Assembly (NCBI RefSeq): GCF_028201475.1
Contig: NZ_CP116383.1
Location: forward strand, 1,798,001 to 1,862,000
DNA length: 64,000 nucleotides
Reading direction: 5' to 3'
Origin: Vibrio sp. SCSIO 43137
GTDB taxonomy: Bacteria; Pseudomonadota; Gammaproteobacteria; Enterobacterales; Vibrionaceae
Shown here: piece by piece, positions 1 to 64,000 of the stretch
Position numbering within the stretch: the first letter of the stretch is position 1
How the letters are laid out: each line of letters opens with the position of its first letter
Program-made: the position numbers and the translations under genes
Notes under the pieces: generated by a model
Database searches by the model: none
The model's input: only the letters and a program-made list of their open reading frames with translations
Told to the model about the DNA's origin: nothing

Positions 1-2
1 AT

Positions 3-467
3 AGCACAGATATCCATTCACTGCCGCCTTTTATCCAGTCGCTACCCAAAGATCCCACAGAGATAGACAGGAACGGCAATCGCGTCAGAGACGACCTTGA
101 AGTCTATATTGGCTACAAATACCCTTATAATCCAAAAAACCGGGCAATTCTGACTCAGGTGGTCACGGCATGGGATAGAATGGCCAAAGATGGCGGCAAA
201 ACAAAAATGTCGCGCCAGATGGCCATTTACCTGCAGGAAAGTATGGCCGAAGCATGCTGGTACAAGCACGGTTTTGGTGAAGAGGACTTAAACAAACTTA
301 AGTCTCTGGTTCTGAATAACAAACACCGTCAGGAAGGCTATGCCAAAGCCATGGAGGTTCGTAACTCCATCCCGCCTGAAGAGCTTGACGATATTATTAT
401 TCCAGCTGAGCCTTGTGATCAAATGATGGCAGAAAATCAGCAATATCTGCAGGAGTGGCAGCCATAA
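3..467 (+). CDS. Hypothetical protein, 3' end only
   Basis: The frame is open from the first bases of the window, so the start codon lies upstream; 154 residues are visible. The first ATG in view (159) has no Shine-Dalgarno and lies inside the frame, so it is not the start. Near the visible N-terminus there is an Asp/Asn-rich loop (DRNGNRVRDDLE) of the kind seen in calcium-binding thrombospondin type 3 or dockerin-like repeats; that resemblance is weak and is not a functional call. The rest is charged and soluble-looking. It converges with the GGDEF/EAL gene, leaving 12 bp between stop codons. I do not recognise the family. Confidence 0.6.
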   Translation, partial: STDIHSLPPFIQSLPKDPTEIDRNGNRVRDDLEVYIGYKYPYNPKNRAILTQVVTAWDRMAKDGGKTKMSRQMAIYLQESMAEACWYKHGFGEEDLNKLKSLVLNNKHRQEGYAKAMEVRNSIPPEELDDIIIPAEPCDQMMAENQQYLQEWQP

Positions 468-479
468 AACCGGCTAATA

Positions 480-2657
480 TTAAGAGCCGCCAACACTGAG
501 TAATTCTACCGACAGATACCTCTGCTCAAATTGCTCAGCCGGCAACGGAACAGAGTAGTAAAAACCTTGTGCAATATCGCACTGCTTATCAAATAGAAAC
601 TGGCGGTGATACTCCGTTTCAACCCCTTCCGCGATTACAGAAATGTTGAGATTTTTTGTCATAGCAATAACAGCAGAACTCAACGCCCGGTCGTAAGCGT
701 CATCTTCAATATCAGCGATAAAAGTGCGGTCAATTTTTACACCGTCGACATGGAAACGTCGCAAATAGGCCAATGACGAATATCCGGTTCCAAAATCATC
801 CAGCCATACCTGAACACCGAGAGCACGCAACTGATCCAGCGTTTCCTTAGCCACTCTCTCATCCTGCATAAGCATGCTCTCCGTTACCTCGGCATGGATT
901 CTTTGTGGTCCAATATCAAACTCACTCAGTAAACGGCTGAATACCTGAGGTATATTCTGCCGGTATATCTGTTTGGCCGAGAGGTTAATCGCAATATGAA
1001 ACTCATCATCAAGCCGGTTTTGCCACGTTTTCGCCTGTAGGCAGGCCTGACGTATTACCCATTCCCCGATCGGAATAATAAGGCCTGTCTCTTCAGCTAT
1101 CGCAATAAAATCATCAGGAGGAATTAACCCCTGTTCCGGATGACGCCAGCGTATAAGAGCCTCAACACCAATCATTATACCGTCGTTCATTCTAATCTGC
1201 GGTTGATACCAAAGCTCAAACTGCTGCATATCTGCTACCGCCTTTCTTAGTTCACGCTCAATAGCAGAACGATACTGGACTTGTTGATTCATTTCGGAAG
1301 TAAAATTGCTATAGGTGTTTTTGCCACTGCCTTTAGCCTGATACATAGCGATATCGGCATTTTTAATCAACTCTTCCGCCGTTTTTCCATCCTCAGGGTA
1401 GTTGGCAATACCCACGCTACCGGCAATAACAACCTCTTCATCATCGATAAGAATCGGAGCCCGGACGGCGGAAATTAATCTCTCTACAACGATATTAATC
1501 ACCTTCTTACTATGAATCCTTGGCAGACAAATCAAAAACTCGTCGCCACCAATACGGGCAACCATCTCATTACTATTGATGCTTTCGTGGGCATTAATGA
1601 CGATATCAGCGCTTCTCAGATTGCGTTTAATTCTTTTTGCAACTTCGCATAGCAGGTAATCCCCGGCTTTATGGCCGTAATTATCATTAACAAATTTAAA
1701 GTCATCCAAATCGATAAACAGTACTGCCAGAGGCTGATTTCTGTGCAGAGGACTAGTAATTATTGAGTCTAGTTGCTTTATAAACATCACCCGGTTCGGT
1801 AGCTGAGTAAGGGCATCGTGGTAGGCAAGAAAGGAGATCTCTTCTGTATGGTTTTTCAGGTTCTGTCCCATATCATTGAAGGCGGCTGCCAGTTCGCCCA
1901 TTTCGTCCTGCCGGTTTATGTTGTTTTCAGCACCATACTCTCCCACACCAATACGTTTGGCGTGTAGCACCAGATCCTGTATAGGCTTTATTAGTGACCG
2001 GGTGTTGAGTATGGAAAAGATAATTCCGGCAAGGGCGAGCAGAATGGCTGAAAGCACACTACTATCCGTTATCTGCATTAAGCTTTGATCATTAATCAGA
2101 GAGATAGAATCTGACATATTTTCTATATCTTTTTTAACGTTCAGTAGTGAAAGCTCAATAACAATACCGCCTAAAACTTCATCACCGATAAAAACCGGTT
2201 CAGCAATAAGCAAGGTTTGATTGTCTAGCTTGGTATAACGTGTTTTCTCCTTAAACAAGCTATGCAGAACCTCGCTATTTTTGTACTTCGCACCAAAAGT
2301 TGGTATCAGTTTCTGACCATCATGAAAAACAACAGCATCAGCATCTAACACGGTAATGGCTGTAACTTCATTATTCGACAAAGCCGGTTTCAACAATCGG
2401 TAGGTTTTCTCCAAATCAAACTGATAGAGCGGATTAACTACAGACTCTGACAGATATTCAAGTATCGATAGCCCCCTTTTTTCCATCTGTACCAGCAGAC
2501 TATTTGAGGTATTCTCTCTGCTCTCAACCAGTACCCTGTCGGAATTCGTTTTAAAATAGTAGAGCTGGATTGCTGAGATAATCAGCACAATAGACAAAAT
2601 CATGCTGATATTAATCAGAATATGACGCCCTTGCAGCCCTAGTTTTACTCTTTTCAT
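480..2657 (-). CDS. Membrane GGDEF/EAL cyclic-di-GMP protein
   Basis: 725 aa. A transmembrane helix near residues 13-33, a periplasmic sensor stretch, a second helix near 200-220 and a HAMP linker lead into a GGDEF domain and then an EAL domain. The GGDEF motif is intact (ARIGGDEFLICL), predicting diguanylate cyclase capacity. The EAL domain keeps EALIRW, the NLSAKQ asparagine, EVTESMLM, DDFGTGYSSLAYL, KIDRTFI and EGVET, so phosphodiesterase residues are also present. Both activities are therefore possible; which dominates cannot be read from sequence. It lies 33 bp downstream of, and in the same direction as, a PhnD-like periplasmic binding protein, suggesting that the binding protein presents a ligand to the sensor domain. 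Acts at the inner membrane. Confidence 0.93.
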   Translation of the reverse strand: MKRVKLGLQGRHILINISMILSIVLIISAIQLYYFKTNSDRVLVESRENTSNSLLVQMEKRGLSILEYLSESVVNPLYQFDLEKTYRLLKPALSNNEVTAITVLDADAVVFHDGQKLIPTFGAKYKNSEVLHSLFKEKTRYTKLDNQTLLIAEPVFIGDEVLGGIVIELSLLNVKKDIENMSDSISLINDQSLMQITDSSVLSAILLALAGIIFSILNTRSLIKPIQDLVLHAKRIGVGEYGAENNINRQDEMGELAAAFNDMGQNLKNHTEEISFLAYHDALTQLPNRVMFIKQLDSIITSPLHRNQPLAVLFIDLDDFKFVNDNYGHKAGDYLLCEVAKRIKRNLRSADIVINAHESINSNEMVARIGGDEFLICLPRIHSKKVINIVVERLISAVRAPILIDDEEVVIAGSVGIANYPEDGKTAEELIKNADIAMYQAKGSGKNTYSNFTSEMNQQVQYRSAIERELRKAVADMQQFELWYQPQIRMNDGIMIGVEALIRWRHPEQGLIPPDDFIAIAEETGLIIPIGEWVIRQACLQAKTWQNRLDDEFHIAINLSAKQIYRQNIPQVFSRLLSEFDIGPQRIHAEVTESMLMQDERVAKETLDQLRALGVQVWLDDFGTGYSSLAYLRRFHVDGVKIDRTFIADIEDDAYDRALSSAVIAMTKNLNISVIAEGVETEYHRQFLFDKQCDIAQGFYYSVPLPAEQFEQRYLSVELLSVGGS

Positions 2658-2690
2658 AAGCCCTGACCTCTGAAAATGTGGTTCGATGTT

Positions 2691-3647
2691 TTACAGATGG
2701 TCTTCAACAATACGTTGCAACTCCCTGGCCATAATCAGGCTGTCATCTTGTATGGATAAAGCATCGTACTGCTTAGTTTTCTGATAGGCTTTTAGCATCT
2801 TTCGCCCCTCTTCTGACTCATGAGCACTGGCCAGCACGTCAACAATGCGGTTTTTAATGGAAGGATCCAGCTCTTTACGGATCAACTCAACTCCTCTTGG
2901 AAAGGCAATACTCTGGTAAAGAATCGCCGTATGCTGACGAAACTCTTTTGGCATATCCCTTTCGTTGTTCCAGTTCAGGTCACTCATTGCACCAGCAGCA
3001 ACGATGTTCCTGTGTACCCATGCAGAAATATTTATCTCCTTTTCTGCAAAAACAAAACCAATAGCATCGGCAGGCGGCTTTTCCCTCGGACTGTCAAGCT
3101 CGTAAAGCTCATACCCTTCACGAATCAGAATAGAAGCCGGGATAAAAAAAGAGGAGGTAGAACCGCGATCCTGAAAGGCAATAGTTTTACCCAGCAGATC
3201 ATCAAAGGATTGAATTCCGCTATCGTTACGGGAGAATATTATTGAAGAGTACTCAGGCACCCCCTTTTTCCAGCGCCTTAATACAATATCTGCCCCCGCT
3301 TGCTGATGAAAAACAACAGCAGAAAAGGCCGTTTCAGTAATTAGATCAACTTTACCCTGTTTAATATATCGAATCATCTGCTTATTATCTTTGGCAAAAA
3401 TAATCTCAGTTTTATTAATGCCCAGATCTCGCAGATTTTCAGTTAAATAATCGGCAACCGGCTTTAGGTGATTATAATGTTTTTTGGGATTAGTACTGAC
3501 CCTGCCTATCACAATAGTATCGCTTTCAGCAGATGGTGATGTGTCGGTAGCGTAGCTGGAGCCCACAGCAAATGTCATAAACACCACTGCGCAACCCACC
3601 AGATACTTTATTATAAACGGCAAGCCGTTACGTTTGTTTGCTGACAT
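2691..3647 (-). CDS. PhnD-like periplasmic substrate-binding protein
   Basis: 318 aa with an N-terminal hydrophobic signal segment (residues ~12-32, ending near SSYATD). The mature part has the phosphate/phosphonate ABC-type binding-protein pattern (DTIVIGRVSTNPKKHYNHLKP at the start, then FDDLLGKTIAFQDRGSTSS, the typical PhnD segment). No ABC permease or ATPase is next to it; instead the following gene is a membrane GGDEF/EAL protein, so a sensory role (ligand capture coupled to cyclic-di-GMP) is more likely than uptake. That coupling is inference from gene order. It is the first gene of a two-gene operon. Confidence 0.85.
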   Translation of the reverse strand: MSANKRNGLPFIIKYLVGCAVVFMTFAVGSSYATDTSPSAESDTIVIGRVSTNPKKHYNHLKPVADYLTENLRDLGINKTEIIFAKDNKQMIRYIKQGKVDLITETAFSAVVFHQQAGADIVLRRWKKGVPEYSSIIFSRNDSGIQSFDDLLGKTIAFQDRGSTSSFFIPASILIREGYELYELDSPREKPPADAIGFVFAEKEINISAWVHRNIVAAGAMSDLNWNNERDMPKEFRQHTAILYQSIAFPRGVELIRKELDPSIKNRIVDVLASAHESEEGRKMLKAYQKTKQYDALSIQDDSLIMARELQRIVEDHL

Positions 3648-3776
3648 AACCTAGCCCTGTTTTTAGTTATTATTGCTGATATATAAATCAGCTTGGTATA
3701 AAACTAGTTTAGCAAGGATTCAGGGGTTATCCATTTAAGGTCAGAGTTCAGTTAAAACACATACTCATTACCGGGG

Positions 3777-3950
3777 CTAGCAACGCCCTTTCATTGCCTG
3801 CCCCGGTGGGCAGAAAGTACCATTAGAAGAAGGCTTATCATCCTTAGTACTAATCTTCACTTCCACATCATCAACCTCCCCTTCAACCCGGGTAAGCTGA
3901 CAACCTGACAGCAGAAAAACAACTGACAATCCAATCAATAAGCGAACCAT
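3777..3950 (-). CDS. Small lipoprotein, 57 aa
   Basis: Starts ATG at 3950. The N-terminus is a compact lipoprotein signal: a short hydrophobic stretch ending in the lipobox LLSGC, so Cys17 should be lipidated. The mature peptide is short, acidic then lysine-rich, and has two further cysteines in a C-terminal CPPGQAMKGRC segment that could form a disulfide. It probably anchors in the envelope. No function is known to me. It is monocistronic as far as the sequence shows. Confidence 0.7.
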   Translation of the reverse strand: MVRLLIGLSVVFLLSGCQLTRVEGEVDDVEVKISTKDDKPSSNGTFCPPGQAMKGRC

Positions 3951-4031
3951 TACACATCCTTATTACCTAAACCTAATATAAGCTTAGCCAAGATCTAACT
4001 ATTTGAGATATAAAGATTGCGGAATAACGGC

Positions 4032-4547
4032 TTAGTCAGCAATCTGCCAACCCGGCGGGAGAATATTTTGCCAGTCAGATTTATGGCATTCAGAGCAACT
4101 GAAACGAGATCTCCGGTGAACCCGGTGACAATTCGAACAGTCCGTCAGCCGGCCATGGTTTCTGTGGGGATTAATATAGCCTTCATGCTCGAAATAGTCA
4201 GTTCGTTCAATCAGACCGGGATAATCTTCATGACATTGCAGACAAAGAGCATTACTGAACTCTCTTCTGAAGAGAGGCTGTTCAAACTCACCTGAGTGAT
4301 AGAGTTTCTCCTCCCGGGCTAGCTCATTATCACTGCGCTGGTGACAATCTGAGCATGACAACTCCCAATCCATAGTATGTTTATAGGCAAGCAGCTTTTC
4401 GTTGTGGTAAGCCCCCTCTTCATAGGGTTTGATAATGTGGCATTTGTCACCACATTGACTTAACTCTTCTTGTGGCTGAGCATTAATTAAACAAGAAAAC
4501 AGAAGGGCAGTTAATAGAAAAATTAATTTTGAATTAATATAAGGCAT
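4032..4547 (-). CDS. Periplasmic multiheme cytochrome c
   Basis: 171 aa with a cleavable signal peptide (LIFLLTALLFSCLINA). Four canonical CXXCH haem c sites are visible (CSDCH, CLQCH, CSNCH, CSECH), spaced through the mature protein with additional histidines that could be distal ligands. A fifth site near the mature N-terminus reads CGDKCH, i.e. three residues between the cysteines instead of two. Size and haem number resemble NrfB-type small electron-transfer cytochromes, but no nrf or nap genes are adjacent, so the partner is unknown. Role: electron transfer in the periplasm. The unusual first site could be a genuine CX3CH haem site or a lost haem. Confidence 0.85.
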   Translation of the reverse strand: MPYINSKLIFLLTALLFSCLINAQPQEELSQCGDKCHIIKPYEEGAYHNEKLLAYKHTMDWELSCSDCHQRSDNELAREEKLYHSGEFEQPLFRREFSNALCLQCHEDYPGLIERTDYFEHEGYINPHRNHGRLTDCSNCHRVHRRSRFSCSECHKSDWQNILPPGWQIAD

Positions 4548-4832
4548 CGAAATTACTAATATTAGTTATATATCGAAATTATATTCCTATACAGTTAAAC
4601 CTCAAGATAATAATTAGTAACACACAACAATTGAAAGTTATAATAATAAATATTAAAACTTATTAAATATTATTAAATATTATTAAACAATAAGTCAATC
4701 TTAGAATATTAAAGAAGCACCAAATTCCCTATAGAGAAGTAACACCAGATGCATTGTCAGCGAGGATATATTGGCTTCTGATCAAGGTAGCAATCTGAAG
4801 CCATAGTTATTTTGTGCTAATAGCCAGTTGCA

Positions 4833-5309
4833 TCAGTCAGTTTTTGTTATCGAACCCAATTCAAGCATAGGTGCTACATCAATATCTTCTGCATTCATCA
4901 TGCTTGAAATTCTCTGTACAGAAGAGAGCAGTAAACTCTGCTCCCACTCATCCAATTTCTGAAACTTCCTGATAAAACTGTCCTGCAAAGGTGTTGGTGC
5001 AGCTTCGAGGCGTTCTTTTCCTGCTTCTGTCAGATAAGCGTGTACCTTGCGCTTATCCTGTGTACTGCGGATACGTTGTACATAGCCGTTTCGTTCTAAC
5101 CGATCCAGTATTGCAGTCGCTGTCGCCTGACTCATATTGGTATGGCCGGACAACTGTTTAATGGTTACTTCACCAAGCTCTTCGATGGAGCGCATCAGAA
5201 TTAGCTGAGGACCTGTCAGCCCCGATTCCTTACTCAGTTTCTTCGAGTGAATATCTATCGCTCTTATTATCTGGCGCAGAGACACCAGTACTTCTTCATG
5301 CTTTTCCAA
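4833..5309 (-). CDS. MarR-family transcriptional regulator
   Basis: 158 aa. The central part has the winged-helix signature of MarR proteins: LTGPQLILMRSIEELGEVTI, then TNMSQATATAILDRLERNG as the recognition helix and RSTQDKRKVHAYLTEAG as the wing. It is transcribed divergently from a BCCT-family transporter, with about 370 bp between start codons; a short imperfect inverted repeat (TTTGT-TG-ACAAA, 5449-5460) lies in that gap. It most likely represses the transporter and possibly itself; the ligand (betaine, choline or another signal) is not deducible. Confidence 0.9.
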   Translation of the reverse strand: MEKHEEVLVSLRQIIRAIDIHSKKLSKESGLTGPQLILMRSIEELGEVTIKQLSGHTNMSQATATAILDRLERNGYVQRIRSTQDKRKVHAYLTEAGKERLEAAPTPLQDSFIRKFQKLDEWEQSLLLSSVQRISSMMNAEDIDVAPMLELGSITKTD

Positions 5310-5448
5310 TTACTTACCCGACAGCGTTATAGGAGTGATTACTGAAATGGGAAATTACATCAATTTCCCTTCTGAAGAAAGCACTTACATCACATCTTAA
5401 GAAGGCCTAAATCTTCTACAACCAGAACATTACTTAGTACACAAAACG

Positions 5449-5460
5449 TTTGTTGACAAA
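5449..5460. promoter_or_regulatory. Candidate MarR operator
   Basis: The sequence TTTGTTGACAAA is two 5-bp inverted arms around a TG centre, in the divergent promoter region between the MarR gene and the BCCT transporter. It contains TTGACA, so it could overlap a -35 box. Assignment rests on position and symmetry only. Confidence 0.35.
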
Positions 5461-5676
5461 TGTAATATATTAACGGTTTTTCACTTCACTCCTGCTCAAA
5501 CCAGCAAAAATGCGTCATAGTTACCATTAATTGGCTTTGCAAACAGATTTCACGTAACATGATCGACTTTTCTTATAATGAGCACTCTATGTTTACGTAA
5601 TTTATTTGCTAAAAACACCTTTGCATTGATACGTACACATAACAATAATCAAACTGGAAGGATCCAGAGAGGACAA

Positions 5677-7245
5677 ATGACTCAAACAATTGATAAGTAC
5701 AGTATTGATAATACTGACTACACAGTAGGACAAGACAATGTACAGAAATGGGGCTTCGACGTTCATAACCCTGTATTTGGATTAAGTGCAGGCCTAATGA
5801 TCCTATTTCTCGTGATTCTGGTAGCGCTGGACGCTGCTACTGCAAAGCAAGCACTGGACGATATAAAATGGAGCATAATTGGTAATTTTGATCAGCTATT
5901 TATCTGGTCTGGTAACTTTTTCCTTTTCTTCTGCATCGCAATTGCATTTTCGCCTTACGGCAAAGTAATTATAGGCGGTGAACACGCCACTCCTGAACAC
6001 TCCAATTTTTCCTGGTTATCCATGCTGTTTGCAGCCGGAATGGGTATCGGGCTACTTTTCTGGGGGGTCGCTGAGCCAACAGCCTATTTTACCGGCTGGT
6101 ACGAAACGCCATTGGCCGTTGAAGCCAAATCTCCCGAAGCGGTAAAAGTTGCCTTAGGTGCCACTATGTACCACTGGGGACTAAATGCATGGGCTATGTA
6201 TGCCGTAGTAGGCTTGTCGCTGGCCTTCTTTGCCTATAATAAAGGTTTGCCTCTCTCTATCCGTTCTATTTTTTACCCGATACTGGGTGACAGAACCTGG
6301 GGCTGGTTTGGCCATGTGATTGATATATTGGCCGTTATAGCTACTATTTTTGGTCTGGCTCCGTCACTTGGTCTAGGTGCTCAGCAGGTAACCAGCGGCA
6401 TCAACTTCGTGTTTGGCACTGAGGGTGATATCGGAATGCATCTGGTTATTATCGGAATTGTTACCGCTCTGGCGACCATTTCAGTTGTGCGGGGTATCGA
6501 AGCCGGCGTTAAGGTGATCAGTAATATCAATATTATTGTGGCAACGGCGCTTCTGCTATTTGTTATTGCTGTAACTCTGGACACCACTCCGGGCTACATG
6601 TTCGATACCACCATGGGTTATATCGAAAACTTTATCGCCTTTAGTAACCCTTACGGACGTGAAGATGAAACATGGATGCATGGCTGGACAGTATTCTACT
6701 GGGCATGGTGGATCTCGTGGTCGCCATTTGTAGGTATGTTTATCGCTCGTGTTTCTAAAGGTCGTTCAATTCGTCAGTTCCTTACTGCGGTTATTTTTGT
6801 CCCTACTCTGGTTACCCTGATCTGGATGTCTACCTTTGGTGGTCTGGCTATTGATCAGATCATTAATCAGGCGGGTGAACTTGGAGCTAACGGGCTTCAG
6901 GATGTTAGCCTTGCCCTGTTTCAGGTGTTTGACCTATTACCAATGAGCACCTTTATTTCACTGTTATCTATTGCGCTTATTATGGTTTTCTTTGTCACCT
7001 CTTCAGACTCCGGTTCTCTGGTGATAGACAGCATTACCTCCGGCGGCAAAATCGATGCTCCGGTACCACAACGTGTATTCTGGGCAGTGATTGAGGGTGC
7101 TATTGCCGGTGTGTTGCTCTATATCGGCGGCTCTGAAGCCCTACAGGCTCTTCAGGCTGGTGTTATCGCAACGGCATTGCCATTCACCATTATCCTTATC
7201 CTGATGTGTGTCAGCCTGGTTAAAGGGTTACGTACAGAGAGATAG
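5677..7245 (+). CDS. BCCT-family betaine/choline/carnitine transporter
   Basis: 522 aa from the ATG at 5677, chosen because GAGAGG lies 6 bases upstream; an upstream in-frame ATG at 5578 has no ribosome site. About 12 membrane helices. Family signatures are clear: GMGIGLLFWGVAEP, the aromatic box segment WTVFYWAWWISWSPFVGMF and VTSSDSGSLVIDS. BCCT proteins take up compatible solutes such as glycine betaine or choline, usually driven by sodium or protons, for osmoprotection. The C-terminus is short, without the long regulatory tail of BetT-type members. A MarR regulator is divergent. A strong terminator follows. Confidence 0.93.
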   Translation: MTQTIDKYSIDNTDYTVGQDNVQKWGFDVHNPVFGLSAGLMILFLVILVALDAATAKQALDDIKWSIIGNFDQLFIWSGNFFLFFCIAIAFSPYGKVIIGGEHATPEHSNFSWLSMLFAAGMGIGLLFWGVAEPTAYFTGWYETPLAVEAKSPEAVKVALGATMYHWGLNAWAMYAVVGLSLAFFAYNKGLPLSIRSIFYPILGDRTWGWFGHVIDILAVIATIFGLAPSLGLGAQQVTSGINFVFGTEGDIGMHLVIIGIVTALATISVVRGIEAGVKVISNINIIVATALLLFVIAVTLDTTPGYMFDTTMGYIENFIAFSNPYGREDETWMHGWTVFYWAWWISWSPFVGMFIARVSKGRSIRQFLTAVIFVPTLVTLIWMSTFGGLAIDQIINQAGELGANGLQDVSLALFQVFDLLPMSTFISLLSIALIMVFFVTSSDSGSLVIDSITSGGKIDAPVPQRVFWAVIEGAIAGVLLYIGGSEALQALQAGVIATALPFTIILILMCVSLVKGLRTER

Positions 7246-7266
7246 CGGCTATGGCTTAGCCATAAT

Positions 7267-7304
7267 AAAGGCTCATAATGCTGTCTGCACTATGAGCCTT
7301 TTTT
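7267..7304 (+). terminator. Rho-independent terminator of BCCT gene
   Basis: AAGGCTCATA...TATGAGCCTT hairpin followed by a T run, starting about 22 bp after the transporter stop codon. Confidence 0.85.
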
Positions 7305-7421
7305 GTATCAGCTGTTGTAGAACTACCGCGCTATCAGAGTTGCCCTACAACTAACATTGTCAGTCGCCCGGGCTCTTAAAAGAGCACTGGGAGTATTTGA
7401 ACAACATCATATTAAACAAGC

Positions 7422-8900
7422 CTACGACAAGTAATTTTGTAGTTTCGCACTGTGTTTGACGATAAGCATATCCGCTGCTAGCGCAGCAATAATCAGCACT
7501 CCTGCAAGCGGGAAACATAAACAAACCAAAATAGTACTTCCAATAGCCGTTTTCCAGACACCATCATGTTCAAACCGGGCAGGGACACCCAGTTTACTTT
7601 GATTTTTCGGACGTCGTATCCACCACATATAGATACCAGTTACAGAGATAGCAATAAACGAAAAACAGAAAAATGCATTTGCTACTTTGTTTAACAGCCC
7701 CATGTCCCCTTGATGCCAGGAAACCCCGGCAGCCATAAGCTTGGCAAAAATACTGTAGTCGTGCCAGGTAACATCAATAAGCACCTTGCCACTATACTGG
7801 TCAATATGAGTGGTTCTATCATCTCTTGGATCAACAATATCACCAGCCATTGTATTTGCTGCCAGTGTATATACCCCGGTTTCAGACAGAGGTAAAAACA
7901 GTTTGTACCGGCTAAATCCCAATTCAGTTGCCATCTGAGTAATTACATCAATGCTTACCGCCTTATCAGCTCTATCATTCTTCTCCTGTTCAGTTGCGCT
8001 TAAATGTGATTCTGCATTGTGCTGCTCATGCTGAGACTCCGGCAGTATTGCTAACTCCAGATTCCATGGCATCTCTTCTTCACTACCATGATTAAGGCTT
8101 GAATGAGTCAACTGCGACTCAGGTTTTTCTCCCCATGTATAAAAGGGTGGGAAAGTGTTCCAGCCCTGTACAAGTTTAGCGCCCCAGACACCTGTCCAGG
8201 CCAGACCTGATAACAAAAAAAGAAATAAGATAAGCGAAAGTATACCGCCTAAATTAGCATGTAAGTCACGCATAAATATACGTAAACCACTGCTCATTCT
8301 AAGCACAAGAAACCCTGCACGTGACGCACGATCTGTCGGAAACCATAGGTATAAACCACTAATAAGCAATAACATGCTAATACTCGCTGCCGTTTCTATA
8401 AGAAAGTCGCCAGTGTTACCTATAAGCAAGGTTCCGTGTATTTTATTCGCTAATTCATACCAACTATTACTGCGATCTATTTCCCCCAAAACATCTCCAG
8501 TGAAGGGATCTATAGTTACCAATACCGATTTTCCTCCGGGAGATCTAACGTTAAAACGATTTGCCTGATCACTGGAAATGGCAGGAATAAACTGGGTAAT
8601 TATGGAATCCGGATATTGCTGTTTTACAGCATCTAACTGATACGAAATTGGTAACTCAGTTTGCTGGATCGTCACACTCAGAACATCACTATAACGTGCC
8701 ATTTCTATTTCATCATCGAACAACATTACCAAGCCAGTCAGACTTAATATCAACATAAACGGCGCGGCAAAAAATCCGGCATAAAAATGCCAGCGCCATA
8801 CCAAAAAATATCGGCTTTTTGCCCTGCTCATACTGGTTTCTATACTATTTTCAACTGGTAATTGCGCATTATTTTTATTATTTGGTTGAGTTTTATACAT
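7422..8900 (-). CDS. PepSY-associated transmembrane protein
   Basis: 492 aa. The start segment YFLVWRWHFYAGFFAAPFM and following helix GLVMLFDDEIE are typical of PepSY_TM (PiuB-like) proteins; four membrane helices are visible (about 35-60, 165-190, 210-235, 410-480 region) with two periplasmic PepSY-like stretches. A His/Glu-rich insertion lies in the second large loop (about residues 285-310). Such proteins are often linked to iron-siderophore or other metal uptake and to reductase function in the inner membrane, but no receptor is adjacent here. The downstream-in-window, upstream-in-transcription neighbour is a small CopD/HemJ-like membrane protein, 219 bp away. Confidence 0.85.
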   Translation of the reverse strand: MYKTQPNNKNNAQLPVENSIETSMSRAKSRYFLVWRWHFYAGFFAAPFMLILSLTGLVMLFDDEIEMARYSDVLSVTIQQTELPISYQLDAVKQQYPDSIITQFIPAISSDQANRFNVRSPGGKSVLVTIDPFTGDVLGEIDRSNSWYELANKIHGTLLIGNTGDFLIETAASISMLLLISGLYLWFPTDRASRAGFLVLRMSSGLRIFMRDLHANLGGILSLILFLFLLSGLAWTGVWGAKLVQGWNTFPPFYTWGEKPESQLTHSSLNHGSEEEMPWNLELAILPESQHEQHNAESHLSATEQEKNDRADKAVSIDVITQMATELGFSRYKLFLPLSETGVYTLAANTMAGDIVDPRDDRTTHIDQYSGKVLIDVTWHDYSIFAKLMAAGVSWHQGDMGLLNKVANAFFCFSFIAISVTGIYMWWIRRPKNQSKLGVPARFEHDGVWKTAIGSTILVCLCFPLAGVLIIAALAADMLIVKHSAKLQNYLS

Positions 8901-9119
8901 ATCAATATCCTTTTGTCACACAACAACAGCTCTTTATTTAAGAGCTGAGTAATGTTTTTAACTTTACTTTGTATTTATATTTTGGAATGAGAACTTATAT
9001 ACAGAAAAATCAGTAACATAAAGTAATGCCACTATTGTATTTATTATTTACCGGTAGAGGCATGCTTATTAATTGTTTTTCCTTTATACAATCTTTTATA
9101 ACGATATTATTTATTACTG

Positions 9120-9536
9120 CTAAAATGGTTTTAACATTACTAGAAATACAACTATTAATATAATAGAAAGCTGAATAATAGTAGCTAACCGAATCCCCCG
9201 AGGGTTATAGTTTGATTCGGTTTGAACTCTGCGATACTGAGCGCTATAAAAACCATGCAATGCAGATAAAGCAATAACAAACATCACCTTAACCATCCAC
9301 CAATTTGAATGCATCCAGCCAACCCAACTTGTTAAAAAAATACCAGTAACCCATGTCAGAATTATTCCGATAGTTCCACAGCCTTTGTTCCACTGTTTAA
9401 AGGAGGCCATATCGGGTGTACTCTGCCCTTTTTGAGTATCAGCAAAGATTTTGAGCAAATATGGTGCAGACAACATACTTGTTATCCACATAATTACACC
9501 TATCATATGCAATGACTCAACGATTATATAACTCAT
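9120..9536 (-). CDS. CopD/HemJ-like small membrane protein
   Basis: 138 aa with four predicted membrane helices and the opening SLHMIGVIMWITSMLSAPYL, including the conserved histidine seen in the CopD/UPF0093 (HemJ) superfamily. HemJ is a protoporphyrinogen oxidase; CopD members relate to copper. Which of these applies cannot be decided from sequence alone. It is transcribed toward the PepSY gene and may form a loose operon with it. Confidence 0.65.
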   Translation of the reverse strand: MSYIIVESLHMIGVIMWITSMLSAPYLLKIFADTQKGQSTPDMASFKQWNKGCGTIGIILTWVTGIFLTSWVGWMHSNWWMVKVMFVIALSALHGFYSAQYRRVQTESNYNPRGIRLATIIQLSIILIVVFLVMLKPF

Positions 9537-9677
9537 TATATTTCAATTATTTACGATAAAAAGAAGTATCAATATACGGATTTATTACCCAGAATGTTAG
9601 GACGGAACAATCCAACATTTGGACAATTCAATCATAAGTAAATTAATCTGCTGTAGATGTATAAGAGATGGAATGCG
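9537..9677. other. Short intergenic spacer
   Basis: AT-rich spacer between the CopD/HemJ-like gene and the tRNA array terminator. No gene or RNA is visible; it should contain the promoter of the CopD/HemJ-like gene. Confidence 0.4.
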
Positions 9678-9678
9678 A

Positions 9679-9708
9679 AAAAACCCGACCATTGCTGATC
9701 GGGTTTTC
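9679..9708 (-). terminator. Terminator at end of tRNA array
   Basis: AAAACCCGACC-ATTGCT-GATCGGGTTTT hairpin with A/T runs on both sides. Related hairpins recur at about 9939-9967 and 10180-10210, each following a tRNA-Gly copy. Confidence 0.75.
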
Positions 9709-9829
9709 TATGTTTGGAGCGTCACGGCTGGTTAGGTGCGGCCGGCTGCGGACACAAGGTTCCTCGTGGATTCAAAAATTCGCCTAAAGCAAAAGACCCC
9801 AACATTTCTGTTGAGGTCTTTCTTGAATT

Positions 9830-9917
9830 TGGAGCGACACACGAGGTTCCCTTCTCTTGAACATAAGGCGTGACCTCAACCTTGGCAAGGTTGGACTCTA
9901 CCAACTGAGCAAGAGCC
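9830..9917 (-). pseudogene. tRNA-Gly pseudogene, copy 1
   Basis: Anticodon arm (CAACC-TTGCCAA-GGTTG, anticodon GCC), D-arm and the 3' end (CGTGTGTCGCTCCA) match the intact tRNA-Gly. The T-arm is replaced by an unrelated ~20-base segment and the 5' acceptor strand reads GGCTCTT, which does not pair with the 3' strand GTGTCGC. It should not fold as a tRNA. Confidence 0.7.
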
Positions 9918-10072
9918 TTGAAATGGGTACATAGCAAAAAGCCCGACCATTTCTGAGCGGGCTTTTCTAATTTGGAGAGTCGCGGCCGGCTGCGGACACG
10001 AGGTTCCTCGTGCATTCAATAATTTGCTTGAAGCAAAAAGACCCCAAGATTTCTGTCGGGGTCTTTTCAAAT

Positions 10073-10160
<88 letters not shown>

Positions 10161-10216
10161 TTGAAATGAGTACATAGTAAAAAACCCGACCATTGCTGAT
10201 CGGGTTTTCTTGAATT

Positions 10217-10292
10217 TGGAGCGACACACGAGGTTCGAACTCGTGACCTCAACCTTGGCAAGGTTGCGCTCTACCAACTGAGCTAGTGTCGC
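10217..10292 (-). tRNA. tRNA-Gly (anticodon GCC)
   Basis: 76 nt including CCA. Acceptor GCGACAC pairs with GTGTCGC, D-arm AGCTCAGTTGGTAGAGC, anticodon loop TTGCCAA, T-arm CGAGTTCGAACCTCG, 3' CTCCA. The only intact member of the decayed array. It lies downstream of the prophage relative to the host tRNA promoter at 55823-55850. Confidence 0.95.
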
Positions 10293-10303
10293 AAATTTTT
10301 GTA

Positions 10304-10390
10304 GATGGTGCCCCGGGCCGGAATTGATGGTCCGACATTTCGGCCGGCCTGCCCGATGGCGAGTTTTATATCTCAAAGAGATAATTGTAG
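10304..10390 (-). pseudogene. tRNA-Leu 3' remnant
   Basis: Begins with the same GATGGTGCCCCGGGCCGG sequence (minus-strand 3' end with CCA) as the tRNA-Leu fragment at 10392, but the T-arm is lost after about 28 bases. Another relic of the decayed Gly-Leu array. Confidence 0.5.
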
Positions 10391-10391
10391 A

Positions 10392-10453
10392 TGGTGCCCC
10401 GGGCCGGACTTGAACCGGCACAGCGCGAACGCCGAGGGATTTTAAATCCCTTG
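10392..10453 (-). pseudogene. tRNA-Leu(UAA), 3' part cut by prophage
   Basis: From the 3' CCA end this has the acceptor strand, T-arm (CCGGTTCAAGTCCGG), variable arm and the anticodon stem-loop of a tRNA-Leu(UAA), then breaks into phage sequence right after the att core. Joined to 55605-55629 it gives a normal 87-nt tRNA-Leu with a pairing acceptor stem (GCCCTGG/CCGGGGC). The phage side does not restore a D-arm or 5' acceptor, so the gene is destroyed. Confidence 0.88.
10436..10453. other. attL core
   Basis: GGGATTTTAAATCCCTTG, identical over 18 bp to 55587-55604. It covers the anticodon stem-loop of the tRNA-Leu, a usual target for phage tyrosine recombinases. Confidence 0.93.
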
Positions 10454-10592
10454 CATGTCACAGTACCTAGATAAATCAATGGGTTACAAGCCGTGTGACA
10501 TCCCTTTGTGACAGGACGTGCTCGCTTGTGACATCCTCTGTGACATCGTAAGTGAGTGACTATTTATGCCCTCATCCTCTCATGTCACACAC
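10454..10592. promoter_or_regulatory. Candidate integrase arm-type sites
   Basis: Six copies of a TGTGACA(T) octamer-like word in both orientations (CATGTCACA at 10454, GTGTGACATCC at ~10494, TTGTGACAGG at ~10508, TTGTGACATCC at ~10527, CTGTGACATCG at ~10540, CATGTCACAC at ~10579) lie beside the att core on the integrase side only. Such clusters are typical of phage integrase arm sites. Function is inferred. Confidence 0.55.
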
Positions 10593-10612
10593 AAGGGATT
10601 TTCTTTGTGAAG

Positions 10613-10642
10613 GCAAAATAAAAGGCCACCGAAGCAGCCTTC
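10613..10642 (-). terminator. Terminator after phage tRNA-Leu
   Basis: On the minus strand AAGGCTGC-TTCG-GTGGCCTT, an eight-pair stem closed by a UUCG tetraloop, followed by TTTATTTT. It begins 8 bp after the tRNA 3' end. Confidence 0.85.
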
Positions 10643-10649
10643 TGTAAGA

Positions 10650-10734
10650 TGGTGCGACTACCCAGAATCGAACTGGGACGGCCTAAGCCGAGAGATTTTA
10701 AATCTCTTGTGTCTACCTATTCCACCATAGTCGC
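10650..10734 (-). tRNA. Phage tRNA-Leu (anticodon UAA)
   Basis: 85 nt with encoded CCA. Perfect 7-bp acceptor (GCGACTA/TAGTCGC), long variable arm as expected for leucine, T-arm CCCAGTTCGATTCTGGG, anticodon loop TTTAAAA with anticodon TAA. It has the same anticodon as the host tRNA-Leu destroyed by integration. The anticodon stem differs from the att core by compensating changes (GAG/CTC in place of GGG/CCC), which keeps the tRNA fold but removes identity to the recombination core. Own promoter and terminator are present. Confidence 0.95.
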
Positions 10735-10753
10735 GTCTTGTCTCTGGGTGCGG

Positions 10754-10782
10754 ATATTAAGTCGCTCCGAAACAAACATCAA
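10754..10782 (-). promoter_or_regulatory. Sigma70 promoter for phage tRNA-Leu
   Basis: TTGATG (10782-10777), 17-bp spacer, TAATAT (10759-10754) on the minus strand, placing the start about 10-15 bp upstream of the tRNA. No operator palindrome overlaps it, so it should be active in the lysogen. Confidence 0.65.
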
Positions 10783-10818
10783 GCATTATTTAATGGAATT
10801 GAATCAAGTGGTTGCTTT

Positions 10819-11964
10819 CTAAGCTTGGACGGTTGCTAAACGCTCAGTCAGTCTTTGAAGGTAGGCTTCACGTTCTGCCGTACGCGCTTCCTGCTCTGCT
10901 CTGGTATCAGCTACGCGCTGCATTGTGTCGCGTAAGGCTGTAGGCTCAAGGTGTGTATAACGGTCTGCCATCTGAATAGTCTTATGTCCCATCCACAGCT
11001 TACGTTCGTCGACGGATGCTCCGCCCTGAGCTAAACGTGTGCTCTTAGTATGTCGCATACTGTGAGGTACAAAGTCCTTTTCATGCTCAAGGCCTAGCTC
11101 TCTACGCATTCTGCGCCATCTGGCCGACACCTTGTCTCTCGTCAGATAAGCGAAAGGACTATCGTCACCTCTGACATATCTCTGGTACAGAATGACTACT
11201 ATGTGTTCTTCAAGCGGTATCGTTCGGTTCACCTTGGTCTTGTTCATGTAGGCTGGTATATGAAACTCACCTTCAACGAAGTTACACATCTCCCACGTTG
11301 AGTCGGTTAACTCACTAACCCGACAGCCTGTGTACAGGGCAAGCGTGATGAAGTCAGCCATATCGTTATCACCTGTGCCTCTAAAGTACTCGACCATCTT
11401 AGCTTCCAGTTCATAACTAATGACAAAGTCACGCATGTTATCAAGCTGTGGTTTACTCACCTTCGGCAGTACTTCTAGTACACCTAGCTCTTGGCATTCA
11501 ACGAGTAGTTGATTGAGTGCGCTCATCTTGTTGCGGATAGTGGCTGGCTTATTACCTCTGGTCTCCTTGAGGTGACTCATGTATAGCTTCAAGGCTAGTG
11601 ATGTGATTTCGTTAGGGTCTTTATCGTTACCGAAGTAAGCAAGAGCTTCTTCTGCGTGCTTCTTAGACTTCTTCCAATCTCTGTTAGAGCAGCCCTCGTA
11701 CCATTTATCTGTGCAGAGGTTCGTGTAAGCGTGGTGTAGTGCTCCCTTCGCTCTAATACGTATCTGAGCTTTAAGTTGCGCCTCTTCCTCTTTATCCTTA
11801 ACGATGTCACCCAGTTCTATGAGAGCGCACTCGATAGCGCCGTCCCTCGTAGGTCGCTGCCTCTGGATGCGCTTCTCGTCTTTATAAAAAGAGACCTGCC
11901 AAGACGAACCACGCTGTCTCAGTGCAATTCCGAGACGCTTTAGTTTCTCTTCTAGTTCAGACAT
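10819..11964 (-). CDS. int: Tyrosine-recombinase integrase
   Basis: 381 aa. The catalytic domain in the C-terminal half has the expected residues: Arg in LYTGCRVSEL, Lys in the NKTKVNRTIPL strand, H-x-x-R in HSMRHTKSTR, His in MGHKTI and the nucleophile Tyr in ADRYTHL. The N-terminal third carries a SAM-like core-binding part. It lies next to attL with the phage tRNA-Leu between, and directs integration into the tRNA-Leu(UAA) anticodon arm. Its start overlaps the end of the ParE-like gene by 8 bp, so the two are translationally linked. In the phage map it belongs to the early block just upstream of attP and the RNA polymerase gene. Confidence 0.96.
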   Translation of the reverse strand: MSELEEKLKRLGIALRQRGSSWQVSFYKDEKRIQRQRPTRDGAIECALIELGDIVKDKEEEAQLKAQIRIRAKGALHHAYTNLCTDKWYEGCSNRDWKKSKKHAEEALAYFGNDKDPNEITSLALKLYMSHLKETRGNKPATIRNKMSALNQLLVECQELGVLEVLPKVSKPQLDNMRDFVISYELEAKMVEYFRGTGDNDMADFITLALYTGCRVSELTDSTWEMCNFVEGEFHIPAYMNKTKVNRTIPLEEHIVVILYQRYVRGDDSPFAYLTRDKVSARWRRMRRELGLEHEKDFVPHSMRHTKSTRLAQGGASVDERKLWMGHKTIQMADRYTHLEPTALRDTMQRVADTRAEQEARTAEREAYLQRLTERLATVQA

Positions 11965-12154
11965 ATCGGTTATACCTCTCGTGCGTCAGTAGCTCCCAAC
12001 AAGAGCCACGGTTTAACAGTCGGTAGTTGTAGTTGACTTTGATTGATAAGAATCCAGACTCCCTCAGCTTCCTTGGGTTCTGGGTGTTTAGCATGTGATG
12101 TGCTTTTTGAATGATTGCAGATTTGCAACCCTTGGGAATTCGTATTGTACTCAC
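11957..12154 (-). CDS. Small ParE-like phage protein
   Basis: 65 aa, GTG start at 12154. The body resembles short ParE/RelE-fold phage proteins: a helix-rich N-terminus, then LRESGFLSIKVNYNYRLLNR and a C-terminal WELLTHERYNRYV strand and tail. No antitoxin-like partner is adjacent, so toxicity is not implied. The GTG codon lies inside the palindrome at 12149-12162, which means a bound repressor would sit on the translation start; if transcription begins at the TACAAT box overlapping the codon, a later near-cognate start would be needed. It overlaps int by 8 bp. Confidence 0.5.
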   Translation of the reverse strand: MSTIRIPKGCKSAIIQKAHHMLNTQNPRKLRESGFLSIKVNYNYRLLNRGSCWELLTHERYNRYV

Positions 12155-12162
12155 TTGTGAGC
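12149..12162. promoter_or_regulatory. Operator-like palindrome 1
   Basis: ACTCACTTGTGAGC, preceded by GTATTGT; on the minus strand this reads GTGAGTACAAT, so a -10-like TACAAT abuts the palindrome. It heads the ParE-like/int unit. Same family as the sites at 16126, 17054, 17344, 52543 and 55470. Confidence 0.65.
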
Positions 12163-12205
12163 CTCTCCACCGAAAGAAACAGCTACCCTTAGCTGCTCCT
12201 CCCGT

Positions 12206-12565
12206 TTACTTGTTGAATACCTCTTGTAGTTTACGAGCCACCTCAATACCCTTCTCTGTCAAGGCTAGGTACTTAAAGCGGTGGTTCTCTGGGTCTAGTT
12301 CCCAGTGACACAATCCGAAGCCCTCTTCCTTGGGAGACTTCCGGTCGGTCAACAGACGGCAATGACGTGAGCCTGCCGCCTTACTTACGTTGTACTTCTC
12401 ATGTACGTAGTTGGCCGAGACGCTTAGTGCTGGCTGGTTAATGACATCACAAAGCACCATCATGGTTACTGGATGCACCTCCGAGTGAACTATCTCTCGG
12501 AATGCGTTTAACTGCTTAGTTAATTTCAATACTGCTGTCGAGTTTAACCTCGGTAATTCGCTCAT
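12206..12565 (-). CDS. Winged-helix (MarR-like) phage regulator
   Basis: 119 aa from ATG 12565, which has GGAG nine bases upstream; an earlier ATG at 12580 overlaps that site. The protein has a helical N-terminus (LNSTAVLKLTKQLNAF), a helix-turn-helix (SVSANYVHEKYNVSKAAGSR, then HCRLLTDR) and a wing (HWELDPENHRFKYLALTEKG), the MarR arrangement. It is the best candidate in the prophage for the protein that binds the repeated TGCTCAC/GTGAGCA palindromes, but that link is inference. It lies between the DGQHR gene and the ParE-like/int unit. Confidence 0.7.
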   Translation of the reverse strand: MSELPRLNSTAVLKLTKQLNAFREIVHSEVHPVTMMVLCDVINQPALSVSANYVHEKYNVSKAAGSRHCRLLTDRKSPKEEGFGLCHWELDPENHRFKYLALTEKGIEVARKLQEVFNK

Positions 12566-12779
12566 AACTATTGACTCCAACGAAACACCCGTATCCGTTG
12601 TCTATCACAGGGTGTCCACTTTTCTTATATAAAACAATCTCTTCAGGGTCTACTACGAACCATGTTGTTGAACCATTAAGGTTCTGCGCATTATACACTT
12701 CGTTGTCTGTTGCACAAGGCAAAACTAGCTCACTAACGAGCACATTAATGGTATAGGTGTTTAAATCTACTGCTTTCAT
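12516..12779 (-). CDS. Hypothetical early phage protein, 87 aa
   Basis: Small acidic protein with no family I recognise. Beta-rich sequence with a WFVVDPEEIVLYKKSG core. Its 3' end overlaps the start of the winged-helix regulator by about 50 bp, so they are probably cotranscribed. The start ATG has only a weak purine stretch upstream. Confidence 0.6.
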   Translation of the reverse strand: MKAVDLNTYTINVLVSELVLPCATDNEVYNAQNLNGSTTWFVVDPEEIVLYKKSGHPVIDNGYGCFVGVNSYERITEVKLDSSIEIN

Positions 12780-12857
12780 CTTACTTACTTATATTCTTTT
12801 AGGTTCGCGGTAGTGCCAATGACACTGGGGAGACGGCTAAGCGCCTCCCTCATTGAA

Positions 12858-14276
12858 TTACGCGGCCTGCTCTGCTTTATACTCTTTGGAGAGCTTGCGG
12901 ATAGACGATAGCTTAGTTGCTTGTACATCCGTTAAGTTCTTCTCCAAGTAATCAGACAAAGAAGCTGCGTCCGTAATACCTAACTCGTCAACGATGCGTC
13001 CTACCTTAAGCAAGTATGCGTCATACTCGTTCTTGGTAAAGCCGAACGGAAAAGCCTCCCCTGCGCTTGGGGACGTTTCGGCTTGCTCATTGGTGTCAGT
13101 ACCCTGCTCTGCCATGGTGAAAGGAGCACTTGCGGTCTCTTGAGGTTGTGCCTCCTCTTGAGACTCTATTCCAGCAAGCTTGTCCTCTGCAACTTGGTTG
13201 TCCTTTGGTAGCGGGATACCCATCGCTGTGAGCCACAGGTTAACAGCTAGGTTCTTGTCGCGTTTATTCGCCTTCGTGTGACCATCAGCACGATTGATAA
13301 TCCTATCGTACCAATATGATTTAACCAGACGTTCCTCATTCTCACCCATGTTACGTATCAGCTCGCAAGCCTTCTCAACGTTACCTTCGACATGTTTCAG
13401 AACAACCGCCGTTGTCATGCCTACGACATTTAACATCACGGTTTGTGTGGTTATATACCTCTCACGGTGCTCCTGAGCGCCAAGGTCGGAGAGCATACCA
13501 AAACCGAGAGGTTCGTTCCAAGCCTCCCAAAGAGCTTTTACTCCATTAATGACAATTTGCTCAGTTAATTTGTTGGATTTGTGAGAGCAATCGCTTACGC
13601 CATCCATTAGTAATTTCTTATCTATCATCATCTTAGTAGCATCTTTGATAGCTTTAATGGAGAAGCAGTAGCCACTCCCTCCCGTTACGTTGTTCTTCTC
13701 GTAATCGGTTAGGTCACTGAAGAAGTCCACCTCACGTGCTAAGGTTACAGCTAGTTGCGACAGAGGGTCGCGGTGGTCATACACCGTCGTGATAGCGCCT
13801 GTTGGCTTCTTGGTGTTACTGTTGATATCAGCGAAGGCCTGCTGTCGCTCTGCCAGTGTCAGCTCTGGGTACAGTAGGATGCTGACCGTATCACTTAAGT
13901 TCTCGCACGCTTCGACTACCTGAATGATGCCTGACGCACGGTGCTGACCATCAAACAGATGAATAGTAGCGTCCATAGGTATGATTGCCTTACCTACGTT
14001 CGGTAGCCCTCCGGCCTCTTCAAAGTCAATCTTGTTGACCGTACCCGTAAGCGTCGGGATGACATAGAACGAATCAGCGTTATGAGCCGCCTCAATGTAC
14101 TGTGCTATCTTCTTGGCTCTTGGTAGCTCAACCTCACGCTGGCTACGGCTCAAGACATCACCATCGTCGAACGCTGTGACTCTCTTAAGTATCTTCATCG
14201 GGATACTAAGTTGAATGTACGGACGGCCTGCTTGAATGCCTCGTGTTGCTGGTAGTTCGAAGTTAAAGTCTTGCAT
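12858..14276 (-). CDS. DndB-like DGQHR-domain protein
   Basis: 472 aa. The diagnostic FDGQHRASGI motif lies near residue 110, followed by the family segment QQAFADINSNTKKPTGA; the N-terminal part (YIQLSIPMKILKRVTAF...) also fits DGQHR proteins. DndB represses and modulates the dnd phosphorothioation operon; other DGQHR members occur in DNA-modification and defence loci. There is no dndACDE set here, so it cannot make phosphorothioate DNA alone. A phage copy in the early region next to an antirestriction gene suggests interference with a host Dnd/Ssp-type system, or use as a regulator; both are inference. The C-terminal ~150 residues contain an acidic, low-complexity linker and a charged helix. 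Start ATG has AAGGAG upstream. Confidence 0.82.
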   Translation of the reverse strand: MQDFNFELPATRGIQAGRPYIQLSIPMKILKRVTAFDDGDVLSRSQREVELPRAKKIAQYIEAAHNADSFYVIPTLTGTVNKIDFEEAGGLPNVGKAIIPMDATIHLFDGQHRASGIIQVVEACENLSDTVSILLYPELTLAERQQAFADINSNTKKPTGAITTVYDHRDPLSQLAVTLAREVDFFSDLTDYEKNNVTGGSGYCFSIKAIKDATKMMIDKKLLMDGVSDCSHKSNKLTEQIVINGVKALWEAWNEPLGFGMLSDLGAQEHRERYITTQTVMLNVVGMTTAVVLKHVEGNVEKACELIRNMGENEERLVKSYWYDRIINRADGHTKANKRDKNLAVNLWLTAMGIPLPKDNQVAEDKLAGIESQEEAQPQETASAPFTMAEQGTDTNEQAETSPSAGEAFPFGFTKNEYDAYLLKVGRIVDELGITDAASLSDYLEKNLTDVQATKLSSIRKLSKEYKAEQAA

Positions 14277-14287
14277 GGTGTTACTCC

Positions 14288-14821
14288 TTAGATTAATGCG
14301 TTAAGAACAGGGTGGTTAGCGAATAGTGGGTCTTGCTTAAGTAAGGCTATGGTTGTCTTGTAGAACTCGGTCAGGTTGCGCATTTGGATAAGCTCCATGT
14401 CATCACTACGTGACTCTGGTACTGGGTCGGGCGTCACCTCTTGTGCGGGTGCTGCCGTATCCTTTAGGCGGGTTAATTGGGTCGCCCAGATGTTAAGGGT
14501 ATGGGCTGACACGTTGTACATCTTAGAGACCTGCGCGACTGTGGCGTCGTCTTGCGCTAATGCTTGGATAGCGGCCTTCCGGTAACCTATGGGATACCCT
14601 TCCGTTCCCTTCACACCGAACAGCTTACGCATGCTGTAGTGCGGTATCTTACGGCATATCGTTAACTCACCTGTTCTAAACATCGCTAGACCTAACTCAA
14701 GCTCAGGCGTCTGGATACCGTGTAAGCGTGCGGTGGCTTCGATGCGTAGTTGATTCACTGTTGTAGCTGCCAGCTTTACTAAAGCGTCTCGTACCGCTTC
14801 AATGTTCTTTATTTGTTGCAT
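14288..14821 (-). CDS. Helix-turn-helix early phage protein
   Basis: 177 aa. A transposase-type/homeodomain-like helix-turn-helix is visible in the middle (GYRKAAIQALAQDDATVAQV, then SKMYNVSAHTLNIWATQL). The N-terminal part is helical, the C-terminal part is acidic and proline-rich. No catalytic domain is present, so it is a DNA-binding protein rather than a transposase. Located directly upstream (in transcription) of the DGQHR gene with 11 bp between, likely one operon. A second candidate for an early regulator. Confidence 0.65.
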   Translation of the reverse strand: MQQIKNIEAVRDALVKLAATTVNQLRIEATARLHGIQTPELELGLAMFRTGELTICRKIPHYSMRKLFGVKGTEGYPIGYRKAAIQALAQDDATVAQVSKMYNVSAHTLNIWATQLTRLKDTAAPAQEVTPDPVPESRSDDMELIQMRNLTEFYKTTIALLKQDPLFANHPVLNALI

Positions 14822-14826
14822 GGTTA

Positions 14827-14988
14827 TTACTCTTGATTCTTAAGGGTGCTTCGGGCTGTGCTCTGTGCGAATGCCCATAGTGATAGCGCCGCCTTACGGT
14901 CGCCGCGCTGTGATGCTGTAAGAGCGAGACGAGCAGAGCGCCTCGCAATGTTCATCCCTGTCTTATACCTAGTTAACCGCCTTCTCAT
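14827..14988 (-). CDS. Small basic early protein, 53 aa
   Basis: Start ATG at 14988, chosen because GGGGA lies upstream and the longer frame begins inside the previous gene. Arg/Ala-rich (MRRRLTRYKTGMNIARR) and likely nucleic-acid binding by charge only. Overlaps the preceding gene by 20 bp. Confidence 0.5.
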   Translation of the reverse strand: MRRRLTRYKTGMNIARRSARLALTASQRGDRKAALSLWAFAQSTARSTLKNQE

Positions 14989-15256
14989 TACGCAATCCCC
15001 GCGCTGCCTGTGGTAGATGAGGCTCATAGCCTAGTTCGATAAGCTGCACGCTCGTGACTTCCGTCTGGCTACCGTCGGTATGCTCAAGGTATGCACGCTT
15101 AAACTCACCGCCCACTCGTACTATCTTCAGTTCGCAGCCGCCACCCTTCCCGAAGACGTCCTCACCTACTATGGATTTAAGCTGTAGGCTACGCTCAAGG
15201 CTCGCGCCCATTGCCTGCGCTAGTCTCAGTCTTGCGTTAATATCGATGGTTCTCAT
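14969..15256 (-). CDS. Hypothetical early protein, 95 aa
   Basis: Start ATG 15256 with GGGAG eight bases upstream. Helix then beta-strand pattern with GGGCELKIVRVGGEFKRAYL. No family recognised. Overlaps its neighbours at both ends by a few bases. Confidence 0.6.
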   Translation of the reverse strand: MRTIDINARLRLAQAMGASLERSLQLKSIVGEDVFGKGGGCELKIVRVGGEFKRAYLEHTDGSQTEVTSVQLIELGYEPHLPQAARGLRNEKAVN

Positions 15257-15681
15257 TGGTTTGTCTCCCACTCTCTAAGGTTGCGATATACTTTCTTCAT
15301 CATTGTTGTTAACCAGTTCGGCTTAATACCGTCCGTTCCCCATCCGCCATACTTAAGGCCGGATAACTTGCAACACTCCTCGCGCTGCTCTTGGCTCATC
15401 ATGTGGAACATTTGCAGGGCTGCATCATCTGCCCACTCTGCGAAGGCCTTATCCAGCCATAGCAGGGAGTAAACGCCGATATCCATCAGCTCGACAGCCT
15501 TGTCTTTAATGCATTGCTCCGCGTACTCAACGGAGGCTTTATTGAACTTCGCCATGTGTGTAGCTCTCTTCTCGTAATTAAAAGCGGTAGCTCCTAGCGG
15601 GATACCTGAATGTGCGGTGATGAAAGAAGGCATATAGCCCTCTTCCACATCGAGCCGCTGTAGGAACAGCTCAAGACTCAT
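15253..15681 (-). CDS. Hypothetical early protein, 142 aa
   Basis: Starts in a TAATG overlap with the previous gene at 15681. Contains helical, Cys- and Trp-bearing segments (EECCKLSGLKYGGWGTDG). No family recognised. Part of the early minus-strand operon. Confidence 0.65.
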   Translation of the reverse strand: MSLELFLQRLDVEEGYMPSFITAHSGIPLGATAFNYEKRATHMAKFNKASVEYAEQCIKDKAVELMDIGVYSLLWLDKAFAEWADDAALQMFHMMSQEQREECCKLSGLKYGGWGTDGIKPNWLTTMMKKVYRNLREWETNQ

Positions 15682-15875
15682 TAAGCGCGTCTCCCGTAGG
15701 CCAGCGTGAAAGCGTCGCGCTTCGATACGGTCATAACTGAGCCGTCCTTGTGTCTGAGCTGAGCCTTACCTCTGCCCTTACTGATAACCACGACGGTCTG
15801 TCTGGTACGTACGCCTTGCGTTACTCTCAGTCTGTCGCGTAGCTCGTACAGCTCGCTTGCTGTTGCTTGTCTCAT
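15681..15875 (-). CDS. Small early protein, 64 aa
   Basis: Basic, with RVTQGVRTRQTVVVISKGRG and QLRHKDGSVMTVSKRD, a beta-rich small-domain pattern. Good Shine-Dalgarno (AAGGGG). Function unknown. Confidence 0.6.
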   Translation of the reverse strand: MRQATASELYELRDRLRVTQGVRTRQTVVVISKGRGKAQLRHKDGSVMTVSKRDAFTLAYGRRA

Positions 15876-15879
15876 GGTG

Positions 15880-16107
15880 TTACCCCTTATATTCGATGTA
15901 TCTTGAGATGGTGTGAATGTTGTCTCTGGTGAGCTTGATGCTGCATAGCTCCTCGTTACGCTTGCGGTAGTGCTCCGAGGTTCTGCATAGTCGCTCGTGT
16001 GTTGTCTCTATGGCCTGCTTTGTGCCTGCCTTGGGTTCACCCGCTACGGTTACGCAACAGGCGAACAGACAGAGAGCCAAGAGACTGTATTCAAAGGCTT
16101 GCTTCAT
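15880..16107 (-). CDS. Small exported early protein, 75 aa
   Basis: N-terminal hydrophobic segment (YSLLALCLFACCVTVAG) followed by a charged Cys-containing region (ERLCRTSEHYRKRNEELCS), so it is likely exported to the periplasm or membrane-anchored. Its start follows palindrome 2 and a leader (CACAATACACAAGGGAG) nearly identical to that of the ArdA-like gene, so the two have duplicated, co-regulated starts. Superinfection exclusion is one possibility; nothing in the sequence proves it. Confidence 0.6.
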   Translation of the reverse strand: MKQAFEYSLLALCLFACCVTVAGEPKAGTKQAIETTHERLCRTSEHYRKRNEELCSIKLTRDNIHTISRYIEYKG

Positions 16108-16125
16108 GTGCTCCCTTGTGTATTG

Positions 16126-16141
16126 TGCTCGGTTGTGAGCA
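16126..16141. promoter_or_regulatory. Operator-like palindrome 2
   Basis: TGCTCGGTTGTGAGCA between the ArdA-like gene and the exported small protein. On the minus strand a -10-like CACAAT directly follows it. Confidence 0.6.
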
Positions 16142-16148
16142 TGTATGG

Positions 16149-17030
16149 CTAGTGACTGAAGTAATGACCGTCATGCTCTGAGTAATCAAAGGATAACGAG
16201 CGGCCTAAGTGCTCCATGTCAATGTAAGGTCGGATGTTCTCCGGTATATCTCCCATCAGGCCGTTCTCGATGTGGTGGTCTGCTAGGTCTGTCTCATTCT
16301 CGAAGTGGCCAACATACTTTTCCTGTGCGTTCTCCCACTCACCGGAGTCATAACCTAGCGCAATGATAGCGTCCAGCACCTCTTCGTCTCCGCCTAGTTC
16401 CAGTGCCTTACCGTACTCCGTGAAGTCAAAAGACCATTCACTATAGAAGTGTCTGACTAGGCCGCCGTTGTGGTCTACTGGTTGCCAGTCTTGGTTCTTA
16501 GCCTGCTCAATGAATGACTCAGCAAGTCCGGCCTCTTCTCTCAGGTACTCCCACATATCACCCTCGTAGGACTCAACGATAACTTGAACGTCCATCCAGA
16601 AGTCATGCCCGTTCAGGCCGTACAACCTGAAACACACCATGCTATCTTCGTCGCATCTCAGCGCCTTAATAGCTTCGATAGCTGTGCACATGTCCGTGAT
16701 GCCTTCCTCTTCCTGCTCCTCAGTGATAAAGGCTTCAGGCGTATCAATCACCTCAGTGACTTTCTGTACCCACTCCTTACGTAAATCACGTGGGAGACCA
16801 TCAACATCGTCCGGTACAATGCTACGCACTGACTTACAGCCAACGTTCTGCCATGCGTCTTGCTCATACGCCTTGCCTGTGACGGTTATACCTCGACGCT
16901 CATCCTGTCGTGTGCGTCTGTACTGGACTACCTTGTCACCTGCTTCTGTCGTGGCTAATGCTAGCTCTAAGAACAAGGCTTCATGTTCAAAGGTCATTAG
17001 GCTATTACGGGCTGTTACTACTTGTCTCAT
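16149..17030 (-). CDS. ArdA-type antirestriction protein
   Basis: 293 aa and strongly acidic. The last ~60 residues match the ArdA C-terminal signature: NETDLADHHIENGLMGDIPE, then RPYIDMEHLGRSLSFDY and a final HDGHYF, as in ArdA proteins that mimic DNA and block type I restriction. The protein is longer than typical ArdA (~165 aa); the N-terminal ~110 residues are an extension of unknown role. It is the first minus-strand gene after the putative virion left end, the position that the DNA-mimic Ocr has in T7, consistent with immediate-early protection of entering DNA. Palindrome 3 and a CACAAT box lie just upstream. Confidence 0.75.
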   Translation of the reverse strand: MRQVVTARNSLMTFEHEALFLELALATTEAGDKVVQYRRTRQDERRGITVTGKAYEQDAWQNVGCKSVRSIVPDDVDGLPRDLRKEWVQKVTEVIDTPEAFITEEQEEEGITDMCTAIEAIKALRCDEDSMVCFRLYGLNGHDFWMDVQVIVESYEGDMWEYLREEAGLAESFIEQAKNQDWQPVDHNGGLVRHFYSEWSFDFTEYGKALELGGDEEVLDAIIALGYDSGEWENAQEKYVGHFENETDLADHHIENGLMGDIPENIRPYIDMEHLGRSLSFDYSEHDGHYFSH

Positions 17031-17053
17031 GGCTCATACTCCATTGTGTATTG

Positions 17054-17069
17054 TGCTCGTTAGTGAGCA
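17054..17069. promoter_or_regulatory. Operator-like palindrome 3
   Basis: TGCTCGTTAGTGAGCA, 24 bp upstream of the ArdA-like start; on the minus strand it runs into CACAAT and then the ribosome site GGAG. Confidence 0.62.
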
Positions 17070-17143
17070 TTAAAAGATGTTTAATCCAGTGCTACCCTTA
17101 GATAACACTGTGTTAAAGACCTTCATGTACTGGCATACTCTCT

Positions 17144-17172
17144 GTTAAACTTGGTGGTCGCTGTGCGGTCAA
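17144..17172 (-). promoter_or_regulatory. Candidate early sigma70 promoter
   Basis: TTGACC (17172-17167), 17-bp spacer, TTTAAC (17149-17144) on the minus strand, pointing at the ArdA-like gene. The -10 box is poor. Lies in the region where a T7-type genome would have its host promoters. Confidence 0.35.
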
Positions 17173-17224
17173 GCTAACCTGCTGTCGCTGTGCGCTGATA
17201 ACGTCAGGTGGTCGCTGTGCGGTC
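17153..17224. repeat. Short direct repeats near virion left end
   Basis: GGTGGTCGCTGTGCGGTC occurs at 17153-17170 and 17207-17224 (54 bp apart), with a partial GTCGCTGTGCG between them. A further family, CTCTGTGTACTCRTTRGGTAG, occurs twice around 17476-17535, and GCTCTGTGTA recurs near 17603 and 17851. T7 has short repeats beside its terminal repeat. Confidence 0.6.
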
Positions 17225-17343
17225 TGACGTATCACTCGGTTAGAGAGTTAGATACTTGATTCAATCCATATTGTTAAAGAGCTGCTGGTCAGGCTCAGTG
17301 CCTCCAACGAGATGAATCATGAATTAAATCCCTTGTGATTACA

Positions 17344-17357
17344 ACTCACTTGTGAGC
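17344..17357. promoter_or_regulatory. Operator-like palindrome 4
   Basis: ACTCACTTGTGAGC; a minus-strand TGTAAT follows directly, consistent with a -10 box of an early promoter. Confidence 0.6.
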
Positions 17358-17925
17358 ATGAGGTTGTATTCTGTGAGCCACGTCACGATAAAACCTGTAG
17401 TTTGTACATTAAGTAACCAATATCTATCGTTTAACCTAGTAAATAACCTATAGCTCTGTGACATCTCAGTGCTAACTCTGTGTACTCATTAGGTAGTACA
17501 GTGGTGTGGCTCTGTGTACTCGTTGGGTAGTGCAATAGGCAGGGTATCGCAGATGTAAGCATGTATCAGTTGACTAGTACGAAAAGGATAGCATGTGGTC
17601 AGCTCTGTGTATCAGCCAGCTAGTACGAAAACTCTATGTCATGGCCTGTTGTGACACCAAGGGATGCTTAATCCCCTGTCTGTGACACCTTAAGCCCTTG
17701 ATTTGCCTTATAATGCTCGCCTGCACGTGATTATTTACCCATGCGCGTGCGTATGCGCGTACCCCTATGGGGGAAACTAGGAATCTATATCTATATATAT
17801 GCCCTCTCAGATTTTCTCAGAGATTTTCATACTGGTTAAATACTGATCGGTCAGCTCTGTGTAAGCTTCAGGAAATCAGACGGTTATGGTAAGTTAGAGA
17901 CCTATCAACTACTTAAGGATTACTC

Positions 17926-18150
17926 GTGGATACATACACTTGGAAGGTTCTACTACAGGCCATCTTCTACGCTGGCTTCGGGCTCTACTTCTTGGTAAGC
18001 CCTCTCAAGGATTATTACGATATGAAGGTGCAGGTAGCCTCTGAAGGTCTCCCAGACAAGGTTGAATTAACTGACACAGATAAAGGTAAGATGCTTGTAG
18101 GCGTCGTTGTGCTACTGCTCTGTGTTAGGCATCTAGTGGTGAGCCTGTAA
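17926..18150 (+). CDS. Small two-helix membrane protein, plus strand
   Basis: 74 aa, GTG start with AAGGA seven bases upstream. Two hydrophobic segments (LLQAIFYAGFGLYFLVS and MLVGVVVLLLCVRHLVV) flank a polar loop. It is the only phage gene read on the plus strand, opposite to the whole lytic programme; a plus-strand TATAAT lies at ~17710. Such placement suits a gene expressed in the lysogen, for example for superinfection exclusion, but no homologue is recognised. Confidence 0.6.
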   Translation: MDTYTWKVLLQAIFYAGFGLYFLVSPLKDYYDMKVQVASEGLPDKVELTDTDKGKMLVGVVVLLLCVRHLVVSL

Positions 18151-18325
18151 CTCTCTCGATTCCACCAAGTACTATGTCTATATCATTAGAATAGGCGTCT
18201 TAACGTACACCTTGGGTGCGCATCGAGGTTAGCCGATTAGACCAAGTCTCTCGATTGCACCAAGGTATAAGCCCTATGGAAGGCTAAGAGCCTACTTTAT
18301 GTTACTACTTACAGAGGCCTTTAGT

Positions 18326-18345
18326 CTTATAGGTGGCCTTAATTA
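18326..18345 (-). promoter_or_regulatory. Phage RNA polymerase promoter a
   Basis: Minus strand TAATTAAGGCCACCTATAAG. One of six matches to a promoter-like element resembling SP6 (ATTTAGGTGACACTATAG). It lies after the terminase terminator, at the putative left end, and would transcribe the early region late in infection or the end of the genome. Confidence 0.75.
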
Positions 18346-18358
18346 CAGCCCATTAACA

Positions 18359-18394
18359 TAAAAAAGGGAACACAGAGCTAACTCCATGTTCCCT
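18359..18394 (-). terminator. Late terminator after terminase
   Basis: Minus strand AGGGAACA...TGTTCCCT hairpin followed by TTTTTT, 26 bp after the terL stop. Confidence 0.8.
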
Positions 18395-18419
18395 AAAGGT
18401 TTTTTATGTAGCTAGCTTG

Positions 18420-20147
18420 TTAATCAAACCAACCTCCTGTATCTCCAAAATCAAGCCCAAAGTCACCCATTTCAAGCTCATGGGTATCACCTTCAGCATA
18501 CGCAATGAAGTCTTCCAGTTCCTTATCAAGAGCCTCTGCCCTCATATCTGCTTCAATCTGAGCGGCATCAGCGTCCATCTGTTCGTTCCAGTAGGCCACT
18601 GCAATAGCCAAGGCATCGAGACGGTCATCGTGCTTCAGTGCTCCACGCTCTGCTGTGAGTCGGCCTAGCTGGTAGAACAGGCTGTAATAGACACGGCCTT
18701 GAGTAGTCTCCAAGTCTCTCTCGATAACCTTCGGGTCAACTACAAGACGATGCTGCATCATAACCGGTTCTAATGTGTCGATGATGCGTACCTCTTTCTG
18801 CTGGCTATGTCTCACCTCTTCCAGTTCTACCGGATAGATTCGAGTTAACCACGGCTTTAGGAGCTGACCGAACATACCATCACCGAAGTTCGACTCATAG
18901 ACCACCTTGTTCACCTTATGCTTCTTAGCGACCTCTGCCAGATGACGTAGGTTCTTATCAGCGTAGCCATCAAGTAGGCCTTCAGACTCCACTAGGTGAA
19001 TGTAGCCATTAAGGAAGTAAGTCACGTTATACGACATCTCATCCTTACCTCGACCACTAGGGTCAATAGCCATGAGACGGCCTGTGAAGCCTCTCATTGA
19101 GTCCGAGTACCACAGTGGGCGGTAATAGTAGTCGCCAGCCAAACCTAGCGCCTCAAGATCCCTCACGCGCTTGTCTGGGTCATTACACCATTCAAAGTGA
19201 GCGGGAGCGTTCGTACGGCCTACGTTATGGATAATCAGGTCGTGTAGCTTAAGGGGATACTTCTCAGCATCGCTTAACGCAGTATCAAGCATGAACTGCA
19301 ATGCGAAGCCAGCTTTACCATAGGATATCCGCCGCTCTGTTAGGTCAGCATCAGAGAAGCGTTTAGGGTCGGTAGTGTGGCCTATCAGTTTCTCATCCAG
19401 CTCGACTCGGCTCAGAATCAGCGGAGCTAGTCTAGAACGTCCATTGAAGACGTAAGCTGCTTGTTGTTGCTCTGTCGGGAAGATTGCAGGCCAGATACGA
19501 ATGAGGTAACCACGTTCTGCGAGGTTGTTGTACACGGTCATCTCAGTCTGAGGTGTTCCCAGATAGACGATGCGTGATGTATCTAGAGGCTTCAAGATAG
19601 CATCGAACTCTTTAACCAGTTCGCCTAGCTTATCCCTCGCATCCTGAGTAGCGGAGTTGTTCAGTACCTCCACGTCGTCGGCAATGATGATGTCCGCACG
19701 TGAGCCTGTTAGCTGACCATTAATACCTACAGACTTAAGAGAGGGAGAATGGTCGTTCACCGCAATAGCGACATCAAACACGTCGTTCCGGTCACGTCCA
19801 GTACCATTGGGTGCTAAGTGCTGAAGCACAGGCATGTCATGTAGTAGACGCTTCGTAAACTGGGAGAAGCTATCCGCACGTTCTTTAGAAGCCGATACCA
19901 CCATGATACGGCACTGAGGATCTCTGAGCCATTGCCACGCTACGAAGGCTGAGGTAATCCATGATTTACCAGCACCACGATAAGCCTGCACGATGATACG
20001 CTTACCACCATGCTGAAGGTAGTCTGCGATGTCATACTGACACTCTGTGGGTTCTGGTAGGTTAAGGTGCTTCCATGTTGCATAAAGGAAAAGCCGGAAG
20101 TCTGCTTTAAGTTGTTCTACGTACTTGTCTTGGGTTAGTTTCTGTAT
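18420..20147 (-). CDS. terL: Terminase large subunit (T7 gp19-like), ATA start
   Basis: 575 aa if started at ATA 20147, close to T7 gp19 (586 aa). Sequence from the first GTG (19991) begins inside the Walker A region (QAYRGAGKSW), losing about 50 residues; upstream in the same frame lies the expected T7-like N-terminus, ADFRLFLYATWKHLNLPEPT. No ATG/GTG/TTG occurs there. GAGGAG is 10 bases before the ATA. Other motifs: LTGSRADIIIADDVE (Walker B region), YLGTPQTEMT, AIDPSGRGKDEMSY and HDDRLDALA (nuclease). Packages DNA together with TerS and the portal. Last gene of the late operon. Confidence 0.95.
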   Translation of the reverse strand: MQKLTQDKYVEQLKADFRLFLYATWKHLNLPEPTECQYDIADYLQHGGKRIIVQAYRGAGKSWITSAFVAWQWLRDPQCRIMVVSASKERADSFSQFTKRLLHDMPVLQHLAPNGTGRDRNDVFDVAIAVNDHSPSLKSVGINGQLTGSRADIIIADDVEVLNNSATQDARDKLGELVKEFDAILKPLDTSRIVYLGTPQTEMTVYNNLAERGYLIRIWPAIFPTEQQQAAYVFNGRSRLAPLILSRVELDEKLIGHTTDPKRFSDADLTERRISYGKAGFALQFMLDTALSDAEKYPLKLHDLIIHNVGRTNAPAHFEWCNDPDKRVRDLEALGLAGDYYYRPLWYSDSMRGFTGRLMAIDPSGRGKDEMSYNVTYFLNGYIHLVESEGLLDGYADKNLRHLAEVAKKHKVNKVVYESNFGDGMFGQLLKPWLTRIYPVELEEVRHSQQKEVRIIDTLEPVMMQHRLVVDPKVIERDLETTQGRVYYSLFYQLGRLTAERGALKHDDRLDALAIAVAYWNEQMDADAAQIEADMRAEALDKELEDFIAYAEGDTHELEMGDFGLDFGDTGGWFD

Positions 20148-20181
20148 GTGATTGAGTCTCCTCTTAGATAGGCGCTAAGAA

Positions 20182-20203
20182 GCCCTCAGATCGTCTCTGA
20201 GAG
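20182..20203 (-). other. Intercistronic hairpin before terL
   Basis: Minus strand GCTCTCAGA-GACGA-TCTGAGGGC. No T run, so more likely an RNase III-type processing site than a terminator, as in T7 mRNAs. Confidence 0.35.
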
Positions 20204-20211
20204 CTTTAGGC

Positions 20212-20448
20212 TTAGTGTCGGAATGATGAGTCAGGTAGTGAGGAAACGTCAGGTAGAGTCTCCTCAAAGCCGTGAGCGGGATGCTCTGGCGCGTAGCCGA
20301 TTAGATGTCGGTTGTCGTTAAGGTAGGCGCGAGCCTGCGCTAGTTCTGCCGAGGTAGCTACGCCTGAACGCACCCTCTCCAACAGCTCTACAGCAAGCAT
20401 TTTGTCCATCTCTTCAACTATGTCTTTCTTAGACTTGTCGTCTGCGAT
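20212..20448 (-). CDS. terS: Terminase small subunit, ATC start
   Basis: 78 aa from ATC 20448; AGGAGG lies four bases upstream. The first in-frame ATG (20409) has no ribosome site and lies 13 codons in. Position immediately before terL and size fit T7 gp18 (89 aa). Helical, acidic, with LLERVRSGVATSAELAQARA. The identity comes mostly from position. Confidence 0.65.
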   Translation of the reverse strand: MADDKSKKDIVEEMDKMLAVELLERVRSGVATSAELAQARAYLNDNRHLIGYAPEHPAHGFEETLPDVSSLPDSSFRH

Positions 20449-20456
20449 AGTACCTC

Positions 20457-20705
20457 CTAGTTATTGTTACGGCCTCGGTTCTTGTTCCGAGACATGATTC
20501 GCAGGTTGGTAGTGGAGTTGTTCCCTTTACGGTTCGGGTTGTTCGCTACCTTGTGGTCAACATCCTTCCCTTCCACCGCCTTCTTACCGTGCTTTTTAAT
20601 CATCATGCGCCGAGCCTTATTACACTCGGAGCGTTTCTTGATGTTCTCTGGTCTAGCGTTGTACCGCTTCTGTCGAGCTGCTCGTTTCTGCGGGTCTTCT
20701 GCTAT
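20457..20705 (-). CDS. HNH endonuclease, ATA start in TAATA overlap
   Basis: 82 aa from ATA 20705, which shares its first A with the TAA stop of the previous gene; GGAG is eight bases upstream. The frame is closed by a TAA nine codons further up and has no ATG until 20606, where the domain would be cut. Basic N-terminus (KRAARQKRYNARPE), then the HNH core KDVDHKVANNPNRKGNNSTT and NLRIMSRN. HNH proteins next to terminase stimulate packaging or cleavage in many tailed phages; in T7-type phages they are also homing-like insertions. Confidence 0.78.
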   Translation of the reverse strand: MAEDPQKRAARQKRYNARPENIKKRSECNKARRMMIKKHGKKAVEGKDVDHKVANNPNRKGNNSTTNLRIMSRNKNRGRNNN

Positions 20706-20884
20706 TAGTACTTCTCCATGAAGCGTTTCTTAGCGTCAGCGACGATCTCATCATCTAGGCCGTTCTTAGTACTGGCCGCTAGCTTGGCTAACAGGCCGAA
20801 CACAAGTTTGCCGATAAGTTTCTCGCCGAAGAAGGCCATTAGTACGTTTAGGCCTACAGTTTTAAGAATGGTTAGTAATCCCAT
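20705..20884 (-). CDS. Small hydrophobic lysis-cassette protein, 59 aa
   Basis: ATG start with AGAGG upstream; overlaps the endolysin end by 13 bp. A hydrophobic N-terminal half (LLTILKTVGLNVLMAFFG...LVFGLLAKL) is followed by an acidic/basic tail (DDEIVADAKKRFMEKY). Between endolysin and terminase, where T7-type phages have holin or Rz genes. A holin or lysis accessory role is plausible but not proven. Confidence 0.6.
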   Translation of the reverse strand: MGLLTILKTVGLNVLMAFFGEKLIGKLVFGLLAKLAASTKNGLDDEIVADAKKRFMEKY

Positions 20885-21234
20885 GTTGAATACCTCTCTT
20901 GTCGTCTTAAGTCGATGTGTACGAAGTTCTTGGAGACGCCGAAGCCTTTAAAGCCTAGTGACGCTGCCAAGAGGATTAGTTTTAGTTGAGTTGGAAGCCC
21001 TGAACACTGAATGTCCACGGCAATACCTTGAGTGTGTCTGCCGATAGTGGTCTTTGAGCGTTCGTTCTTGTGGTTCTTACAGCGGTATGCTGAGGTGAGG
21101 TTAATAGGTCTACCCCAAAGCTCGCGCAGTAGGTCTAGCTTGTCGATAAGCTCCTGTGTGACACCGTGAGCGCCACAACAAGAGCAAGCCAGTTCGTGAG
21201 CCTTGAAGTATTTACCTTCAAGTGGTTTTGTCGT
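20872..21234 (-). CDS. M15-type endolysin, ACG start
   Basis: 120 aa. The protein is a VanY/L-Ala-D-Glu peptidase-like (M15) endolysin: zinc ligands in GRHTQGIAVDIQC (H-x6-D) and VHIDLR (H-x-D), substrate region SAYRCKNHK, N-terminal YFKAHELACSCCG. It cleaves peptide crosslinks of peptidoglycan. The frame has a TAA codon directly before ACG 21234 and no ATG, GTG or TTG ahead of the catalytic domain; AAGGAG lies seven bases before the ACG. ACG as start is therefore close to forced. Confidence 0.92.
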   Translation of the reverse strand, partial: TTKPLEGKYFKAHELACSCCGAHGVTQELIDKLDLLRELWGRPINLTSAYRCKNHKNERSKTTIGRHTQGIAVDIQCSGLPTQLKLILLAASLGFKGFGVSKNFVHIDLRRQERYSTWDY

Positions 21235-21238
21235 TTAG

Positions 21239-21457
21239 TTACTCCTTCTTTTTCATAAAGTAGTTTTCGATGATAGATAGACGCTTGTCCATCTTGTGAT
21301 TAAGTTCTACAAGTTGCTTTGTCTCGGCTCGCTGTTCTAATAGATACTTCTGGTTCACCTCAAGCGAAGTGATACGCCCTGAGAGACGCCATGAAGCACC
21401 TCCCAGTGCGAGTAGGACTGTAATAATGATGGCAATAATGCCGTCACGTAGATGGAT
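21239..21457 (-). CDS. Membrane/coiled-coil lysis protein, ATC start
   Basis: 72 aa. ATC 21457 shares its first A with the TAA stop of the fibre-assembly gene, with AAGGAGG four bases upstream. One N-terminal membrane helix (GIIAIIITVLLALGGASW) and then a long amphipathic coiled coil (RAETKQLVELNHKMDKRL). The design is that of an inner-membrane spanin (Rz-like) or a related phage membrane protein. No ATG/GTG/TTG precedes the membrane helix in frame. Confidence 0.75.
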   Translation of the reverse strand: MHLRDGIIAIIITVLLALGGASWRLSGRITSLEVNQKYLLEQRAETKQLVELNHKMDKRLSIIENYFMKKKE

Positions 21458-22365
21458 TAGGCCTCCTTAGTAACCATGAGTGTAGGGCGTTCCCCGAACG
21501 GGAAATCCTGACGTGAAGGGTAATCACTGAGGTTCTTGCGGTCACGTAGTAGGTTCAGGTAATCAGCTTCCGATAGAGGTGATGTACGTAACTCTGAGGG
21601 ATACGTCTTATCCTTTTCATACTGATCTATCCGGTCAAGAGTCTTTGTAAGTAACTCATCCCTCCATGCACGCTCCTTTGACGCTTTATGAGGACGATGC
21701 CGCTCCTTGTCATAAGACCACCCCGACGCACTCCATGAGTCATAACGTGAAGGTTTATCTAGAGTATGGGTACTTGGCAGTGAACCTACAGCATCTACCA
21801 CAAAGTCCAACTCAGTACGATTCTCCTTGGAATAAGCCATAGCACCTCGGTGGTCTTCCACTACTGCCCACACTCCGTCCTTAAGTAACGGCTGCTGCTT
21901 ATCCTCACATTTAGGAGGAGCAATGAAGGTATGGTCGGGAGGAAGCTTAAAGACTTCTTCACTCACGGTTAACTCATTGCCGTCCTTGTCCCAGTACTTC
22001 TCACCTAGCATACGCCGATGGATGTGCCATCCGCCCTTAAACACTAAAGTGGAAGTCTTAGGGTCTATCGATGGAGGTGGCGTTAGTATTCCCCACGAAG
22101 GGATCTCCTCATCAGGCCTAGTTACCCGATGCTCCTTACCTGATTCATCCCAAAAGGGCGTTAAGGTCATGTCCTCTATCTCCACCCACTTACCGTCACT
22201 GAAACGGGCAGTACGTCCCTCCTTTGAAGGGGTGTATACTTTCTCTGTGAACTCTTTCCCTAGAGCTGTACCTGCTGATACATACTCATCACAGTTGCCT
22301 TGCCACCATCCTTCAGCGTCAAGGCGCGATACATGGATGATTGAATCTTCTTTTTGGTAGTTCAT
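21457..22365 (-). CDS. Tail fibre assembly-like protein
   Basis: 302 aa, directly after the fibre gene (ATG follows the TAA stop). Repeated Trp- and Pro-rich segments (DGKWVEIEDMTLTPFWDESG, GGWHIHRRMLGEKYWDKDG) and a C-terminal helical part (AWRDELLTKTLDRIDQYE) like the DUF4376/Tfa tail-fibre chaperone C-terminus. It most likely helps to fold or caps the fibre. T7 has no such gene; a fibre plus chaperone cassette suggests modular exchange of host-range genes. Confidence 0.65.
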   Translation of the reverse strand: MNYQKEDSIIHVSRLDAEGWWQGNCDEYVSAGTALGKEFTEKVYTPSKEGRTARFSDGKWVEIEDMTLTPFWDESGKEHRVTRPDEEIPSWGILTPPPSIDPKTSTLVFKGGWHIHRRMLGEKYWDKDGNELTVSEEVFKLPPDHTFIAPPKCEDKQQPLLKDGVWAVVEDHRGAMAYSKENRTELDFVVDAVGSLPSTHTLDKPSRYDSWSASGWSYDKERHRPHKASKERAWRDELLTKTLDRIDQYEKDKTYPSELRTSPLSEADYLNLLRDRKNLSDYPSRQDFPFGERPTLMVTKEA

Positions 22366-23673
22366 TTAAGCCTTCCTTACTATCCAGTTATATTTGATAT
22401 TCTTAATCGTATTCTCCTCATCCCCAAAGGCGTTAATCACTAGAGGATGGGTATGAGCACCTATGTCTACGTAATGGGAGTGCGCCCCTGTAGCATTCGT
22501 GTGCCAGTTTTTAGTACCTCCGAAACCGGGTGAACCCGCCGAGCCCTCAGTATTGTTCGCGTAGTGTCCTCGCCAGTGCGTCGTGTAATGTGAATGCTGC
22601 CCCGTTTCATTAGTATTCTTACGCCCTAAGTCCGTGCCACCCACAGCGCCCGAATGACTATGACTCTTGACGTGGTCTTCTTCATAGAACAGAACGGCTT
22701 CACCGTCCTTCTTACCTACAACCGCCTTACCTCGCATATCTGGGAGGAAATGGCTAGGGTATAGCTTAGCTAGGATAGGACAGAGTACAGGATCGAACGC
22801 CTGTCCCTTCATTATAAGCCACCCTTCAGGTGGTATATCTGAGGGATACGGGAGAGGCACGCCGTAGGGACATATAGCCTTCGCTACGTTGTCAATGTCG
22901 GCTATTGTCTTAGCACGCTCGGCTTCCGAGAAGGCACGCTCGGCTTCAGTTTTTGACCTGTCAGCTTCAGTTTTTGACCTGTCAGATGCTTTAACGGCTG
23001 CGGCTAATGTAGTAGCAGAGGCCTCTGTAACGGCTGCGGCTGCGCGGTCAGCTTCGGTCTTTGATTTAGCAGCTTCAGTCTTTGACCTGTCAGCTTCAGT
23101 CTTTGATTTAGCAGCTTCAGTCTTTGACCTGTCAGCTTCAGTCTTTGACCTGTCAGCTTCAGTCTTTGACCTGTCAGCTTCAGTCTTTGACCTGTCTAGT
23201 TGCTTGTCAGAGTACCCTTTTGTAACAGCGTCCTTTGGATTTAAGGGTTCACCGAGGTTAGACAGGCGCTTACCGAGGGCGTCTAGCGAGCCGTCAGCCC
23301 CGTTCTTCACGGTATCCAGCGCGTTATCGTAGGCCTCTTGCATAGCATAGAACACCTGATTAGCCGACCTGTCTAGATCCAGCTCCGTAAGCTCCGCTGC
23401 ATTGACGAAGTCCACAGCGCGTGCTTTGAGATTAGTATCTCTCCTAATGGTCACCTGAGCAGGCTCATTGAGAGGGGTTACGAGCCTGATTAACCCTTGG
23501 TGGCTGAAAGTGTATTCTGTGATGTACGTTAAAGGACGTTCGTTTATTAAGACCTTTACCGACTCTTTGTCTTCATAACGGAAGGGGATGGGGAACTCTT
23601 GCGAGCCTGTCGTGCCTTTGTAATGGACACGTGATAGATACGCTAGTTCAGCGTTTGTTTGTGTTTCGGTTAT
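22366..23673 (-). CDS. Tail fibre, T7 gp17-type N-terminus, ATA start
   Basis: 435 aa from ATA 23673. AGGAG lies six bases upstream and a TAG stands three codons before it in frame, so no other start can include the N-terminus. The first ~90 residues (GSQEFPIPFRYEDKESVKVL, then LTYITEYTFSHQGLIRL) match the T7 gp17 tail-attachment domain; a GTG at 23454 would delete most of it. Next comes a coiled coil of SKTEADR heptads encoded by 21-bp repeats, a collar-like region (PPEGWLIMKGQAFDP), and a C-terminal receptor part with several HxH pairs (SHSHSG, QHSHYT, AHSHYV, AHTHPL) like iron-binding phage fibre tips. Confidence 0.9.
   Translation of the reverse strand: MTETQTNAELAYLSRVHYKGTTGSQEFPIPFRYEDKESVKVLINERPLTYITEYTFSHQGLIRLVTPLNEPAQVTIRRDTNLKARAVDFVNAAELTELDLDRSANQVFYAMQEAYDNALDTVKNGADGSLDALGKRLSNLGEPLNPKDAVTKGYSDKQLDRSKTEADRSKTEADRSKTEADRSKTEAAKSKTEADRSKTEAAKSKTEADRAAAAVTEASATTLAAAVKASDRSKTEADRSKTEAERAFSEAERAKTIADIDNVAKAICPYGVPLPYPSDIPPEGWLIMKGQAFDPVLCPILAKLYPSHFLPDMRGKAVVGKKDGEAVLFYEEDHVKSHSHSGAVGGTDLGRKNTNETGQHSHYTTHWRGHYANNTEGSAGSPGFGGTKNWHTNATGAHSHYVDIGAHTHPLVINAFGDEENTIKNIKYNWIVRKA
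22951..23206 (-). repeat. 21-bp tandem repeats in fibre gene
   Basis: About ten near-identical 21-bp units encoding SKTEADR or SKTEAAK, interrupted near 22990-23050 by an Ala/Thr-rich stretch. Two units differ by a silent change (TTTTTGACC versus TCTTTGACC). Confidence 0.85.
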
Positions 23674-23711
23674 ATAATACTCCTATATTGAGTGGAGGCT
23701 TCAGCCTCCGA

Positions 23712-26700
23712 TTAGTCGCTCATCAGGCTGTACATCGGTCGCAAGTAGATTGCATCGGGTAGCAGCTTAGAAGCGTTCTTAACGTTAGGGTCGTCAAGTA
23801 GGTTTGGAATGTCCTTTCCTAACATGCCGCCCACGGGTGTAGACGTTAGGCCTACGTTTGATAGTCCGGTGGAGCGGGACACTTCGCCGAAGCGTTCATT
23901 CCACTCGTCCTGCTCCATGACGCCTGTCCAATCCATAGCGAGGCCTGCACCATCAAAAGCGTCACGTGTCCAACCCATTGCAGGGTGATAACGCCAGTAA
24001 GTAGCTACGTCCTTCTCAAAGGTGTCCTTATCGGTATCTTGAAGAAGCAATCTCTTACGTGCCTCGATGCCTAGCACGGTAGTTACTGAAGTGAATAACC
24101 ATGAGTAAGCAAGGTCGGCATAGCCTGAGAGTCCCTGCTTCTGAGCCATCGCTACGTCAGCACCAAACTGCTTACCTATGGCTGTCATACCGAAGCCACG
24201 GAACTGAGTGATTAACTGTAAGAGTGGGTGAGCACCCTCGAACATGTTCTCACCTAGATAGGCTTTCTGTACGGTGCGGCGTGCTGCCACATCAATAGCC
24301 TCCTTGTAACGGAGCATGGTTTCCATGTCCCATTGCGTGAAGTCAACGTGATAGTATTGACCTGCAAGTCCTTGCTCTTTACGTACACTCTTCTTGAGTA
24401 GCTTCTGGATATCCATCTGTGCCTTTAGGTCAAGCCCTATGTAATCAGCGTCGATTAAACGTCCTAAAGGTTTACCGTCTAGAAGGTGGCCTATTAAGCG
24501 GTTATGGATAGCATAAGCCGCGCTCGAACGTCCTATACGGTCTACCTGCTCCATCCCAGTAAAGCGAGACCATCTGTTCGCTAACTGCTTCATCATGCCT
24601 GAGAACTTACCGATAGCTTCCTGCTCGGCCTTGTCTACATAGCGGTGCATGTCGAGTGACGGCTGGTGATGGTACTGAGTGATAGCGGCAAGGTCGTCAC
24701 CATACTGAGCGGCCTCTTTAGGCGACATCTTCTGGATACGTCGGATGGACTGAGACACGAACGGGATGTTACGGGTAGCCTCAAGGCCATACATAGACAT
24801 CGCCCTACCGTACTCTGCTGCTGCCATTACCGGAGCTGCCCCCATCTTAGTAATGAACTGATAGGACATAAGGCCTGAGATGGCATTGTTCATGAAGTTA
24901 TCTTCGTGTATCGGAACACCCTTGAGCTGAGCTACCCATGAGCGAGCCTTGCGAGCCTGCTTAGCGGCCTTTCGGTCACCCTTGGCCTTGACGTGGATGT
25001 TCGTCAGTAGCTTCTCCATGTCCTGCGGAGTGTAGATGCCCTGAGAGGCTAAGCCCATCCATGAGGATGTCTCACGAGCGTACCTGTTAGCTACCTCAAA
25101 GGCATTGCGGTGGAACAGCGAACGTAAGTCCAAGTCACCCTCAGAGACATCCAAGTCCATGCGGATACGTGTCTTAAGGAAGTCTGGGCGGCCTGTCTTA
25201 GCGCCCTTCTCCCCTGCTAGGCGTCCGAGCGTTTCACTATCGAGATGCTTAACGACGTCCTCTGGCTCAAGTTCACCTAAGAACTCACCCATGCCTGACA
25301 ATGAGTCAATAGAGGAAGCGTTGTCTACGTTACGGATGTTAAGTAGCGATTGAAGCTTAGTAACGTACCCCTTAGCTGAAGCCTCGATAAGTGCCTTAGC
25401 ATCAGCCTCACCGTGTGTGGTCAGTAGTTCATCCCACTGAGCTTTTCGAATACCCTTGGCTATCGCCTTAAGCACTGTACTTTCACCACCATCTTTTAGC
25501 GCCTTATGGATGGCTTCACGGTTAATGAGGCGTCGCTGGTACTTACTGTTAGCTATCAGCTTAGAGGTAGGGTTATAGGCTAGATACCGCTCCACAGCAT
25601 CAGCGTAGAACTCACGGTAGATGTCACGTACTTGGGCTCTGGCTGAACCTTCTGGTACGTGTGCGTACCCCTCTATCAGGTCTGACACGTGCTCCATCAT
25701 CGAGTCATAGTCAGCATGTGGATTCACCTCTGCTTTGAACTCCTCAGTAAAGGCCTTCATGAGCTTGCGGTTCTGCTTGGCGTCCAGTGCCTTCATCATG
25801 TCCTCAGCGTTGAACTGGGTAACTGAAGCGGCTGAGCGTCCTCCATGAATTGAGTCCTGCAATATCTTCGAGGCGAACTCCCTGTACGCATCGTTATCTG
25901 AGGCCATCGCCCTGCCTAGCTCTGAGGCCATACGGATAGGATACGAGACTATACCTGAGAACCCTGCCCCTCGCTTCTTGGTCGACTTGTTAGGCTGTGA
26001 GGCCTTCTCAAGTAACTCAGTGCGGGTCTTATCAAGCTTCTTCAAATCGTCCTCCGCTTCCTTCCACAGCTTGCGGTAGCCTTCCTGCTTAGCCTTGAGC
26101 TTACGATGGACAGAGTCTTGAAGCATCTTACGGGCGTCCTCAATGTCAATGTGAGTCAGCTCCTTCTCAAGACCTAATGAGCCGAAGTTCTCATCCATGA
26201 CCTTCTTGATGGCGTTAGGCTGGCTCAGTGCATCGACGGTTGCTTGCTTAGCCAAGATCTCTAAGGCGGCGTCCATGTCCTTCGCAATGAGGTTACGTCG
26301 GGTCATAGCTCGCTGGTCTGCGGCTGTCCCATCTGGTAGACCTGCCTGTCTATTGCGGAGGACGTCCGTCGCCTCCATTGCTTCCTTATGCCCTCTTAAG
26401 CTTTCGAGTATCTCAGTAGCACGGCCTTGAGTGGTTACCGTAGGCACTTCTCGTTCTAATGCCCGCAACTCACTACGCTTAAGCTTCTTGTCCCTTAAAG
26501 CTCTTAGCTCATCATTCGTGAGGTTGCGCTTAGAGGCTGGCACATAGTCGGCCTTGGTAGCTGGTAGCTCCATCTCAAGCTCGGTTATCTGCTCACCTAT
26601 CTCAAGCTGTCGCTTCTTGGTCTTCTCGGTGACCTTCTCGATGGATGTTAACTGCTTCTCAAGAGCCTGTATCTTGTCCATCTGCTTCTGAATGGTCTTA

Positions 26701-27335
26701 CCTTGGCGGGTCAGTTTGCTTACCCTTACGCCTTCTAAGAGGCCTGTACCCGCACCTACAAAAAGCGTGTCAAACATTGCGTCCGACGCTGAGTAGGTGT
26801 TATCCGAGGTGGCACGCGCTGCTGACAGAGCGCCCATAACGGCGCTGTTGTCCATAGCATCTTTAAGTACCATCGCTGCACGAGCCTTGCGGGAGCGGTT
26901 AGCTACCTTAACAATCTCTGAGGCATGTTTAATCTTGCCCAGCCCACCTGCTCCACCTGCAAACATGTCTATAGATGCCATACTACCGATGCCTGAGTAA
27001 AGCATCCCTTGGAAGCCGTGTTCACTTAGCTCATTACGCGCTTCAGTTGACTTCTGCGCCCGTTCCAGCCAGTACTCAAACTCCTCGTCGCTCGTAGCAT
27101 TAACTGCCTTGTCCCATGTCTCACTTGGTAGCTCTTTCAGTTCCTTAAAGCGTGGGTGGTTCTCTGCTCTGTAATCTGGGTCGAACATCGTAGCGTGAGG
27201 CTTGAGATGCTCCACATCGCTCGGCTTGAATTGACCTTCCGCCTGTAGACCTAGCTTTAGGCCGTCCATGAGACCTAGCGAGCCTCCTGACTCGGCTAGG
27301 GTATTACGTGGTGTATTCTGCTGAAACTGCTTCAT
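23712..27335 (-). CDS. Internal virion protein, gp16-like
   Basis: 1207 aa, at the T7 gp16 position between the gp15-like protein and the fibre. Long helical and coiled-coil stretches (about residues 205-440) and a C-terminal part with several hydrophobic helices. In T7, gp16 forms part of the ejectosome that carries DNA through the envelope. The N-terminal lytic transglycosylase domain of T7 gp16 is not visible here. Start ATG overlaps the previous stop (ATGA). Confidence 0.8.
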   Translation of the reverse strand: MKQFQQNTPRNTLAESGGSLGLMDGLKLGLQAEGQFKPSDVEHLKPHATMFDPDYRAENHPRFKELKELPSETWDKAVNATSDEEFEYWLERAQKSTEARNELSEHGFQGMLYSGIGSMASIDMFAGGAGGLGKIKHASEIVKVANRSRKARAAMVLKDAMDNSAVMGALSAARATSDNTYSASDAMFDTLFVGAGTGLLEGVRVSKLTRQGKTIQKQMDKIQALEKQLTSIEKVTEKTKKRQLEIGEQITELEMELPATKADYVPASKRNLTNDELRALRDKKLKRSELRALEREVPTVTTQGRATEILESLRGHKEAMEATDVLRNRQAGLPDGTAADQRAMTRRNLIAKDMDAALEILAKQATVDALSQPNAIKKVMDENFGSLGLEKELTHIDIEDARKMLQDSVHRKLKAKQEGYRKLWKEAEDDLKKLDKTRTELLEKASQPNKSTKKRGAGFSGIVSYPIRMASELGRAMASDNDAYREFASKILQDSIHGGRSAASVTQFNAEDMMKALDAKQNRKLMKAFTEEFKAEVNPHADYDSMMEHVSDLIEGYAHVPEGSARAQVRDIYREFYADAVERYLAYNPTSKLIANSKYQRRLINREAIHKALKDGGESTVLKAIAKGIRKAQWDELLTTHGEADAKALIEASAKGYVTKLQSLLNIRNVDNASSIDSLSGMGEFLGELEPEDVVKHLDSETLGRLAGEKGAKTGRPDFLKTRIRMDLDVSEGDLDLRSLFHRNAFEVANRYARETSSWMGLASQGIYTPQDMEKLLTNIHVKAKGDRKAAKQARKARSWVAQLKGVPIHEDNFMNNAISGLMSYQFITKMGAAPVMAAAEYGRAMSMYGLEATRNIPFVSQSIRRIQKMSPKEAAQYGDDLAAITQYHHQPSLDMHRYVDKAEQEAIGKFSGMMKQLANRWSRFTGMEQVDRIGRSSAAYAIHNRLIGHLLDGKPLGRLIDADYIGLDLKAQMDIQKLLKKSVRKEQGLAGQYYHVDFTQWDMETMLRYKEAIDVAARRTVQKAYLGENMFEGAHPLLQLITQFRGFGMTAIGKQFGADVAMAQKQGLSGYADLAYSWLFTSVTTVLGIEARKRLLLQDTDKDTFEKDVATYWRYHPAMGWTRDAFDGAGLAMDWTGVMEQDEWNERFGEVSRSTGLSNVGLTSTPVGGMLGKDIPNLLDDPNVKNASKLLPDAIYLRPMYSLMSD

Positions 27336-29365
27336 TTAGTCTCCATTGCATGTTTAGCTCGCTGTACATAAGGGTCTTGCTGGAAGTTCGCTCGGTCAGT
27401 GTCACGGCCACGTAGAAGGGCATTCATGTGGTCATCATCAAGCTGCTTCTGGGTCTTCCACTTGGCCTTGTTATGAGTGTCGATAAGCTCTTTCATGTCG
27501 ATCTCTTTACCTACCATCGAACCTTCGTCATAGATAACCCACCGGAAGAAGTCGCTTGGGTCAACCTCAATGACAGCATCGTCCATCTCAAACCCACTCG
27601 CCTCGGCGTAGGTCTCTAAGACTTCATCAATGGCTTCAGTAGGGTTACCTGAGAACTGACCTGCGTATTGCAAGGCGTGACCTGCATTGAACACCCGCCC
27701 TGAGTCGAACTCTGTGAAGTCAAGACCACGCGTCTGCGCTAATAACTGCCCTGCACGTCCGACCGTTGGTGCGCCCAGGATTGTCATTTCGACTAGCCCT
27801 TTGTTCTGTCGCAGGAAAGTATTCACCTCATCGGTGCTTAGGTCGGTCTCTTTCTTCATGGCTGATATAAGCTCTGAACGCTCTTGACGTGTGATGTCTG
27901 TACCAGCTCGCTTGCTCTTAGCTTCCTCATAACGCTTCTTCACCTGCACAAAGCTGGCTGAGGCTTCAGGGTCACCGTAGCGTGAGTTAGTGAAGGCATC
28001 ATAAAGACGCCACTCGTTATAACGCTCCTCGCCTAAGATGGCCTTAGCTTTAGGTTGACCGACGTTCATCGCGAGTGTAGCTGCCGTGGCTGCGGCTGAA
28101 GCGTACCGAGGATTTAACTCTCCGGCATCTGTGAGAGGTGACTCATTCAGTCCTTGGAAGAGGGTCGCTGTGAAGCGAGGTACTTTATGGTCACCGTTCG
28201 TTCCATAGACGTAATCCATGACTCGTACCATTGCACCCTTTTCCATAACAGGAACGTTCTGGTCATTGTATTGAATCAGACTAACTAGCTTCTCGTCGGC
28301 GGCCTTAAGCTGAGCGGCGGTGAAATCACTAGCATCCTTCAATAGGTTACCTGACGTTAGAGCCGTGTAGACGTGACTCTCCTTGGTCTTCTTAGCATAC
28401 TGCTCGTGTGCTTTAGTCATGAAACCACGCTGCTGGTCAACGGTATAGAAGCCTTCAGGTAACTGCTTAAGGTATTCGCCTAGAGCCTCTACCTTACCGC
28501 TCTTGATGAAGTTCTCTTCAAGATAAGCCGTGGAGTCAATACTGAGGGATTGAAGCGCGTTGATGTTTGCCTTGCGGAAGCCTTCCTCATACTTAGCTGA
28601 CGTGTTATTGAAGCTCTCGTTTAGTGAGCCTAAGTCAGTCTTCTTCAGGTAAGCGTATAGATTCTCTACCTGTTTGAAGTCCGCATTAGTCATGTTATCA
28701 AAGGCATCCTCAAAGCCATCGACAAGCGTACCCGCTACATCATCACGAGTAGCTGACATTAGCGTAGAGTTATTGAGGAACTGGTCTAGAGTATCTGGCT
28801 CAAGCGCACCTTCAAGAACACCATTGAGCGCGTCCGAGGTCTCACCTAAGTGGGTACTCTTCTGCTTCTCCATGAACTTCTGACCGTCTTCCTCTGCCCA
28901 CCCCTGATACATACCAGCGATAACAGTACGGCTAAACTCCCCAAGCTCATCAGGGTCTTGCGAGTACCCCTTAATGATGCTCTGTGACGTCTCGTCGCTC
29001 TGTAACCAAGCTAACCGCTCCTCGGCGCTAAGGTCGAAGAGAGCTGCTGCATTCTTACCTAAGTGAGCCTTCAGTCTTGTCTCTGTGAACTTTGAGCGTT
29101 CCTCCATCTGCTTCACGTACTGCGTCTGAGCGTTAGCGTCTGCACGTTTATCAGCATCATACTGAGCGAGTTGCATCCGGTTAACACCCTCATTAACAGT
29201 ACTCAGCGTCTTAGTTATTGCACTAGCTTGACGCTCCCCTTGACGTGCTTTCTGAAGTGTCGCCGTGTTCCCTCGCATCTGAGGTGTGAACTGGTTGACA
29301 GGCATTGAAGGTGTAAGCACGTTCTCAAAGTTAGGCTTTAGCTGTACACGTTCTCGTCTACTCAT
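27332..29365 (-). CDS. Internal virion protein, gp15-like
   Basis: 677 aa, mostly helical and charged, starting in a TAATG overlap with the gp14-like gene. Size and order (gp13, gp14, gp15, gp16) match T7, where gp15 (747 aa) is an ejectosome tube component. Opening segment ENVLTPSMPVNQFTPQMRG is typical of this protein in T7-type phages. Confidence 0.8.
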   Translation of the reverse strand: MSRRERVQLKPNFENVLTPSMPVNQFTPQMRGNTATLQKARQGERQASAITKTLSTVNEGVNRMQLAQYDADKRADANAQTQYVKQMEERSKFTETRLKAHLGKNAAALFDLSAEERLAWLQSDETSQSIIKGYSQDPDELGEFSRTVIAGMYQGWAEEDGQKFMEKQKSTHLGETSDALNGVLEGALEPDTLDQFLNNSTLMSATRDDVAGTLVDGFEDAFDNMTNADFKQVENLYAYLKKTDLGSLNESFNNTSAKYEEGFRKANINALQSLSIDSTAYLEENFIKSGKVEALGEYLKQLPEGFYTVDQQRGFMTKAHEQYAKKTKESHVYTALTSGNLLKDASDFTAAQLKAADEKLVSLIQYNDQNVPVMEKGAMVRVMDYVYGTNGDHKVPRFTATLFQGLNESPLTDAGELNPRYASAAATAATLAMNVGQPKAKAILGEERYNEWRLYDAFTNSRYGDPEASASFVQVKKRYEEAKSKRAGTDITRQERSELISAMKKETDLSTDEVNTFLRQNKGLVEMTILGAPTVGRAGQLLAQTRGLDFTEFDSGRVFNAGHALQYAGQFSGNPTEAIDEVLETYAEASGFEMDDAVIEVDPSDFFRWVIYDEGSMVGKEIDMKELIDTHNKAKWKTQKQLDDDHMNALLRGRDTDRANFQQDPYVQRAKHAMETK

Positions 29366-29928
29366 TAGTTACCTCCTATACGAGCTGCTGTGTTTACGTT
29401 AGTGCTTGTCGGCTTAGGTGTTGTAGTACCAGCCTTGAGCGTAGACTCACTGGACGCATAGATAGACGCTGCGCTCATGACGGGCGAGATGATGTCTACT
29501 GACGTGTCTTGGGTCTGTTGTTTGATACTTGAACCTGTACCCCATTGGTTTGCATTAACCTGACTAGCGGTCTGAGCGCGAGTGGCCTCAAGGTTATCCT
29601 GAATGGTGGCAAGGTTACGGGACATCTCGGTCGAGAAGTCACCTATGATTGCGTCTACGCTGTTACCTCCACCGCCTGCATCTGCTGCGGCTGCTTTGGC
29701 TGCGCTTTGCGCCTGAGCTGATTGAATCCGTGTGTTCAGCTTCTTGTCTGCGTAAGCGTCCTCCATTGACGCTAGTTGCTGGTTTAGTCCTCGGTTCTTG
29801 TACATAAGACCAATGACATTGTTATCGCGCATCTGCTCGTTATACTCTTCGGCTGCTTCCGAGGCTTGCATACTCTGATACATGCCGACCACGAACGTCG
29901 CTGCTGCGAAGGCTATTCCTATAGCTAT
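29365..29928 (-). CDS. Internal virion protein, gp14-like, ATA start
   Basis: 187 aa from ATA 29928, with AGGAGG five bases upstream (T7 gp14: 196 aa). The first twelve residues after the ATA (AIGIAFAAATFVV) restore the hydrophobic N-terminus expected for gp14, which forms the outer-membrane part of the T7 ejectosome; starting at GTG 29892 would remove it and leave no ribosome site. Ala/Gln-rich helical middle and a Thr/Ser-rich tail. Confidence 0.8.
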   Translation of the reverse strand: MAIGIAFAAATFVVGMYQSMQASEAAEEYNEQMRDNNVIGLMYKNRGLNQQLASMEDAYADKKLNTRIQSAQAQSAAKAAAADAGGGGNSVDAIIGDFSTEMSRNLATIQDNLEATRAQTASQVNANQWGTGSSIKQQTQDTSVDIISPVMSAASIYASSESTLKAGTTTPKPTSTNVNTAARIGGN

Positions 29929-29930
29929 AG

Positions 29931-30365
29931 TTACCTCCTATACATTAGAATGAAAGGCTCTCCCCGAAAGACGCACTTGTCACCTGTCTTGAAGCCTAAG
30001 CGTCGAAGCCAGCGTAATGTCGTCTTATTCGATTGAGCCACGTAGTTATAAACAATCCCACATGCTTGCGTGTAAACATCCAGCCTCTTTGAAGCCACCT
30101 TGGTAAGCGTCTTCCCAAAGGCACTTGGAGAATCTACAGTAAGTAGCCATATGAGACCGCCATGAAACGTCTTAGTGACGCCACCTATAGCAACCACCTG
30201 TCCCTCGACCTCCAAGGTGCGGGTTAAGTGAGAGTCTTTCAGTGACGCCCTAAGACCTTCTAAAGGCTCAAGGCCTAGAGCGGCTTTAAGCTCCACCCTA
30301 TCCTGAGCCTTCATGTGCTGAGCTAAGTAGAGCACGTCAGATGGTTTAACATGTCTTACATGCAT
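29931..30365 (-). CDS. gp13-like protein with acetyltransferase-like fold
   Basis: 144 aa. Starts in a TAATG overlap with gp12. Pattern of a GNAT fold (VVAIGGVTKTFHGGLIWLLT, then TTLRWLRRLGFKTG and a C-terminal strand), as in the T7-type gp13 family, whose role is in assembling internal proteins. Whether it binds acetyl-CoA is unknown; the usual acetyl-CoA loop is poorly preserved. Confidence 0.75.
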   Translation of the reverse strand: MHVRHVKPSDVLYLAQHMKAQDRVELKAALGLEPLEGLRASLKDSHLTRTLEVEGQVVAIGGVTKTFHGGLIWLLTVDSPSAFGKTLTKVASKRLDVYTQACGIVYNYVAQSNKTTLRWLRRLGFKTGDKCVFRGEPFILMYRR

Positions 30366-33148
30366 TAGGCCATCCTTGCTCTGTTGTGGAACTTACCTTC
30401 CCAGTAGGCTGACTGGAAACACGAGTCAAAGACACTGTCGTTCAGTATTGATACCGAGATGGACTCTGAGCTACCCAGCAAGGGGAAGCTGCGTTCACCT
30501 GATATAACCGGTATCTTGCCTATGATGTTCTTCAGGTCACCTAATACACGGCCTTGGAAGAGTACCGAACGGGTCTCCCTGCCACGAGTGACCACCTCCA
30601 CGACGAAGCTGGTTGTCTTGTGGAAGTTGAGATGGATACGTCGGAGCTGTAAGCGACCGCCTGAGTGCCCTGCACCTTTAGGGTCAGGTCTGTAGAAGAA
30701 CGGGCTGAATGTGTAACGCATCAAGTAAGGGAAGCCTCGATGCCACTTTCCGCCAAGCTTCTTCTTGACCTCACCTGCGAGTAAGTCCGTAGGCTCAGCT
30801 TCAGTAGTTCGCAGACAGTCAAGGTAGATGGGATGACCGTAAGTGGCTTCGTTAACATCATTACCTAATGACATCTTCTCAATGGTAAAGTACGGCGTGC
30901 CCTTAGAGTCGCCCTCTTTAAAACGTTGGCGTTGGAGGATGAGATAAAGGTCTTTACCTTCCAAGACACCATCTATTACCAATGCGTTGTTGAAGCGCCA
31001 TTCTGACCATGCTGACTGCAACCGCTCGCTACCGTTGATTAAGTAGTTGTAGACAAAGAGTTGACCTGTAGCGCCTCCATCGTTGTTCCGCATGACGAGT
31101 AGTTCTGTGTTAGCTGCTGTATGTGCTAAAAGCTTATGCACACGGCCTTTGATATAGGTCGGGCAATGGGAGGTTACTTCATTGGCCTGCCGTACGCCTG
31201 ACTGAGTGTCTATGTAAAGCTCGGACACAGCGACGTATTCAGAAGATCTGGTCGTAAAGCTAATCCGGTCACCTAAACTCACTGGTGTACATAAGGCATC
31301 CGAAGCGTAGCTAGCTGAACGCTTGAACTGGAAAGTAAGAGGGGACATCAAGCCCTCTGAGCTGATTGCGTACTGCCCTCTCTCGGTGAACACTACGAGA
31401 CTATCTGAAGACGGGATTGCGGCGTGAATGGTCTCTGCCTGTCCTGTTAAATCCGTGTAGCCGTCGATAGGGTCATCATCCAGTACCTTCAAGGCTGTAG
31501 ACCTGAAAAAGTTATGGTTATCACCTGTCACCGAAGCCGAAGCGTACTCACCACCTAAGAACCACAAGCGGCCTCTGTAGAATGCCATAGCCCTGATAGA
31601 CCTTGGCTCAGTTATCTTGCCGTTCGAATCCTGTGAGGAACAGAAGGAAGGTATAGGCGATGACTCTTCGTCACCTACTGTTCGAGCTGCCCAGTCTGGG
31701 TGTTCAAGCTTGAAGTAGATACCGTAAGGGTTCTTGCTGTTCTGGTAACTTTCTTTCTGGTAACGACGTAGGATGTGAGGCAGTGAGGTAGCGTCAAAGT
31801 GATTGGCTAGGCCATACTTGGTACTCTCCTGCCACATGTTGTTCTCTATGTCCCAGATAACGTAGTAGCCGTCATTCTCATCTTCATTAGCCGCACCTGT
31901 CACATGGATGATGCACCCTTCCATACCATCAGGAGGTAAGTCCTTCTGCGTCTGCACTGTGTTACGCGCTAGCTTCAGGCCTTCACCGTATAAACCGTCG
32001 TCCACCTCAACGGTGAACTTATTGTTTGAAGGGTTACGGATATGAATACAGCGTCCCACACGTGACACCGTGCAGCCATGCTTGGAGGTCTGAGCGTTCA
32101 GTCCTGAGATAAGCTGGTCGGTTAGTGATGACGAGTTTAGGCCTGCGCGTGCTCGGTCTGAAGTGGCTTCAGGTGTCTTAATACTCACCTTTACACCGTT
32201 CAGTATTACGTCATAGTTTACCGAGTAATCCGCCTGCTTAATCCAGACATAAGCTTGAGGTGATTCAGGTGTCAAAGGCTCAGCCTCGCCTCCGTGTCGA
32301 CTCATGGCAACACCTAGCGCCCTCTCGTCCTCCTCCCATGACTCAGAACGGGTCTCAGACTCATCGTCACCGTTTGACCGCCATGTGTGGGTATATGTGT
32401 GGGTATATGACATCCTGTAGGTTGTGCTGTCGTCCACACTCACCAGCCAGCTAGCCGGAACTTCCATGTAAACGTAACGGTCGGCTGTCCACGAAGATAC
32501 TCCGTGAGCGGCTAAGAGGTTCTTGAGGTAGAGCTGAGCGCCATCAGGTGCAGTATTGTAGCTAATGACCTTATCGCCTACTCGGAGTATCCCTTGAATA
32601 TTGGCGCTTAGTACCTGAGATGACGAGTAAGGTTTATCCGTATCAGGCTTCAATTCATCACGAGCCAGAATAGAGAACCTGTACACCTGTGTAGTCATTT
32701 CACGTGTACCCGATGCTTCTCGCTTGGTGTAATCCATCCTAACTGAAGCTGTCGTATTCAGGATGTATGTATCGTCGCCTAATGTCATGAGCTGATAGGC
32801 CGCGCTAGCTGGCCGAGAGTCACCGTTGAGGTATTCGGTCGCGCCTCCCTCTATGGGATACTCGACGCCACTATCCAGACTCCATGCTCTTACTTTACCA
32901 TTACCCACCCCTATCAAGTAGTTCTCGCGAGAGTCTCTACGGATGATATGAGTCTTCATGTTGATGAAGTCCATGTGTTGACCTACTAGCTCAGCAATGA
33001 AGGTGGTCTGAGGTCTCTTCGACATGCCTGTCACTGGGCTGTTGATGCAGTTGATTTGCGTCTGTGCTTGGTTGGGATAGCGCATGATAGGCGACTGCTC
33101 AGAGACACCACCGATTAGGTCTGCTACTGGTTGAGAGATTAAACTCAT
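30365..33148 (-). CDS. Tail tubular protein B (gp12-like)
   Basis: 927 aa (T7 gp12: 794 aa). The opening, SLISQPVADLIGGVSEQSP and IMRYPNQAQTQINCINSP, is a clear match to T7 gp12, the nozzle of the short tail. Extra length lies in the middle (about residues 230-420). ATG with GGAGG upstream. Confidence 0.94.
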   Translation of the reverse strand: MSLISQPVADLIGGVSEQSPIMRYPNQAQTQINCINSPVTGMSKRPQTTFIAELVGQHMDFINMKTHIIRRDSRENYLIGVGNGKVRAWSLDSGVEYPIEGGATEYLNGDSRPASAAYQLMTLGDDTYILNTTASVRMDYTKREASGTREMTTQVYRFSILARDELKPDTDKPYSSSQVLSANIQGILRVGDKVISYNTAPDGAQLYLKNLLAAHGVSSWTADRYVYMEVPASWLVSVDDSTTYRMSYTHTYTHTWRSNGDDESETRSESWEEDERALGVAMSRHGGEAEPLTPESPQAYVWIKQADYSVNYDVILNGVKVSIKTPEATSDRARAGLNSSSLTDQLISGLNAQTSKHGCTVSRVGRCIHIRNPSNNKFTVEVDDGLYGEGLKLARNTVQTQKDLPPDGMEGCIIHVTGAANEDENDGYYVIWDIENNMWQESTKYGLANHFDATSLPHILRRYQKESYQNSKNPYGIYFKLEHPDWAARTVGDEESSPIPSFCSSQDSNGKITEPRSIRAMAFYRGRLWFLGGEYASASVTGDNHNFFRSTALKVLDDDPIDGYTDLTGQAETIHAAIPSSDSLVVFTERGQYAISSEGLMSPLTFQFKRSASYASDALCTPVSLGDRISFTTRSSEYVAVSELYIDTQSGVRQANEVTSHCPTYIKGRVHKLLAHTAANTELLVMRNNDGGATGQLFVYNYLINGSERLQSAWSEWRFNNALVIDGVLEGKDLYLILQRQRFKEGDSKGTPYFTIEKMSLGNDVNEATYGHPIYLDCLRTTEAEPTDLLAGEVKKKLGGKWHRGFPYLMRYTFSPFFYRPDPKGAGHSGGRLQLRRIHLNFHKTTSFVVEVVTRGRETRSVLFQGRVLGDLKNIIGKIPVISGERSFPLLGSSESISVSILNDSVFDSCFQSAYWEGKFHNRARMA

Positions 33149-33151
33149 AGC

Positions 33152-33736
33152 TTACCTCCGGTACATGTTAGCGCCAGCCATAAGCTCAGCGTTGTCATAC
33201 AGGTTCACTGGAACGGCTTCTAGCTCCTCCTCTTGCAAGGCGACGTATGCTAGATGCACTTCTTCCCGTAGCTCGGCGTTCATCTGTGAGCTACCTACTG
33301 TCTGCTGTTGGAACATCTGACAGGCTTTCCGCACGATATAGGTACGCGCCGTCTGTGGAATAAAGTCCCACTCCAAGGCCAGTACCACCTTAAGCTGAAC
33401 ATCAGATTCGAACCTGAAGGTACTCTGCTCACGGTCATAGACCTTATAGTCACGATAGACATAGCGACCATTCATTGACTCAATAGATAAGGTGTTGCGA
33501 GGGAGTGCCAGTTCTTTACGGAGGTTTGGTGAGATAGTTAGTAACTCAGTGTTGAACCACCATCCCTTTTCCTGAAGATTACGTGAAGCACGGTCTAGGG
33601 TGAGCTGAGCTAAGCGGGATTCCGAGAGGCCTTCACCGATAGTGTTCACGGGAGCTTCACCAATGCTTGCTAGTAACTCGTTAACAGCATCGAGATAGCT
33701 CGAAGGGTATAAAGCTTCTAGGTTATTCTTACTCAA
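33152..33736 (-). CDS. Tail tubular protein A (gp11-like)
   Basis: 194 aa (T7: 196 aa). YLDAVNELLASIGEAPVNTI and the following LTLDRASRNLQEKGWWFNTE are the gp11 signature; this protein forms the ring between portal and nozzle and fixes the fibres. TTG start with AGGAG six bases upstream. Confidence 0.94.
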   Translation of the reverse strand: MSKNNLEALYPSSYLDAVNELLASIGEAPVNTIGEGLSESRLAQLTLDRASRNLQEKGWWFNTELLTISPNLRKELALPRNTLSIESMNGRYVYRDYKVYDREQSTFRFESDVQLKVVLALEWDFIPQTARTYIVRKACQMFQQQTVGSSQMNAELREEVHLAYVALQEEELEAVPVNLYDNAELMAGANMYRR

Positions 33737-33750
33737 TAGAGTCTCCTATG

Positions 33751-33785
33751 AAAAAAAAGGGGACGCCCGAAGACATCCCCTTTAA
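33751..33785 (-). terminator. Terminator after capsid gene
   Basis: Minus strand AAAGGGGATGTC-TTCG-GGCGTCCCCTTT with a run of eight T. Equivalent in position to T-phi of T7, which lies just after gene 10 and lets only part of the polymerases through to the tail genes. Confidence 0.9.
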
Positions 33786-33801
33786 GGTTTACTGAAAGCT
33801 A

Positions 33802-34878
33802 TTAAGCCGCTAGGTCAATGACCTCAACGTCGTTAGCTGCTGTTGCTGCTTTAGAGCCAGTTAGGACAACCGCCACCGCACAAGACGGGCGTAGGATGTC
33901 GTGACCGACACAAAGCTTAGATAGAATAGTTGTTCCCAAGCGTAATGGTTCGTCTACAGAGCGAGTCTGAACGTCCATTAGCTTAGTAGTTGCCACACAG
34001 TCAGGCGTGAAGATTAGAGCCACTAGGCCTTCACCTTGCACACGATACTTAGCTTGATTACCTGAACCCACAGCTACATCAGCTAGAGGCTCTGGGTCGC
34101 CCTTCAGCTTCAGGGTCTCGTCTTGCATTGGTAGATGGTTTGATTCCACTAGGGAGATACCAGCCACACGAGCAATAGAGCCTTCAGAAGTTGAACCTGA
34201 ACCACCCACGTCTTTGTTCATCCAAGTCACCTTAGTGGTGTCCTGAACGTTGATTAGCGTCTCGTAATGTTCTGGCGGCAACACACAGATAGGCATCTGC
34301 TTGATGTTTGCTTTCTTGAACAGGGTACGAGCCTTGAAGATAGATGCCACGATGTGAGCACCATCAGCCTTAGCAATAGAGATGTTCTTAGTGAACTCTT
34401 CGCCTTCCAGTACGGTTAGACCTGCTGCGCCTGCCTTGGTAGCATTCGTCAGGTAAGCCGCTTTAGCGACCATACGGAAGATGTTACGGTCAACTAGCTC
34501 AGCCAGTGCAACACCACCTTCAGTTGAGTACTGAGAGCGGAAGTCGTAATGGTTCATCGCCTCATCGATATCCGCAATGAATACCGGAGATACAGCAACG
34601 TCATCGATAGTCACTACGCGCTCTGCGTGTGCAATCTTGTTACCTTCGATTAGCGTACCCGGAGTGTGATACTTCGCACCGTTACGGCCAATCATAGGGA
34701 ATGAGGCTGACTTGCCGTTCTTAATGGTACGAACGCGAGTTAGACCTAGTGCTAGGTTATCTGCCTTGAAGGTCGTTAGGACTTCGCCTGCGAACAGCTT
34801 CAGGAACATTTGACGTGAATTGCCAGCCTTGTTTACTTGACCGACGCGAGATACTACTTGTTGAGTTGGGAATGTAAT
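33802..34878 (-). CDS. Major capsid protein (gp10-like), ATT start
   Basis: 358 aa from ATT 34878 (T7 gp10A: 345 aa). A TAG stands five codons before the ATT and no ATG/GTG/TTG lies between it and ATG 34809, which has no ribosome site and would cut the N-arm. AAGGA is ten bases before the ATT. Family segments: MFLKLFAGEVLTTF, GKSASFPMIGRNGAKYHTPG, FIADIDEAMNHYDFRSQY. The most abundant virion protein using ATT is remarkable. Followed by the T-phi-like terminator; preceded by scaffold. Confidence 0.93.
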   Translation of the reverse strand: MTFPTQQVVSRVGQVNKAGNSRQMFLKLFAGEVLTTFKADNLALGLTRVRTIKNGKSASFPMIGRNGAKYHTPGTLIEGNKIAHAERVVTIDDVAVSPVFIADIDEAMNHYDFRSQYSTEGGVALAELVDRNIFRMVAKAAYLTNATKAGAAGLTVLEGEEFTKNISIAKADGAHIVASIFKARTLFKKANIKQMPICVLPPEHYETLINVQDTTKVTWMNKDVGGSGSTSEGSIARVAGISLVESNHLPMQDETLKLKGDPEPLADVAVGSGNQAKYRVQGEGLVALIFTPDCVATTKLMDVQTRSVDEPLRLGTTILSKLCVGHDILRPSCAVAVVLTGSKAATAANDVEVIDLAA

Positions 34879-34915
34879 TGTATAAGTTTCCTTCTAGTTT
34901 GATTAAGGGTGACGG

Positions 34916-35575
34916 TTAGGCTGAAACCCACCCGTCCATTGATGTTTGAGTAGGCATTGCTGCCATGCGCTTAGCTACCTTTTCACGGAAAGCTTCGCCT
35001 GCTGGACTCTGCTCTTTATAGAGAGGGTCGTTTAGAGCTGCATAGAACTCTTCGTCTGACTCGAAGCCTTTCGTCTCGGATTCACCTGAACCCACGATAA
35101 GCTGACCTTCTACGCCGACGTTTGATTGATAGATGGCTTGCAAGGCGGCTACAGCGAACTGCTTCTCACCTAACGTGCCGTTGTCGATGACATTGTTAAA
35201 GGCTTCAATCTGAGGCTCTGGTAGGCCTGTTTCAGCCCATTTAGTCATCGCATCATAGACTTCCTGACCGCCTACAGCGTCGAATAACACACGGTTCTCT
35301 TGCTCCATGCGCAACGCTTCGTTCTCTTCACGGAGGCGTTTAGTTTCAGGGTCTTCTTCAGCCTCTTCTTCCTCTTCAGCCTCGGCTTCTGTCTCTGCTT
35401 CAACCTCTTCAGATTCAGCTTCAGGTTGTTCTTCAGCTTCAGGTTGTTCGATGTGCTCAGAGGCGGCCTCAGCTTCAGGAACGGTCTCCACTGCATTACC
35501 TTGGTCATCCACGATGTCTGCGCCTGCGGCTGCTGCTAGTGCTTCTTGTTCTTGAGGTTTAAGTTCGTCTTGCAT
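34916..35575 (-). CDS. Scaffolding protein (gp9-like)
   Basis: 219 aa, very acidic N-terminal half with Glu/Ala repeats (EAEEEEEAEEDPETKRLREE) and a helical C-terminus, between portal and capsid as in T7 gp9 (307 aa). Assists capsid assembly and leaves the head. ATG start. Confidence 0.9.
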   Translation of the reverse strand: MQDELKPQEQEALAAAAGADIVDDQGNAVETVPEAEAASEHIEQPEAEEQPEAESEEVEAETEAEAEEEEEAEEDPETKRLREENEALRMEQENRVLFDAVGGQEVYDAMTKWAETGLPEPQIEAFNNVIDNGTLGEKQFAVAALQAIYQSNVGVEGQLIVGSGESETKGFESDEEFYAALNDPLYKEQSPAGEAFREKVAKRMAAMPTQTSMDGWVSA

Positions 35576-35587
35576 GATGTTTTATTC

Positions 35588-37096
35588 CTATTGTTGGCCT
35601 TGAGCCATTTGAAGTAATTGACCGCCGTTCTGCTGTGCGAACTGGGTGGCCTGTTGTTGTTGAGCGAACGCCGCCTTCTCCTCTTCAGTACGCATCAGAC
35701 CATCTGTCTCGATTTGCAGTGAAGCGGCGTAGCGTTTGAATAGTTCGCCTAAGTTCATCTCACTTTCGGCCTTGTCTGCGCCTACCTGCTGGATTAGCCC
35801 AACAAAGGTATTAAGTCGCTGAAGGTCGGCTGAGCGTCCAATACCCTCTACACCAGTAATGACGATTGGAGTAAAGGTCTCTTCTTTAAAGTGAGGTAGC
35901 GTTCCGTCTCTCTCCATGTGGCCGAGAAGAACGTGAACAAGTGGTAGCTGTAAGCTCTGAGCTAACTGGCTGTACATACCTCCCAGACCTTCTTCTAGCA
36001 TCTGCGAGATAGCTCGAATCTCTTCGGCTGTCACACGTTCTGCATCTCGCCTCACGGCGCTGGTCATTAGGAAGGCTTCAGATAGAGCCTGATTAATCTC
36101 ATTGCGTAGCTGTTGCGCCATCGCTAAGTCATGCGCTTTGTCCAACTGAAGGCATCCGATATCATCTGGATTACCTTGAAGGAAGTCACCATTCTTAGCT
36201 TTAGCTAGTTTGGTCGCTCTGGTCGAGCTATTAGGCTTAACCAAGAATAGAACCTTAGAGGCGGCTACTGAGGCCTGAGTAATTGCCTTTACGAGTGACT
36301 CCAAGGTATTGAGGTCGCCTAAGTGCTCCTCACAGAATGAGCGTCCGTAGTCTTCACCGTCGAGACGGCTTAGAGCTGACACAATGTAAGGACAACGGTC
36401 TTTACGGTAGCGTCCTTTTGACTTTGGAAGGACAATACCTTCGCACTCTTGGTGTTCGTACCATGTGTTCCCTCGAAGCTCTACTACCGTGTAGACTGTC
36501 ACGTCCTTACGGGGAGCTGTCTTAAGGTTCTTACGTTCGACCACCTGAGCCTGTGTCTTGTCATCAAGGCGCTTAAAGTTAACCTTCTCACAGATAATGA
36601 GCTTGATTACCTCGCCTTCGTTATCACGCATCACGACATACTTGTCCAGACGGTAGAAACGGACTGACTTAGTGCCTATCTTCAGGACACCGTTTCCGGT
36701 CACTAGTAGGTGCTTGACCACCTCAAAGAGATGAGAACGTAGGGCTCGTCGCTCCATGTTCTGCACAATAGCGCCTTCTGTCTGAGATAGTGCCTTCTCC
36801 AAGTCGCTCGCTTGGTCGTCTGTGATATCCCCACTGACCATGTCTTCAGGAATCATAAGGCGAACAAACGGATGTGACGGAGGGAAGAGGCCTGTCACTA
36901 TCTTCGAAGCTAATTGTTTAACTGCTCTTGCTCCGAAGCCTGAGTAAGGGACGGCGAACTGAGTGTTCTCATCCTGCCCTTCTTCAGGTAAAAGTGAAGG
37001 GATAGTTAGACCTGCGCATAAACGGCCTCTTGTGAGGTACGGGTCACGCTCGGTCTTTAATCGGGTGTATAGCTGCTGAGTAGGGCTCTGGCTTAT
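35588..37096 (-). CDS. Portal (head-tail connector, gp8-like), ATA start
   Basis: 502 aa from ATA 37096 (T7 gp8: 536 aa). ATA shares its first A with the TAA stop of the previous gene and has AGGAGG six bases upstream. The stretch it adds over GTG 36898 matches T7 gp8: LYTRLKTERDPYLTRGR, then LTIPSLLPEE and GARAVKQLASKIVTGLFPPS. Later segments: DGEDYGRSFCEEHLGDLNTL, AVRRDAERVTAEEIRAISQM. Forms the dodecameric ring for DNA packaging and ejection. Translational coupling to the preceding small gene is likely. Confidence 0.96.
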   Translation of the reverse strand: MSQSPTQQLYTRLKTERDPYLTRGRLCAGLTIPSLLPEEGQDENTQFAVPYSGFGARAVKQLASKIVTGLFPPSHPFVRLMIPEDMVSGDITDDQASDLEKALSQTEGAIVQNMERRALRSHLFEVVKHLLVTGNGVLKIGTKSVRFYRLDKYVVMRDNEGEVIKLIICEKVNFKRLDDKTQAQVVERKNLKTAPRKDVTVYTVVELRGNTWYEHQECEGIVLPKSKGRYRKDRCPYIVSALSRLDGEDYGRSFCEEHLGDLNTLESLVKAITQASVAASKVLFLVKPNSSTRATKLAKAKNGDFLQGNPDDIGCLQLDKAHDLAMAQQLRNEINQALSEAFLMTSAVRRDAERVTAEEIRAISQMLEEGLGGMYSQLAQSLQLPLVHVLLGHMERDGTLPHFKEETFTPIVITGVEGIGRSADLQRLNTFVGLIQQVGADKAESEMNLGELFKRYAASLQIETDGLMRTEEEKAAFAQQQQATQFAQQNGGQLLQMAQGQQ

Positions 37097-37308
37097 TACT
37101 TGCCTCCTACGGCTAGCCCACTACCTGAACTTGAGGTATTAATCTTCAGGTCTCGACGAGTCGAATCACCACCGCGACGCTGTGCTTTCTTACGTTGTCG
37201 GCTGTTCTTCTTATCGATACCATCCGTGTCTACCTCGGCGGGTTTAACTGGTGGCGGTGCTGGCGGTGGCGGTGGCGCGGGTGCTTTGGGTGATGAACCT
37301 CCACACAT
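37096..37308 (-). CDS. Small virion protein (gp6.7/gp7.3-like)
   Basis: 70 aa with a Cys near the N-terminus (MCGGSSPKAP), a proline run, a basic middle and a Ser/Gly-rich C-terminus. Composition and position immediately before the portal resemble T7 gp6.7 and gp7.3, small virion/tail assembly proteins. ATG start in a TAATG overlap. Confidence 0.65.
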   Translation of the reverse strand: MCGGSSPKAPAPPPPPAPPPVKPAEVDTDGIDKKNSRQRKKAQRRGGDSTRRDLKINTSSSGSGLAVGGK

Positions 37309-37475
37309 TAGGCGTCTCCTTCTGTTATCTCTGTGATAATGTTGTCAATTTGATTGAGTAGGCTTTTCTTGCCTAGCTTGTAGCCTACCGTTCGATCTGA
37401 ATCATGTAGGCTGACCTCTAAGTCGTTACCTTCTTCAAGGCGTCGCTTGAGGTCTTGTAGAGCTTTAAGTTCCAT
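37308..37475 (-). CDS. Small phage protein, 55 aa
   Basis: First gene after promoter b, ATG at 37475, ends in a TAATG overlap with the next gene. Charged, helical (KALQDLKRRLEEGNDLEVSL). No family recognised; start of the morphogenesis operon. Confidence 0.6.
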   Translation of the reverse strand: MELKALQDLKRRLEEGNDLEVSLHDSDRTVGYKLGKKSLLNQIDNIITEITEGDA

Positions 37476-37484
37476 TAGGCTTCT

Positions 37485-37504
37485 CTTATAGGTGGCCTTA
37501 ATTA
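37485..37504 (-). promoter_or_regulatory. Phage RNA polymerase promoter b
   Basis: Minus strand GTAATTAAGGCCACCTATAAG core at 37504-37485, about 10 bp before the 55-aa gene. Heads the whole head/tail operon. Confidence 0.8.
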
Positions 37505-37517
37505 CATCTCTGCAACA

Positions 37518-38099
37518 TTAGCCATTCTTTAAGCTTTCCTGTGCTTCATAGTCATCGCCCAGTACACCGTATATCTTCAGGTGCGACTTAATGACTTTCG
37601 CCATGTCTTGAATGGACATTTCGTCACGGTCGATGATTAGAACCTTATGAATCTCTTCACCAATGGCTGACCATTCACGGTAGGCCTTGTCGAGATCTTT
37701 AAGATAGCGTAGGTTGAACTCACCCTTCTTCAGGCCTTCAGCCTTCAGGCGCTTCATGCAATGCTTAGGTGTGTCTCGGATAAAGACATGTAGGTGTGAC
37801 GCGGGAGCGTTGATAGTGTCCTTGAAGATTACATTAAGCGTCTCATCAGAGGCGTCCATCGCGAGACCTTCAAGCATAGAGGACACTGTACCACCCTCTA
37901 CAATCCAATCACCGCCCTCTTTAAGTAGCTCGCGGTTACGGTCTGCGTATGCCTTTGAGTCGGCTACGATGCGGCGTTCGGTTAGTTCGGTGAAGTCGAT
38001 GGGTTCGGCGTCCTGAGTCTTAAAGTGAAGCTCGTTCGCCAGTTGTGGGACTAATGAGGCAAGTCCAATGCCGTGTAAACCATGAACTGTCAATATCAT
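37518..38099 (-). CDS. Deoxynucleoside/nucleotide kinase-like protein
   Basis: 193 aa. Overall layout of a P-loop NMP or deoxynucleoside kinase: N-terminal strand and loop (LTVHGLHGIGLASL), a DRNRELLKEGGDWIVEGG segment in the middle, an HVFIRDTPKHCMKRLKAEG lid-like part and a C-terminal helix. The P-loop reads GLHGIGLAS: the invariant lysine is leucine, so normal ATP binding is doubtful. It sits with nrdG/nrdD in a nucleotide-metabolism block. May be inactive, or use another phosphate-binding mode. Confidence 0.5.
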   Translation of the reverse strand: MILTVHGLHGIGLASLVPQLANELHFKTQDAEPIDFTELTERRIVADSKAYADRNRELLKEGGDWIVEGGTVSSMLEGLAMDASDETLNVIFKDTINAPASHLHVFIRDTPKHCMKRLKAEGLKKGEFNLRYLKDLDKAYREWSAIGEEIHKVLIIDRDEMSIQDMAKVIKSHLKIYGVLGDDYEAQESLKNG

Positions 38100-38563
38100 T
38101 CTATAGAGGTAACCTTGCCGCCTTCTAGACGGAGTAAACGTTGATTGTCAGAACCACGCCATGCTTTAACAGTTGGCTGGTCGATGTCGAAGCGCCCGTC
38201 AATAAGGACGTCGATGTGTTTAAGTGCCGGATGGTCTTTCACCTCATCAAAGGTGTGACCTGTCCATACCCAGATGTCTTTGTCTGGATAAGATTGTTTA
38301 ACGATGGCTAGGAGAGCAGTGACCTGATAAGCCTTAGCCTCGTCGAGTGGCTCACCTCCTAAGAGGCTCAAGCCGTCGGAGTCCTTTAGGTCAGCTAGTA
38401 ACTTGTTATAGAAGCCTAGCGAGACCTTAGTCCCTGAAGTAGGACTCCATGCCTTCTTATTGAAGCAGCCCTTGCATTGCAGGTCGCATCCAGAAAGAAA
38501 GAGAGAGACGCGCTGTCCCTCTCCGTTAACATAGTCTTCAGGAAAGTACTTGAAGTAATGCAT
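38096..38563 (-). CDS. nrdG: Anaerobic NTP-reductase activase NrdG
   Basis: 155 aa from ATG 38563, the usual length (E. coli 154). Radical SAM cluster CDLQCKGC, then SLLGGEPLDE, and VWTGHTFDEV and LIDGRFDIDQ typical of NrdG. Uses SAM and a 4Fe-4S cluster to put the glycyl radical on NrdD. A longer frame from 38635 is out of line with the family. Lies in the same operon as nrdD, separated by two very small membrane ORFs. Confidence 0.95.
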   Translation of the reverse strand: MHYFKYFPEDYVNGEGQRVSLFLSGCDLQCKGCFNKKAWSPTSGTKVSLGFYNKLLADLKDSDGLSLLGGEPLDEAKAYQVTALLAIVKQSYPDKDIWVWTGHTFDEVKDHPALKHIDVLIDGRFDIDQPTVKAWRGSDNQRLLRLEGGKVTSIE

Positions 38564-38565
38564 AG

Positions 38566-38613
38566 CTAGCTCAGTATGAGTACAAGGAGGATGATGAGTA
38601 GGAATAGGCTCAT
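38566..38613 (-). CDS. Possible 15-aa hydrophobic peptide
   Basis: ATG in a TAATG overlap with the 61-aa membrane ORF; almost entirely Leu/Ile/Val (MSLFLLIILLVLILS). One of three such mini-ORFs in gene junctions of this phage. Confidence 0.3.
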   Translation of the reverse strand: MSLFLLIILLVLILS

Positions 38614-38798
38614 TAGAAGTACCCCATGAACGCACCGATAGGAGGGAAGACCATCCCTACGACACGTATTAACTCATCGACGCCACCAGTATCAGCGAGC
38701 GCCTTGTAGATATTCATTACATACCCGCCGATAGCTAGCAGGGCAATAAGTACGTAGGCAATGATTGCAAAGCCTATATAGTTCTCTTTTTTAATCAT
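38613..38798 (-). CDS. Two-helix membrane protein, 61 aa
   Basis: Two hydrophobic segments (GFAIIAYVLIALLAIGGYV and VGMVFPPIGAFMGYF) with a short loop, between nrdD and nrdG and overlapping the nrdD end by 8 bp. Holin-like topology, but far from the endolysin. Function unknown. Confidence 0.55.
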   Translation of the reverse strand: MIKKENYIGFAIIAYVLIALLAIGGYVMNIYKALADTGGVDELIRVVGMVFPPIGAFMGYF

Positions 38799-40635
38799 GA
38801 TGTTTAACTCGGTTGATTACTTCCGTCTGCTTACCTTCGATGTAAGGACGGTTATTAGGAGATCCCAGATAACCACACACTCGACGTGTGACACTGAGGG
38901 TCTTAGGGTTAGTGTTCCCGCATTTAGGACACTGGAAGCCTTTGGGCGTGGCTAGTGCTTCACCTGAATGGTCACACTCACCGCAGTAGTCCACAGGGGT
39001 GTTAGTACCAAAGTAAGGCAGTCGGCTGTACGTGTAGTCCCAGACATGCTCTAAACCCTTAAGGTTGTTCTTCATGTTGGGGAACTCGACGTATGAGATA
39101 AAGCCGCCATTCGCCCATGTCGGGTAATCCATCTCGAAGTGAACCTTCTCTTTAGGACTAACCTTCATGCGTACATCGAGGTGAAAGCTATTGGTGTAGT
39201 AACCATGGTCGGTCACACCTTTAACGATACCGAAGCGTTCTCGGTCAAGACGACAGAACCTGTCACATAGTGACTCGCTTGGAGTGCTATAGAGGCCGAA
39301 GCCGAAGCCTGTCTCCTTCTTCCAGTTATCACAATGCTCTCGGAGTACCTGCACAATCTTCTTAGCGAAGACCTGAAGCAGCTCTGAGCTTGCGATGTCG
39401 GAGTCTGGGAATAGAGCCTTGACGGTCTCCTCAATGCCGATATAGCCGAGAGAGATTGTAGCCCTGCCGTTACGCATGATATCCAACACTTCGTCTTCAG
39501 GGTTCAAGCGGACACCGCAAGCGCCTTCGACGTATAGGATTGGAGCTACTTTAGCCTTAATACCTTCAAGCCGCTTAATGCGGGTCATCAAGGCCTCTTT
39601 AGCTAATGCTGCTCGGTCATCCAAGAGTTGCCAGAACTTATAGGCATTACCCTCAGCTTCCAGCGCGATACGTGGTAGGTTCAGGGACACGACGCCCATG
39701 TTATTGCGTCCGTCAATCTCACCTGAAGCTACTTCGCTAAGGAAAGACCGACATCCCATTGGAGTCTTAAAGCCTCCCGTGACCTCGACCACTTTCTCGT
39801 AGTTGAGTATGTCAGGGTACATTCGTTGAGAGGCGCAAGTGAGAGCCAGCTTCTTAATGTCATAGTTACAGTCTCCCGCACGGCGGTTAACTCCTTCCTT
39901 GACAACGAAGACGAGCTTAGGGAACACCGCAGTACGTTTCCTCTTGCCGAGGCCTGCAAGTCTAACTCGTAGGATCGACTCTTGTATAAGACGTGCTTCC
40001 CATGAAGTGCCGAGACCAAAGCCCAAGGTAGTGAATGGAGTTTGCCCGTTCGCCGTATGAAGGGTGTTGATTTCATATTCAAGAGCTTGGAATGCGTCAT
40101 AAGTTTCCTTCTCGGTCATCTTGGTCGCATATACAGAAGCCTTCCGCTCATCCTTCAGCCATACCATACCTGTCTGCAAGTGCTTGTCGTAAGACTTACG
40201 GACGTAGGGAGCTAGTACCTCATCGATACGGTTCACTGTGTTACCGCCATAGATATGCGAGGCAACCTGAGCGATTATTTGAGCCGTGATAGCGGTAGCT
40301 GTTGAGATGGACTTAGGGGTTTCAATCTCTGCGCCGCCCATACTGAACCCACGCTCAAGCATCCCTTTAACGTCTATCAACATGCAGTTGAACATCGCAA
40401 AGAGCGGAGCATAATCAAGGTCGTGGTAGTGGATGTCACCGGAGCGGTGAGCTTCTGATATGTTCTTGGGGAGAATCTGAGTGAGTGCTAGGTGCTTGGA
40501 CACCTCGCCTGCCACCATGTCACGCTGAGTAGGGATACGCTCGGAAGCCTTATTCGCATTACTATGCATTAGCTCCTTGTTCGCCGTGCCTCCTACAATG
40601 CCGTAGATGGTGTCGAATAGTTGGTTATGTTTCGT
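38791..40635 (-). CDS. nrdD: Anaerobic ribonucleoside-triphosphate reductase NrdD, ACG start
   Basis: 614 aa from ACG 40635, like T4 NrdD (605 aa), without the N-terminal ATP-cone of cellular enzymes. GGAGG lies six bases before the ACG. Upstream of the first ATG (40569) the frame still encodes family sequence (QLFDTIYGIVGGTANKELM before HSNANKASERIPTQRD), so ATG 40569 is internal. Zinc site CGECDHSGE...CPKCGN and glycyl-radical loop RRVCGYLGSP are intact. Makes dNTPs without oxygen. The first 11 bases overlap the previous gene. Confidence 0.95.
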   Translation of the reverse strand, partial: TKHNQLFDTIYGIVGGTANKELMHSNANKASERIPTQRDMVAGEVSKHLALTQILPKNISEAHRSGDIHYHDLDYAPLFAMFNCMLIDVKGMLERGFSMGGAEIETPKSISTATAITAQIIAQVASHIYGGNTVNRIDEVLAPYVRKSYDKHLQTGMVWLKDERKASVYATKMTEKETYDAFQALEYEINTLHTANGQTPFTTLGFGLGTSWEARLIQESILRVRLAGLGKRKRTAVFPKLVFVVKEGVNRRAGDCNYDIKKLALTCASQRMYPDILNYEKVVEVTGGFKTPMGCRSFLSEVASGEIDGRNNMGVVSLNLPRIALEAEGNAYKFWQLLDDRAALAKEALMTRIKRLEGIKAKVAPILYVEGACGVRLNPEDEVLDIMRNGRATISLGYIGIEETVKALFPDSDIASSELLQVFAKKIVQVLREHCDNWKKETGFGFGLYSTPSESLCDRFCRLDRERFGIVKGVTDHGYYTNSFHLDVRMKVSPKEKVHFEMDYPTWANGGFISYVEFPNMKNNLKGLEHVWDYTYSRLPYFGTNTPVDYCGECDHSGEALATPKGFQCPKCGNTNPKTLSVTRRVCGYLGSPNNRPYIEGKQTEVINRVKHHD

Positions 40636-40939
40636 TAGTTGCCTCCATTAGTTTGTCCAACGGAGCGCCTAGTAGGTAACCAGCCTTATCAATGTTCGCC
40701 ATCGCACGTGCAATACCTGCGTTCGCCATAGCGACGGCTAGTCCCGCGACTAGACACACTGACTCGCCCATAGCTACACGCTCTTTACTAGACAACTGCA
40801 AAGTAGGCGCTTCTTCAAGGATGGCCATCTGACCGCACGCTGCTCCTGCTTCAATCTCGGCATCTGTCGCAATCGCTAGGCCTGTCTCAAAGCCTTGGCC
40901 TTGCACGTCTTTCATGATTTCTTCGTTAGTTACTGTCAT
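40625..40939 (-). CDS. Hypothetical phage protein, 104 aa
   Basis: Ala/Met-rich helical protein (VAMGESVCLVAGLAVAMANA) upstream of nrdD. ATG with AAGG upstream. Hydrophobic stretches are short and contain Gly/Ala, so membrane insertion is uncertain. No family recognised. Confidence 0.6.
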   Translation of the reverse strand: MTVTNEEIMKDVQGQGFETGLAIATDAEIEAGAACGQMAILEEAPTLQLSSKERVAMGESVCLVAGLAVAMANAGIARAMANIDKAGYLLGAPLDKLMEATNET

Positions 40940-40949
40940 GTTTATTACC

Positions 40950-41774
40950 TTAAATGGTGTTGTTATTAGGGAGTAGAGACTTCAGGCCGTTATCTTCGGA
41001 CTCTGAGTTCTCATTGATTGGCGAGACCTTAATGAAGACCTCGTCTGGGTTGAACTGCTCGCGTAGCTTAACTACATCGAACGGTGTCTCGGTGGTAAGC
41101 GCAAAGTTAAGCGTAACCTTCCACTCACGAGGGACTGAATGCCACTGCCGGATAAGCTCTGAGATGGCCTCATTAGAGAGTACACCTCGGTGCTGTAACC
41201 ACTGGCGGTACTCATGGTCGGTCGAATGAATGCTGAACTGTAGCTCAATGTTATCGAACCGTGATAACTGATTAACTAGCTTGACGCTGTGCGAACCAAA
41301 CCCAATGGTACTTACTTGAATACGTACATTAGGGAACATCGTTTGAAGCGTCTCAATGGCCTCACAGACGGCCTCGCTATTCATCGCTGGCTCACCCATA
41401 CGAGTGAACAGAATGCGGAACAGCTTGGCATCCATAGGGTCATGACCTGTCTGGTCGATAGCCCATAGAACCTGCTCAATCATCTCGTTAGCTGTTAGGT
41501 TACGCCAGCCCTGACGCTCGGTCAGCTTGTTGACGGCGCAGAACTTACACTTAACGGGACAGCCTGATTGCGTACTGATGCCCACCATGAACTTCTCAGA
41601 CCAATGCACACTGTCGTGCTGATTGTAATCCACACGGTTGTCTGTACGGCCTGTGCCTCGCATCTCGGTAGCAAGAGGTAGGCATGTGGCTGTTGTCTCA
41701 ATACGTTTACCATCGTCCAGCTCTAAAGCTGCTACGAAGCCATTAGTAAAGTCCTTACGGTTTAGTTCTTTCAT
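40950..41774 (-). CDS. RlmN/Cfr-like radical SAM enzyme
   Basis: 274 aa from ATG 41774. Carries the cluster motif CPVKCKFC in the RlmN/Cfr arrangement, then ILFTRMGEPAMNSEAVCEAI (RlmN: GMGEPLLN), STIGFG (STSG) and LQFSIHSTDHEYRQWLQ (SLHAP). Cellular RlmN methylates C2 of A2503 in 23S rRNA and A37 in some tRNAs; Cfr methylates C8. It is shorter than RlmN and lacks the usual N-terminal accessory domain. The C-terminal catalytic Cys of RlmN is not obvious. RNA target unknown. Its ATG overlaps the TGA of the upstream -1 reading frame. Confidence 0.8.
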   Translation of the reverse strand: MKELNRKDFTNGFVAALELDDGKRIETTATCLPLATEMRGTGRTDNRVDYNQHDSVHWSEKFMVGISTQSGCPVKCKFCAVNKLTERQGWRNLTANEMIEQVLWAIDQTGHDPMDAKLFRILFTRMGEPAMNSEAVCEAIETLQTMFPNVRIQVSTIGFGSHSVKLVNQLSRFDNIELQFSIHSTDHEYRQWLQHRGVLSNEAISELIRQWHSVPREWKVTLNFALTTETPFDVVKLREQFNPDEVFIKVSPINENSESEDNGLKSLLPNNNTI

Positions 41775-42093
41775 GAGTACTTTCTCTGGGTTAGTTCTTT
41801 GATAGTGCGGCGGCATTCGATATGACCTTCACCAAGGCCATACCTGCGATTACCTTCTACACAGAGCTGTGCGAAGGTTGGTTCTTTTTTAGGGAGGCGG
41901 TGACCTTGAAGAGGCTTTCGGTCTTCTCAAGACTGTCGCCGTTCGCTAGTGCTATACGTATCCGTTTAGGTGTCTCCCGTACCTCGGTGATAGTTGTACG
42001 GTCAAGACAAGGCCTTCCACCGCGACGGATGCGTCCGGCCACTATGACCTCATCTCCTACGGATAGCTCATTACCAAGGAAGTCTTTAGGCAT
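41771..42093 (-). CDS. Small KOW-like protein with probable -1 frameshift extension
   Basis: Zero frame: 42093-41857, 78 aa, starts ATG with GGAGA upstream; beta-rich (FLGNELSVGDEVIVAGRIRR), KOW/SH3-like. At codons CTA AAA AAG (41892-41884) the heptamer A-AAA-AAG is the dnaX-type slippery site. Five bases later comes a two-part stem (ACCTTC/GAAGGT outside, CACAG/CTGTG inside, 41878-41852). A -1 shift gives a 107-aa product ending EPTFAQLCVEGNRRYGLG...ECRRTIKELTQRKYS, whose TGA overlaps the ATG of the radical SAM gene. Both forms may be made. Confidence 0.65.
41852..41892 (-). promoter_or_regulatory. Programmed -1 frameshift signal
   Basis: Slippery A-AAA-AAG in the zero frame, 5-nt spacer, then a stem-loop with outer 6-bp and inner 5-bp stems. 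Layout as in dnaX of E. coli. Confidence 0.65.
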
Positions 42094-42355
42094 TAGGCAT
42101 CTCCTGCCCACAGGAAGGACAACACTTAGGAGCGTCTTTCGGGATCTCTTGCCACTCTGCGTGGCTGTACGTCCAATCAATGCCCCATGAGTAGTCCCAT
42201 ACTTCCTCGCATTCATAGAGTTTGCCTTCGTGCTCTGCTCGGCAGATGACTGTACCTGAGCCGTGCTTAGGGACATGGTCGTTGTCAAAATCACAGGCAT
42301 CTGCAAGGGTCTTGAAAAGCTCTGGGTCGGAGCTACGTGTAATCACATTACTCAT
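42086..42355 (-). CDS. Small zinc-finger-like protein, 89 aa
   Basis: C-terminal CCPSCG and an earlier CDF...C region; Trp-rich middle (YECEEVWDYSWGIDWTYSH). ATG in a TAATG overlap with the DUF3310 gene. Possible zinc ribbon from the two Cys pairs. Family not recognised. Confidence 0.6.
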   Translation of the reverse strand: MSNVITRSSDPELFKTLADACDFDNDHVPKHGSGTVICRAEHEGKLYECEEVWDYSWGIDWTYSHAEWQEIPKDAPKCCPSCGQEMPNA

Positions 42356-42770
42356 TGCTCATCTCCTTGTACTTCACTGCCTTAGCGATCTCTTGCTCAA
42401 GCGCATCCTTACCGCCAGCTCGTAGCCGATACTTCAGGATGTTACCGAGACAATAAGCTTTCCAGCCTGCCTCACCATAGATGGCCGTAAGCGAGGCCTT
42501 GATGACGTCTTTAGCTTCCACGTCTTCAATCACTTCGTAGTGCTTAGGGTTATTCACCATGTCTTCGACCTCTGGTAGAGCTGAGGCGATTAACTTGAAA
42601 CGTGAATCCACTATGACGCTCGTCTGCCCGTCTTCGCGTGCAACTGTAATTGATACGGGAGATACTCTTGTTACTTGAACAACTTCACCCTTACGGAAAG
42701 CAATCCCATCGACGCATTCGAGCTTGTCGCCTACCTTAACGCCTGCTGCTATTAGTTCTGTCCTGTCCAT
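42348..42770 (-). CDS. DUF3310-type phage protein
   Basis: 140 aa. The C-terminal half has the DUF3310 ('nucleotide kinase-like') motifs NNPKHYEV, DVIKASLTAIYG and GWKAYCLGNILKYRLRAGGK. N-terminal half is an SH3-like beta domain. Common in phage nucleotide-metabolism clusters; biochemical role is not established. Overlaps mazG-like by one base. Confidence 0.8.
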   Translation of the reverse strand: MDRTELIAAGVKVGDKLECVDGIAFRKGEVVQVTRVSPVSITVAREDGQTSVIVDSRFKLIASALPEVEDMVNNPKHYEVIEDVEAKDVIKASLTAIYGEAGWKAYCLGNILKYRLRAGGKDALEQEIAKAVKYKEMSNE

Positions 42771-43129
42771 TAGCGGTCATCTCCTTCGCCTACCAAAGTG
42801 TCACGCTCAGCGCGGCCATTCAGTTTGTCTAAGTTACCTGTAGCAACATCTTCGAGGGTAAGACCTAGTTCGTTAGCTGCTGCTGCAACCTGCCATAACA
42901 CATCACCCAGTTCTTTCTTAAGGGCGTCACGTAGGTCTTGGTCATCAGAGTCTTGAGGTTCGGCTGCGAAGCCTACGGCCTCTTCCATCGTCACACCGAA
43001 CTTACGCTGGTACTTGGCGAGCTTACCTGCCACTTCACCGACCTCTTCTTGAAGTCCGACGAACGGGTAATCAGGGAAAGCGTAACGAGCGAAGACAGTC
43101 GCCTGCTGTTGGTAGTCATTTAGTTTCAT
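42770..43129 (-). CDS. MazG-like nucleotide pyrophosphohydrolase
   Basis: 119 aa from ATG 43129 with GAGA upstream. Metal-binding motifs GLQEEVGEVAGKLAKY and LKKELGDVLWQVAAAANELG are of the all-alpha NTP-PPase (MazG) type. Phage MazG proteins hydrolyse (d)NTPs or alarmones. Lies in the nucleotide block with DUF3310, nrdD and nrdG. Confidence 0.88.
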   Translation of the reverse strand: MKLNDYQQQATVFARYAFPDYPFVGLQEEVGEVAGKLAKYQRKFGVTMEEAVGFAAEPQDSDDQDLRDALKKELGDVLWQVAAAANELGLTLEDVATGNLDKLNGRAERDTLVGEGDDR

Positions 43130-43197
43130 TGGAATATCTCTTGATTGGTTAGGATTATTCACATAGGCCACCGGACGATGACCTATAGGCTTAACCC

Positions 43198-43407
43198 TTA
43201 GTCTGCGAGCTGTGATAGCTTGCGGTTAAGGTTCTCAGCGACAATGCAGTTCTGCTGGTTCTCAGCAATCTTGGCGTTCGTAGCTTCGATATGTTTCTCC
43301 AAGGCAACCTCACGCTTAGCGGCCTTCATACCTTCTTTCTTGGCGGTCTGGGCGGTGAGTTTGATTAGGAAGTTGATAGTCTTGGTGATACAGCGGATAG
43401 CAAACAT
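43198..43407 (-). CDS. Small coiled-coil protein, 69 aa
   Basis: Lysine- and alanine-rich helix (AKKEGMKAAKREVALEKHIE) after a short hydrophobic start. Starts in a TAATG overlap with the SPFH gene, so probably co-translated with it; may be its partner. Not otherwise recognised. Confidence 0.6.
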   Translation of the reverse strand: MFAIRCITKTINFLIKLTAQTAKKEGMKAAKREVALEKHIEATNAKIAENQQNCIVAENLNRKLSQLAD

Positions 43408-44375
43408 TACTTATTCCCCATGTGGTATAGAGGAACTGCTTGTGTACCTTCGCCAGCCATCAGAGTGCTTGGTACTGCACCCTTCCATGACTTCATACGT
43501 TGCATGTCTACATCGATACGACGTGCTTCTAACAGGTTACTCGTCAGTGACTTAGCGATTGCCTTGTTACCTTGTGCTTCCTTGTTAGCTGCGTACAGCT
43601 TGGCATCAGCGTCTTTCTTCTGACGATACTCAGAGGCATCAGCGGCTTGCTGCTTCTCGTAGAGAGCGGCATCTGCATTAGCTTTACGGGCTGTTGCGTT
43701 ATGCTCTGCTGACTTGGCCTTGGCTTCTGCCTTAGCTGTGTCACGTGCGTAGATAAGCTTCTCTTGAGCTAGGCGAGCTTGCTCCTGAGCTTCTTGCTCC
43801 TCAAGCTGCTTGGTACGTACGATAGCATCACGAATAACCCTCGGTAGCTCAATGTCCTGAATGTATACAGCGTGAATCTTAACGCCATAGTTCTCAGTCG
43901 CTTTAGTCAGGCCATCCATAATGTCAGTCTGAAGCTGTACCTGAGTCTTATCATCGAACAGGTCTTGAGCCTTCTCTACCGAGCGACCTGCTTCACGTAG
44001 TAGCGATAGGAGCGGTTGACGTAGTAACTTATGTTCTACTTCAGCCATCGTACCGACTGTGCCACGTAGTTTTGGCGTTGCGTTACCATCGACTGACCAC
44101 ATGATTGTTACGTTAGCGTTCGACTTGAACTTATCCTTTGAGGGGATGGTCACGTTGTTCAGCTCGTAGGCGTTCTCTTTGATGTCATAGGTGTCAAAGG
44201 AGGCCAGCGGGTTCACCAAGTGGAAGCCTTCATAAAGCTCCTGTTGCTGTACCTTACCGAATACGACAGGTACTTTTACTTCACCTGCTCCTACAGTTGT
44301 GAATGGTTTAAGAGCAAGTACGGTTACAAGACCGATAGCCACTAGGCCACCAGTTACGATTGATTTCATGTTCAT
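43407..44375 (-). CDS. SPFH/prohibitin-like membrane protein
   Basis: 322 aa. N-terminal membrane anchor (IVTGGLVAIGLVTVLALKP), then a Band 7 domain (GEVKVPVVFGKVQQQELYEG, VTIMWSVDG, VYIQDIELPRVIRDAI) and a long Ala/Lys/Glu coiled coil (about residues 190-270). Cellular homologues (HflK/HflC, prohibitins) form rings that control FtsH protease. In a phage it may protect phage proteins from FtsH or alter membrane organisation during infection; this is inference. Forms a unit with the small coiled-coil gene. Confidence 0.88.
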   Translation of the reverse strand: MNMKSIVTGGLVAIGLVTVLALKPFTTVGAGEVKVPVVFGKVQQQELYEGFHLVNPLASFDTYDIKENAYELNNVTIPSKDKFKSNANVTIMWSVDGNATPKLRGTVGTMAEVEHKLLRQPLLSLLREAGRSVEKAQDLFDDKTQVQLQTDIMDGLTKATENYGVKIHAVYIQDIELPRVIRDAIVRTKQLEEQEAQEQARLAQEKLIYARDTAKAEAKAKSAEHNATARKANADAALYEKQQAADASEYRQKKDADAKLYAANKEAQGNKAIAKSLTSNLLEARRIDVDMQRMKSWKGAVPSTLMAGEGTQAVPLYHMGNK

Positions 44376-44390
44376 ATTAAGTTCTCTGAG

Positions 44391-45320
44391 TTATTGAGGT
44401 TTGAATTGAAGCTTGTTGGTGTCAAAGCAGTATTCGCCATGACGTAGAATGCGAGCGACCATACCGTTCTGATAACAGTATTCGCCTGAATGACCTGTCT
44501 TGAGGTAGGCCGATTTGACCATCTCTGCTAGGTCGTCTGTGGGCTCTTTCTTCCAGCGAGTCTCTGTCTGCCCTTTACGAGCGCCTGACTTAAACTCGTG
44601 AAGCGTCTCCACGTAGATAAACGGGATGTCTACCATTGAGGCTGCTGTGCCTCCACCGATACCCTTACACCCATCGTAGCCGTCGGTCTTATCGCCCATG
44701 AGCCACTGGATGTAATAAATCTTGTCAGCCTCTTCGACTGACTGAAGCCACGGCGAGAAGTCCTTATCAGGCGTGTAATGCCATGCAGGGACAGACTTCA
44801 GGTCTTTATCAACCGTCACGATTACCTTGCGGTAGTCAGGGTCGCCATAGAATTCTGGGTCGGTGGCGTAGATGCCCATAATGTCGTCGGCCTCAAGCCT
44901 TGGGTTCTCCAAGACCTGATAGTTCTGACGGATATACTCAAGGGCAATATCGAGAATGATTGGCCGCGAGATGTACTTATTGACCAAGGCCTCGCGGTTA
45001 CTCTTGTAGGTGTGCATGACATCCTTACGCCAGTTATACTGACCTGAGATGCACATGAACACGTTCTCTTTGCGGCATGAGATATCCTTACGAAGCTGCT
45101 CTACGCGAGCATCAATAGCTCGGTACAGTTCGTTCTCGTTTACCTCTATGTTCCAGATGCCGTTAATCTGGTGAGTGAAGTAGAAGCGGTCGATGATTTG
45201 CTGGACGTCCTCTGGTAACTCAAGTGTCCAAAGACCGTCGTCCCACCTTACGCGCTGCTGCACGGCTGCTGCCATCTGGAACGCAATCCAGTCAGCGTCG
45301 AATAGACCTATAGTCTTCAT
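44391..45320 (-). CDS. 5'-3' exonuclease (T7 gp6-like)
   Basis: 309 aa (T7 gp6: 300 aa). FEN-type acidic residues in LFDADWIAFQMA, RLEADDIMGIYA and VTVDKDLKSVP, and the helical-clamp/H3TH part QWLMGDKTDGYDGCKGIGGG. Degrades DNA ends and RNA primers and supplies nucleotides from host DNA. In the replication block. Confidence 0.95.
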   Translation of the reverse strand: MKTIGLFDADWIAFQMAAAVQQRVRWDDGLWTLELPEDVQQIIDRFYFTHQINGIWNIEVNENELYRAIDARVEQLRKDISCRKENVFMCISGQYNWRKDVMHTYKSNREALVNKYISRPIILDIALEYIRQNYQVLENPRLEADDIMGIYATDPEFYGDPDYRKVIVTVDKDLKSVPAWHYTPDKDFSPWLQSVEEADKIYYIQWLMGDKTDGYDGCKGIGGGTAASMVDIPFIYVETLHEFKSGARKGQTETRWKKEPTDDLAEMVKSAYLKTGHSGEYCYQNGMVARILRHGEYCFDTNKLQFKPQ

Positions 45321-45330
45321 TGGTGTAGTC

Positions 45331-45408
45331 CTAAAGAGGGAGGAAAGGGATAGCGACGAATATGATTAACATCGCGCTGATAAACAGAAGTTCAGGAAGG
45401 AAGCGCAT
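45331..45408 (-). CDS. Possible 25-aa membrane peptide
   Basis: ATG just after the ligase stop; single hydrophobic helix (MRFLPELLFISAMLIIFVAI). Fits in the gap between ligase and exonuclease. Coding status uncertain. Confidence 0.35.
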   Translation of the reverse strand: MRFLPELLFISAMLIIFVAIPFLPL

Positions 45409-45411
45409 TGA

Positions 45412-46116
45412 TTATGCCTTCGGTTCTGGTGGTGACTCTTCGTCCTTGTCTGTACGGACGCACTTAAAGCGAGCATGGCGGAACTTACCTTTAGCGGTAA
45501 TGTCCATGCATTCCACTTCAATAAGAGTACCTACTAGCTTGCCTTCAGCGTGGAGCTTCATGAACTCCTCACGTTCTTCATCTGAGAAGCCCGTGCCTAC
45601 AGAGCCATAGGCCGTCAGCAATGAGCCTAGCTTGCCAGCGTGCTTACCGTTACCTTCCTTCATGCCTGTGACCTTTACGTCATAGGTCTGCTCACCTTTA
45701 ACCTTAATCCAGACGCCATCCTTAAGGCGGCGCAAGACTAGACCTTCATGACCATCAGCCATGACACGTTCCAAGGTTGTCTGAATGAAGTTAGCTGAAG
45801 GGTTGTTCGCGGTGAACAGCTTCATACGAGGGTCTACATTAGGTGACAGCTCATAGATATCATCCATAGAGGTAGCAACCGTATCGTGTGTGCTAGTAAT
45901 GCCTTGCGATGTCCCCAAGTCCTTACGGAAGAACTCTGCATCCTGAATATGCTCAGGGATAACAGGTAGGTTACGTAAAGGTTTATTGCGACGAGATACG
46001 ATGATTCCATCTTCATTCCTTGTGAGACGTATGCCATCCATTTTGATAGTGAACAGGTACTCGCCCTTAAGCGACTTACCGTTCCAATCGCGTGCTTTCT
46101 GAGGATTAAAAGACAT
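45412..46116 (-). CDS. ATP-dependent DNA ligase
   Basis: 234 aa from ATG 46116 (GAGG upstream). Adenylation motif TIKMDGIRL, downstream HEGLVLRR and WIKVKG, and an OB-like C-terminus (GTLIEVECMDITAKGKFRHA). Shorter than T7 gp1.3 (359 aa); the region between motif I and the nucleotidyltransferase core is compact. Seals nicks in replication and recombination. Confidence 0.9.
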   Translation of the reverse strand: MSFNPQKARDWNGKSLKGEYLFTIKMDGIRLTRNEDGIIVSRRNKPLRNLPVIPEHIQDAEFFRKDLGTSQGITSTHDTVATSMDDIYELSPNVDPRMKLFTANNPSANFIQTTLERVMADGHEGLVLRRLKDGVWIKVKGEQTYDVKVTGMKEGNGKHAGKLGSLLTAYGSVGTGFSDEEREEFMKLHAEGKLVGTLIEVECMDITAKGKFRHARFKCVRTDKDEESPPEPKA

Positions 46117-46360
46117 GAGATACCTCACGCTTCACCGTTACACCGTGGAGTGCAATCTCAGATAAACAGAATGGGTTACGTAGCTGATAGTGGTGATGTG
46201 TCGGGATAGCTAACATGCATGCGGCATGATGCTCGCTTAGTAGCTGGTCAAACTCATCGTTCGTCAGTTCGATATAATCAATGTCTTTCACGAGCTGTTT
46301 AGCTTCACGAACAGCCTCGTAGACCTTCTCGGTCATCGACTTCTTATAGATAACTTTCAT
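46106..46360 (-). CDS. Hypothetical phage protein, 84 aa
   Basis: Start ATG 46360 with AAGG upstream; the longer open frame is low-complexity and excluded. Helical N-terminus, His-rich patch (SEHHAACMLAIPTHHHYQLR). Overlaps ligase start. Not recognised. Confidence 0.6.
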   Translation of the reverse strand: MKVIYKKSMTEKVYEAVREAKQLVKDIDYIELTNDEFDQLLSEHHAACMLAIPTHHHYQLRNPFCLSEIALHGVTVKREVSHVF

Positions 46361-46368
46361 TAGATACC

Positions 46369-46458
46369 TTAGTGTTTGGGGCGTTGGTTGTTCAGGGTGA
46401 TGTATGTGAGGGTTAGCGTGCCTACCACTAGGATGGGTAGAGCGATGCTTAGTGGCAT
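46369..46458 (-). CDS. Possible 29-aa membrane peptide
   Basis: ATG overlaps the end of the 104-aa gene; single hydrophobic helix (SIALPILVVGTLTLTYITL) and a short basic tail. Third mini membrane ORF of this phage. Confidence 0.35.
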   Translation of the reverse strand: MPLSIALPILVVGTLTLTYITLNNQRPKH

Positions 46459-46763
46459 GGGTACTCACCACGTGCCTGACGTAGTGCATCGCGTGCCGTG
46501 CAGTAGTGCTGAGGGCGTACCGTGATGGTCTTCATGACATCATCAGGAATCAGGTCACGTTCAGCATGTAGGTACGTAACCGTATCGAAGACGGCTAGCA
46601 TTAGGTGATGGATGTCTGTCGGAGCTTTTAGCTCTTGCGCCAGCTCTACCCATTCAGCGTCGTTAAGTTCAATAGCTAGAAGCTCCCGCTTAGGATTCTT
46701 CTTCATCATTTCAAGTGCTTTCTCACGGATGGTTGCTTCTAGTGATTTAAATACGAACTTCAT
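46449..46763 (-). CDS. Hypothetical phage protein, 104 aa
   Basis: First gene downstream of promoter c. Helical, charged (LEATIREKALEMMKKNPKRE; LMLAVFDTVTYLHAERDLIP). Not recognised. Confidence 0.6.
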   Translation of the reverse strand: MKFVFKSLEATIREKALEMMKKNPKRELLAIELNDAEWVELAQELKAPTDIHHLMLAVFDTVTYLHAERDLIPDDVMKTITVRPQHYCTARDALRQARGEYPCH

Positions 46764-46815
46764 ATTGATTACCTTTAGTTGGTTGGTTATTTAAGTCTTC
46801 TTTCGATTGGCTCTG

Positions 46816-46853
46816 GAAAAAGGGACTCTCTGCCTAAACACGGACAGAGAGCC
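46816..46853 (-). terminator. Hairpin between promoter c and early-metabolism genes
   Basis: Minus strand GGCTCTCTGTCC...GGCAGAGAGTCC followed by CTTTTT. Could be a weak terminator or an RNA processing hairpin. A second hairpin (CCTTCGGATGAC/GTTGTCCGAGGG) immediately follows the promoter. Confidence 0.5.
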
Positions 46854-46935
46854 AAAAGGAGAGTGAGCAATTAGATATGACTCAGAACGAATCGAAAGAA
46901 GCCCTCGGACAACTTAAAGTCATCCGAAGGTTGTT

Positions 46936-46953
46936 CTTATAGGTGGCCTTAAA
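46936..46953 (-). promoter_or_regulatory. Phage RNA polymerase promoter c
   Basis: Minus strand TTTAAGGCCACCTATAAG, just after the DNA polymerase gene, driving the 104-aa gene, ligase, exonuclease and SPFH block. Confidence 0.8.
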
Positions 46954-46956
46954 ACC

Positions 46957-49017
46957 TTAGTGAGTTTCTAGCCATGAGCTGCCGACGTTATATTCAGCAT
47001 CGAGAGGACACTCGAACTTGTAGAAGGACTCCACAAACTTCATAGCGTCTTTACAGGTTTGTCCTAGCGTATGAGCGATTTCAGGTGTACGACAGGCTAC
47101 TTGGATTTCATCATGCACCCACGCTGAGTAAGCGTAGTCACCATCGAATCCATGCTTATAGCCCTTAGCCTTCATCATGTGGTCAACTACGACGCACCAA
47201 AGCTTACACACTGCCCCACCGTCAGACTGAAGCTGAGAGTTTAGGGAGCTGTGCTGAGACCTTGTGTATATCTTACGACCGTCTAGGCCGTCCACGAAGC
47301 CGTCATCCTTCGCACGCTTCTTACAGGCTTTGATTAGCTTACCTAGTGCAGGTAGGCCGTTCAGGAAGGTCTTCTTAACCTCTTTGCCCTTCAAGATGTG
47401 GCACACCATCTCGCGAGTCCAGCGGATACCCCGTCGCTTGAGCTGGTTGATAACCGGTACGTGAGCACCTTCAGCCTTCCAGCGTTGATAGTCTTCTTCG
47501 GAGTAGCCTATAAGCTGTCCGATAAGTTCATCACCACCGCCGTAGAGGAAAGCGTATATGAAGGTCTTCGCCTTATTACGGGCATCATCATGCTCGTCGT
47601 TATGCTCGTCACGAATAGTGCCTTTAGCTATGAAGCCAGCGGCCTGAGCGTTCTCCCAGTGAATGTCACCTTCAAGTATTACCTTGATGTAAGCGCCTTT
47701 ATCCCACGGAGACATCTTCGCGCCTAAGCATCGAAGTTCGAGACCGGAGGCATCCGAGCCCATGAGCACCCACCCTTTAGGGACGGTGAAGCATTGCCGA
47801 CAGTCAGTACCGTACGGCTTACCTTTAGCAGGTACTTGGGCGATGTTAGGGAAGCTATGCGTAGCACGTCCCGTAACCGCACCGTTCGGGTTGATTGAGC
47901 CATGAATGAACCCTTCCTGCGTCACCACTCGTAACCATGCCTGCTTGCCTTCGGCTATCTGTCCGATACGCTTATTCAGCATAAAGAACTCTTTAAGCGC
48001 CTGAGCTTCAGGAATGTTCACGTGTTCTAAGGTGTCGTCATCAATCTTAGGTTGCCCACTATCCGTGAAGATGGTGAAGACCACGCCTGCCTCTTGGAGC
48101 ACCTTCGCACAGTGCGCCCTTGAAGCTGGATTGAATGTGACCTCTTTGAGCTTGGTATAAGGTGCGTCCTTGGTGTACGAGAAGCCCATGCGATTCATAG
48201 AGCGTTTCGGGTAGGTGATGCCGTTAGCTGCCCACCATGAACCAAAGCGTTCTACGAGCTGCTGTCGGATTCTTTCTCGGTCACCTAGTAACTTGAAGTA
48301 GAGCTGTTCAGCCTTGTCTACATCGAGCTTGAAGCCGTTACGCTCCTGCTGCGACATAAGCCACTGAATCTCATGCTCAAGCCTCATCGCTTCATAGGTG
48401 GTGTCATTCCATGACTTCATAAGTCGACGGATTAACTTGATTGTTACTACTACGTCCTGTTCGCAATATTCGAGCATGGGTTCATTGAATACTTCCCACG
48501 CATCTTCCTGTTCTCCGTAGTCGCCCTTAAACTCACCTAAGCGGTAACCCCAAGCCTTTAGGCCTTGAGAACCTAGAAGCTTCGGCGGGAGAACCCATCC
48601 GGTCACCTCTCGGCCTTGCTCCATTGCTCGGTAGCGTTTAACAGCGGGGATGTCCCTATCTTTAATGTTCGAGAAGATAAGACGTGCCATGACTAGCGTG
48701 TCTATCATCTTCGTTTCATCAAGAGTCCAATGAGGGTAAAGCTTACGTAAAGCTGGCACATCGTAGTTAATGCCGTTGTGTGCTATGACGACGTCGGCTG
48801 CGTGCAGATCCCTGAGTAACAGGTCATATTGGAAAGGACGGTAGCGAGTTACTTCGCCTGTGACGAGGTTTATGCAGACCGCGCAATGGAACTTAGAGAC
48901 CGTGGGCAGTAAGCCGTTAGTCTCTATATCGAATGCGATAATGGTCTTGTCTGTGTAACCTGTCCGTAAGTAATCCGCGAGTATGTCTAAAGCTTTATAG
49001 TTGCGGAGTTTGAACAA
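46957..49017 (-). CDS. DNA polymerase, family A (T7 gp5-like)
   Basis: 686 aa (T7: 704). N-terminal 3'-5' exonuclease (FDIETNGLL, VVIAHNGINYDVPAL) and polymerase motifs A (LMGSDASGLELRCLG), B (RNKAKTFIYAFLYGGGDEL) and C (WVHDEIQVACR). Starts at TTG 49017, abutting the TAA stop of primase-helicase. Replicates phage DNA, probably with host thioredoxin as in T7; the thioredoxin-binding loop was not verified. Confidence 0.96.
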   Translation of the reverse strand: MFKLRNYKALDILADYLRTGYTDKTIIAFDIETNGLLPTVSKFHCAVCINLVTGEVTRYRPFQYDLLLRDLHAADVVIAHNGINYDVPALRKLYPHWTLDETKMIDTLVMARLIFSNIKDRDIPAVKRYRAMEQGREVTGWVLPPKLLGSQGLKAWGYRLGEFKGDYGEQEDAWEVFNEPMLEYCEQDVVVTIKLIRRLMKSWNDTTYEAMRLEHEIQWLMSQQERNGFKLDVDKAEQLYFKLLGDRERIRQQLVERFGSWWAANGITYPKRSMNRMGFSYTKDAPYTKLKEVTFNPASRAHCAKVLQEAGVVFTIFTDSGQPKIDDDTLEHVNIPEAQALKEFFMLNKRIGQIAEGKQAWLRVVTQEGFIHGSINPNGAVTGRATHSFPNIAQVPAKGKPYGTDCRQCFTVPKGWVLMGSDASGLELRCLGAKMSPWDKGAYIKVILEGDIHWENAQAAGFIAKGTIRDEHNDEHDDARNKAKTFIYAFLYGGGDELIGQLIGYSEEDYQRWKAEGAHVPVINQLKRRGIRWTREMVCHILKGKEVKKTFLNGLPALGKLIKACKKRAKDDGFVDGLDGRKIYTRSQHSSLNSQLQSDGGAVCKLWCVVVDHMMKAKGYKHGFDGDYAYSAWVHDEIQVACRTPEIAHTLGQTCKDAMKFVESFYKFECPLDAEYNVGSSWLETH

Positions 49018-50691
49018 TTAAAATGAATCTCCTGACTGGTCTTGGAAAGGACACTCATCGCCTGCCTCACTTCGTTCTGAATAGATACCTTTAGCGGTGC
49101 AGTAAGCCATAGGCACAACGAGGCCGAGTGAGTTACCTGTGAAGCGGTCTTTAAGGACACGTACGTAGGTAGTGGTTCGCTCTGTCTCATCATCAGCTTG
49201 CTGGTCTCGCTCAAGACCTATCATGAAGTAAGCCCAGAAGCCGATTGCTCGTGAACCTTTGAATTGACGGATGGTGACTCGTCCACCTTCTTCATGGGAC
49301 TTGCCCATCTGTGGAGTTGTCAGGTGTGATATAACGATGAGTATGACTTTACGTTGCTTAGCGAACTCAGCCATCTCAGCGGTGATACGTTCAAGTTCGG
49401 CCTTCTCGTCCTTCTCGTCCACACCTGTAGCCAGTGCGGTTAGATGGTCGATGTAGAACACCTTCGTACCCATAGCGGCCTGATAAGCCATACGAGCCTT
49501 AACAGCATCCCAATCCGACATCCCGAAGGAATCAAAGAGGTCAATCTTGTCTGTGGCCTCAAGAGCGTCGAAAGCTTCTTCGTACTCTTGCTCTGTCCAG
49601 TAGCCCTCATCGCCTTCTTCCATAGGAACGTGAAAACGTTTAAGCCTGTGTTTACCCATGAGACGTTGAGCTGTCTCTACGACATCCTGCTCCATGAAGA
49701 AGCCTGATACCTTTAGGTCTAACTCGGCGACGTCGTATTCCATCTGCTGCGTCAAAAAGTCAGTCTTACCGACACCCGTCCCCGCACCTACCACAATGAC
49801 GTCACCTTCGCGGCGTCCGTAGGTCTTAGCGGTTAGAGATGGAAGAAACCATGCGTAGCCGGGTTCGGGAGTCTTGCGCTCCATAACACGTGAACGTAGG
49901 TCTCGCAGGGAGACCATGCCTTCAGGTTTATAAGCTTCTGCATTCCAGATGGACTTAACCAGCTCATCCGTACAGCCGCCTAAAAGCATGTCGTTCGGGT
50001 CTTTCATCGATAGACGGGCTATCTTGATGTTAACCACGCCCATTAGAGCTTCAGCGGCCTTACGCCCTGCTTCTCGGCCTTGGTCGTCCATGTCGAAACA
50101 CAGCACAACCTCATCGAATAACTTAAGGAAGTCGATACAGCCTAGAAGGTTACGCTTGGCACTCTGTACGCCATTGGGTAGTGAAACTACCGGATACTTA
50201 TTGCCCTGAACTTGGGAGACGGTCAGCATGTCAATCTCACCTTCAGTAACGACAAGACGCCTACCGCCTGACCATAGGTGCATCCCTATGAGACAAGCTT
50301 TAGGGATCTTCCCGTTAACCGAGAAGTGCTTATCACGGAAGCGTATCTTCTGTGCGACAAGCTTGTTCTCTTCGTCTCTTACGTTACAGATGTGCGCCTT
50401 CTCCATGCGCTCACTGCCGGAGTGCCATGCCTCGCCTAACACGTAACCGAACTTACGGCATGTCTCCTCGGTAATGCCTCGTGCTTTGAGAGCCTGAAGT
50501 TCACCACTGATAGGAGTGAAGTCGATGGGTTTAGCGGCTGCTTGGTCACCTGAAGGAGTGCCACCCCTTACTTTCTCGCAGGAGTAGCAAAAGGTGTGAC
50601 CGTCAGAGTATTCAGCTAGAGCGTCAGAAGAACCACAGTCGTCACAAGGAAGCCCTCGTGCGATTAATACTGATTCATCATGTTCACTCAC
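49018..50691 (-). CDS. Primase-helicase (T7 gp4-like)
   Basis: 557 aa (T7: 566). N-terminal zinc finger CDDCGSSDALAEYSDGHTFC, TOPRIM primase (VVTEGEIDMLTV, CFDMDDQGREAGRKAAEAL), then RecA-type hexameric helicase with Walker A GAGTGVGKTD and YIDHLTAL. ATG overlaps the stop of the preceding gene (ATGA). Confidence 0.96.
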   Translation of the reverse strand: MSEHDESVLIARGLPCDDCGSSDALAEYSDGHTFCYSCEKVRGGTPSGDQAAAKPIDFTPISGELQALKARGITEETCRKFGYVLGEAWHSGSERMEKAHICNVRDEENKLVAQKIRFRDKHFSVNGKIPKACLIGMHLWSGGRRLVVTEGEIDMLTVSQVQGNKYPVVSLPNGVQSAKRNLLGCIDFLKLFDEVVLCFDMDDQGREAGRKAAEALMGVVNIKIARLSMKDPNDMLLGGCTDELVKSIWNAEAYKPEGMVSLRDLRSRVMERKTPEPGYAWFLPSLTAKTYGRREGDVIVVGAGTGVGKTDFLTQQMEYDVAELDLKVSGFFMEQDVVETAQRLMGKHRLKRFHVPMEEGDEGYWTEQEYEEAFDALEATDKIDLFDSFGMSDWDAVKARMAYQAAMGTKVFYIDHLTALATGVDEKDEKAELERITAEMAEFAKQRKVILIVISHLTTPQMGKSHEEGGRVTIRQFKGSRAIGFWAYFMIGLERDQQADDETERTTTYVRVLKDRFTGNSLGLVVPMAYCTAKGIYSERSEAGDECPFQDQSGDSF

Positions 50692-51038
50692 TTGTAGACG
50701 GCCACCTCACGCTGTAATACAACGTTCTTAACCATCTGCTCGTACTTGGTATTGATTTCAAGACGTTTACGCCAGTTGTACACACCGTGTAGCTCGGCGA
50801 CCTGTGCGGCCTTGAGTACAGCGATGCGCGATTCAAAGTCAGGTACGTAGCGGACATAGCCGTCAACTCGTTTACCGTTGTTACCTTGCTTCAGCGCGTG
50901 GTGGGTGTCTTTAAGGGCATAAGCGATAGCACTCATGCGGGTGATGCCTAGTTCATAGGCTGCGATATGGGCATCGACGTACCCATGACGGTTAACGTAA
51001 TTGATGACCGCCTCTTGTTGTGTAGTGGATGTTTTCAT
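50688..51038 (-). CDS. Hypothetical HTH-like protein, 116 aa
   Basis: First gene after promoter d. N-terminal helix-turn-helix-like segment (YVDAHIAAYELGITRMSAIA), then a basic domain (WRKRLEINTKYEQMVKN). Cotranscribed with primase-helicase. Not recognised. Confidence 0.55.
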   Translation of the reverse strand: MKTSTTQQEAVINYVNRHGYVDAHIAAYELGITRMSAIAYALKDTHHALKQGNNGKRVDGYVRYVPDFESRIAVLKAAQVAELHGVYNWRKRLEINTKYEQMVKNVVLQREVAVYK

Positions 51039-51064
51039 TCTATAGAATCCTCGTGTTGTTGAAT

Positions 51065-51084
51065 CCTATAGGTGGCCTTTAATC
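51065..51084 (-). promoter_or_regulatory. Phage RNA polymerase promoter d
   Basis: Minus strand GATTAAAGGCCACCTATAGG, overlapping the end of the lysozyme-like gene; one base longer before the GGCCACC core than the others. Confidence 0.75.
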
Positions 51085-51432
51085 CAGATAGACGATGGAA
51101 GCGTCGGGATATAAGGCTTCGAGCGAATCCAATGTACGCTCTAGGGTGGTTACCTGTTCCTCGGTCATGGTGTCAGGACTCGATACAACCTGCACAAAGA
51201 TGGACTCATCTAGTACTGTGGTGTCCTCTACATCTACGTTGCCGTAGACCTCAAGGTCGTTTAAGTCGAGCACCGAACCGTCGCGCCGAACGAGGATATG
51301 AGCACCGTAGCCACGGACGCATCGCTGCCTGTCCATTGCCATGATGTCGAAATCACTCAGATCTTCACGTCCAGTGTCGGTATAAATGACCGCAATGTAG
51401 GAAGTAGCTTTTCTTTTAAGAAGTTTCGCCAT
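51079..51432 (-). CDS. Degenerate T7 lysozyme (gp3.5) homologue
   Basis: 117 aa versus 151 in T7. It aligns along its length: MAKLLKRKATSYIAVIYTDT with T7 MARVQFKQRESTDAIFVHCS, and GAHILVRRDGSV with GYHFIIKRDGTV. The zinc ligand His17 is lost, Tyr46 is Ala, and the protein stops at YPDASIVYLD, just where T7 has His122, Lys128 and Cys130. It therefore cannot be an amidase. T7 lysozyme also binds and inhibits T7 RNA polymerase; this homologue probably keeps only that regulatory role. Cell-wall lysis is taken over by the M15 endolysin. Overlaps RusA by 76 bp. Confidence 0.75.
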   Translation of the reverse strand: MAKLLKRKATSYIAVIYTDTGREDLSDFDIMAMDRQRCVRGYGAHILVRRDGSVLDLNDLEVYGNVDVEDTTVLDESIFVQVVSSPDTMTEEQVTTLERTLDSLEALYPDASIVYLD

Positions 51433-51779
51433 TTACTTTCCTCTAGTTCTGTTATCTTGATGGTTAAACCCTCCTGCCCTCTTGGAACTAATACTTTGTA
51501 TAACTTCAGGACATAGACGAACTTGTCATCGAACTTGTAACGCTTTTGAAGGACGTCAAGCATTGATTTAGCTGCATTGTCTAGGTCTGAGGCTTTATTG
51601 GAGTAACGCACTATCGCTCGGACGGATAGCTTAGTCTCTTTAGGGATGGTTATGTCAGGAAGACCGCGAGCGACCTGCATCTCCCACCGACGGTATGCCG
51701 ATGATTTGACCTTGCGGCCTTGATACATGTCGTTCGCGCTCATTGGTTTAACATCAATGTTGATGTCATGCTGAGTGAT
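51357..51779 (-). CDS. RusA-type Holliday junction resolvase, ATC start
   Basis: 140 aa from ATC 51779. The ATC shares its A with the TAA stop of SSB (TAATC) and AGGAAGG lies upstream. The added N-terminus (THDINIDVKPMSANDMYQG-like, minus the first residues) supplies the first beta strand of RusA, which is missing if ATG 51743 is used. Acidic catalytic pattern NKASDLDNAAKSMLDVLQKR and DDKFVYVLKLYK. Replaces T7 endonuclease I (gp3) at the same map position. Resolves branched replicating DNA before packaging. Confidence 0.82.
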   Translation of the reverse strand: MTQHDINIDVKPMSANDMYQGRKVKSSAYRRWEMQVARGLPDITIPKETKLSVRAIVRYSNKASDLDNAAKSMLDVLQKRYKFDDKFVYVLKLYKVLVPRGQEGLTIKITELEESKWRNFLKEKLLPTLRSFIPTLDVKI

Positions 51780-52423
51780 TAGAAGTCGCCTTCTTCCTCA
51801 AGCGGTTCGTTGCCTTCTTGGTCATTGAAGCCGTCGGCGTCCTCGTCGTACGAGTAACCACCTTCATGCGCTCCAAAGCCGTAAGACTCTGCCGAACGGT
51901 TGTCACCGCCGCCGCTACCTTGCGATAGCTCAATGATTTGAACAGCTTTAAGCTTCAGGGTTAGACCTGATACCGTTACTGTCATCATCTTGCCACCTTC
52001 GCGGTACTTCTCTTGTTTACTGTAAGGCCATACTTCAGCACTTACAGCGATACGAGAACCGCCGAATACTTGAGGTTTCTTCAGAATGCGCTTACCACTC
52101 GCGTCGTAGAACGTAGGTTCAGGTAAGATAACTTCACCTTTATATTCAAAGGCTGATTGTTTAACTCGGAAGAAGAACTCACCGTCTTTCTCTATCAGGA
52201 TGTCAGCTAGTTCACCCTTGCCACCCTTCTCGTTCTGGTAGAAGGCTTCAAGTTCGTCCTGAAGTTGGCCTAACACCGCTTGAACTTGCGGGTCGTTCGG
52301 GTCAACAACAAGGTCAACCTTATAGACGCCGTTCTTGTTATAGGCTGTGTCTGGTTTGTTTAGCCAAGGGTATTTAGCTGTGCCGATAGGAAGTGTGATT
52401 AGAGTTTTCTTTTGTTTTGTCAT
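51779..52423 (-). CDS. Single-stranded DNA-binding protein (gp2.5-like)
   Basis: 214 aa from ATG 52423, which matches the T7 gp2.5 N-terminus (KTLITLPIGTAKYPWLNKPD, NKNGVYKVDLVVDPNDP). Ends in an acidic tail with terminal Phe (NEPLEEEGDF), the feature gp2.5 uses to contact gp4 and gp5. Longer frame upstream includes the promoter region and is rejected. Confidence 0.93.
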   Translation of the reverse strand: MTKQKKTLITLPIGTAKYPWLNKPDTAYNKNGVYKVDLVVDPNDPQVQAVLGQLQDELEAFYQNEKGGKGELADILIEKDGEFFFRVKQSAFEYKGEVILPEPTFYDASGKRILKKPQVFGGSRIAVSAEVWPYSKQEKYREGGKMMTVTVSGLTLKLKAVQIIELSQGSGGGDNRSAESYGFGAHEGGYSYDEDADGFNDQEGNEPLEEEGDF

Positions 52424-52495
52424 TAAGTGGGAATGTCCCTCCATAGGTTTGATTGTTTGATAAATGAATGAACAAAATGTTTGAATCAAGTTGTT

Positions 52496-52515
52496 CTTAT
52501 AGGTGGCCTTAAATA
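52496..52515 (-). promoter_or_regulatory. Phage RNA polymerase promoter e
   Basis: Minus strand TATTTAAGGCCACCTATAAG, directly upstream of ssb and rusA. Confidence 0.82.
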
Positions 52516-52542
52516 GACCACCTCAATATCACTTCTGTTTCA

Positions 52543-52558
52543 TACTCACATGTGAGCA
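52543..52558. promoter_or_regulatory. Operator-like palindrome 5
   Basis: TACTCACATGTGAGCA, five bases after the RNA polymerase stop codon and ~30 bp before promoter e. A TATGAA box follows on the minus strand. Confidence 0.62.
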
Positions 52559-52562
52559 TAAG

Positions 52563-55325
52563 CTACGCAAAGGCGAACGCACTCTCCTTGATAAGCTCAA
52601 GGTTAAGGTTACCGTACTCTGGTAGCTCAAGGAAGTCACCGTGTTTATCAGGATGACATTGCATCTTGAACTCGGCCTCTAGTTCCTTAAAGACGTCCGT
52701 CTCACTGAACATTAAGACCATCGCCTCACGTATTACCGCAAAGAACACCTCTGTATTACCTGCGTGCGTCCCGAAGCTGTCATGAATCAAAGCGAAGTGC
52801 TTAATGCCGTGCTTCTCGAACGCTAGGTTAACCAACATCTGCAAGTGGCAGCTATCCAAGCTATGTACGACGTTAGGTGCGATGCTGTTAGCCGCTTTGT
52901 TCGCGTCATAATCTAGCGATTCGTCCTTTATATTAAGACGGCGGCGTTTACCTAGCATCACGCACTTCACCTGACGGTCACGCTCAATGCGATACTCTTG
53001 CAGTACTGGGAAGCCTAAAGGCGTCGTCCATGTAACAGGCGCATTGGCTGAAGCGATAAGCTTGGCTGCCTTCTGCATCCAGTCCATAGCCATAGCCGCA
53101 CGCTTAACAGTACGCTTAACCGCAGGATACGCATGAGCCGCCATTAGACGAGCCGCTTGGTTACCGTTACCAGCGAAGTGCCATACAGCATCCTCACCAC
53201 GGTTACGCTTAGCGGTGTACTTCTCGAACGCTGGCTTAATGATGTCTTCCATGCACTGCTCTTGAAAGCCGAACTGCGCCGAGCCATAGCAATAAGTCAT
53301 TACGTTACGCTTCACTGTCCCACGGTCGATACCAAAGGCAAGCCATGCATAGGCCTCAGTGATGTTATAGTACGCAGCCCTCACCTTCGAGACCACAGCG
53401 GCCTCACCCTTCTGACGACGGTCTAAAGCCAGCTCATAACAAGCTTTGAAGTCACCATCAGGGCACTCAGCATAGAAGACGCGCTTAGCTGTACTGTACG
53501 CCTTAACTGCCGCCTGACTAGAAGTGGTGCATCCTCCTACGATACGCTTGAACTCCTCTTCTACCTGCTCGGCCACTACGCGATAGATATCCGCAACTGT
53601 ATCCGACGGTATCAGGTTCACGTGTTGACCAGTGTCCTCACAACGTAACGCTGCGCCTAGAATCTGAAGACCTGAGCAAGAGCCGTCTAATGCAATCGGC
53701 AGATGCGACACATACTCACTAGCGAGCACCATTGACCAAGCTTCGGACAGCTCTGTAGCGCAAGCTATAGCCTGCATTGGTTTATCTGCTGTCTTAAGGA
53801 AGTCCACGCAATCCCGTGGGTCATTCGCTAAGGCGATTATCTGCTCCTTATGCTGCTCCACCCAAGCGACGCGCTCCTCAAAGGTGACCTTATCGACTCC
53901 CATGAGGTTAGCCATGTGTATCATTAGCCACTTCATGCCGTGCTTACCTAGCTTCTTACCATCAGCAAAGCGAAGTAGAGCCTTAACAAAGTCAGCGCCT
54001 TGGAAGTTCAACTTAGATACCGGATAGACGCGCATACGCTTATCGCCTTGCCACGGCACAAAGAACCGCTCATCGTCCTCATACTTACGTGCCATCTCGA
54101 CGAGGTTCACGAATGACGTGAGCTTACTGTTCTCACGCGCCTGCATTATGTAGAATTCACGGCACGCCTTCTGGTACTCCTTCACGCGGTAGTCATCATC
54201 AGCCAGCCCCACAGGTTTAGGTGGAGTGTGCTCCTCTATACGTAGCTTATGCATCGCAGGTAGCTTGATGTCCATAGCCCACGGTATCTGCTGCTCAACG
54301 AAGATATCTAGCCACTTAAGGATGGTCTTATTGATAGCAACAGGCGTCTCTTGAATACGGTTCAGCGCATCATACACACCTTCCATACCTGCTGTACGTA
54401 GCGTCCTCAAGTAGTCCTTATTACGTGTCTTAATCATTGACAACGGGCGGTTCGCTGGCGACAGGTAAGCACCGCGTGTAAGCGTCTCAGGACTCCAACG
54501 AGCAGGCGGCACAACCATAGGAGCATAAGCAGGACGCATGATGCGAGCCATCTCCTCACGACTCTCTTCAATCCAGTGCATCATCTCTGCCTGCGCTATT
54601 AGATGAGGACGAGTAGCAATGCTGTTGTTAGCCTTACGTTCAGCCCGTAGCTCAATCTTGAACCAGCCTGTCATCTGAACGAGAGCCTCAAGAAGCGCAT
54701 TGCCAATCTGCACGCGCTCCTCTGGTGTTAACTTAAACCAATCCATACCCGCCGTACGGATGATAGCCCACTTAAGCGACTCCCTCTTATGGGACGTGTC
54801 CTTCTTCTTCTCCATGTTACGAGCAGCAACAGTACCGAGGCCACGGTCTGTCTGCATTAGTAGATGGTAGTTGACCTCATCTTCGATAGCATGAGCGATA
54901 GCATGAGCGACATTACCTAACGGGCGTACATCCGACACACCCTCGATAGCATGGTGCAGTGTAAGCGTCGCAACTACATCGTAATGAGGGAACACGTGCC
55001 TAAAGAACTCCTTCAAGACGTGCTGACGGCCTCGTGTAGCTTCTTCTGTAAACCCTTTAAGGAACGTAGCGAAAGCGTCTAGGTTTGTTTGAAGTAGAAC
55101 CGCCCCATAACCGGCCTCTGTCTCACGTCCATTACGTGCTGCTTCATTGAACGCCTCCATAGCCTTCAGGTAACGTTCTTCCCTCATGGTGTACTCTAGG
55201 TCTATCTGCTTAACGTAATCATCACGTGAGAAGCCATCAGCGATCTCTAAGCCTAATAGCTCCGGCGATGGCCGTTCATAAGCGATAGTGTCTCCGTTTA
55301 CTGTAAAGGTATTGCGAAATGTCAT
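52563..55325 (-). CDS. Single-subunit phage RNA polymerase (gp1-like)
   Basis: 920 aa (T7: 883). Key catalytic segments: DGSCSGLQILGAALR (Asp537 region), KRNVMTYCYGSAQFGFQEQ (Lys631/Tyr639), APNVVHSLDSCHLQMLVNL and FALIHDSFGTHAGN (His811/Asp812), and the C-terminal ...AFAFA (T7 DFAFA). Transcribes middle and late genes from the TTAAGGCCACCTATAAG promoters. Preceded by a sigma70-like promoter overlapped by palindrome 6, so it looks like the main target of lysogenic repression. ATG with AGGAG upstream. Confidence 0.98.
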   Translation of the reverse strand: MTFRNTFTVNGDTIAYERPSPELLGLEIADGFSRDDYVKQIDLEYTMREERYLKAMEAFNEAARNGRETEAGYGAVLLQTNLDAFATFLKGFTEEATRGRQHVLKEFFRHVFPHYDVVATLTLHHAIEGVSDVRPLGNVAHAIAHAIEDEVNYHLLMQTDRGLGTVAARNMEKKKDTSHKRESLKWAIIRTAGMDWFKLTPEERVQIGNALLEALVQMTGWFKIELRAERKANNSIATRPHLIAQAEMMHWIEESREEMARIMRPAYAPMVVPPARWSPETLTRGAYLSPANRPLSMIKTRNKDYLRTLRTAGMEGVYDALNRIQETPVAINKTILKWLDIFVEQQIPWAMDIKLPAMHKLRIEEHTPPKPVGLADDDYRVKEYQKACREFYIMQARENSKLTSFVNLVEMARKYEDDERFFVPWQGDKRMRVYPVSKLNFQGADFVKALLRFADGKKLGKHGMKWLMIHMANLMGVDKVTFEERVAWVEQHKEQIIALANDPRDCVDFLKTADKPMQAIACATELSEAWSMVLASEYVSHLPIALDGSCSGLQILGAALRCEDTGQHVNLIPSDTVADIYRVVAEQVEEEFKRIVGGCTTSSQAAVKAYSTAKRVFYAECPDGDFKACYELALDRRQKGEAAVVSKVRAAYYNITEAYAWLAFGIDRGTVKRNVMTYCYGSAQFGFQEQCMEDIIKPAFEKYTAKRNRGEDAVWHFAGNGNQAARLMAAHAYPAVKRTVKRAAMAMDWMQKAAKLIASANAPVTWTTPLGFPVLQEYRIERDRQVKCVMLGKRRRLNIKDESLDYDANKAANSIAPNVVHSLDSCHLQMLVNLAFEKHGIKHFALIHDSFGTHAGNTEVFFAVIREAMVLMFSETDVFKELEAEFKMQCHPDKHGDFLELPEYGNLNLELIKESAFAFA

Positions 55326-55355
55326 TGGGTATCTCCTGTTGTCTTCCGGCCTCCG

Positions 55356-55375
55356 CCTATAGGTGGCCTAATTAA
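55356..55375 (-). promoter_or_regulatory. Phage RNA polymerase promoter f
   Basis: Minus strand TTAATTAGGCCACCTATAGG, upstream of the polymerase gene itself, allowing positive feedback. Confidence 0.72.
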
Positions 55376-55465
55376 ACATGCAAAAAAACTGCATAAAGAT
55401 TCTTAATGCTTTCTTGCTGTTTCGAAGGAGAGATAGTGGCGAGGCCTCCATCAACTCGGAGGCGT

Positions 55466-55493
55466 ATTGTACTCACATGTGAGCATGAAGCAA
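55466..55493 (-). promoter_or_regulatory. Sigma70-like promoter of RNA polymerase gene with operator 6
   Basis: TTGCTT (55493-55488), 16-bp spacer, TACAAT (55471-55466). The spacer is the palindrome TACTCACATGTGAGCA (55470-55485), so a bound repressor would block host RNA polymerase. Confidence 0.6.
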
Positions 55494-55526
55494 CAAAAAA
55501 AGGCCAACCCTTATGAGGTCAGCCTT
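55494..55526 (-). terminator. Terminator insulating RNA polymerase gene
   Basis: Minus strand AAGGCTGACC-TCATAAG-GGTTGGCCTT followed by seven T. In the prophage it should stop transcripts coming from the host tRNA promoter before they reach the polymerase gene. Confidence 0.8.
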
Positions 55527-55586
55527 CTGTTTATTGTTTGCGCATATTTTGCGTGGGGATTTTACTCGGTAGCGAGCACAAAACAG

Positions 55587-55604
55587 GGGATTTTAAATCC
55601 CTTG
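55587..55604. other. attR core
   Basis: GGGATTTTAAATCCCTTG, the second copy of the 18-bp att core. Confidence 0.93.
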
Positions 55605-55629
55605 TGTCTACCAATTCCACCACCAGGGC
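55587..55629 (-). pseudogene. tRNA-Leu(UAA), 5' part cut by prophage
   Basis: 5' acceptor GCCCTGG, D-arm and anticodon stem of the interrupted tRNA-Leu. Past the core the sequence is phage DNA without variable loop or T-arm, so the transcript cannot form a tRNA. Confidence 0.88.
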
Positions 55630-55712
55630 ATGCAATAATTTATTGCGATGCTGCTAAACGAAACGTTAGTACACCATCTTAAATACCGGCTTTAAGCCAC
55701 TATTTATTAATA

Positions 55713-55786
55713 TGGAGGCGCGTCCCGGAGTCGAACCGAGGTCCACGGATTTGCAATCCGCTGCATAGCCACTCTGCCAACGCGCC
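55713..55786 (-). tRNA. tRNA-Cys (anticodon GCA)
   Basis: 74 nt with CCA. Acceptor GGCGCGT/ACGCGCC, anticodon loop TTGCAAA, T-arm CTCGGTTCGACTCCGGG, 3' TCCA. Same order as the gly-cys-leu tRNA clusters of gamma-proteobacteria. Confidence 0.96.
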
Positions 55787-55822
55787 TTTGTTTTTAGGGG
55801 CTTGCCCCTGAGAACGAGTGGT

Positions 55823-55850
55823 ACTTTAACGGATTATGATTTTGAGTCAA
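55823..55850 (-). promoter_or_regulatory. tRNA operon promoter
   Basis: TTGACT (55850-55845), 16-bp spacer, TAAAGT (55828-55823), about 37 bp upstream of tRNA-Cys. It would have transcribed cys-leu-gly before the prophage entered. Confidence 0.6.
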
Positions 55851-55993
55851 CAAAAAAATAATTTATTTTAATCAACCGGTTATTAGGCCATCGATATGCA
55901 CAAAAAGATATCACAATGGTGATAATTAAGCCGTTCAGACAAACTGTATAGTCGTTGTTTTAACAGCAAGATCTTATCAGTAGCCTTTGCTAC

Positions 55994-56023
55994 TTGACAC
56001 TTGTGCCGGTAATTCAGTTATTA
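55994..56023 (+). promoter_or_regulatory. Promoter of Cys-rich exported protein gene
   Basis: TTGACA, 18-bp spacer, TTATTA (or TATTAT one base on), about 30 bp before the ATG. Confidence 0.5.
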
Positions 56024-56054
56024 TTGACCACCTAGTTAGTAATCAGGTATTTGA

Positions 56055-56408
56055 ATGTTCACCAGCAGCAGAAAAATCTGGATAGCCCTTTTAACACTGG
56101 TCGCTTTGTCGGTCATCAGTGTTGCTGACTATACCCCTTCTGCAGTATCAAAACGTTCAGCTTTCGATCCTGCTATTACTACTCAAGCGCATATTTCTGA
56201 TGCTCACTGCACCGACCAAGTTGAGCTCGATGAAGTGGATTCATCAGAGCAAAGCTGTTGTACCAGTGCCTGCCCAGTCAGTTTTCCCGTCAGCTCTGCT
56301 ATACATAGAGTAATAACACAGCCTTCCCGGCTGGCACTAATAGCAACTGAAACGTCAGCAAAATCTGACGCATTTAATAATGCTCTGTTTAAACCTCCTA
56401 TTAGCTAA
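56055..56408 (+). CDS. Exported Cys-rich small protein
   Basis: 117 aa with a signal or membrane segment (IWIALLTLVALSVISVADY). Mature part has HCTDQ, then SCCTSACPV, and ends FKPPIS. Four closely placed cysteines and the following dsbA gene suggest a periplasmic disulfide or metal-binding protein. Length and the C-terminal KPP ending resemble small metal-response proteins (DUF2946-like), but this is tentative. Confidence 0.6.
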   Translation: MFTSSRKIWIALLTLVALSVISVADYTPSAVSKRSAFDPAITTQAHISDAHCTDQVELDEVDSSEQSCCTSACPVSFPVSSAIHRVITQPSRLALIATETSAKSDAFNNALFKPPIS

Positions 56409-56521
56409 GTTCCGTTTACTTTTTAGCTTTAATTTCAAGTATCTATATAATATCGTACGGCTTTTCGTTCCTATCATGGCAACTATATAGAGAACACTTA
56501 GCCCTAAATGGAGCGCGATTA

Positions 56522-57121
56522 ATGAAAACCCTATTTACTTTTATAACCACACTACTAATTTCTTTCTCACTTCAGGCAAAACAGTTTACTGAAGGTGACT
56601 ACTATACTGTTCTGGATCAGGAAAAATCCACTACTCCTGTTGTTACAGAGTTCTTCTCTTTTTATTGCCCTCACTGTTACAGGTTTGAATATGTAATGAG
56701 TGAACTTAAAAATGCCATTCCTGATAATGCCAAACTGCAAAAAGTACACGTCTCCTTTATGGGAAACAGTATGGCCACCCCAATGGCAAAAGCTTATGCC
56801 ACTATGGTCGTCCTTGGCGTTGAAGAGACAATGGTTCCGGAGATGTTCCGTCAGATTCATGAGCTTGGCTTCAGACCACCAACGAAAGCCGCACTAAGAC
56901 AGATATTTCTCGATAACGGTGTCAATGCCGCTGATTTTGACGCTGCCTATAACGGCTTTGCCGTCGATTCAATGCAAAAGCGTTTTGATAAACAGTTCAA
57001 CAACAGCACATTACGAGGCGTTCCGGGCATTCTGGTTAACAATAAATATCTGGTTAAATCGGACAAAGTAAAAACCTATCAGGAGTACTTTGAGTTGGTT
57101 AATTACCTGCTTAAAAAATAA
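56522..57121 (+). CDS. dsbA: Thiol:disulfide interchange protein DsbA
   Basis: 199 aa with signal peptide (LFTFITTLLISFSLQA). Active site CPHC in EFFSFYCPHCYRFE and the cis-proline loop RGVPGILVNN. Oxidises cysteines of exported proteins, re-oxidised by DsbB. Only 113 bp after the Cys-rich gene, in the same direction. Good terminator follows. Confidence 0.93.
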   Translation: MKTLFTFITTLLISFSLQAKQFTEGDYYTVLDQEKSTTPVVTEFFSFYCPHCYRFEYVMSELKNAIPDNAKLQKVHVSFMGNSMATPMAKAYATMVVLGVEETMVPEMFRQIHELGFRPPTKAALRQIFLDNGVNAADFDAAYNGFAVDSMQKRFDKQFNNSTLRGVPGILVNNKYLVKSDKVKTYQEYFELVNYLLKK

Positions 57122-57129
57122 CTTCCTAC

Positions 57130-57155
57130 GCTTCCGGTTCTTTGCCGGAAGCTTT
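57130..57155 (+). terminator. Terminator of dsbA
   Basis: GCTTCCGG-TTCTTTG-CCGGAAGC hairpin followed by TTT. Confidence 0.75.
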
Positions 57156-57329
57156 CCCCTCCGATTAGTTCTTATATTTCATCCTCTTTCCTCTCTTCTG
57201 AATATATGCGGAAGACTTATGTTTACCTGCAATTTACCTGTCTGTACATATAATCAGCAAAATTGTTAAAGAAATGTAGGGCTATGCCGATATCAAATTA
57301 CAGTCATAATATTGGAAGGAGAAAAAGCC

Positions 57330-57686
57330 ATGTTTATGATCATTCAACAAGAACGCGGGGGTGTCTCTGAAATGGCACACTCTAAGAATACCGGGTTTGC
57401 TAAACCCCATGTCCCTGAGAATGAAGCCTTAAACGCCAAGCAAAGGAAGCAGGTGAATGAGCGCTTTCAGGTTCAGGATGATATTCAGTTAAAAGAGTCT
57501 ATGCGGGCTATCCAGTCTCTGCTCAGCTATCTGAACACAGGGTTAGAGGCTAAAATGGCAACTCAGTCAGGGCAGTCATATATTGCGATATACGATGTTA
57601 AGTCAGAGAGATTGGTTAAAACGCTGTCACTTTCTCAGATTCAGTCCCTCTCTGATGGCGGCTCAATTCTGAATAAAGCAATATAG
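57330..57686 (+). CDS. FlaG-like small protein
   Basis: 118 aa from ATG 57330, with GGAAGGAG eight bases upstream. The C-terminal half (SLLSYLNTGLEAKMATQSG, then YIAIYDVKSERLVKTLSLSQ) resembles the FlaG C-terminal pattern (helix, beta hairpin, 'D..TGEVIRQIP'). FlaG influences flagellar filament length. No other flagellar gene is adjacent, so the call is tentative. Convergent with the chemoreceptor gene. Confidence 0.45.
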   Translation: MFMIIQQERGGVSEMAHSKNTGFAKPHVPENEALNAKQRKQVNERFQVQDDIQLKESMRAIQSLLSYLNTGLEAKMATQSGQSYIAIYDVKSERLVKTLSLSQIQSLSDGGSILNKAI

Positions 57687-57726
57687 GGGCATACAGGACT
57701 GCACGGGCGAGACAGTCCTGAATGCC
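57687..57726. terminator. Hairpin between convergent genes
   Basis: GGCATACAGGACTG...CAGTCCTGAATGCC, a long inverted repeat between the FlaG-like and chemoreceptor stops; usable from both sides though T runs are weak. Confidence 0.5.
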
Positions 57727-57733
57727 GCCTTAG

Positions 57734-59689
57734 TTATTGGGTTTTAAATCTTCCGACAACACCAGCTAATTCTGTTGAAAGTTGCTCCAGTCTGAAGGAT
57801 TGATTTTCCGACTCAACCGATGCCTCACGCGCTTTATTTGCTTCTGTGTGAATACTCTCCACATTTCTGTTTATCTCTTCAGCGACGATATGTTGTTCTT
57901 CCGCAGCGGTAGCGATCTGTGATGTCATGTCTCCAATGGATATTACAGACTGATTAATCGCTTCAAACACCGACTTTGTCTGTTCCGTCATCTCTACTGT
58001 TTTACCTGAAAACTGCATACTTTCAGATAGCCTGCCGGACACCAGTTCCGTCTGCTCCGTCAGGTTACGAATCATCACATCAATCTCTTCTGTCGACTCC
58101 GCAGTGCGCTTTGCCAGACTTCGCACTTCATCGGCAACCACTGCAAAACCTCTGCCGTGATCTCCGGCGCGTGCCGCTTCAATGGCGGCATTGAGTGCCA
58201 GAAGATTGGTTTGGTCTGCAATTTCACGAATCGTATCCAGAATTGATGTGATTCTGCCTGACTCCTGTGCCAGCTTCTGCATAGAGTGATTAGATTCCGA
58301 AACCGTGCTCTCCAGTACATTCACCAGTTCAGATGTGCTCTGGATAAACTCGCGACCACTCTCAACGTGATCCAGTCCCTCAGAAGCCGCTGTCGCTGTG
58401 CGGTTACAACTCTCGGCAACATCATTGGATGTAGCCACCATCTGATTAAATGCCGTGGCCACCTGCTCCAGCGATCCCGATTGCAATACGGAGATCTGTT
58501 TTACTTTCTGTGAGGTTTCATTAGTTTGAACAGAGGTTTTGTTAACACTATCGGCATTCTGTTTAATCTCTTTCACCAGATCATTAATGGAGCTGACAAA
58601 ATGGTTAAATGCAGACGCCATTTCCCCAATTTCGTTGTTTTTCTCTATATCAATTCGCCTGGACAGATCACCTTCACCAGTAGCGATGTTTTTTAGTTCA
58701 GAGGTAATCCGGTTAATTGGGTTAGTAATTCGACCCGCCAGCCAGTAGCCAAATAAGATGAAAAGAATACAGAGCACTACACCAATAACGGTAGTGATGT
58801 ATATAAGTGAATCAGCCGATGCAAACACTTCTTGCTGGGGAACAAAACCGATAAACTTCCAGCCCAATTCTGCGGAGGTATAGACATTCGCATACCACTT
58901 CTGTCCATCGACATAGATTTCTTTCAGGCCTGAGGCCGCTGAAAGGGTTGCCAGATCGCCTTCCAGCTCACTAAGTTGTTTAAAGTTACGTTCGCTATCA
59001 GACGGATCAGCCAGAACCACACCAGTATCTTCAACCAACATAATATAACCTGACTGACCGAAGGTGATTTCGTTTAGCATCTCAGTAAGCTTGTTCAGGC
59101 TAACATCCACTCCGACAACACCGCTCACTCCATTCTCACCTTTAAACTGAGTAAGCAGATCAAGAACCGGAGCTCCTGAGTTTAAGTCCATATAAGCCGG
59201 CGCTTTTATTACTCCGCCATTAAGCGCTTTCTGCCCTGCCAGATACCATGGCCGAACTCGGGGGTCCAGGTTGGCAATACTTTTACCACCCGGCCACTGA
59301 ATATAGCCTCCCTCACTGGTTCCGAGGAACACATATGCTAAATCAGGACGCGCTTCACCAAACTCTTCAAATAGACGATAAACGTTGGCTTCGACATCAC
59401 CATTACTCAAAGGGGTCATCTCTACAGCGGGACTATCCATGTAGCTGGTGACATTACTGCTGATAATCTTAACCTGACCAGTAGTGGCCAGATAAGAAGC
59501 GTCTTCAGCAAGACCGGAAATATAGAGAGAAAAAGTGTTATCTATCTGTTTAATTTCACTAAGGCTGTTCTGTTCAAACTGTTCAACCGCCTGCTCTCTT
59601 ATCTGATAAAACACCAGTGAAGATAGTGCTAACACAGGAACCAGAATACTGGTCAGAATGGCCAGAATAAATTGAGTTCTAATTTTCAT
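57734..59689 (-). CDS. Methyl-accepting chemotaxis protein, dCache type
   Basis: 651 aa from ATG 59689 (the frame opens 7 codons earlier without a better site). Membrane helix at ~8-28, large periplasmic dCache domain with the ligand signature [13 protein letters not shown], second helix at ~280-305, HAMP, and a cytoplasmic coiled coil with the signalling tip [21 protein letters not shown]. No C-terminal CheR pentapeptide. Senses a small ligand (dCache with RPWY often binds amino acids or amines; specificity not deducible) and signals to CheA/CheW. Confidence 0.94.
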
Positions 59690-59943
59690 CGTCACAACAC
59701 CCAGACACACAATAAATATATCTGTAATATATCAGCATGGGTAATTAATAAAAGTGACAGTTCCTACTAAATTGAACAGTTATGACGTGGTTCTCTTTTG
59801 AGGTAATCAATGTAATAAAGTAACCAGATGGTTACGAGTGTACATTCAAGGTAAGAAATAAGGTGGCAAGCAAAGAGTGAAGCCTTATCTGTGTGTCTGC
59901 CACTCAGCGCAGCTACGCATAATATTCCGCAGATTTAACAGAC

Positions 59944-59976
59944 AAAAAAACGGCTCCTTAGCGAAGGAGCCGTTTT
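59944..59976. terminator. Bidirectional terminator
   Basis: AAAACGGCTCCTT-AGCG-AAGGAGCCGTTTT, between the DUF3360 gene and the chemoreceptor promoter. Confidence 0.88.
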
Positions 59977-60003
59977 CGTGATTAATTAGCTAGTGAGCTT
60001 AGA

Positions 60004-61455
60004 TTAACCAATAAGAGCTGGAATGCCCGGTAGCTGACCTACAACACCAAGAGCAACCACACAGATAATTACTGCGATAGCAGGTACAACGTATTTGTCT
60101 GCTGTTGAAAGGCTGTCCGCACGCTCTTTGTTACCAATGATACCAGTGTTGTCCAGCAGCATAGTCAGAGCCCAACCGAATACAGGGTTAACCAGTGCAC
60201 AAGCAAACATACAGATACCAGCACTTTGAGAGCTACGAGAAGATTTAACCATCTGCATACCCGCTTCAAGTAGTGGCAGGAATACACCTACAAGCAGAGC
60301 AACACGCAGTACAGGTTCCCACATAGCAAGATCCATCGGATAACCAAGTACCGCTGCGACAACACAAAGAAGACCAGTCAGGATAGCACCACCCGGAATA
60401 GGACGCTTAGCGATCGCAGCCGGAATCATGTAAGTACCCCAAGATGATGCAAGGTTACCACCACCAAGACCGGCACCAATGATCTGACGTACAGAACATA
60501 CCGCCATTGTGTCATCAACGTTCATCAGAGCTTTGTTTGCGCTCTTAGGATAGTTAAGTTCCTGGAATACGCGGTGACCAAGGAAGTCCGGAGACCACAT
60601 TGCAACCGCAAGAATCGCAAACGGAATTACCGCGATGAAGTGCTCAAGCTGAGGCCAGCCAATCTGCCAACCCGTGTTTTCGCCCCACCAGTAGAACGGG
60701 CTCATGTTCGGAAGACCTGGCTCTGTAACGAACTCGAAAGGTACGCCCATTGCGAATGCAACAACACCGGCAATCAGTGAACAAAGAGGAATCGCCAGCC
60801 AGCGCTTCTCGATTTTAGCAAGGTAAGCGTAAATAATGATGGTTGTCAGAATAACCACAAACGAGACTGCGCCCTGACCTTCAGCGATAGACCAGTTCTC
60901 AAATTTACCTAGCTGACCGATAAGGCCAACGGCACCAAGATAGATCAGAAGACCACCACGTACACCTTCACCTGTCAGGTTAAGTAGTCGTGATCCCCCC
61001 TTGGTTGCACTCAAGATCAAGCCAAACACACCAACCATAATACCGAGGGCTAACGGATGTCCCCCGGCGGCGGCAATCAATGGTATCAAAGGGATCATAG
61101 GTCCATGGGTACCGGCCAGGTTTGTAAGCGGGTTAATAATTGCTGAGAAAAAGACCACAAAAATAGCGCCAGCAATAAGAAGTTCAAAACGAACGTTTTC
61201 AGCTACAAACTCAGGAGACAAACCAAACTGTGCTGCGAAAGCTGCAACCATCGCGGTAACCATAACCACTTTACCAATAGTTGCGGCAAGTGCAGGAACC
61301 CAGTCCTCTATCTCAATACCAAAATCACGGAATGGTAAGTGAACACGCCATCTTTTCAGATCCATTATCGATAGCTCGTGTTCTAAATATTCTGTCCTTG
61401 ACTCAAACTCGCTCGCTTTTTTGCGGCGCTGTTGGTAAGTAGTTTGGTTACTCAT
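60004..61455 (-). CDS. DUF3360 family membrane protein (putative transporter)
   Basis: 483 aa, about 10-12 membrane helices after a charged ~70-residue N-terminal segment (SIMDLKRWRVHLPFRDFGIE). Layout recalls the SulP/uracil-xanthine permease fold (AGTHGPMIPLIPLIAAAGGH; GAGLGGGNLASSWGTYMIPA). Common in Vibrio. Substrate unknown. A long AT-rich upstream region (61456-62199) suggests strong regulation. Confidence 0.8.
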   Translation of the reverse strand: MSNQTTYQQRRKKASEFESRTEYLEHELSIMDLKRWRVHLPFRDFGIEIEDWVPALAATIGKVVMVTAMVAAFAAQFGLSPEFVAENVRFELLIAGAIFVVFFSAIINPLTNLAGTHGPMIPLIPLIAAAGGHPLALGIMVGVFGLILSATKGGSRLLNLTGEGVRGGLLIYLGAVGLIGQLGKFENWSIAEGQGAVSFVVILTTIIIYAYLAKIEKRWLAIPLCSLIAGVVAFAMGVPFEFVTEPGLPNMSPFYWWGENTGWQIGWPQLEHFIAVIPFAILAVAMWSPDFLGHRVFQELNYPKSANKALMNVDDTMAVCSVRQIIGAGLGGGNLASSWGTYMIPAAIAKRPIPGGAILTGLLCVVAAVLGYPMDLAMWEPVLRVALLVGVFLPLLEAGMQMVKSSRSSQSAGICMFACALVNPVFGWALTMLLDNTGIIGNKERADSLSTADKYVVPAIAVIICVVALGVVGQLPGIPALIG

Positions 61456-62199
61456 GTCTTCTCCGACGGGTTAAATTACTAATCGCAAAGTCAGTCAACT
61501 TATTTAATATATTAATTTTTAATATGTTAACTAATAATCTGAATGTTTAGCTTACTTAACAAGTTAACTATTCAATTAGTATTATAAAGTATGATTCAAC
61601 AGTGAATTTATATCATTACTAATCTCTGCATAAATATATTCCAGATCATATTTATGACATATATCTCATTATTTTTACCACTAAAGAAACCGAGTGCATA
61701 ATATAAAAATCAAATATATTTGAACAATTCAACTTTTTTATATTCATATATATCAACCGCTTACATGAACAAAATAACAGAAAATAACCGCAAGATAACA
61801 TTTATTTAACCTTTAAATAAAATCTAATCATTTTGAAAAAATATCAAATCACCCTATTTATTTCTAAGGGCAAATATAATGATTAACGCATTAATCATAT
61901 TATTACCACATTATAACACCATTATAACGCCCTTATAATCACCGTCTAATTTCCGTGTAATTAGATATTCTTAAATGATGTAATTGCATTACAAGTGCTA
62001 TATAAGTGTAGTTTCATTGAGTTAAATAACAATATATCTGGCTTCATATAAAACCAGTTGATATTAACTTATTTCACTCTAGTCTTATTTAAGAGTATTA
62101 TTGCAGTTTATTTCTTACTGAAGAGGGGAAGTAGCTTCAAATCATCTCCGGATATGAAGCCAATGTATTTGTGTTGAAGAGGCCTCTTGAGTCTCAAGG
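61456..62199. other. Long AT-rich intergenic region
   Basis: About 740 bp with no plausible ORF on either strand. Very AT-rich with several TATAAT-like and ATTATAAC words (for example the direct words CCATTATAAC and CCCTTATAAT near 61919-61938), consistent with regulator sites for the DUF3360 gene. No RNA gene recognised. Confidence 0.5.
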
Positions 62200-63999
62200 T
62201 TACCTGGATATATCTACATTCTGCTTAGTGGGAATAAACTGTATGCTTTTACCTTCACCTGTCAAAATCTGCACGGTTTCAGGAGCACCAGTCTCCCCTA
62301 TATACAACTCCCCTATTGCACTGGTGTTGACCACCTTTTGCTGACCCGGAGTATCAGGAGAACGCTTTTTAATGCGCAGGCGTTTACGCTTGGTAAACCA
62401 GTTTAATGGCGAATAAGAGCTATACAGCACCCGGTCCATAAGCTCGCAAAAGCTAAGCAGTCCGGCGGGAAACTCGTTTTTAATACCACTTGATGTGATT
62501 TGGTAGATATTCGGGCTGTTACGACGAAAACGCAGCTTAATGTCATAAGCAAAAGAGTAATGAACATCACCGGACAGAATAATAAAGTTATCGGGCGTTT
62601 TGGTATGGGTAAAGATACTCAGAAGGGTATTGGCTGCCCCCGGATGAGCCATCCAGTTTTCGGCATCAATAAGCAGTGGTTGGCCTAGCCAGGTCATCAC
62701 TCTCTGCAAAGCTTCAATAAACTTAACACCAAACATTGGAGCTGCAGAAACAATAATCACCGAATCCTCATGCAGCAGAGATTGCTGTAACTCACTCAAG
62801 GCTTCCCAGTCCATTAACCCTGAAGGCTTGTTCATTTTGGATTCCGACCGCCAGCGTCGGGTTCTGGTATCTAATACCACTACCTTTGGCTTTATATCAA
62901 TATCAAAATGCCACTTCTCAAAGGCATATAAATAACGGATAAAGGTATCGTGACTCTGTTCCGTTTGCTCAGCAAAAAAGTGACGGGCAAGGATGAGAAA
63001 CTCACCATCAAAGTTCTGTGGTTCATTGCCCCAGCCCTGACAAAGCCAGTAGCTGATCAGGCCGTTGCCTATTACCCGGTTAGCAAAAGCATTCGAATAG
63101 GCCGCTTTTTCCCACCCGACCGTCAGGTTCCAGTCGTCAGTAACGTCATGATCATCAAAAATCATATAGGTCGGTATATGAGCCATTAACCGCCGGCAGT
63201 GATTTAACCCGGAGACAAACTGATCGATATTCCGCTTTTCCTGATGCCACAACCGCTGCCATTTGGCTTCGATAGCACGTTGACCACTAACAAAGCCGTT
63301 CTGCTTTAATCTTTCACTATTCACCCGTTGCCAGAGCAGAGGCGACCAGACCAACAGATACATGGCGAAAAACTCTGAAAAAGTGATTAGATGGTTTTCA
63401 CTTTCGCGGGAACTGAATACAGGTTTGCTTCGTCTGGGCAACCAACTCAACAGACTCTCATCAGAAAGCCAGCTTCCCTGCTCTGTATAGTGAGGAAGAA
63501 TCCGCTCACGGGCGTAGAAGTTAAAGTCGTGCTGAAACAAGGCCTGACTATCCGGGACTAAAGCATGAGATAGTTTTTCATCGGGCAACCCCAGCAAGGT
63601 GATTACCTGCTGGATCGCATCCAGCATAGGGCCGGCAACATGGTCGGCATATACCTGATCCCCGCTCATCATAAGCAGTGCAGGCCTTTCACTTATACTG
63701 AGGCCGGAAACTTTGTTATCTGCAGCAACCAGACTATCCTTACTTCCATGGTGCGGGTTCCGGCAGGAACCATGCAGCATATAGTCCGCTCTAGAATGGA
63801 TAGCAAAAGAGATACGCTCTTCATCACCATAGAGCAGTGACGGATCCAGTTCTGTTAAATCGCCCAGCTGTGTAGAGATCTGATACTGAAGCTCTCTGTC
63901 CAGAGGAAAGTCTCCCGACACTCTCAGCAAAACTACCCAGGCATTTCGGCCGATCTGAATCTGTTCTTCTGCGGATATCTGATGAACCTGAAAAGCTTG
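62200..63999 (-). CDS. PhoD-like phosphatase, N-terminus outside window
   Basis: 600 codons are visible and the frame runs off the right edge; the TTG at 63930 is internal. Metallophosphatase motifs: HGSCRNPHHG, MMSGDQVYADHVAGPM, MIFDDHDVTDDWNLT, and LSGDVHYSFAYD near the C-terminus, as in PhoD/alkaline phosphatase D-type proteins. No signal peptide can be judged. Probably cleaves phosphoesters; cellular location unknown. The C-terminal ~90 residues are basic (WFTKRKRLRIKKRSP). Confidence 0.85.
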   Translation of the reverse strand, partial: QAFQVHQISAEEQIQIGRNAWVVLLRVSGDFPLDRELQYQISTQLGDLTELDPSLLYGDEERISFAIHSRADYMLHGSCRNPHHGSKDSLVAADNKVSGLSISERPALLMMSGDQVYADHVAGPMLDAIQQVITLLGLPDEKLSHALVPDSQALFQHDFNFYARERILPHYTEQGSWLSDESLLSWLPRRSKPVFSSRESENHLITFSEFFAMYLLVWSPLLWQRVNSERLKQNGFVSGQRAIEAKWQRLWHQEKRNIDQFVSGLNHCRRLMAHIPTYMIFDDHDVTDDWNLTVGWEKAAYSNAFANRVIGNGLISYWLCQGWGNEPQNFDGEFLILARHFFAEQTEQSHDTFIRYLYAFEKWHFDIDIKPKVVVLDTRTRRWRSESKMNKPSGLMDWEALSELQQSLLHEDSVIIVSAAPMFGVKFIEALQRVMTWLGQPLLIDAENWMAHPGAANTLLSIFTHTKTPDNFIILSGDVHYSFAYDIKLRFRRNSPNIYQITSSGIKNEFPAGLLSFCELMDRVLYSSYSPLNWFTKRKRLRIKKRSPDTPGQQKVVNTSAIGELYIGETGAPETVQILTGEGKSIQFIPTKQNVDISR

Positions 64000-64000
64000 C

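What the first reader, a model, noticed from the sequence alone, without database searches (positions are those of the whole stretch)
20147..51779. Eleven phage genes appear to start with ATA, ATC, ATT or ACG
For portal (ATA 37096), major capsid (ATT 34878), gp14-like (ATA 29928), tail fibre (ATA 23673), 72-aa lysis protein (ATC 21457), endolysin (ACG 21234), HNH (ATA 20705), TerS (ATC 20448), TerL (ATA 20147), RusA (ATC 51779) and NrdD (ACG 40635), no ATG/GTG/TTG can give the full protein. In-frame sequence upstream of the first standard codon still encodes conserved family N-termini (T7-like portal, TerL, fibre; T4-like NrdD), a Shine-Dalgarno sits 4-10 bases before the codon, and for endolysin, fibre and capsid an in-frame stop lies 0-5 codons upstream, leaving the near-cognate codon as the only choice. 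All eleven keep the first A of AUG. These codons are normally rejected by IF3. Such density in one phage, including its most abundant protein, is to my knowledge not described.
Basis: partly seen in the sequence, partly recalled or inferred. Interest (0 to 1): 0.95.

Follow-up and report, generated by a model that had tools for sequence, protein, structure and literature searches.

The report
Phage late genes start without ATG
A group of T7-like viruses that live in marine Vibrio-type bacteria starts many of its late genes at codons that ribosomes are normally made to reject, which suggests that these viruses either gate or loosen the start of protein synthesis in their host.

Summary
All eleven codons are where stated. 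None has an ATG, GTG or TTG between the upstream in-frame stop and the codon; 7 of 11 have that stop within five codons. The stretch before the first standard codon evolves as coding sequence (pooled pS 0.77, pN 0.29). Relatives show it too: I read 15 such starts in Vibrio panuliri phage-plasmid pVPan1 and 12 in a Salinivibrio kushneri prophage. Two ORFs there have no ATG/GTG/TTG in frame at all. Sister phages, apparently of Vibrio parahaemolyticus, have standard codons at nine of ten homologs but ATA at RusA. Six control phages are standard in 54 of 56 table cells. The codons concentrate in virion, lysis and packaging genes: 20 of 31, against 0 of 35 in the integrase/early arm (window plus pVPan1, my gene lists). 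Host IF3 looks ordinary and the phage has no tRNA. Real near-cognate initiation is very likely. That it acts as an IF3-dependent late-gene gate is inference; no phage factor was found.

The parts
51357..51779 (-). RusA-like resolvase, start ATC at 51779, overlapping the stop of the ssb gene (TAATC)
   Evidence: 10 of 11 upstream residues identical to G691, where the aligned codon is ATA; G693 also ATA
38791..40635 (-). NrdD, start ACG at 40635
   Evidence: G693 homolog ATG one codon upstream
35588..37096 (-). portal (head-tail adaptor), start ATA at 37096, overlapping the upstream stop (TAATA)
   Evidence: G691 has TTG at the same codon; the window genome's own protein record starts there as M (P0143)
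33802..34878 (-). major capsid protein, start ATT at 34878
   Evidence: pVPan1 ATA and G691 ATG at the same codon
29365..29928 (-). gp14-like internal virion protein, start ATA at 29928
22366..23673 (-). tail fibre, start ATA at 23673
   Evidence: Salinivibrio prophage ATA at the same codon
21239..21457 (-). 72-aa Rz-like lysis protein, start ATC at 21457, overlapping the upstream stop (TAATC)
   Evidence: homologs in pVPan1 and Salinivibrio read as ATA
20872..21234 (-). endolysin (M15 peptidase), start ACG at 21234 directly after an in-frame stop
   Evidence: ATA at the same codon in G100 and Salinivibrio, ATG in G691 and G693
20212..20448 (-). small terminase subunit, start ATC at 20448
   Evidence: Pfam DNA_Packaging_2 below its cut-off; G100 and Salinivibrio read as ATA
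18420..20147 (-). large terminase subunit, start ATA at 20147
   Evidence: the window genome's own protein record starts there as M (P0001)
52563..55325 (-). T7-type RNA polymerase, start ATG
10819..11964 (-). integrase, start ATG; end of the early/lysogeny arm, in which no near-cognate start was called
10700..10727 (.). attachment-site repeat inside the tRNA-Leu gene (one prophage end)
55595..55622 (.). partner attachment-site repeat (other prophage end)

Best explanation
The element is a 45-kb integrated T7-like temperate phage. In it, and in related phages of Vibrio, Salinivibrio and Enterovibrio, fMet-tRNA initiates at AUA, AUC, AUU or ACG for much of the late (virion, lysis, packaging) gene set and a few replication genes. 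Shown by sequence: conserved proteins have no standard codon that could give their N-terminus, and near-cognate and ATG-class codons replace each other at the same residue between relatives. Inferred: these are codons that IF3 discriminates against, so in a lysogen, or early in infection, late mRNAs are poorly translated. When IF3 discrimination is relaxed in the lytic cycle the late set opens together. The host's own infC gene, with GGAGG and an ATT codon, works by the same logic. Probability that the near-cognate codons are the real starts: about 0.93. Probability that IF3-dependent gating is their function: about 0.45.
For: Positions and stops. Coding constraint before the first standard codon: pS 0.77 vs pN 0.29 (window vs G691 for ten genes and G100 for one); 0.74 vs 0.39 (12 Salinivibrio genes) and 0.86 vs 0.42 (8 pVPan1 genes) (the Salinivibrio pool is dominated by gp13, 142 of 333 residues). 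ORFs with no ATG/GTG/TTG: pVPan1 TerS and Salinivibrio gp13. Same-residue exchange: capsid ATT in the window, ATA in pVPan1, ATG in G691; HNH ATA in window, G100 and Salinivibrio, ATG in G691; gp13 and gp15 ATG in the window, ATA in Salinivibrio. Late-gene bias: window 9 of 17 late and 2 of 23 middle (p 0.003), 0 of 11 early arm; pVPan1 11 of 14 late, 0 of 24 early arm (Fisher p 0.004 and 3e-7). SD strength overlaps that of the eight late canonical genes of the same phage. The host has one IF3 gene, its frame reads GGAGG-AATAA-ACT-ATT, and IF3 is ordinary. IF3 represses non-canonical starts as a regulatory device in infC and Streptomyces sigR (PMC5472188, passages). A review says phage phiYS40 lowers IF3 and lists T7 gp0.7 as acting on IF1-3 (PMC3594737, passages).
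Against: No translation data. No phage gene that could antagonise IF3 was recognised. The late set is not uniform: in the window scaffold, both tail tube proteins, gp13, gp15, gp16 and the fibre-assembly gene have ATG or TTG; in G100 lysis, gp13, gp14 and gp15 can use ATG or TTG. The V. parahaemolyticus-type phages do almost without the trait, so it is not essential. On the TerL tree the trait is not clustered: 500 of 500 label shuffles need as few changes. Gating by IF3 rests on E. coli and Streptomyces knowledge.
Confidence: 0.5

Rival explanations
1. Relaxed initiation with drift: during lytic growth the ribosomes of the host lose start-codon discrimination for some phage-caused or physiological reason, so ATG and near-cognate codons are equivalent for late genes and drift neutrally, with G-to-A transitions making ATA commonest. 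No gate is intended.
For: Codons differ between relatives at the same gene. ATA dominates in pVPan1 (14 of 15 starts read). Portal, capsid, HNH, endolysin and TerL have nearly the same SD score as their standard-codon G691 homologs, so five of ten show no compensation. The early arm, expressed before any relaxation, has no near-cognate start called.
Against: Needs a fidelity-lowering event for which no gene was found. In gp14, TerS and NrdD the window SD is clearly stronger than in G691, and slightly so in fibre and RusA. Salinivibrio has near-cognate codons in 12 of 15 late genes looked at, more than drift with ATG as an equal option would give.
Confidence: 0.28
2. Brute force: no change of fidelity. 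The phage RNA polymerase makes so much late mRNA that a few per cent initiation is enough, and the poor codons only damp leakage in the lysogen.
For: T7-type RNAP; repeated promoter-like motif AAGGCCACCTATARG, 14 matches with up to 3 mismatches against 2.5 expected, seven of them with 0 to 2 mismatches.
Against: The major capsid protein, needed in largest amount, has ATT in the window and ATA in pVPan1 and Salinivibrio, with SD energies of -5.7, -8.7 and -7.4.
Confidence: 0.17
3. Decay: a dying prophage that lost its start codons.
Against: The eleven window ORFs are open and under purifying selection. Random decay would not hit eleven start codons by single changes and spare the frames. The trait recurs in relatives with open frames.
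Confidence: 0.02
4. The proteins start further downstream at ATG/GTG/TTG, or are entered by frameshift from the upstream gene.
For: The window genome's own capsid record starts at the downstream ATG (P0084, 335 aa). Four starts overlap the upstream stop (RusA, portal, lysis, HNH; coordinates).
Against: Conserved N-termini would be lost; two ORFs have no standard codon; capsid, fibre and TerL start after spacers, with SDs and in-frame stops.
Confidence: 0.03

Closest known systems
infC (IF3) AUU start and IF3 autoregulation
   Same: Near-cognate codon with first A kept, strong SD, codon class that IF3 rejects (PMC5472188 passages; host infC frame here)
   Different: One host gene with homeostatic feedback; here many genes of one replicon, mostly virion and lysis genes
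Streptomyces sigR GTC start repressed by IF3
   Same: Non-canonical start used as a regulatory brake (PMC5472188, passages)
   Different: Single gene, first base G, no phage
Other T7-like phages: RHEph01 (with integrase) and the Marinobacter similis prophage
   Same: T7 module; integrase in RHEph01
   Different: Standard starts at the comparable genes: RHEph01 13 of 14 automatic calls (the other has an annotated ATG), Marinobacter 4 of 4
Phage control of initiation factors (phiYS40 lowering IF3; T7 gp0.7 acting on IF1-3)
   Same: Precedent that phages alter IF3 (PMC3594737 passages)
   Different: No such factor identified here

Membership tests
IF3-discriminated non-canonical start (infC kind) | Start codon other than ATG/GTG/TTG at the true N-terminus | tested here: met
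   (comparative, not peptide, evidence)
IF3-discriminated non-canonical start (infC kind) | Translation rises when IF3 falls | not testable with these tools
   needs reporter or profiling data
T7-like (Autographivirus-type) phage | Own single-subunit RNAP plus T7-type portal, capsid and TerL | tested here: met
Temperate prophage | Integrase and attachment-site duplication at a tRNA gene | tested here: met
Altered decoding by a phage tRNA | Phage-encoded initiator-like tRNA | tested here: not met
   none in the window prophage, pVPan1, the Salinivibrio record, G691 or G693; one tRNA-Pro in the G100 record
Host with relaxed IF3 | Unusual IF3 sequence in the host | tested here: not met
   6 of 178 columns differ from the consensus of 20 same-genus sequences (20 usable of 30 loci); two of the six residues are not seen in the other 19 (Q to A at a variable site, I to V)
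Phage-encoded anti-IF3 system | Recognisable IF3 antagonist or kinase gene | tested here: inconclusive
   searches found none; several small genes have no match

The most novel reading that the evidence does not exclude
A phage lineage has placed its late regulon behind IF3-discriminated start codons, making translation-initiation fidelity the lysis-lysogeny or late-timing switch, thrown by a still unknown phage factor or by host IF3 status; the V. parahaemolyticus branch has reverted to ATG.
Probability: 0.33. Interest if true: 0.95.

Novelty: new variant of a known kind. Interest (0 to 1): 0.86.

Why it matters
Genome-scale use of codons that bacteria are built to reject would show that start-codon discrimination can be a phage regulatory target, and gives a natural system for asking how initiation fidelity changes during infection. 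It also shows how gene finders truncate or miss such proteins: the pVPan1 TerS frame is absent from the PLSDB gene table (that table is incomplete by its own description), and predicted capsids P0084, P0086, P0087 and P0088 lack the conserved N-terminus. None of the titles and abstract openings listed by my ten literature searches described a phage with this trait; the library is open-licence PMC only and some lists were capped (15 of 201 papers, 12 of 29).

Tried and rejected
SD-anchored start calling over all codons: too noisy to be evidence. Search for a gene shared by near-cognate phages and missing from G691/G693: apart from antisense and nested frames it gave the 72-aa lysis protein and an 80-aa membrane-type protein beside it, judged lineage-specific lysis genes. 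The 116-aa gene before the primase (50688-51038) looks like a helix-turn-helix protein (pVPan1 homolog so annotated; alignment); not folded. The portal query gave no confirmed hits in viral contigs. Decay, downstream starts, frameshift entry, phage tRNA and odd host IF3 were considered and judged unlikely (rivals and membership test). In one search homologs whose alignment began after residue 15 were dropped before counting (number not printed), and overlapping loci of one record count apart: capsid 77 canonical, 2 none (both pVPan1), 1 truncated of 80; TerL 89 canonical, 10 none of 99 (three pVPan1 copies, four copies of one Enterovibrio-type relic, two with an ATG just outside the scan, one distant hit); portal 59 canonical, 3 none of 62 (three copies of one relic); tubeA 74 canonical, 2 none (pVPan1) of 76; endolysin 8 canonical, 2 none (G100) of 10. 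In that scan the G100 TerL counted as canonical (TTG at -7), though I read it as ATC. In G693 a near-cognate codon ties with or nearly equals the standard one for TerL and fibre, and its nrdG had no standard codon within the scanned range; both left open. Early-arm starts are taken as annotated or as the first ATG-class codon. Of 11 in the window, 7 were checked against G691: 5 have an ATG before all aligned sequence, 2 (11957 and 12206) are not settled because the alignment runs a little past the standard start. The 24 of pVPan1 were not checked by homology. Hecht et al. 2017 on all 64 codons is not held and is not used.
Full report
What the element is. The window holds an integrated T7-like phage between a tRNA-Leu and a tRNA-Cys gene. 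A 28-base repeat, 93% alike, lies at 10700-10727 and 55595-55622, in and beside tRNA-Leu sequence, so the prophage spans about 45 kb. It carries an integrase, a T7-type RNA polymerase, primase, polymerase, exonuclease, anaerobic ribonucleotide reductase genes, and a T7 virion module from portal to TerL. G185 contig 3 has the length and TerL position of Vibrio panuliri plasmid pVPan1, NZ_AP019656.1, so I take the host to be a Vibrio (inference).

The observation. Each of the eleven codons is present as stated. For all 11 the frame has no ATG, GTG or TTG between the upstream stop and the codon, and in 7 of 11 that stop is within five codons. Starting at the first standard codon would remove 12 to 73 residues. 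In those stretches synonymous sites differ far more than non-synonymous ones between the window and its partner phage (pooled pS 0.77, pN 0.29; ten partners from G691, one, lysis, from G100), so they are translated. The weakest cases are lysis (7 of 32 upstream residues identical), RusA by SD, and NrdD by alignment. SD position alone does not prove the codons: the unrestricted test was too noisy.

Relatives with the trait. pVPan1, a 47.9-kb circular plasmid with a T7 module, has 15 near-cognate starts by my reading: 14 ATA and one ATC. All 15 lack a standard codon upstream in frame and 8 of 15 have the stop within five codons. Ten of the 15 are backed by homology to window proteins (capsid, tubeA, tubeB, fibre, TerL, primase, polymerase, exonuclease, lysis, TerS). 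The other five (5525, 6171, 38381, 45185, 45703) rest on frame, position and SD only, and 45703 has a weak SD (-3.7). Its gp16 frame probably adds another ATA (not counted). Its capsid starts ATA-ACA-TTT-CCA where the window has ATT-ACA-TTC-CCA. Its TerS has no standard codon in the whole frame. The PLSDB annotation itself places a few starts at ATA or ATT.

A Salinivibrio kushneri prophage (G692, 28.3 kb; host from the identical TerL P0004) has near-cognate starts in 12 of 15 late genes looked at: ten ATA and two ATC. The other three are gp16 (ATG), portal (GTG at the record edge) and scaffold (ambiguous). For 9 of the 12 there is no standard codon upstream in frame; 4 of 12 have the stop within five codons. 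Less certain are tubeA, gp14 and TerS (a standard codon upstream), tubeB (CTG equally placed), and TerL, the 80-aa protein and lysis (a standard codon 7 to 14 codons downstream with little conserved sequence before it). Its gp13 has no standard codon at all.

The IMG/VR record G100, almost identical in TerL to Candidatus Enterovibrio escacola, has ATA for endolysin, HNH, TerS and fibre and probably ATC for TerL. It is partly degenerate, and its lysis, gp13, gp14 and gp15 genes can use ATG or TTG. Predicted proteins of further relatives lack the conserved N-terminus (TerL P0003 and P0005; capsid P0087 and P0088), as expected if gene finders missed such starts; their DNA was not seen.

Relatives without it. 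G691 and G693 are close relatives (TerL 78-79%). Named proteins of matching identity are from Vibrio parahaemolyticus, so I place them there (inference). Of the ten window genes with a homolog in them (lysis has none), nine have a standard codon near the aligned start and RusA has ATA in both. In G693 a near-cognate codon scores like the standard one for TerL and fibre, and nrdG was not resolved. In a table of 26 window genes, T7, ICP3, VP4, VP93, RHEph01 and the Marinobacter prophage gave standard codons in 54 of 56 scored cells. The two others (T7 exonuclease, RHEph01 ssb) are automatic picks whose annotated starts are ATG. In the same table the window scores 11 of 26 near-cognate, pVPan1 10 of 14 (its ssb pick is doubtful), G100 6 of 10 (its gp16 pick is weak) and G691 1 of 24. 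Across fetched loci, capsid starts are standard in 77 of 79 untruncated homologs, the two exceptions being copies of pVPan1. RHEph01 has an integrase, so temperate life alone does not explain the trait.

Descent. In the TerL tree the window, G691/G693, Salinivibrio, G100 and two metagenome proteins form one group (support 100/99), with the standard-codon pair as sister to the window (100/98); pVPan1 sits elsewhere. On labels given only to the four proven cases the tool counts four changes, and all 500 shuffles need as few, so the labels are not clustered. If the two N-truncated metagenome proteins are near-cognate too, a simple history is ancestral near-cognate use in the group, one return to ATG in the V. 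parahaemolyticus branch, and a separate origin in pVPan1. The RusA ATA kept in G691 and G693 fits a return. This is inference.

Where in the genome. In the window 9 of 17 late genes and 2 of 23 middle genes have near-cognate starts (p 0.003), and 0 of 11 early-arm genes. In pVPan1 it is 11 of 14 late and 0 of 24 early-arm genes. Pooled late versus early arm is 20 of 31 against 0 of 35 (Fisher p 2e-9). The gene lists are mine; gp16 and the integrase of pVPan1 are left out. Early-arm starts are mostly taken as annotated: in the window 7 of 11 were checked against G691, of which 5 are clear and 2 not settled. SDs of the eleven are stronger than those of 29 canonical genes of the module (mean -8.6 against -5.9, p 0.008) but overlap those of the eight late canonical genes (-4.2 to -11.5). 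Four of eleven starts overlap the stop of the gene before, so translational coupling may help those four.

How it may work. The codons called are ATA, ATC, ATT and ACG. Most of my scans also offered CTG but not AAG or AGG, so the absence of the latter two is not a finding. [quoted passage not shown] IF3 overproduction lowers re-initiation and blocks M13 propagation (PMC2268962, abstract and passages). A review lists phage phiYS40 as lowering IF3 and T7 gp0.7 as acting on IF1-3 (PMC3594737, passages). The host here has one IF3 gene of ordinary sequence, whose frame reads GGAGG-AATAA-ACT-ATT and so probably starts ATT as in E. coli. No phage tRNA is present. I therefore favour late-gene gating by start-codon discrimination that is relaxed in the lytic cycle. 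Drift under relaxed initiation comes second and brute-force transcription third. The abundant capsid protein having such a start in three phages argues that initiation there is not poor when it matters. None of this is shown by experiment.

Novelty. The listed results of ten searches of the open full-text library showed no phage with many near-cognate starts; lists were capped, and subscription papers and preprints were not covered. Single non-canonical starts are known, so I rate this a new variant of a known kind, with high interest because of its scale, its place in late genes and its testability.

Noticed in passing
window 55356, 52496, 51065, 46936, 37485, 35587, 18326 (minus strand): Repeated motif AAGGCCACCTATARG (0 to 2 mismatches at these sites), probably the phage RNA polymerase promoter.
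   Followed up: partly
window 12141, 16111, 17039, 17328, 52528, 55455: Operator-like palindromes of the type CTCACATGTGAG, in divergent copies, near the RNAP, ssb and early-arm genes.
   Followed up: no
window 12858-14276: DndB-family protein in the early arm, with homologs in pVPan1 and G691/G693; ArdA-like (16149-17030) and ParE-like (11957-12154) genes lie nearby.
   Followed up: no
window 40950-41816: Radical SAM protein beside the anaerobic ribonucleotide reductase genes NrdD and NrdG; present in G693.
   Followed up: no
window 22897-23211: Ten overlapping repeat copies, mostly 21 bases apart, inside the tail fibre gene.
   Followed up: no
L104 1-47925: V. panuliri pVPan1 looks like a T7-type phage-plasmid with a ParM gene and sugar-metabolism cargo.
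   Followed up: partly
L269 16092 and 38680: ICP3 has two annotated starts outside ATG/GTG/TTG of 54: ssb at ATA, with a GTG one codon upstream after a strong SD, and a small gene at ATT with an ATG two codons downstream; probably misplaced starts.
   Followed up: partly
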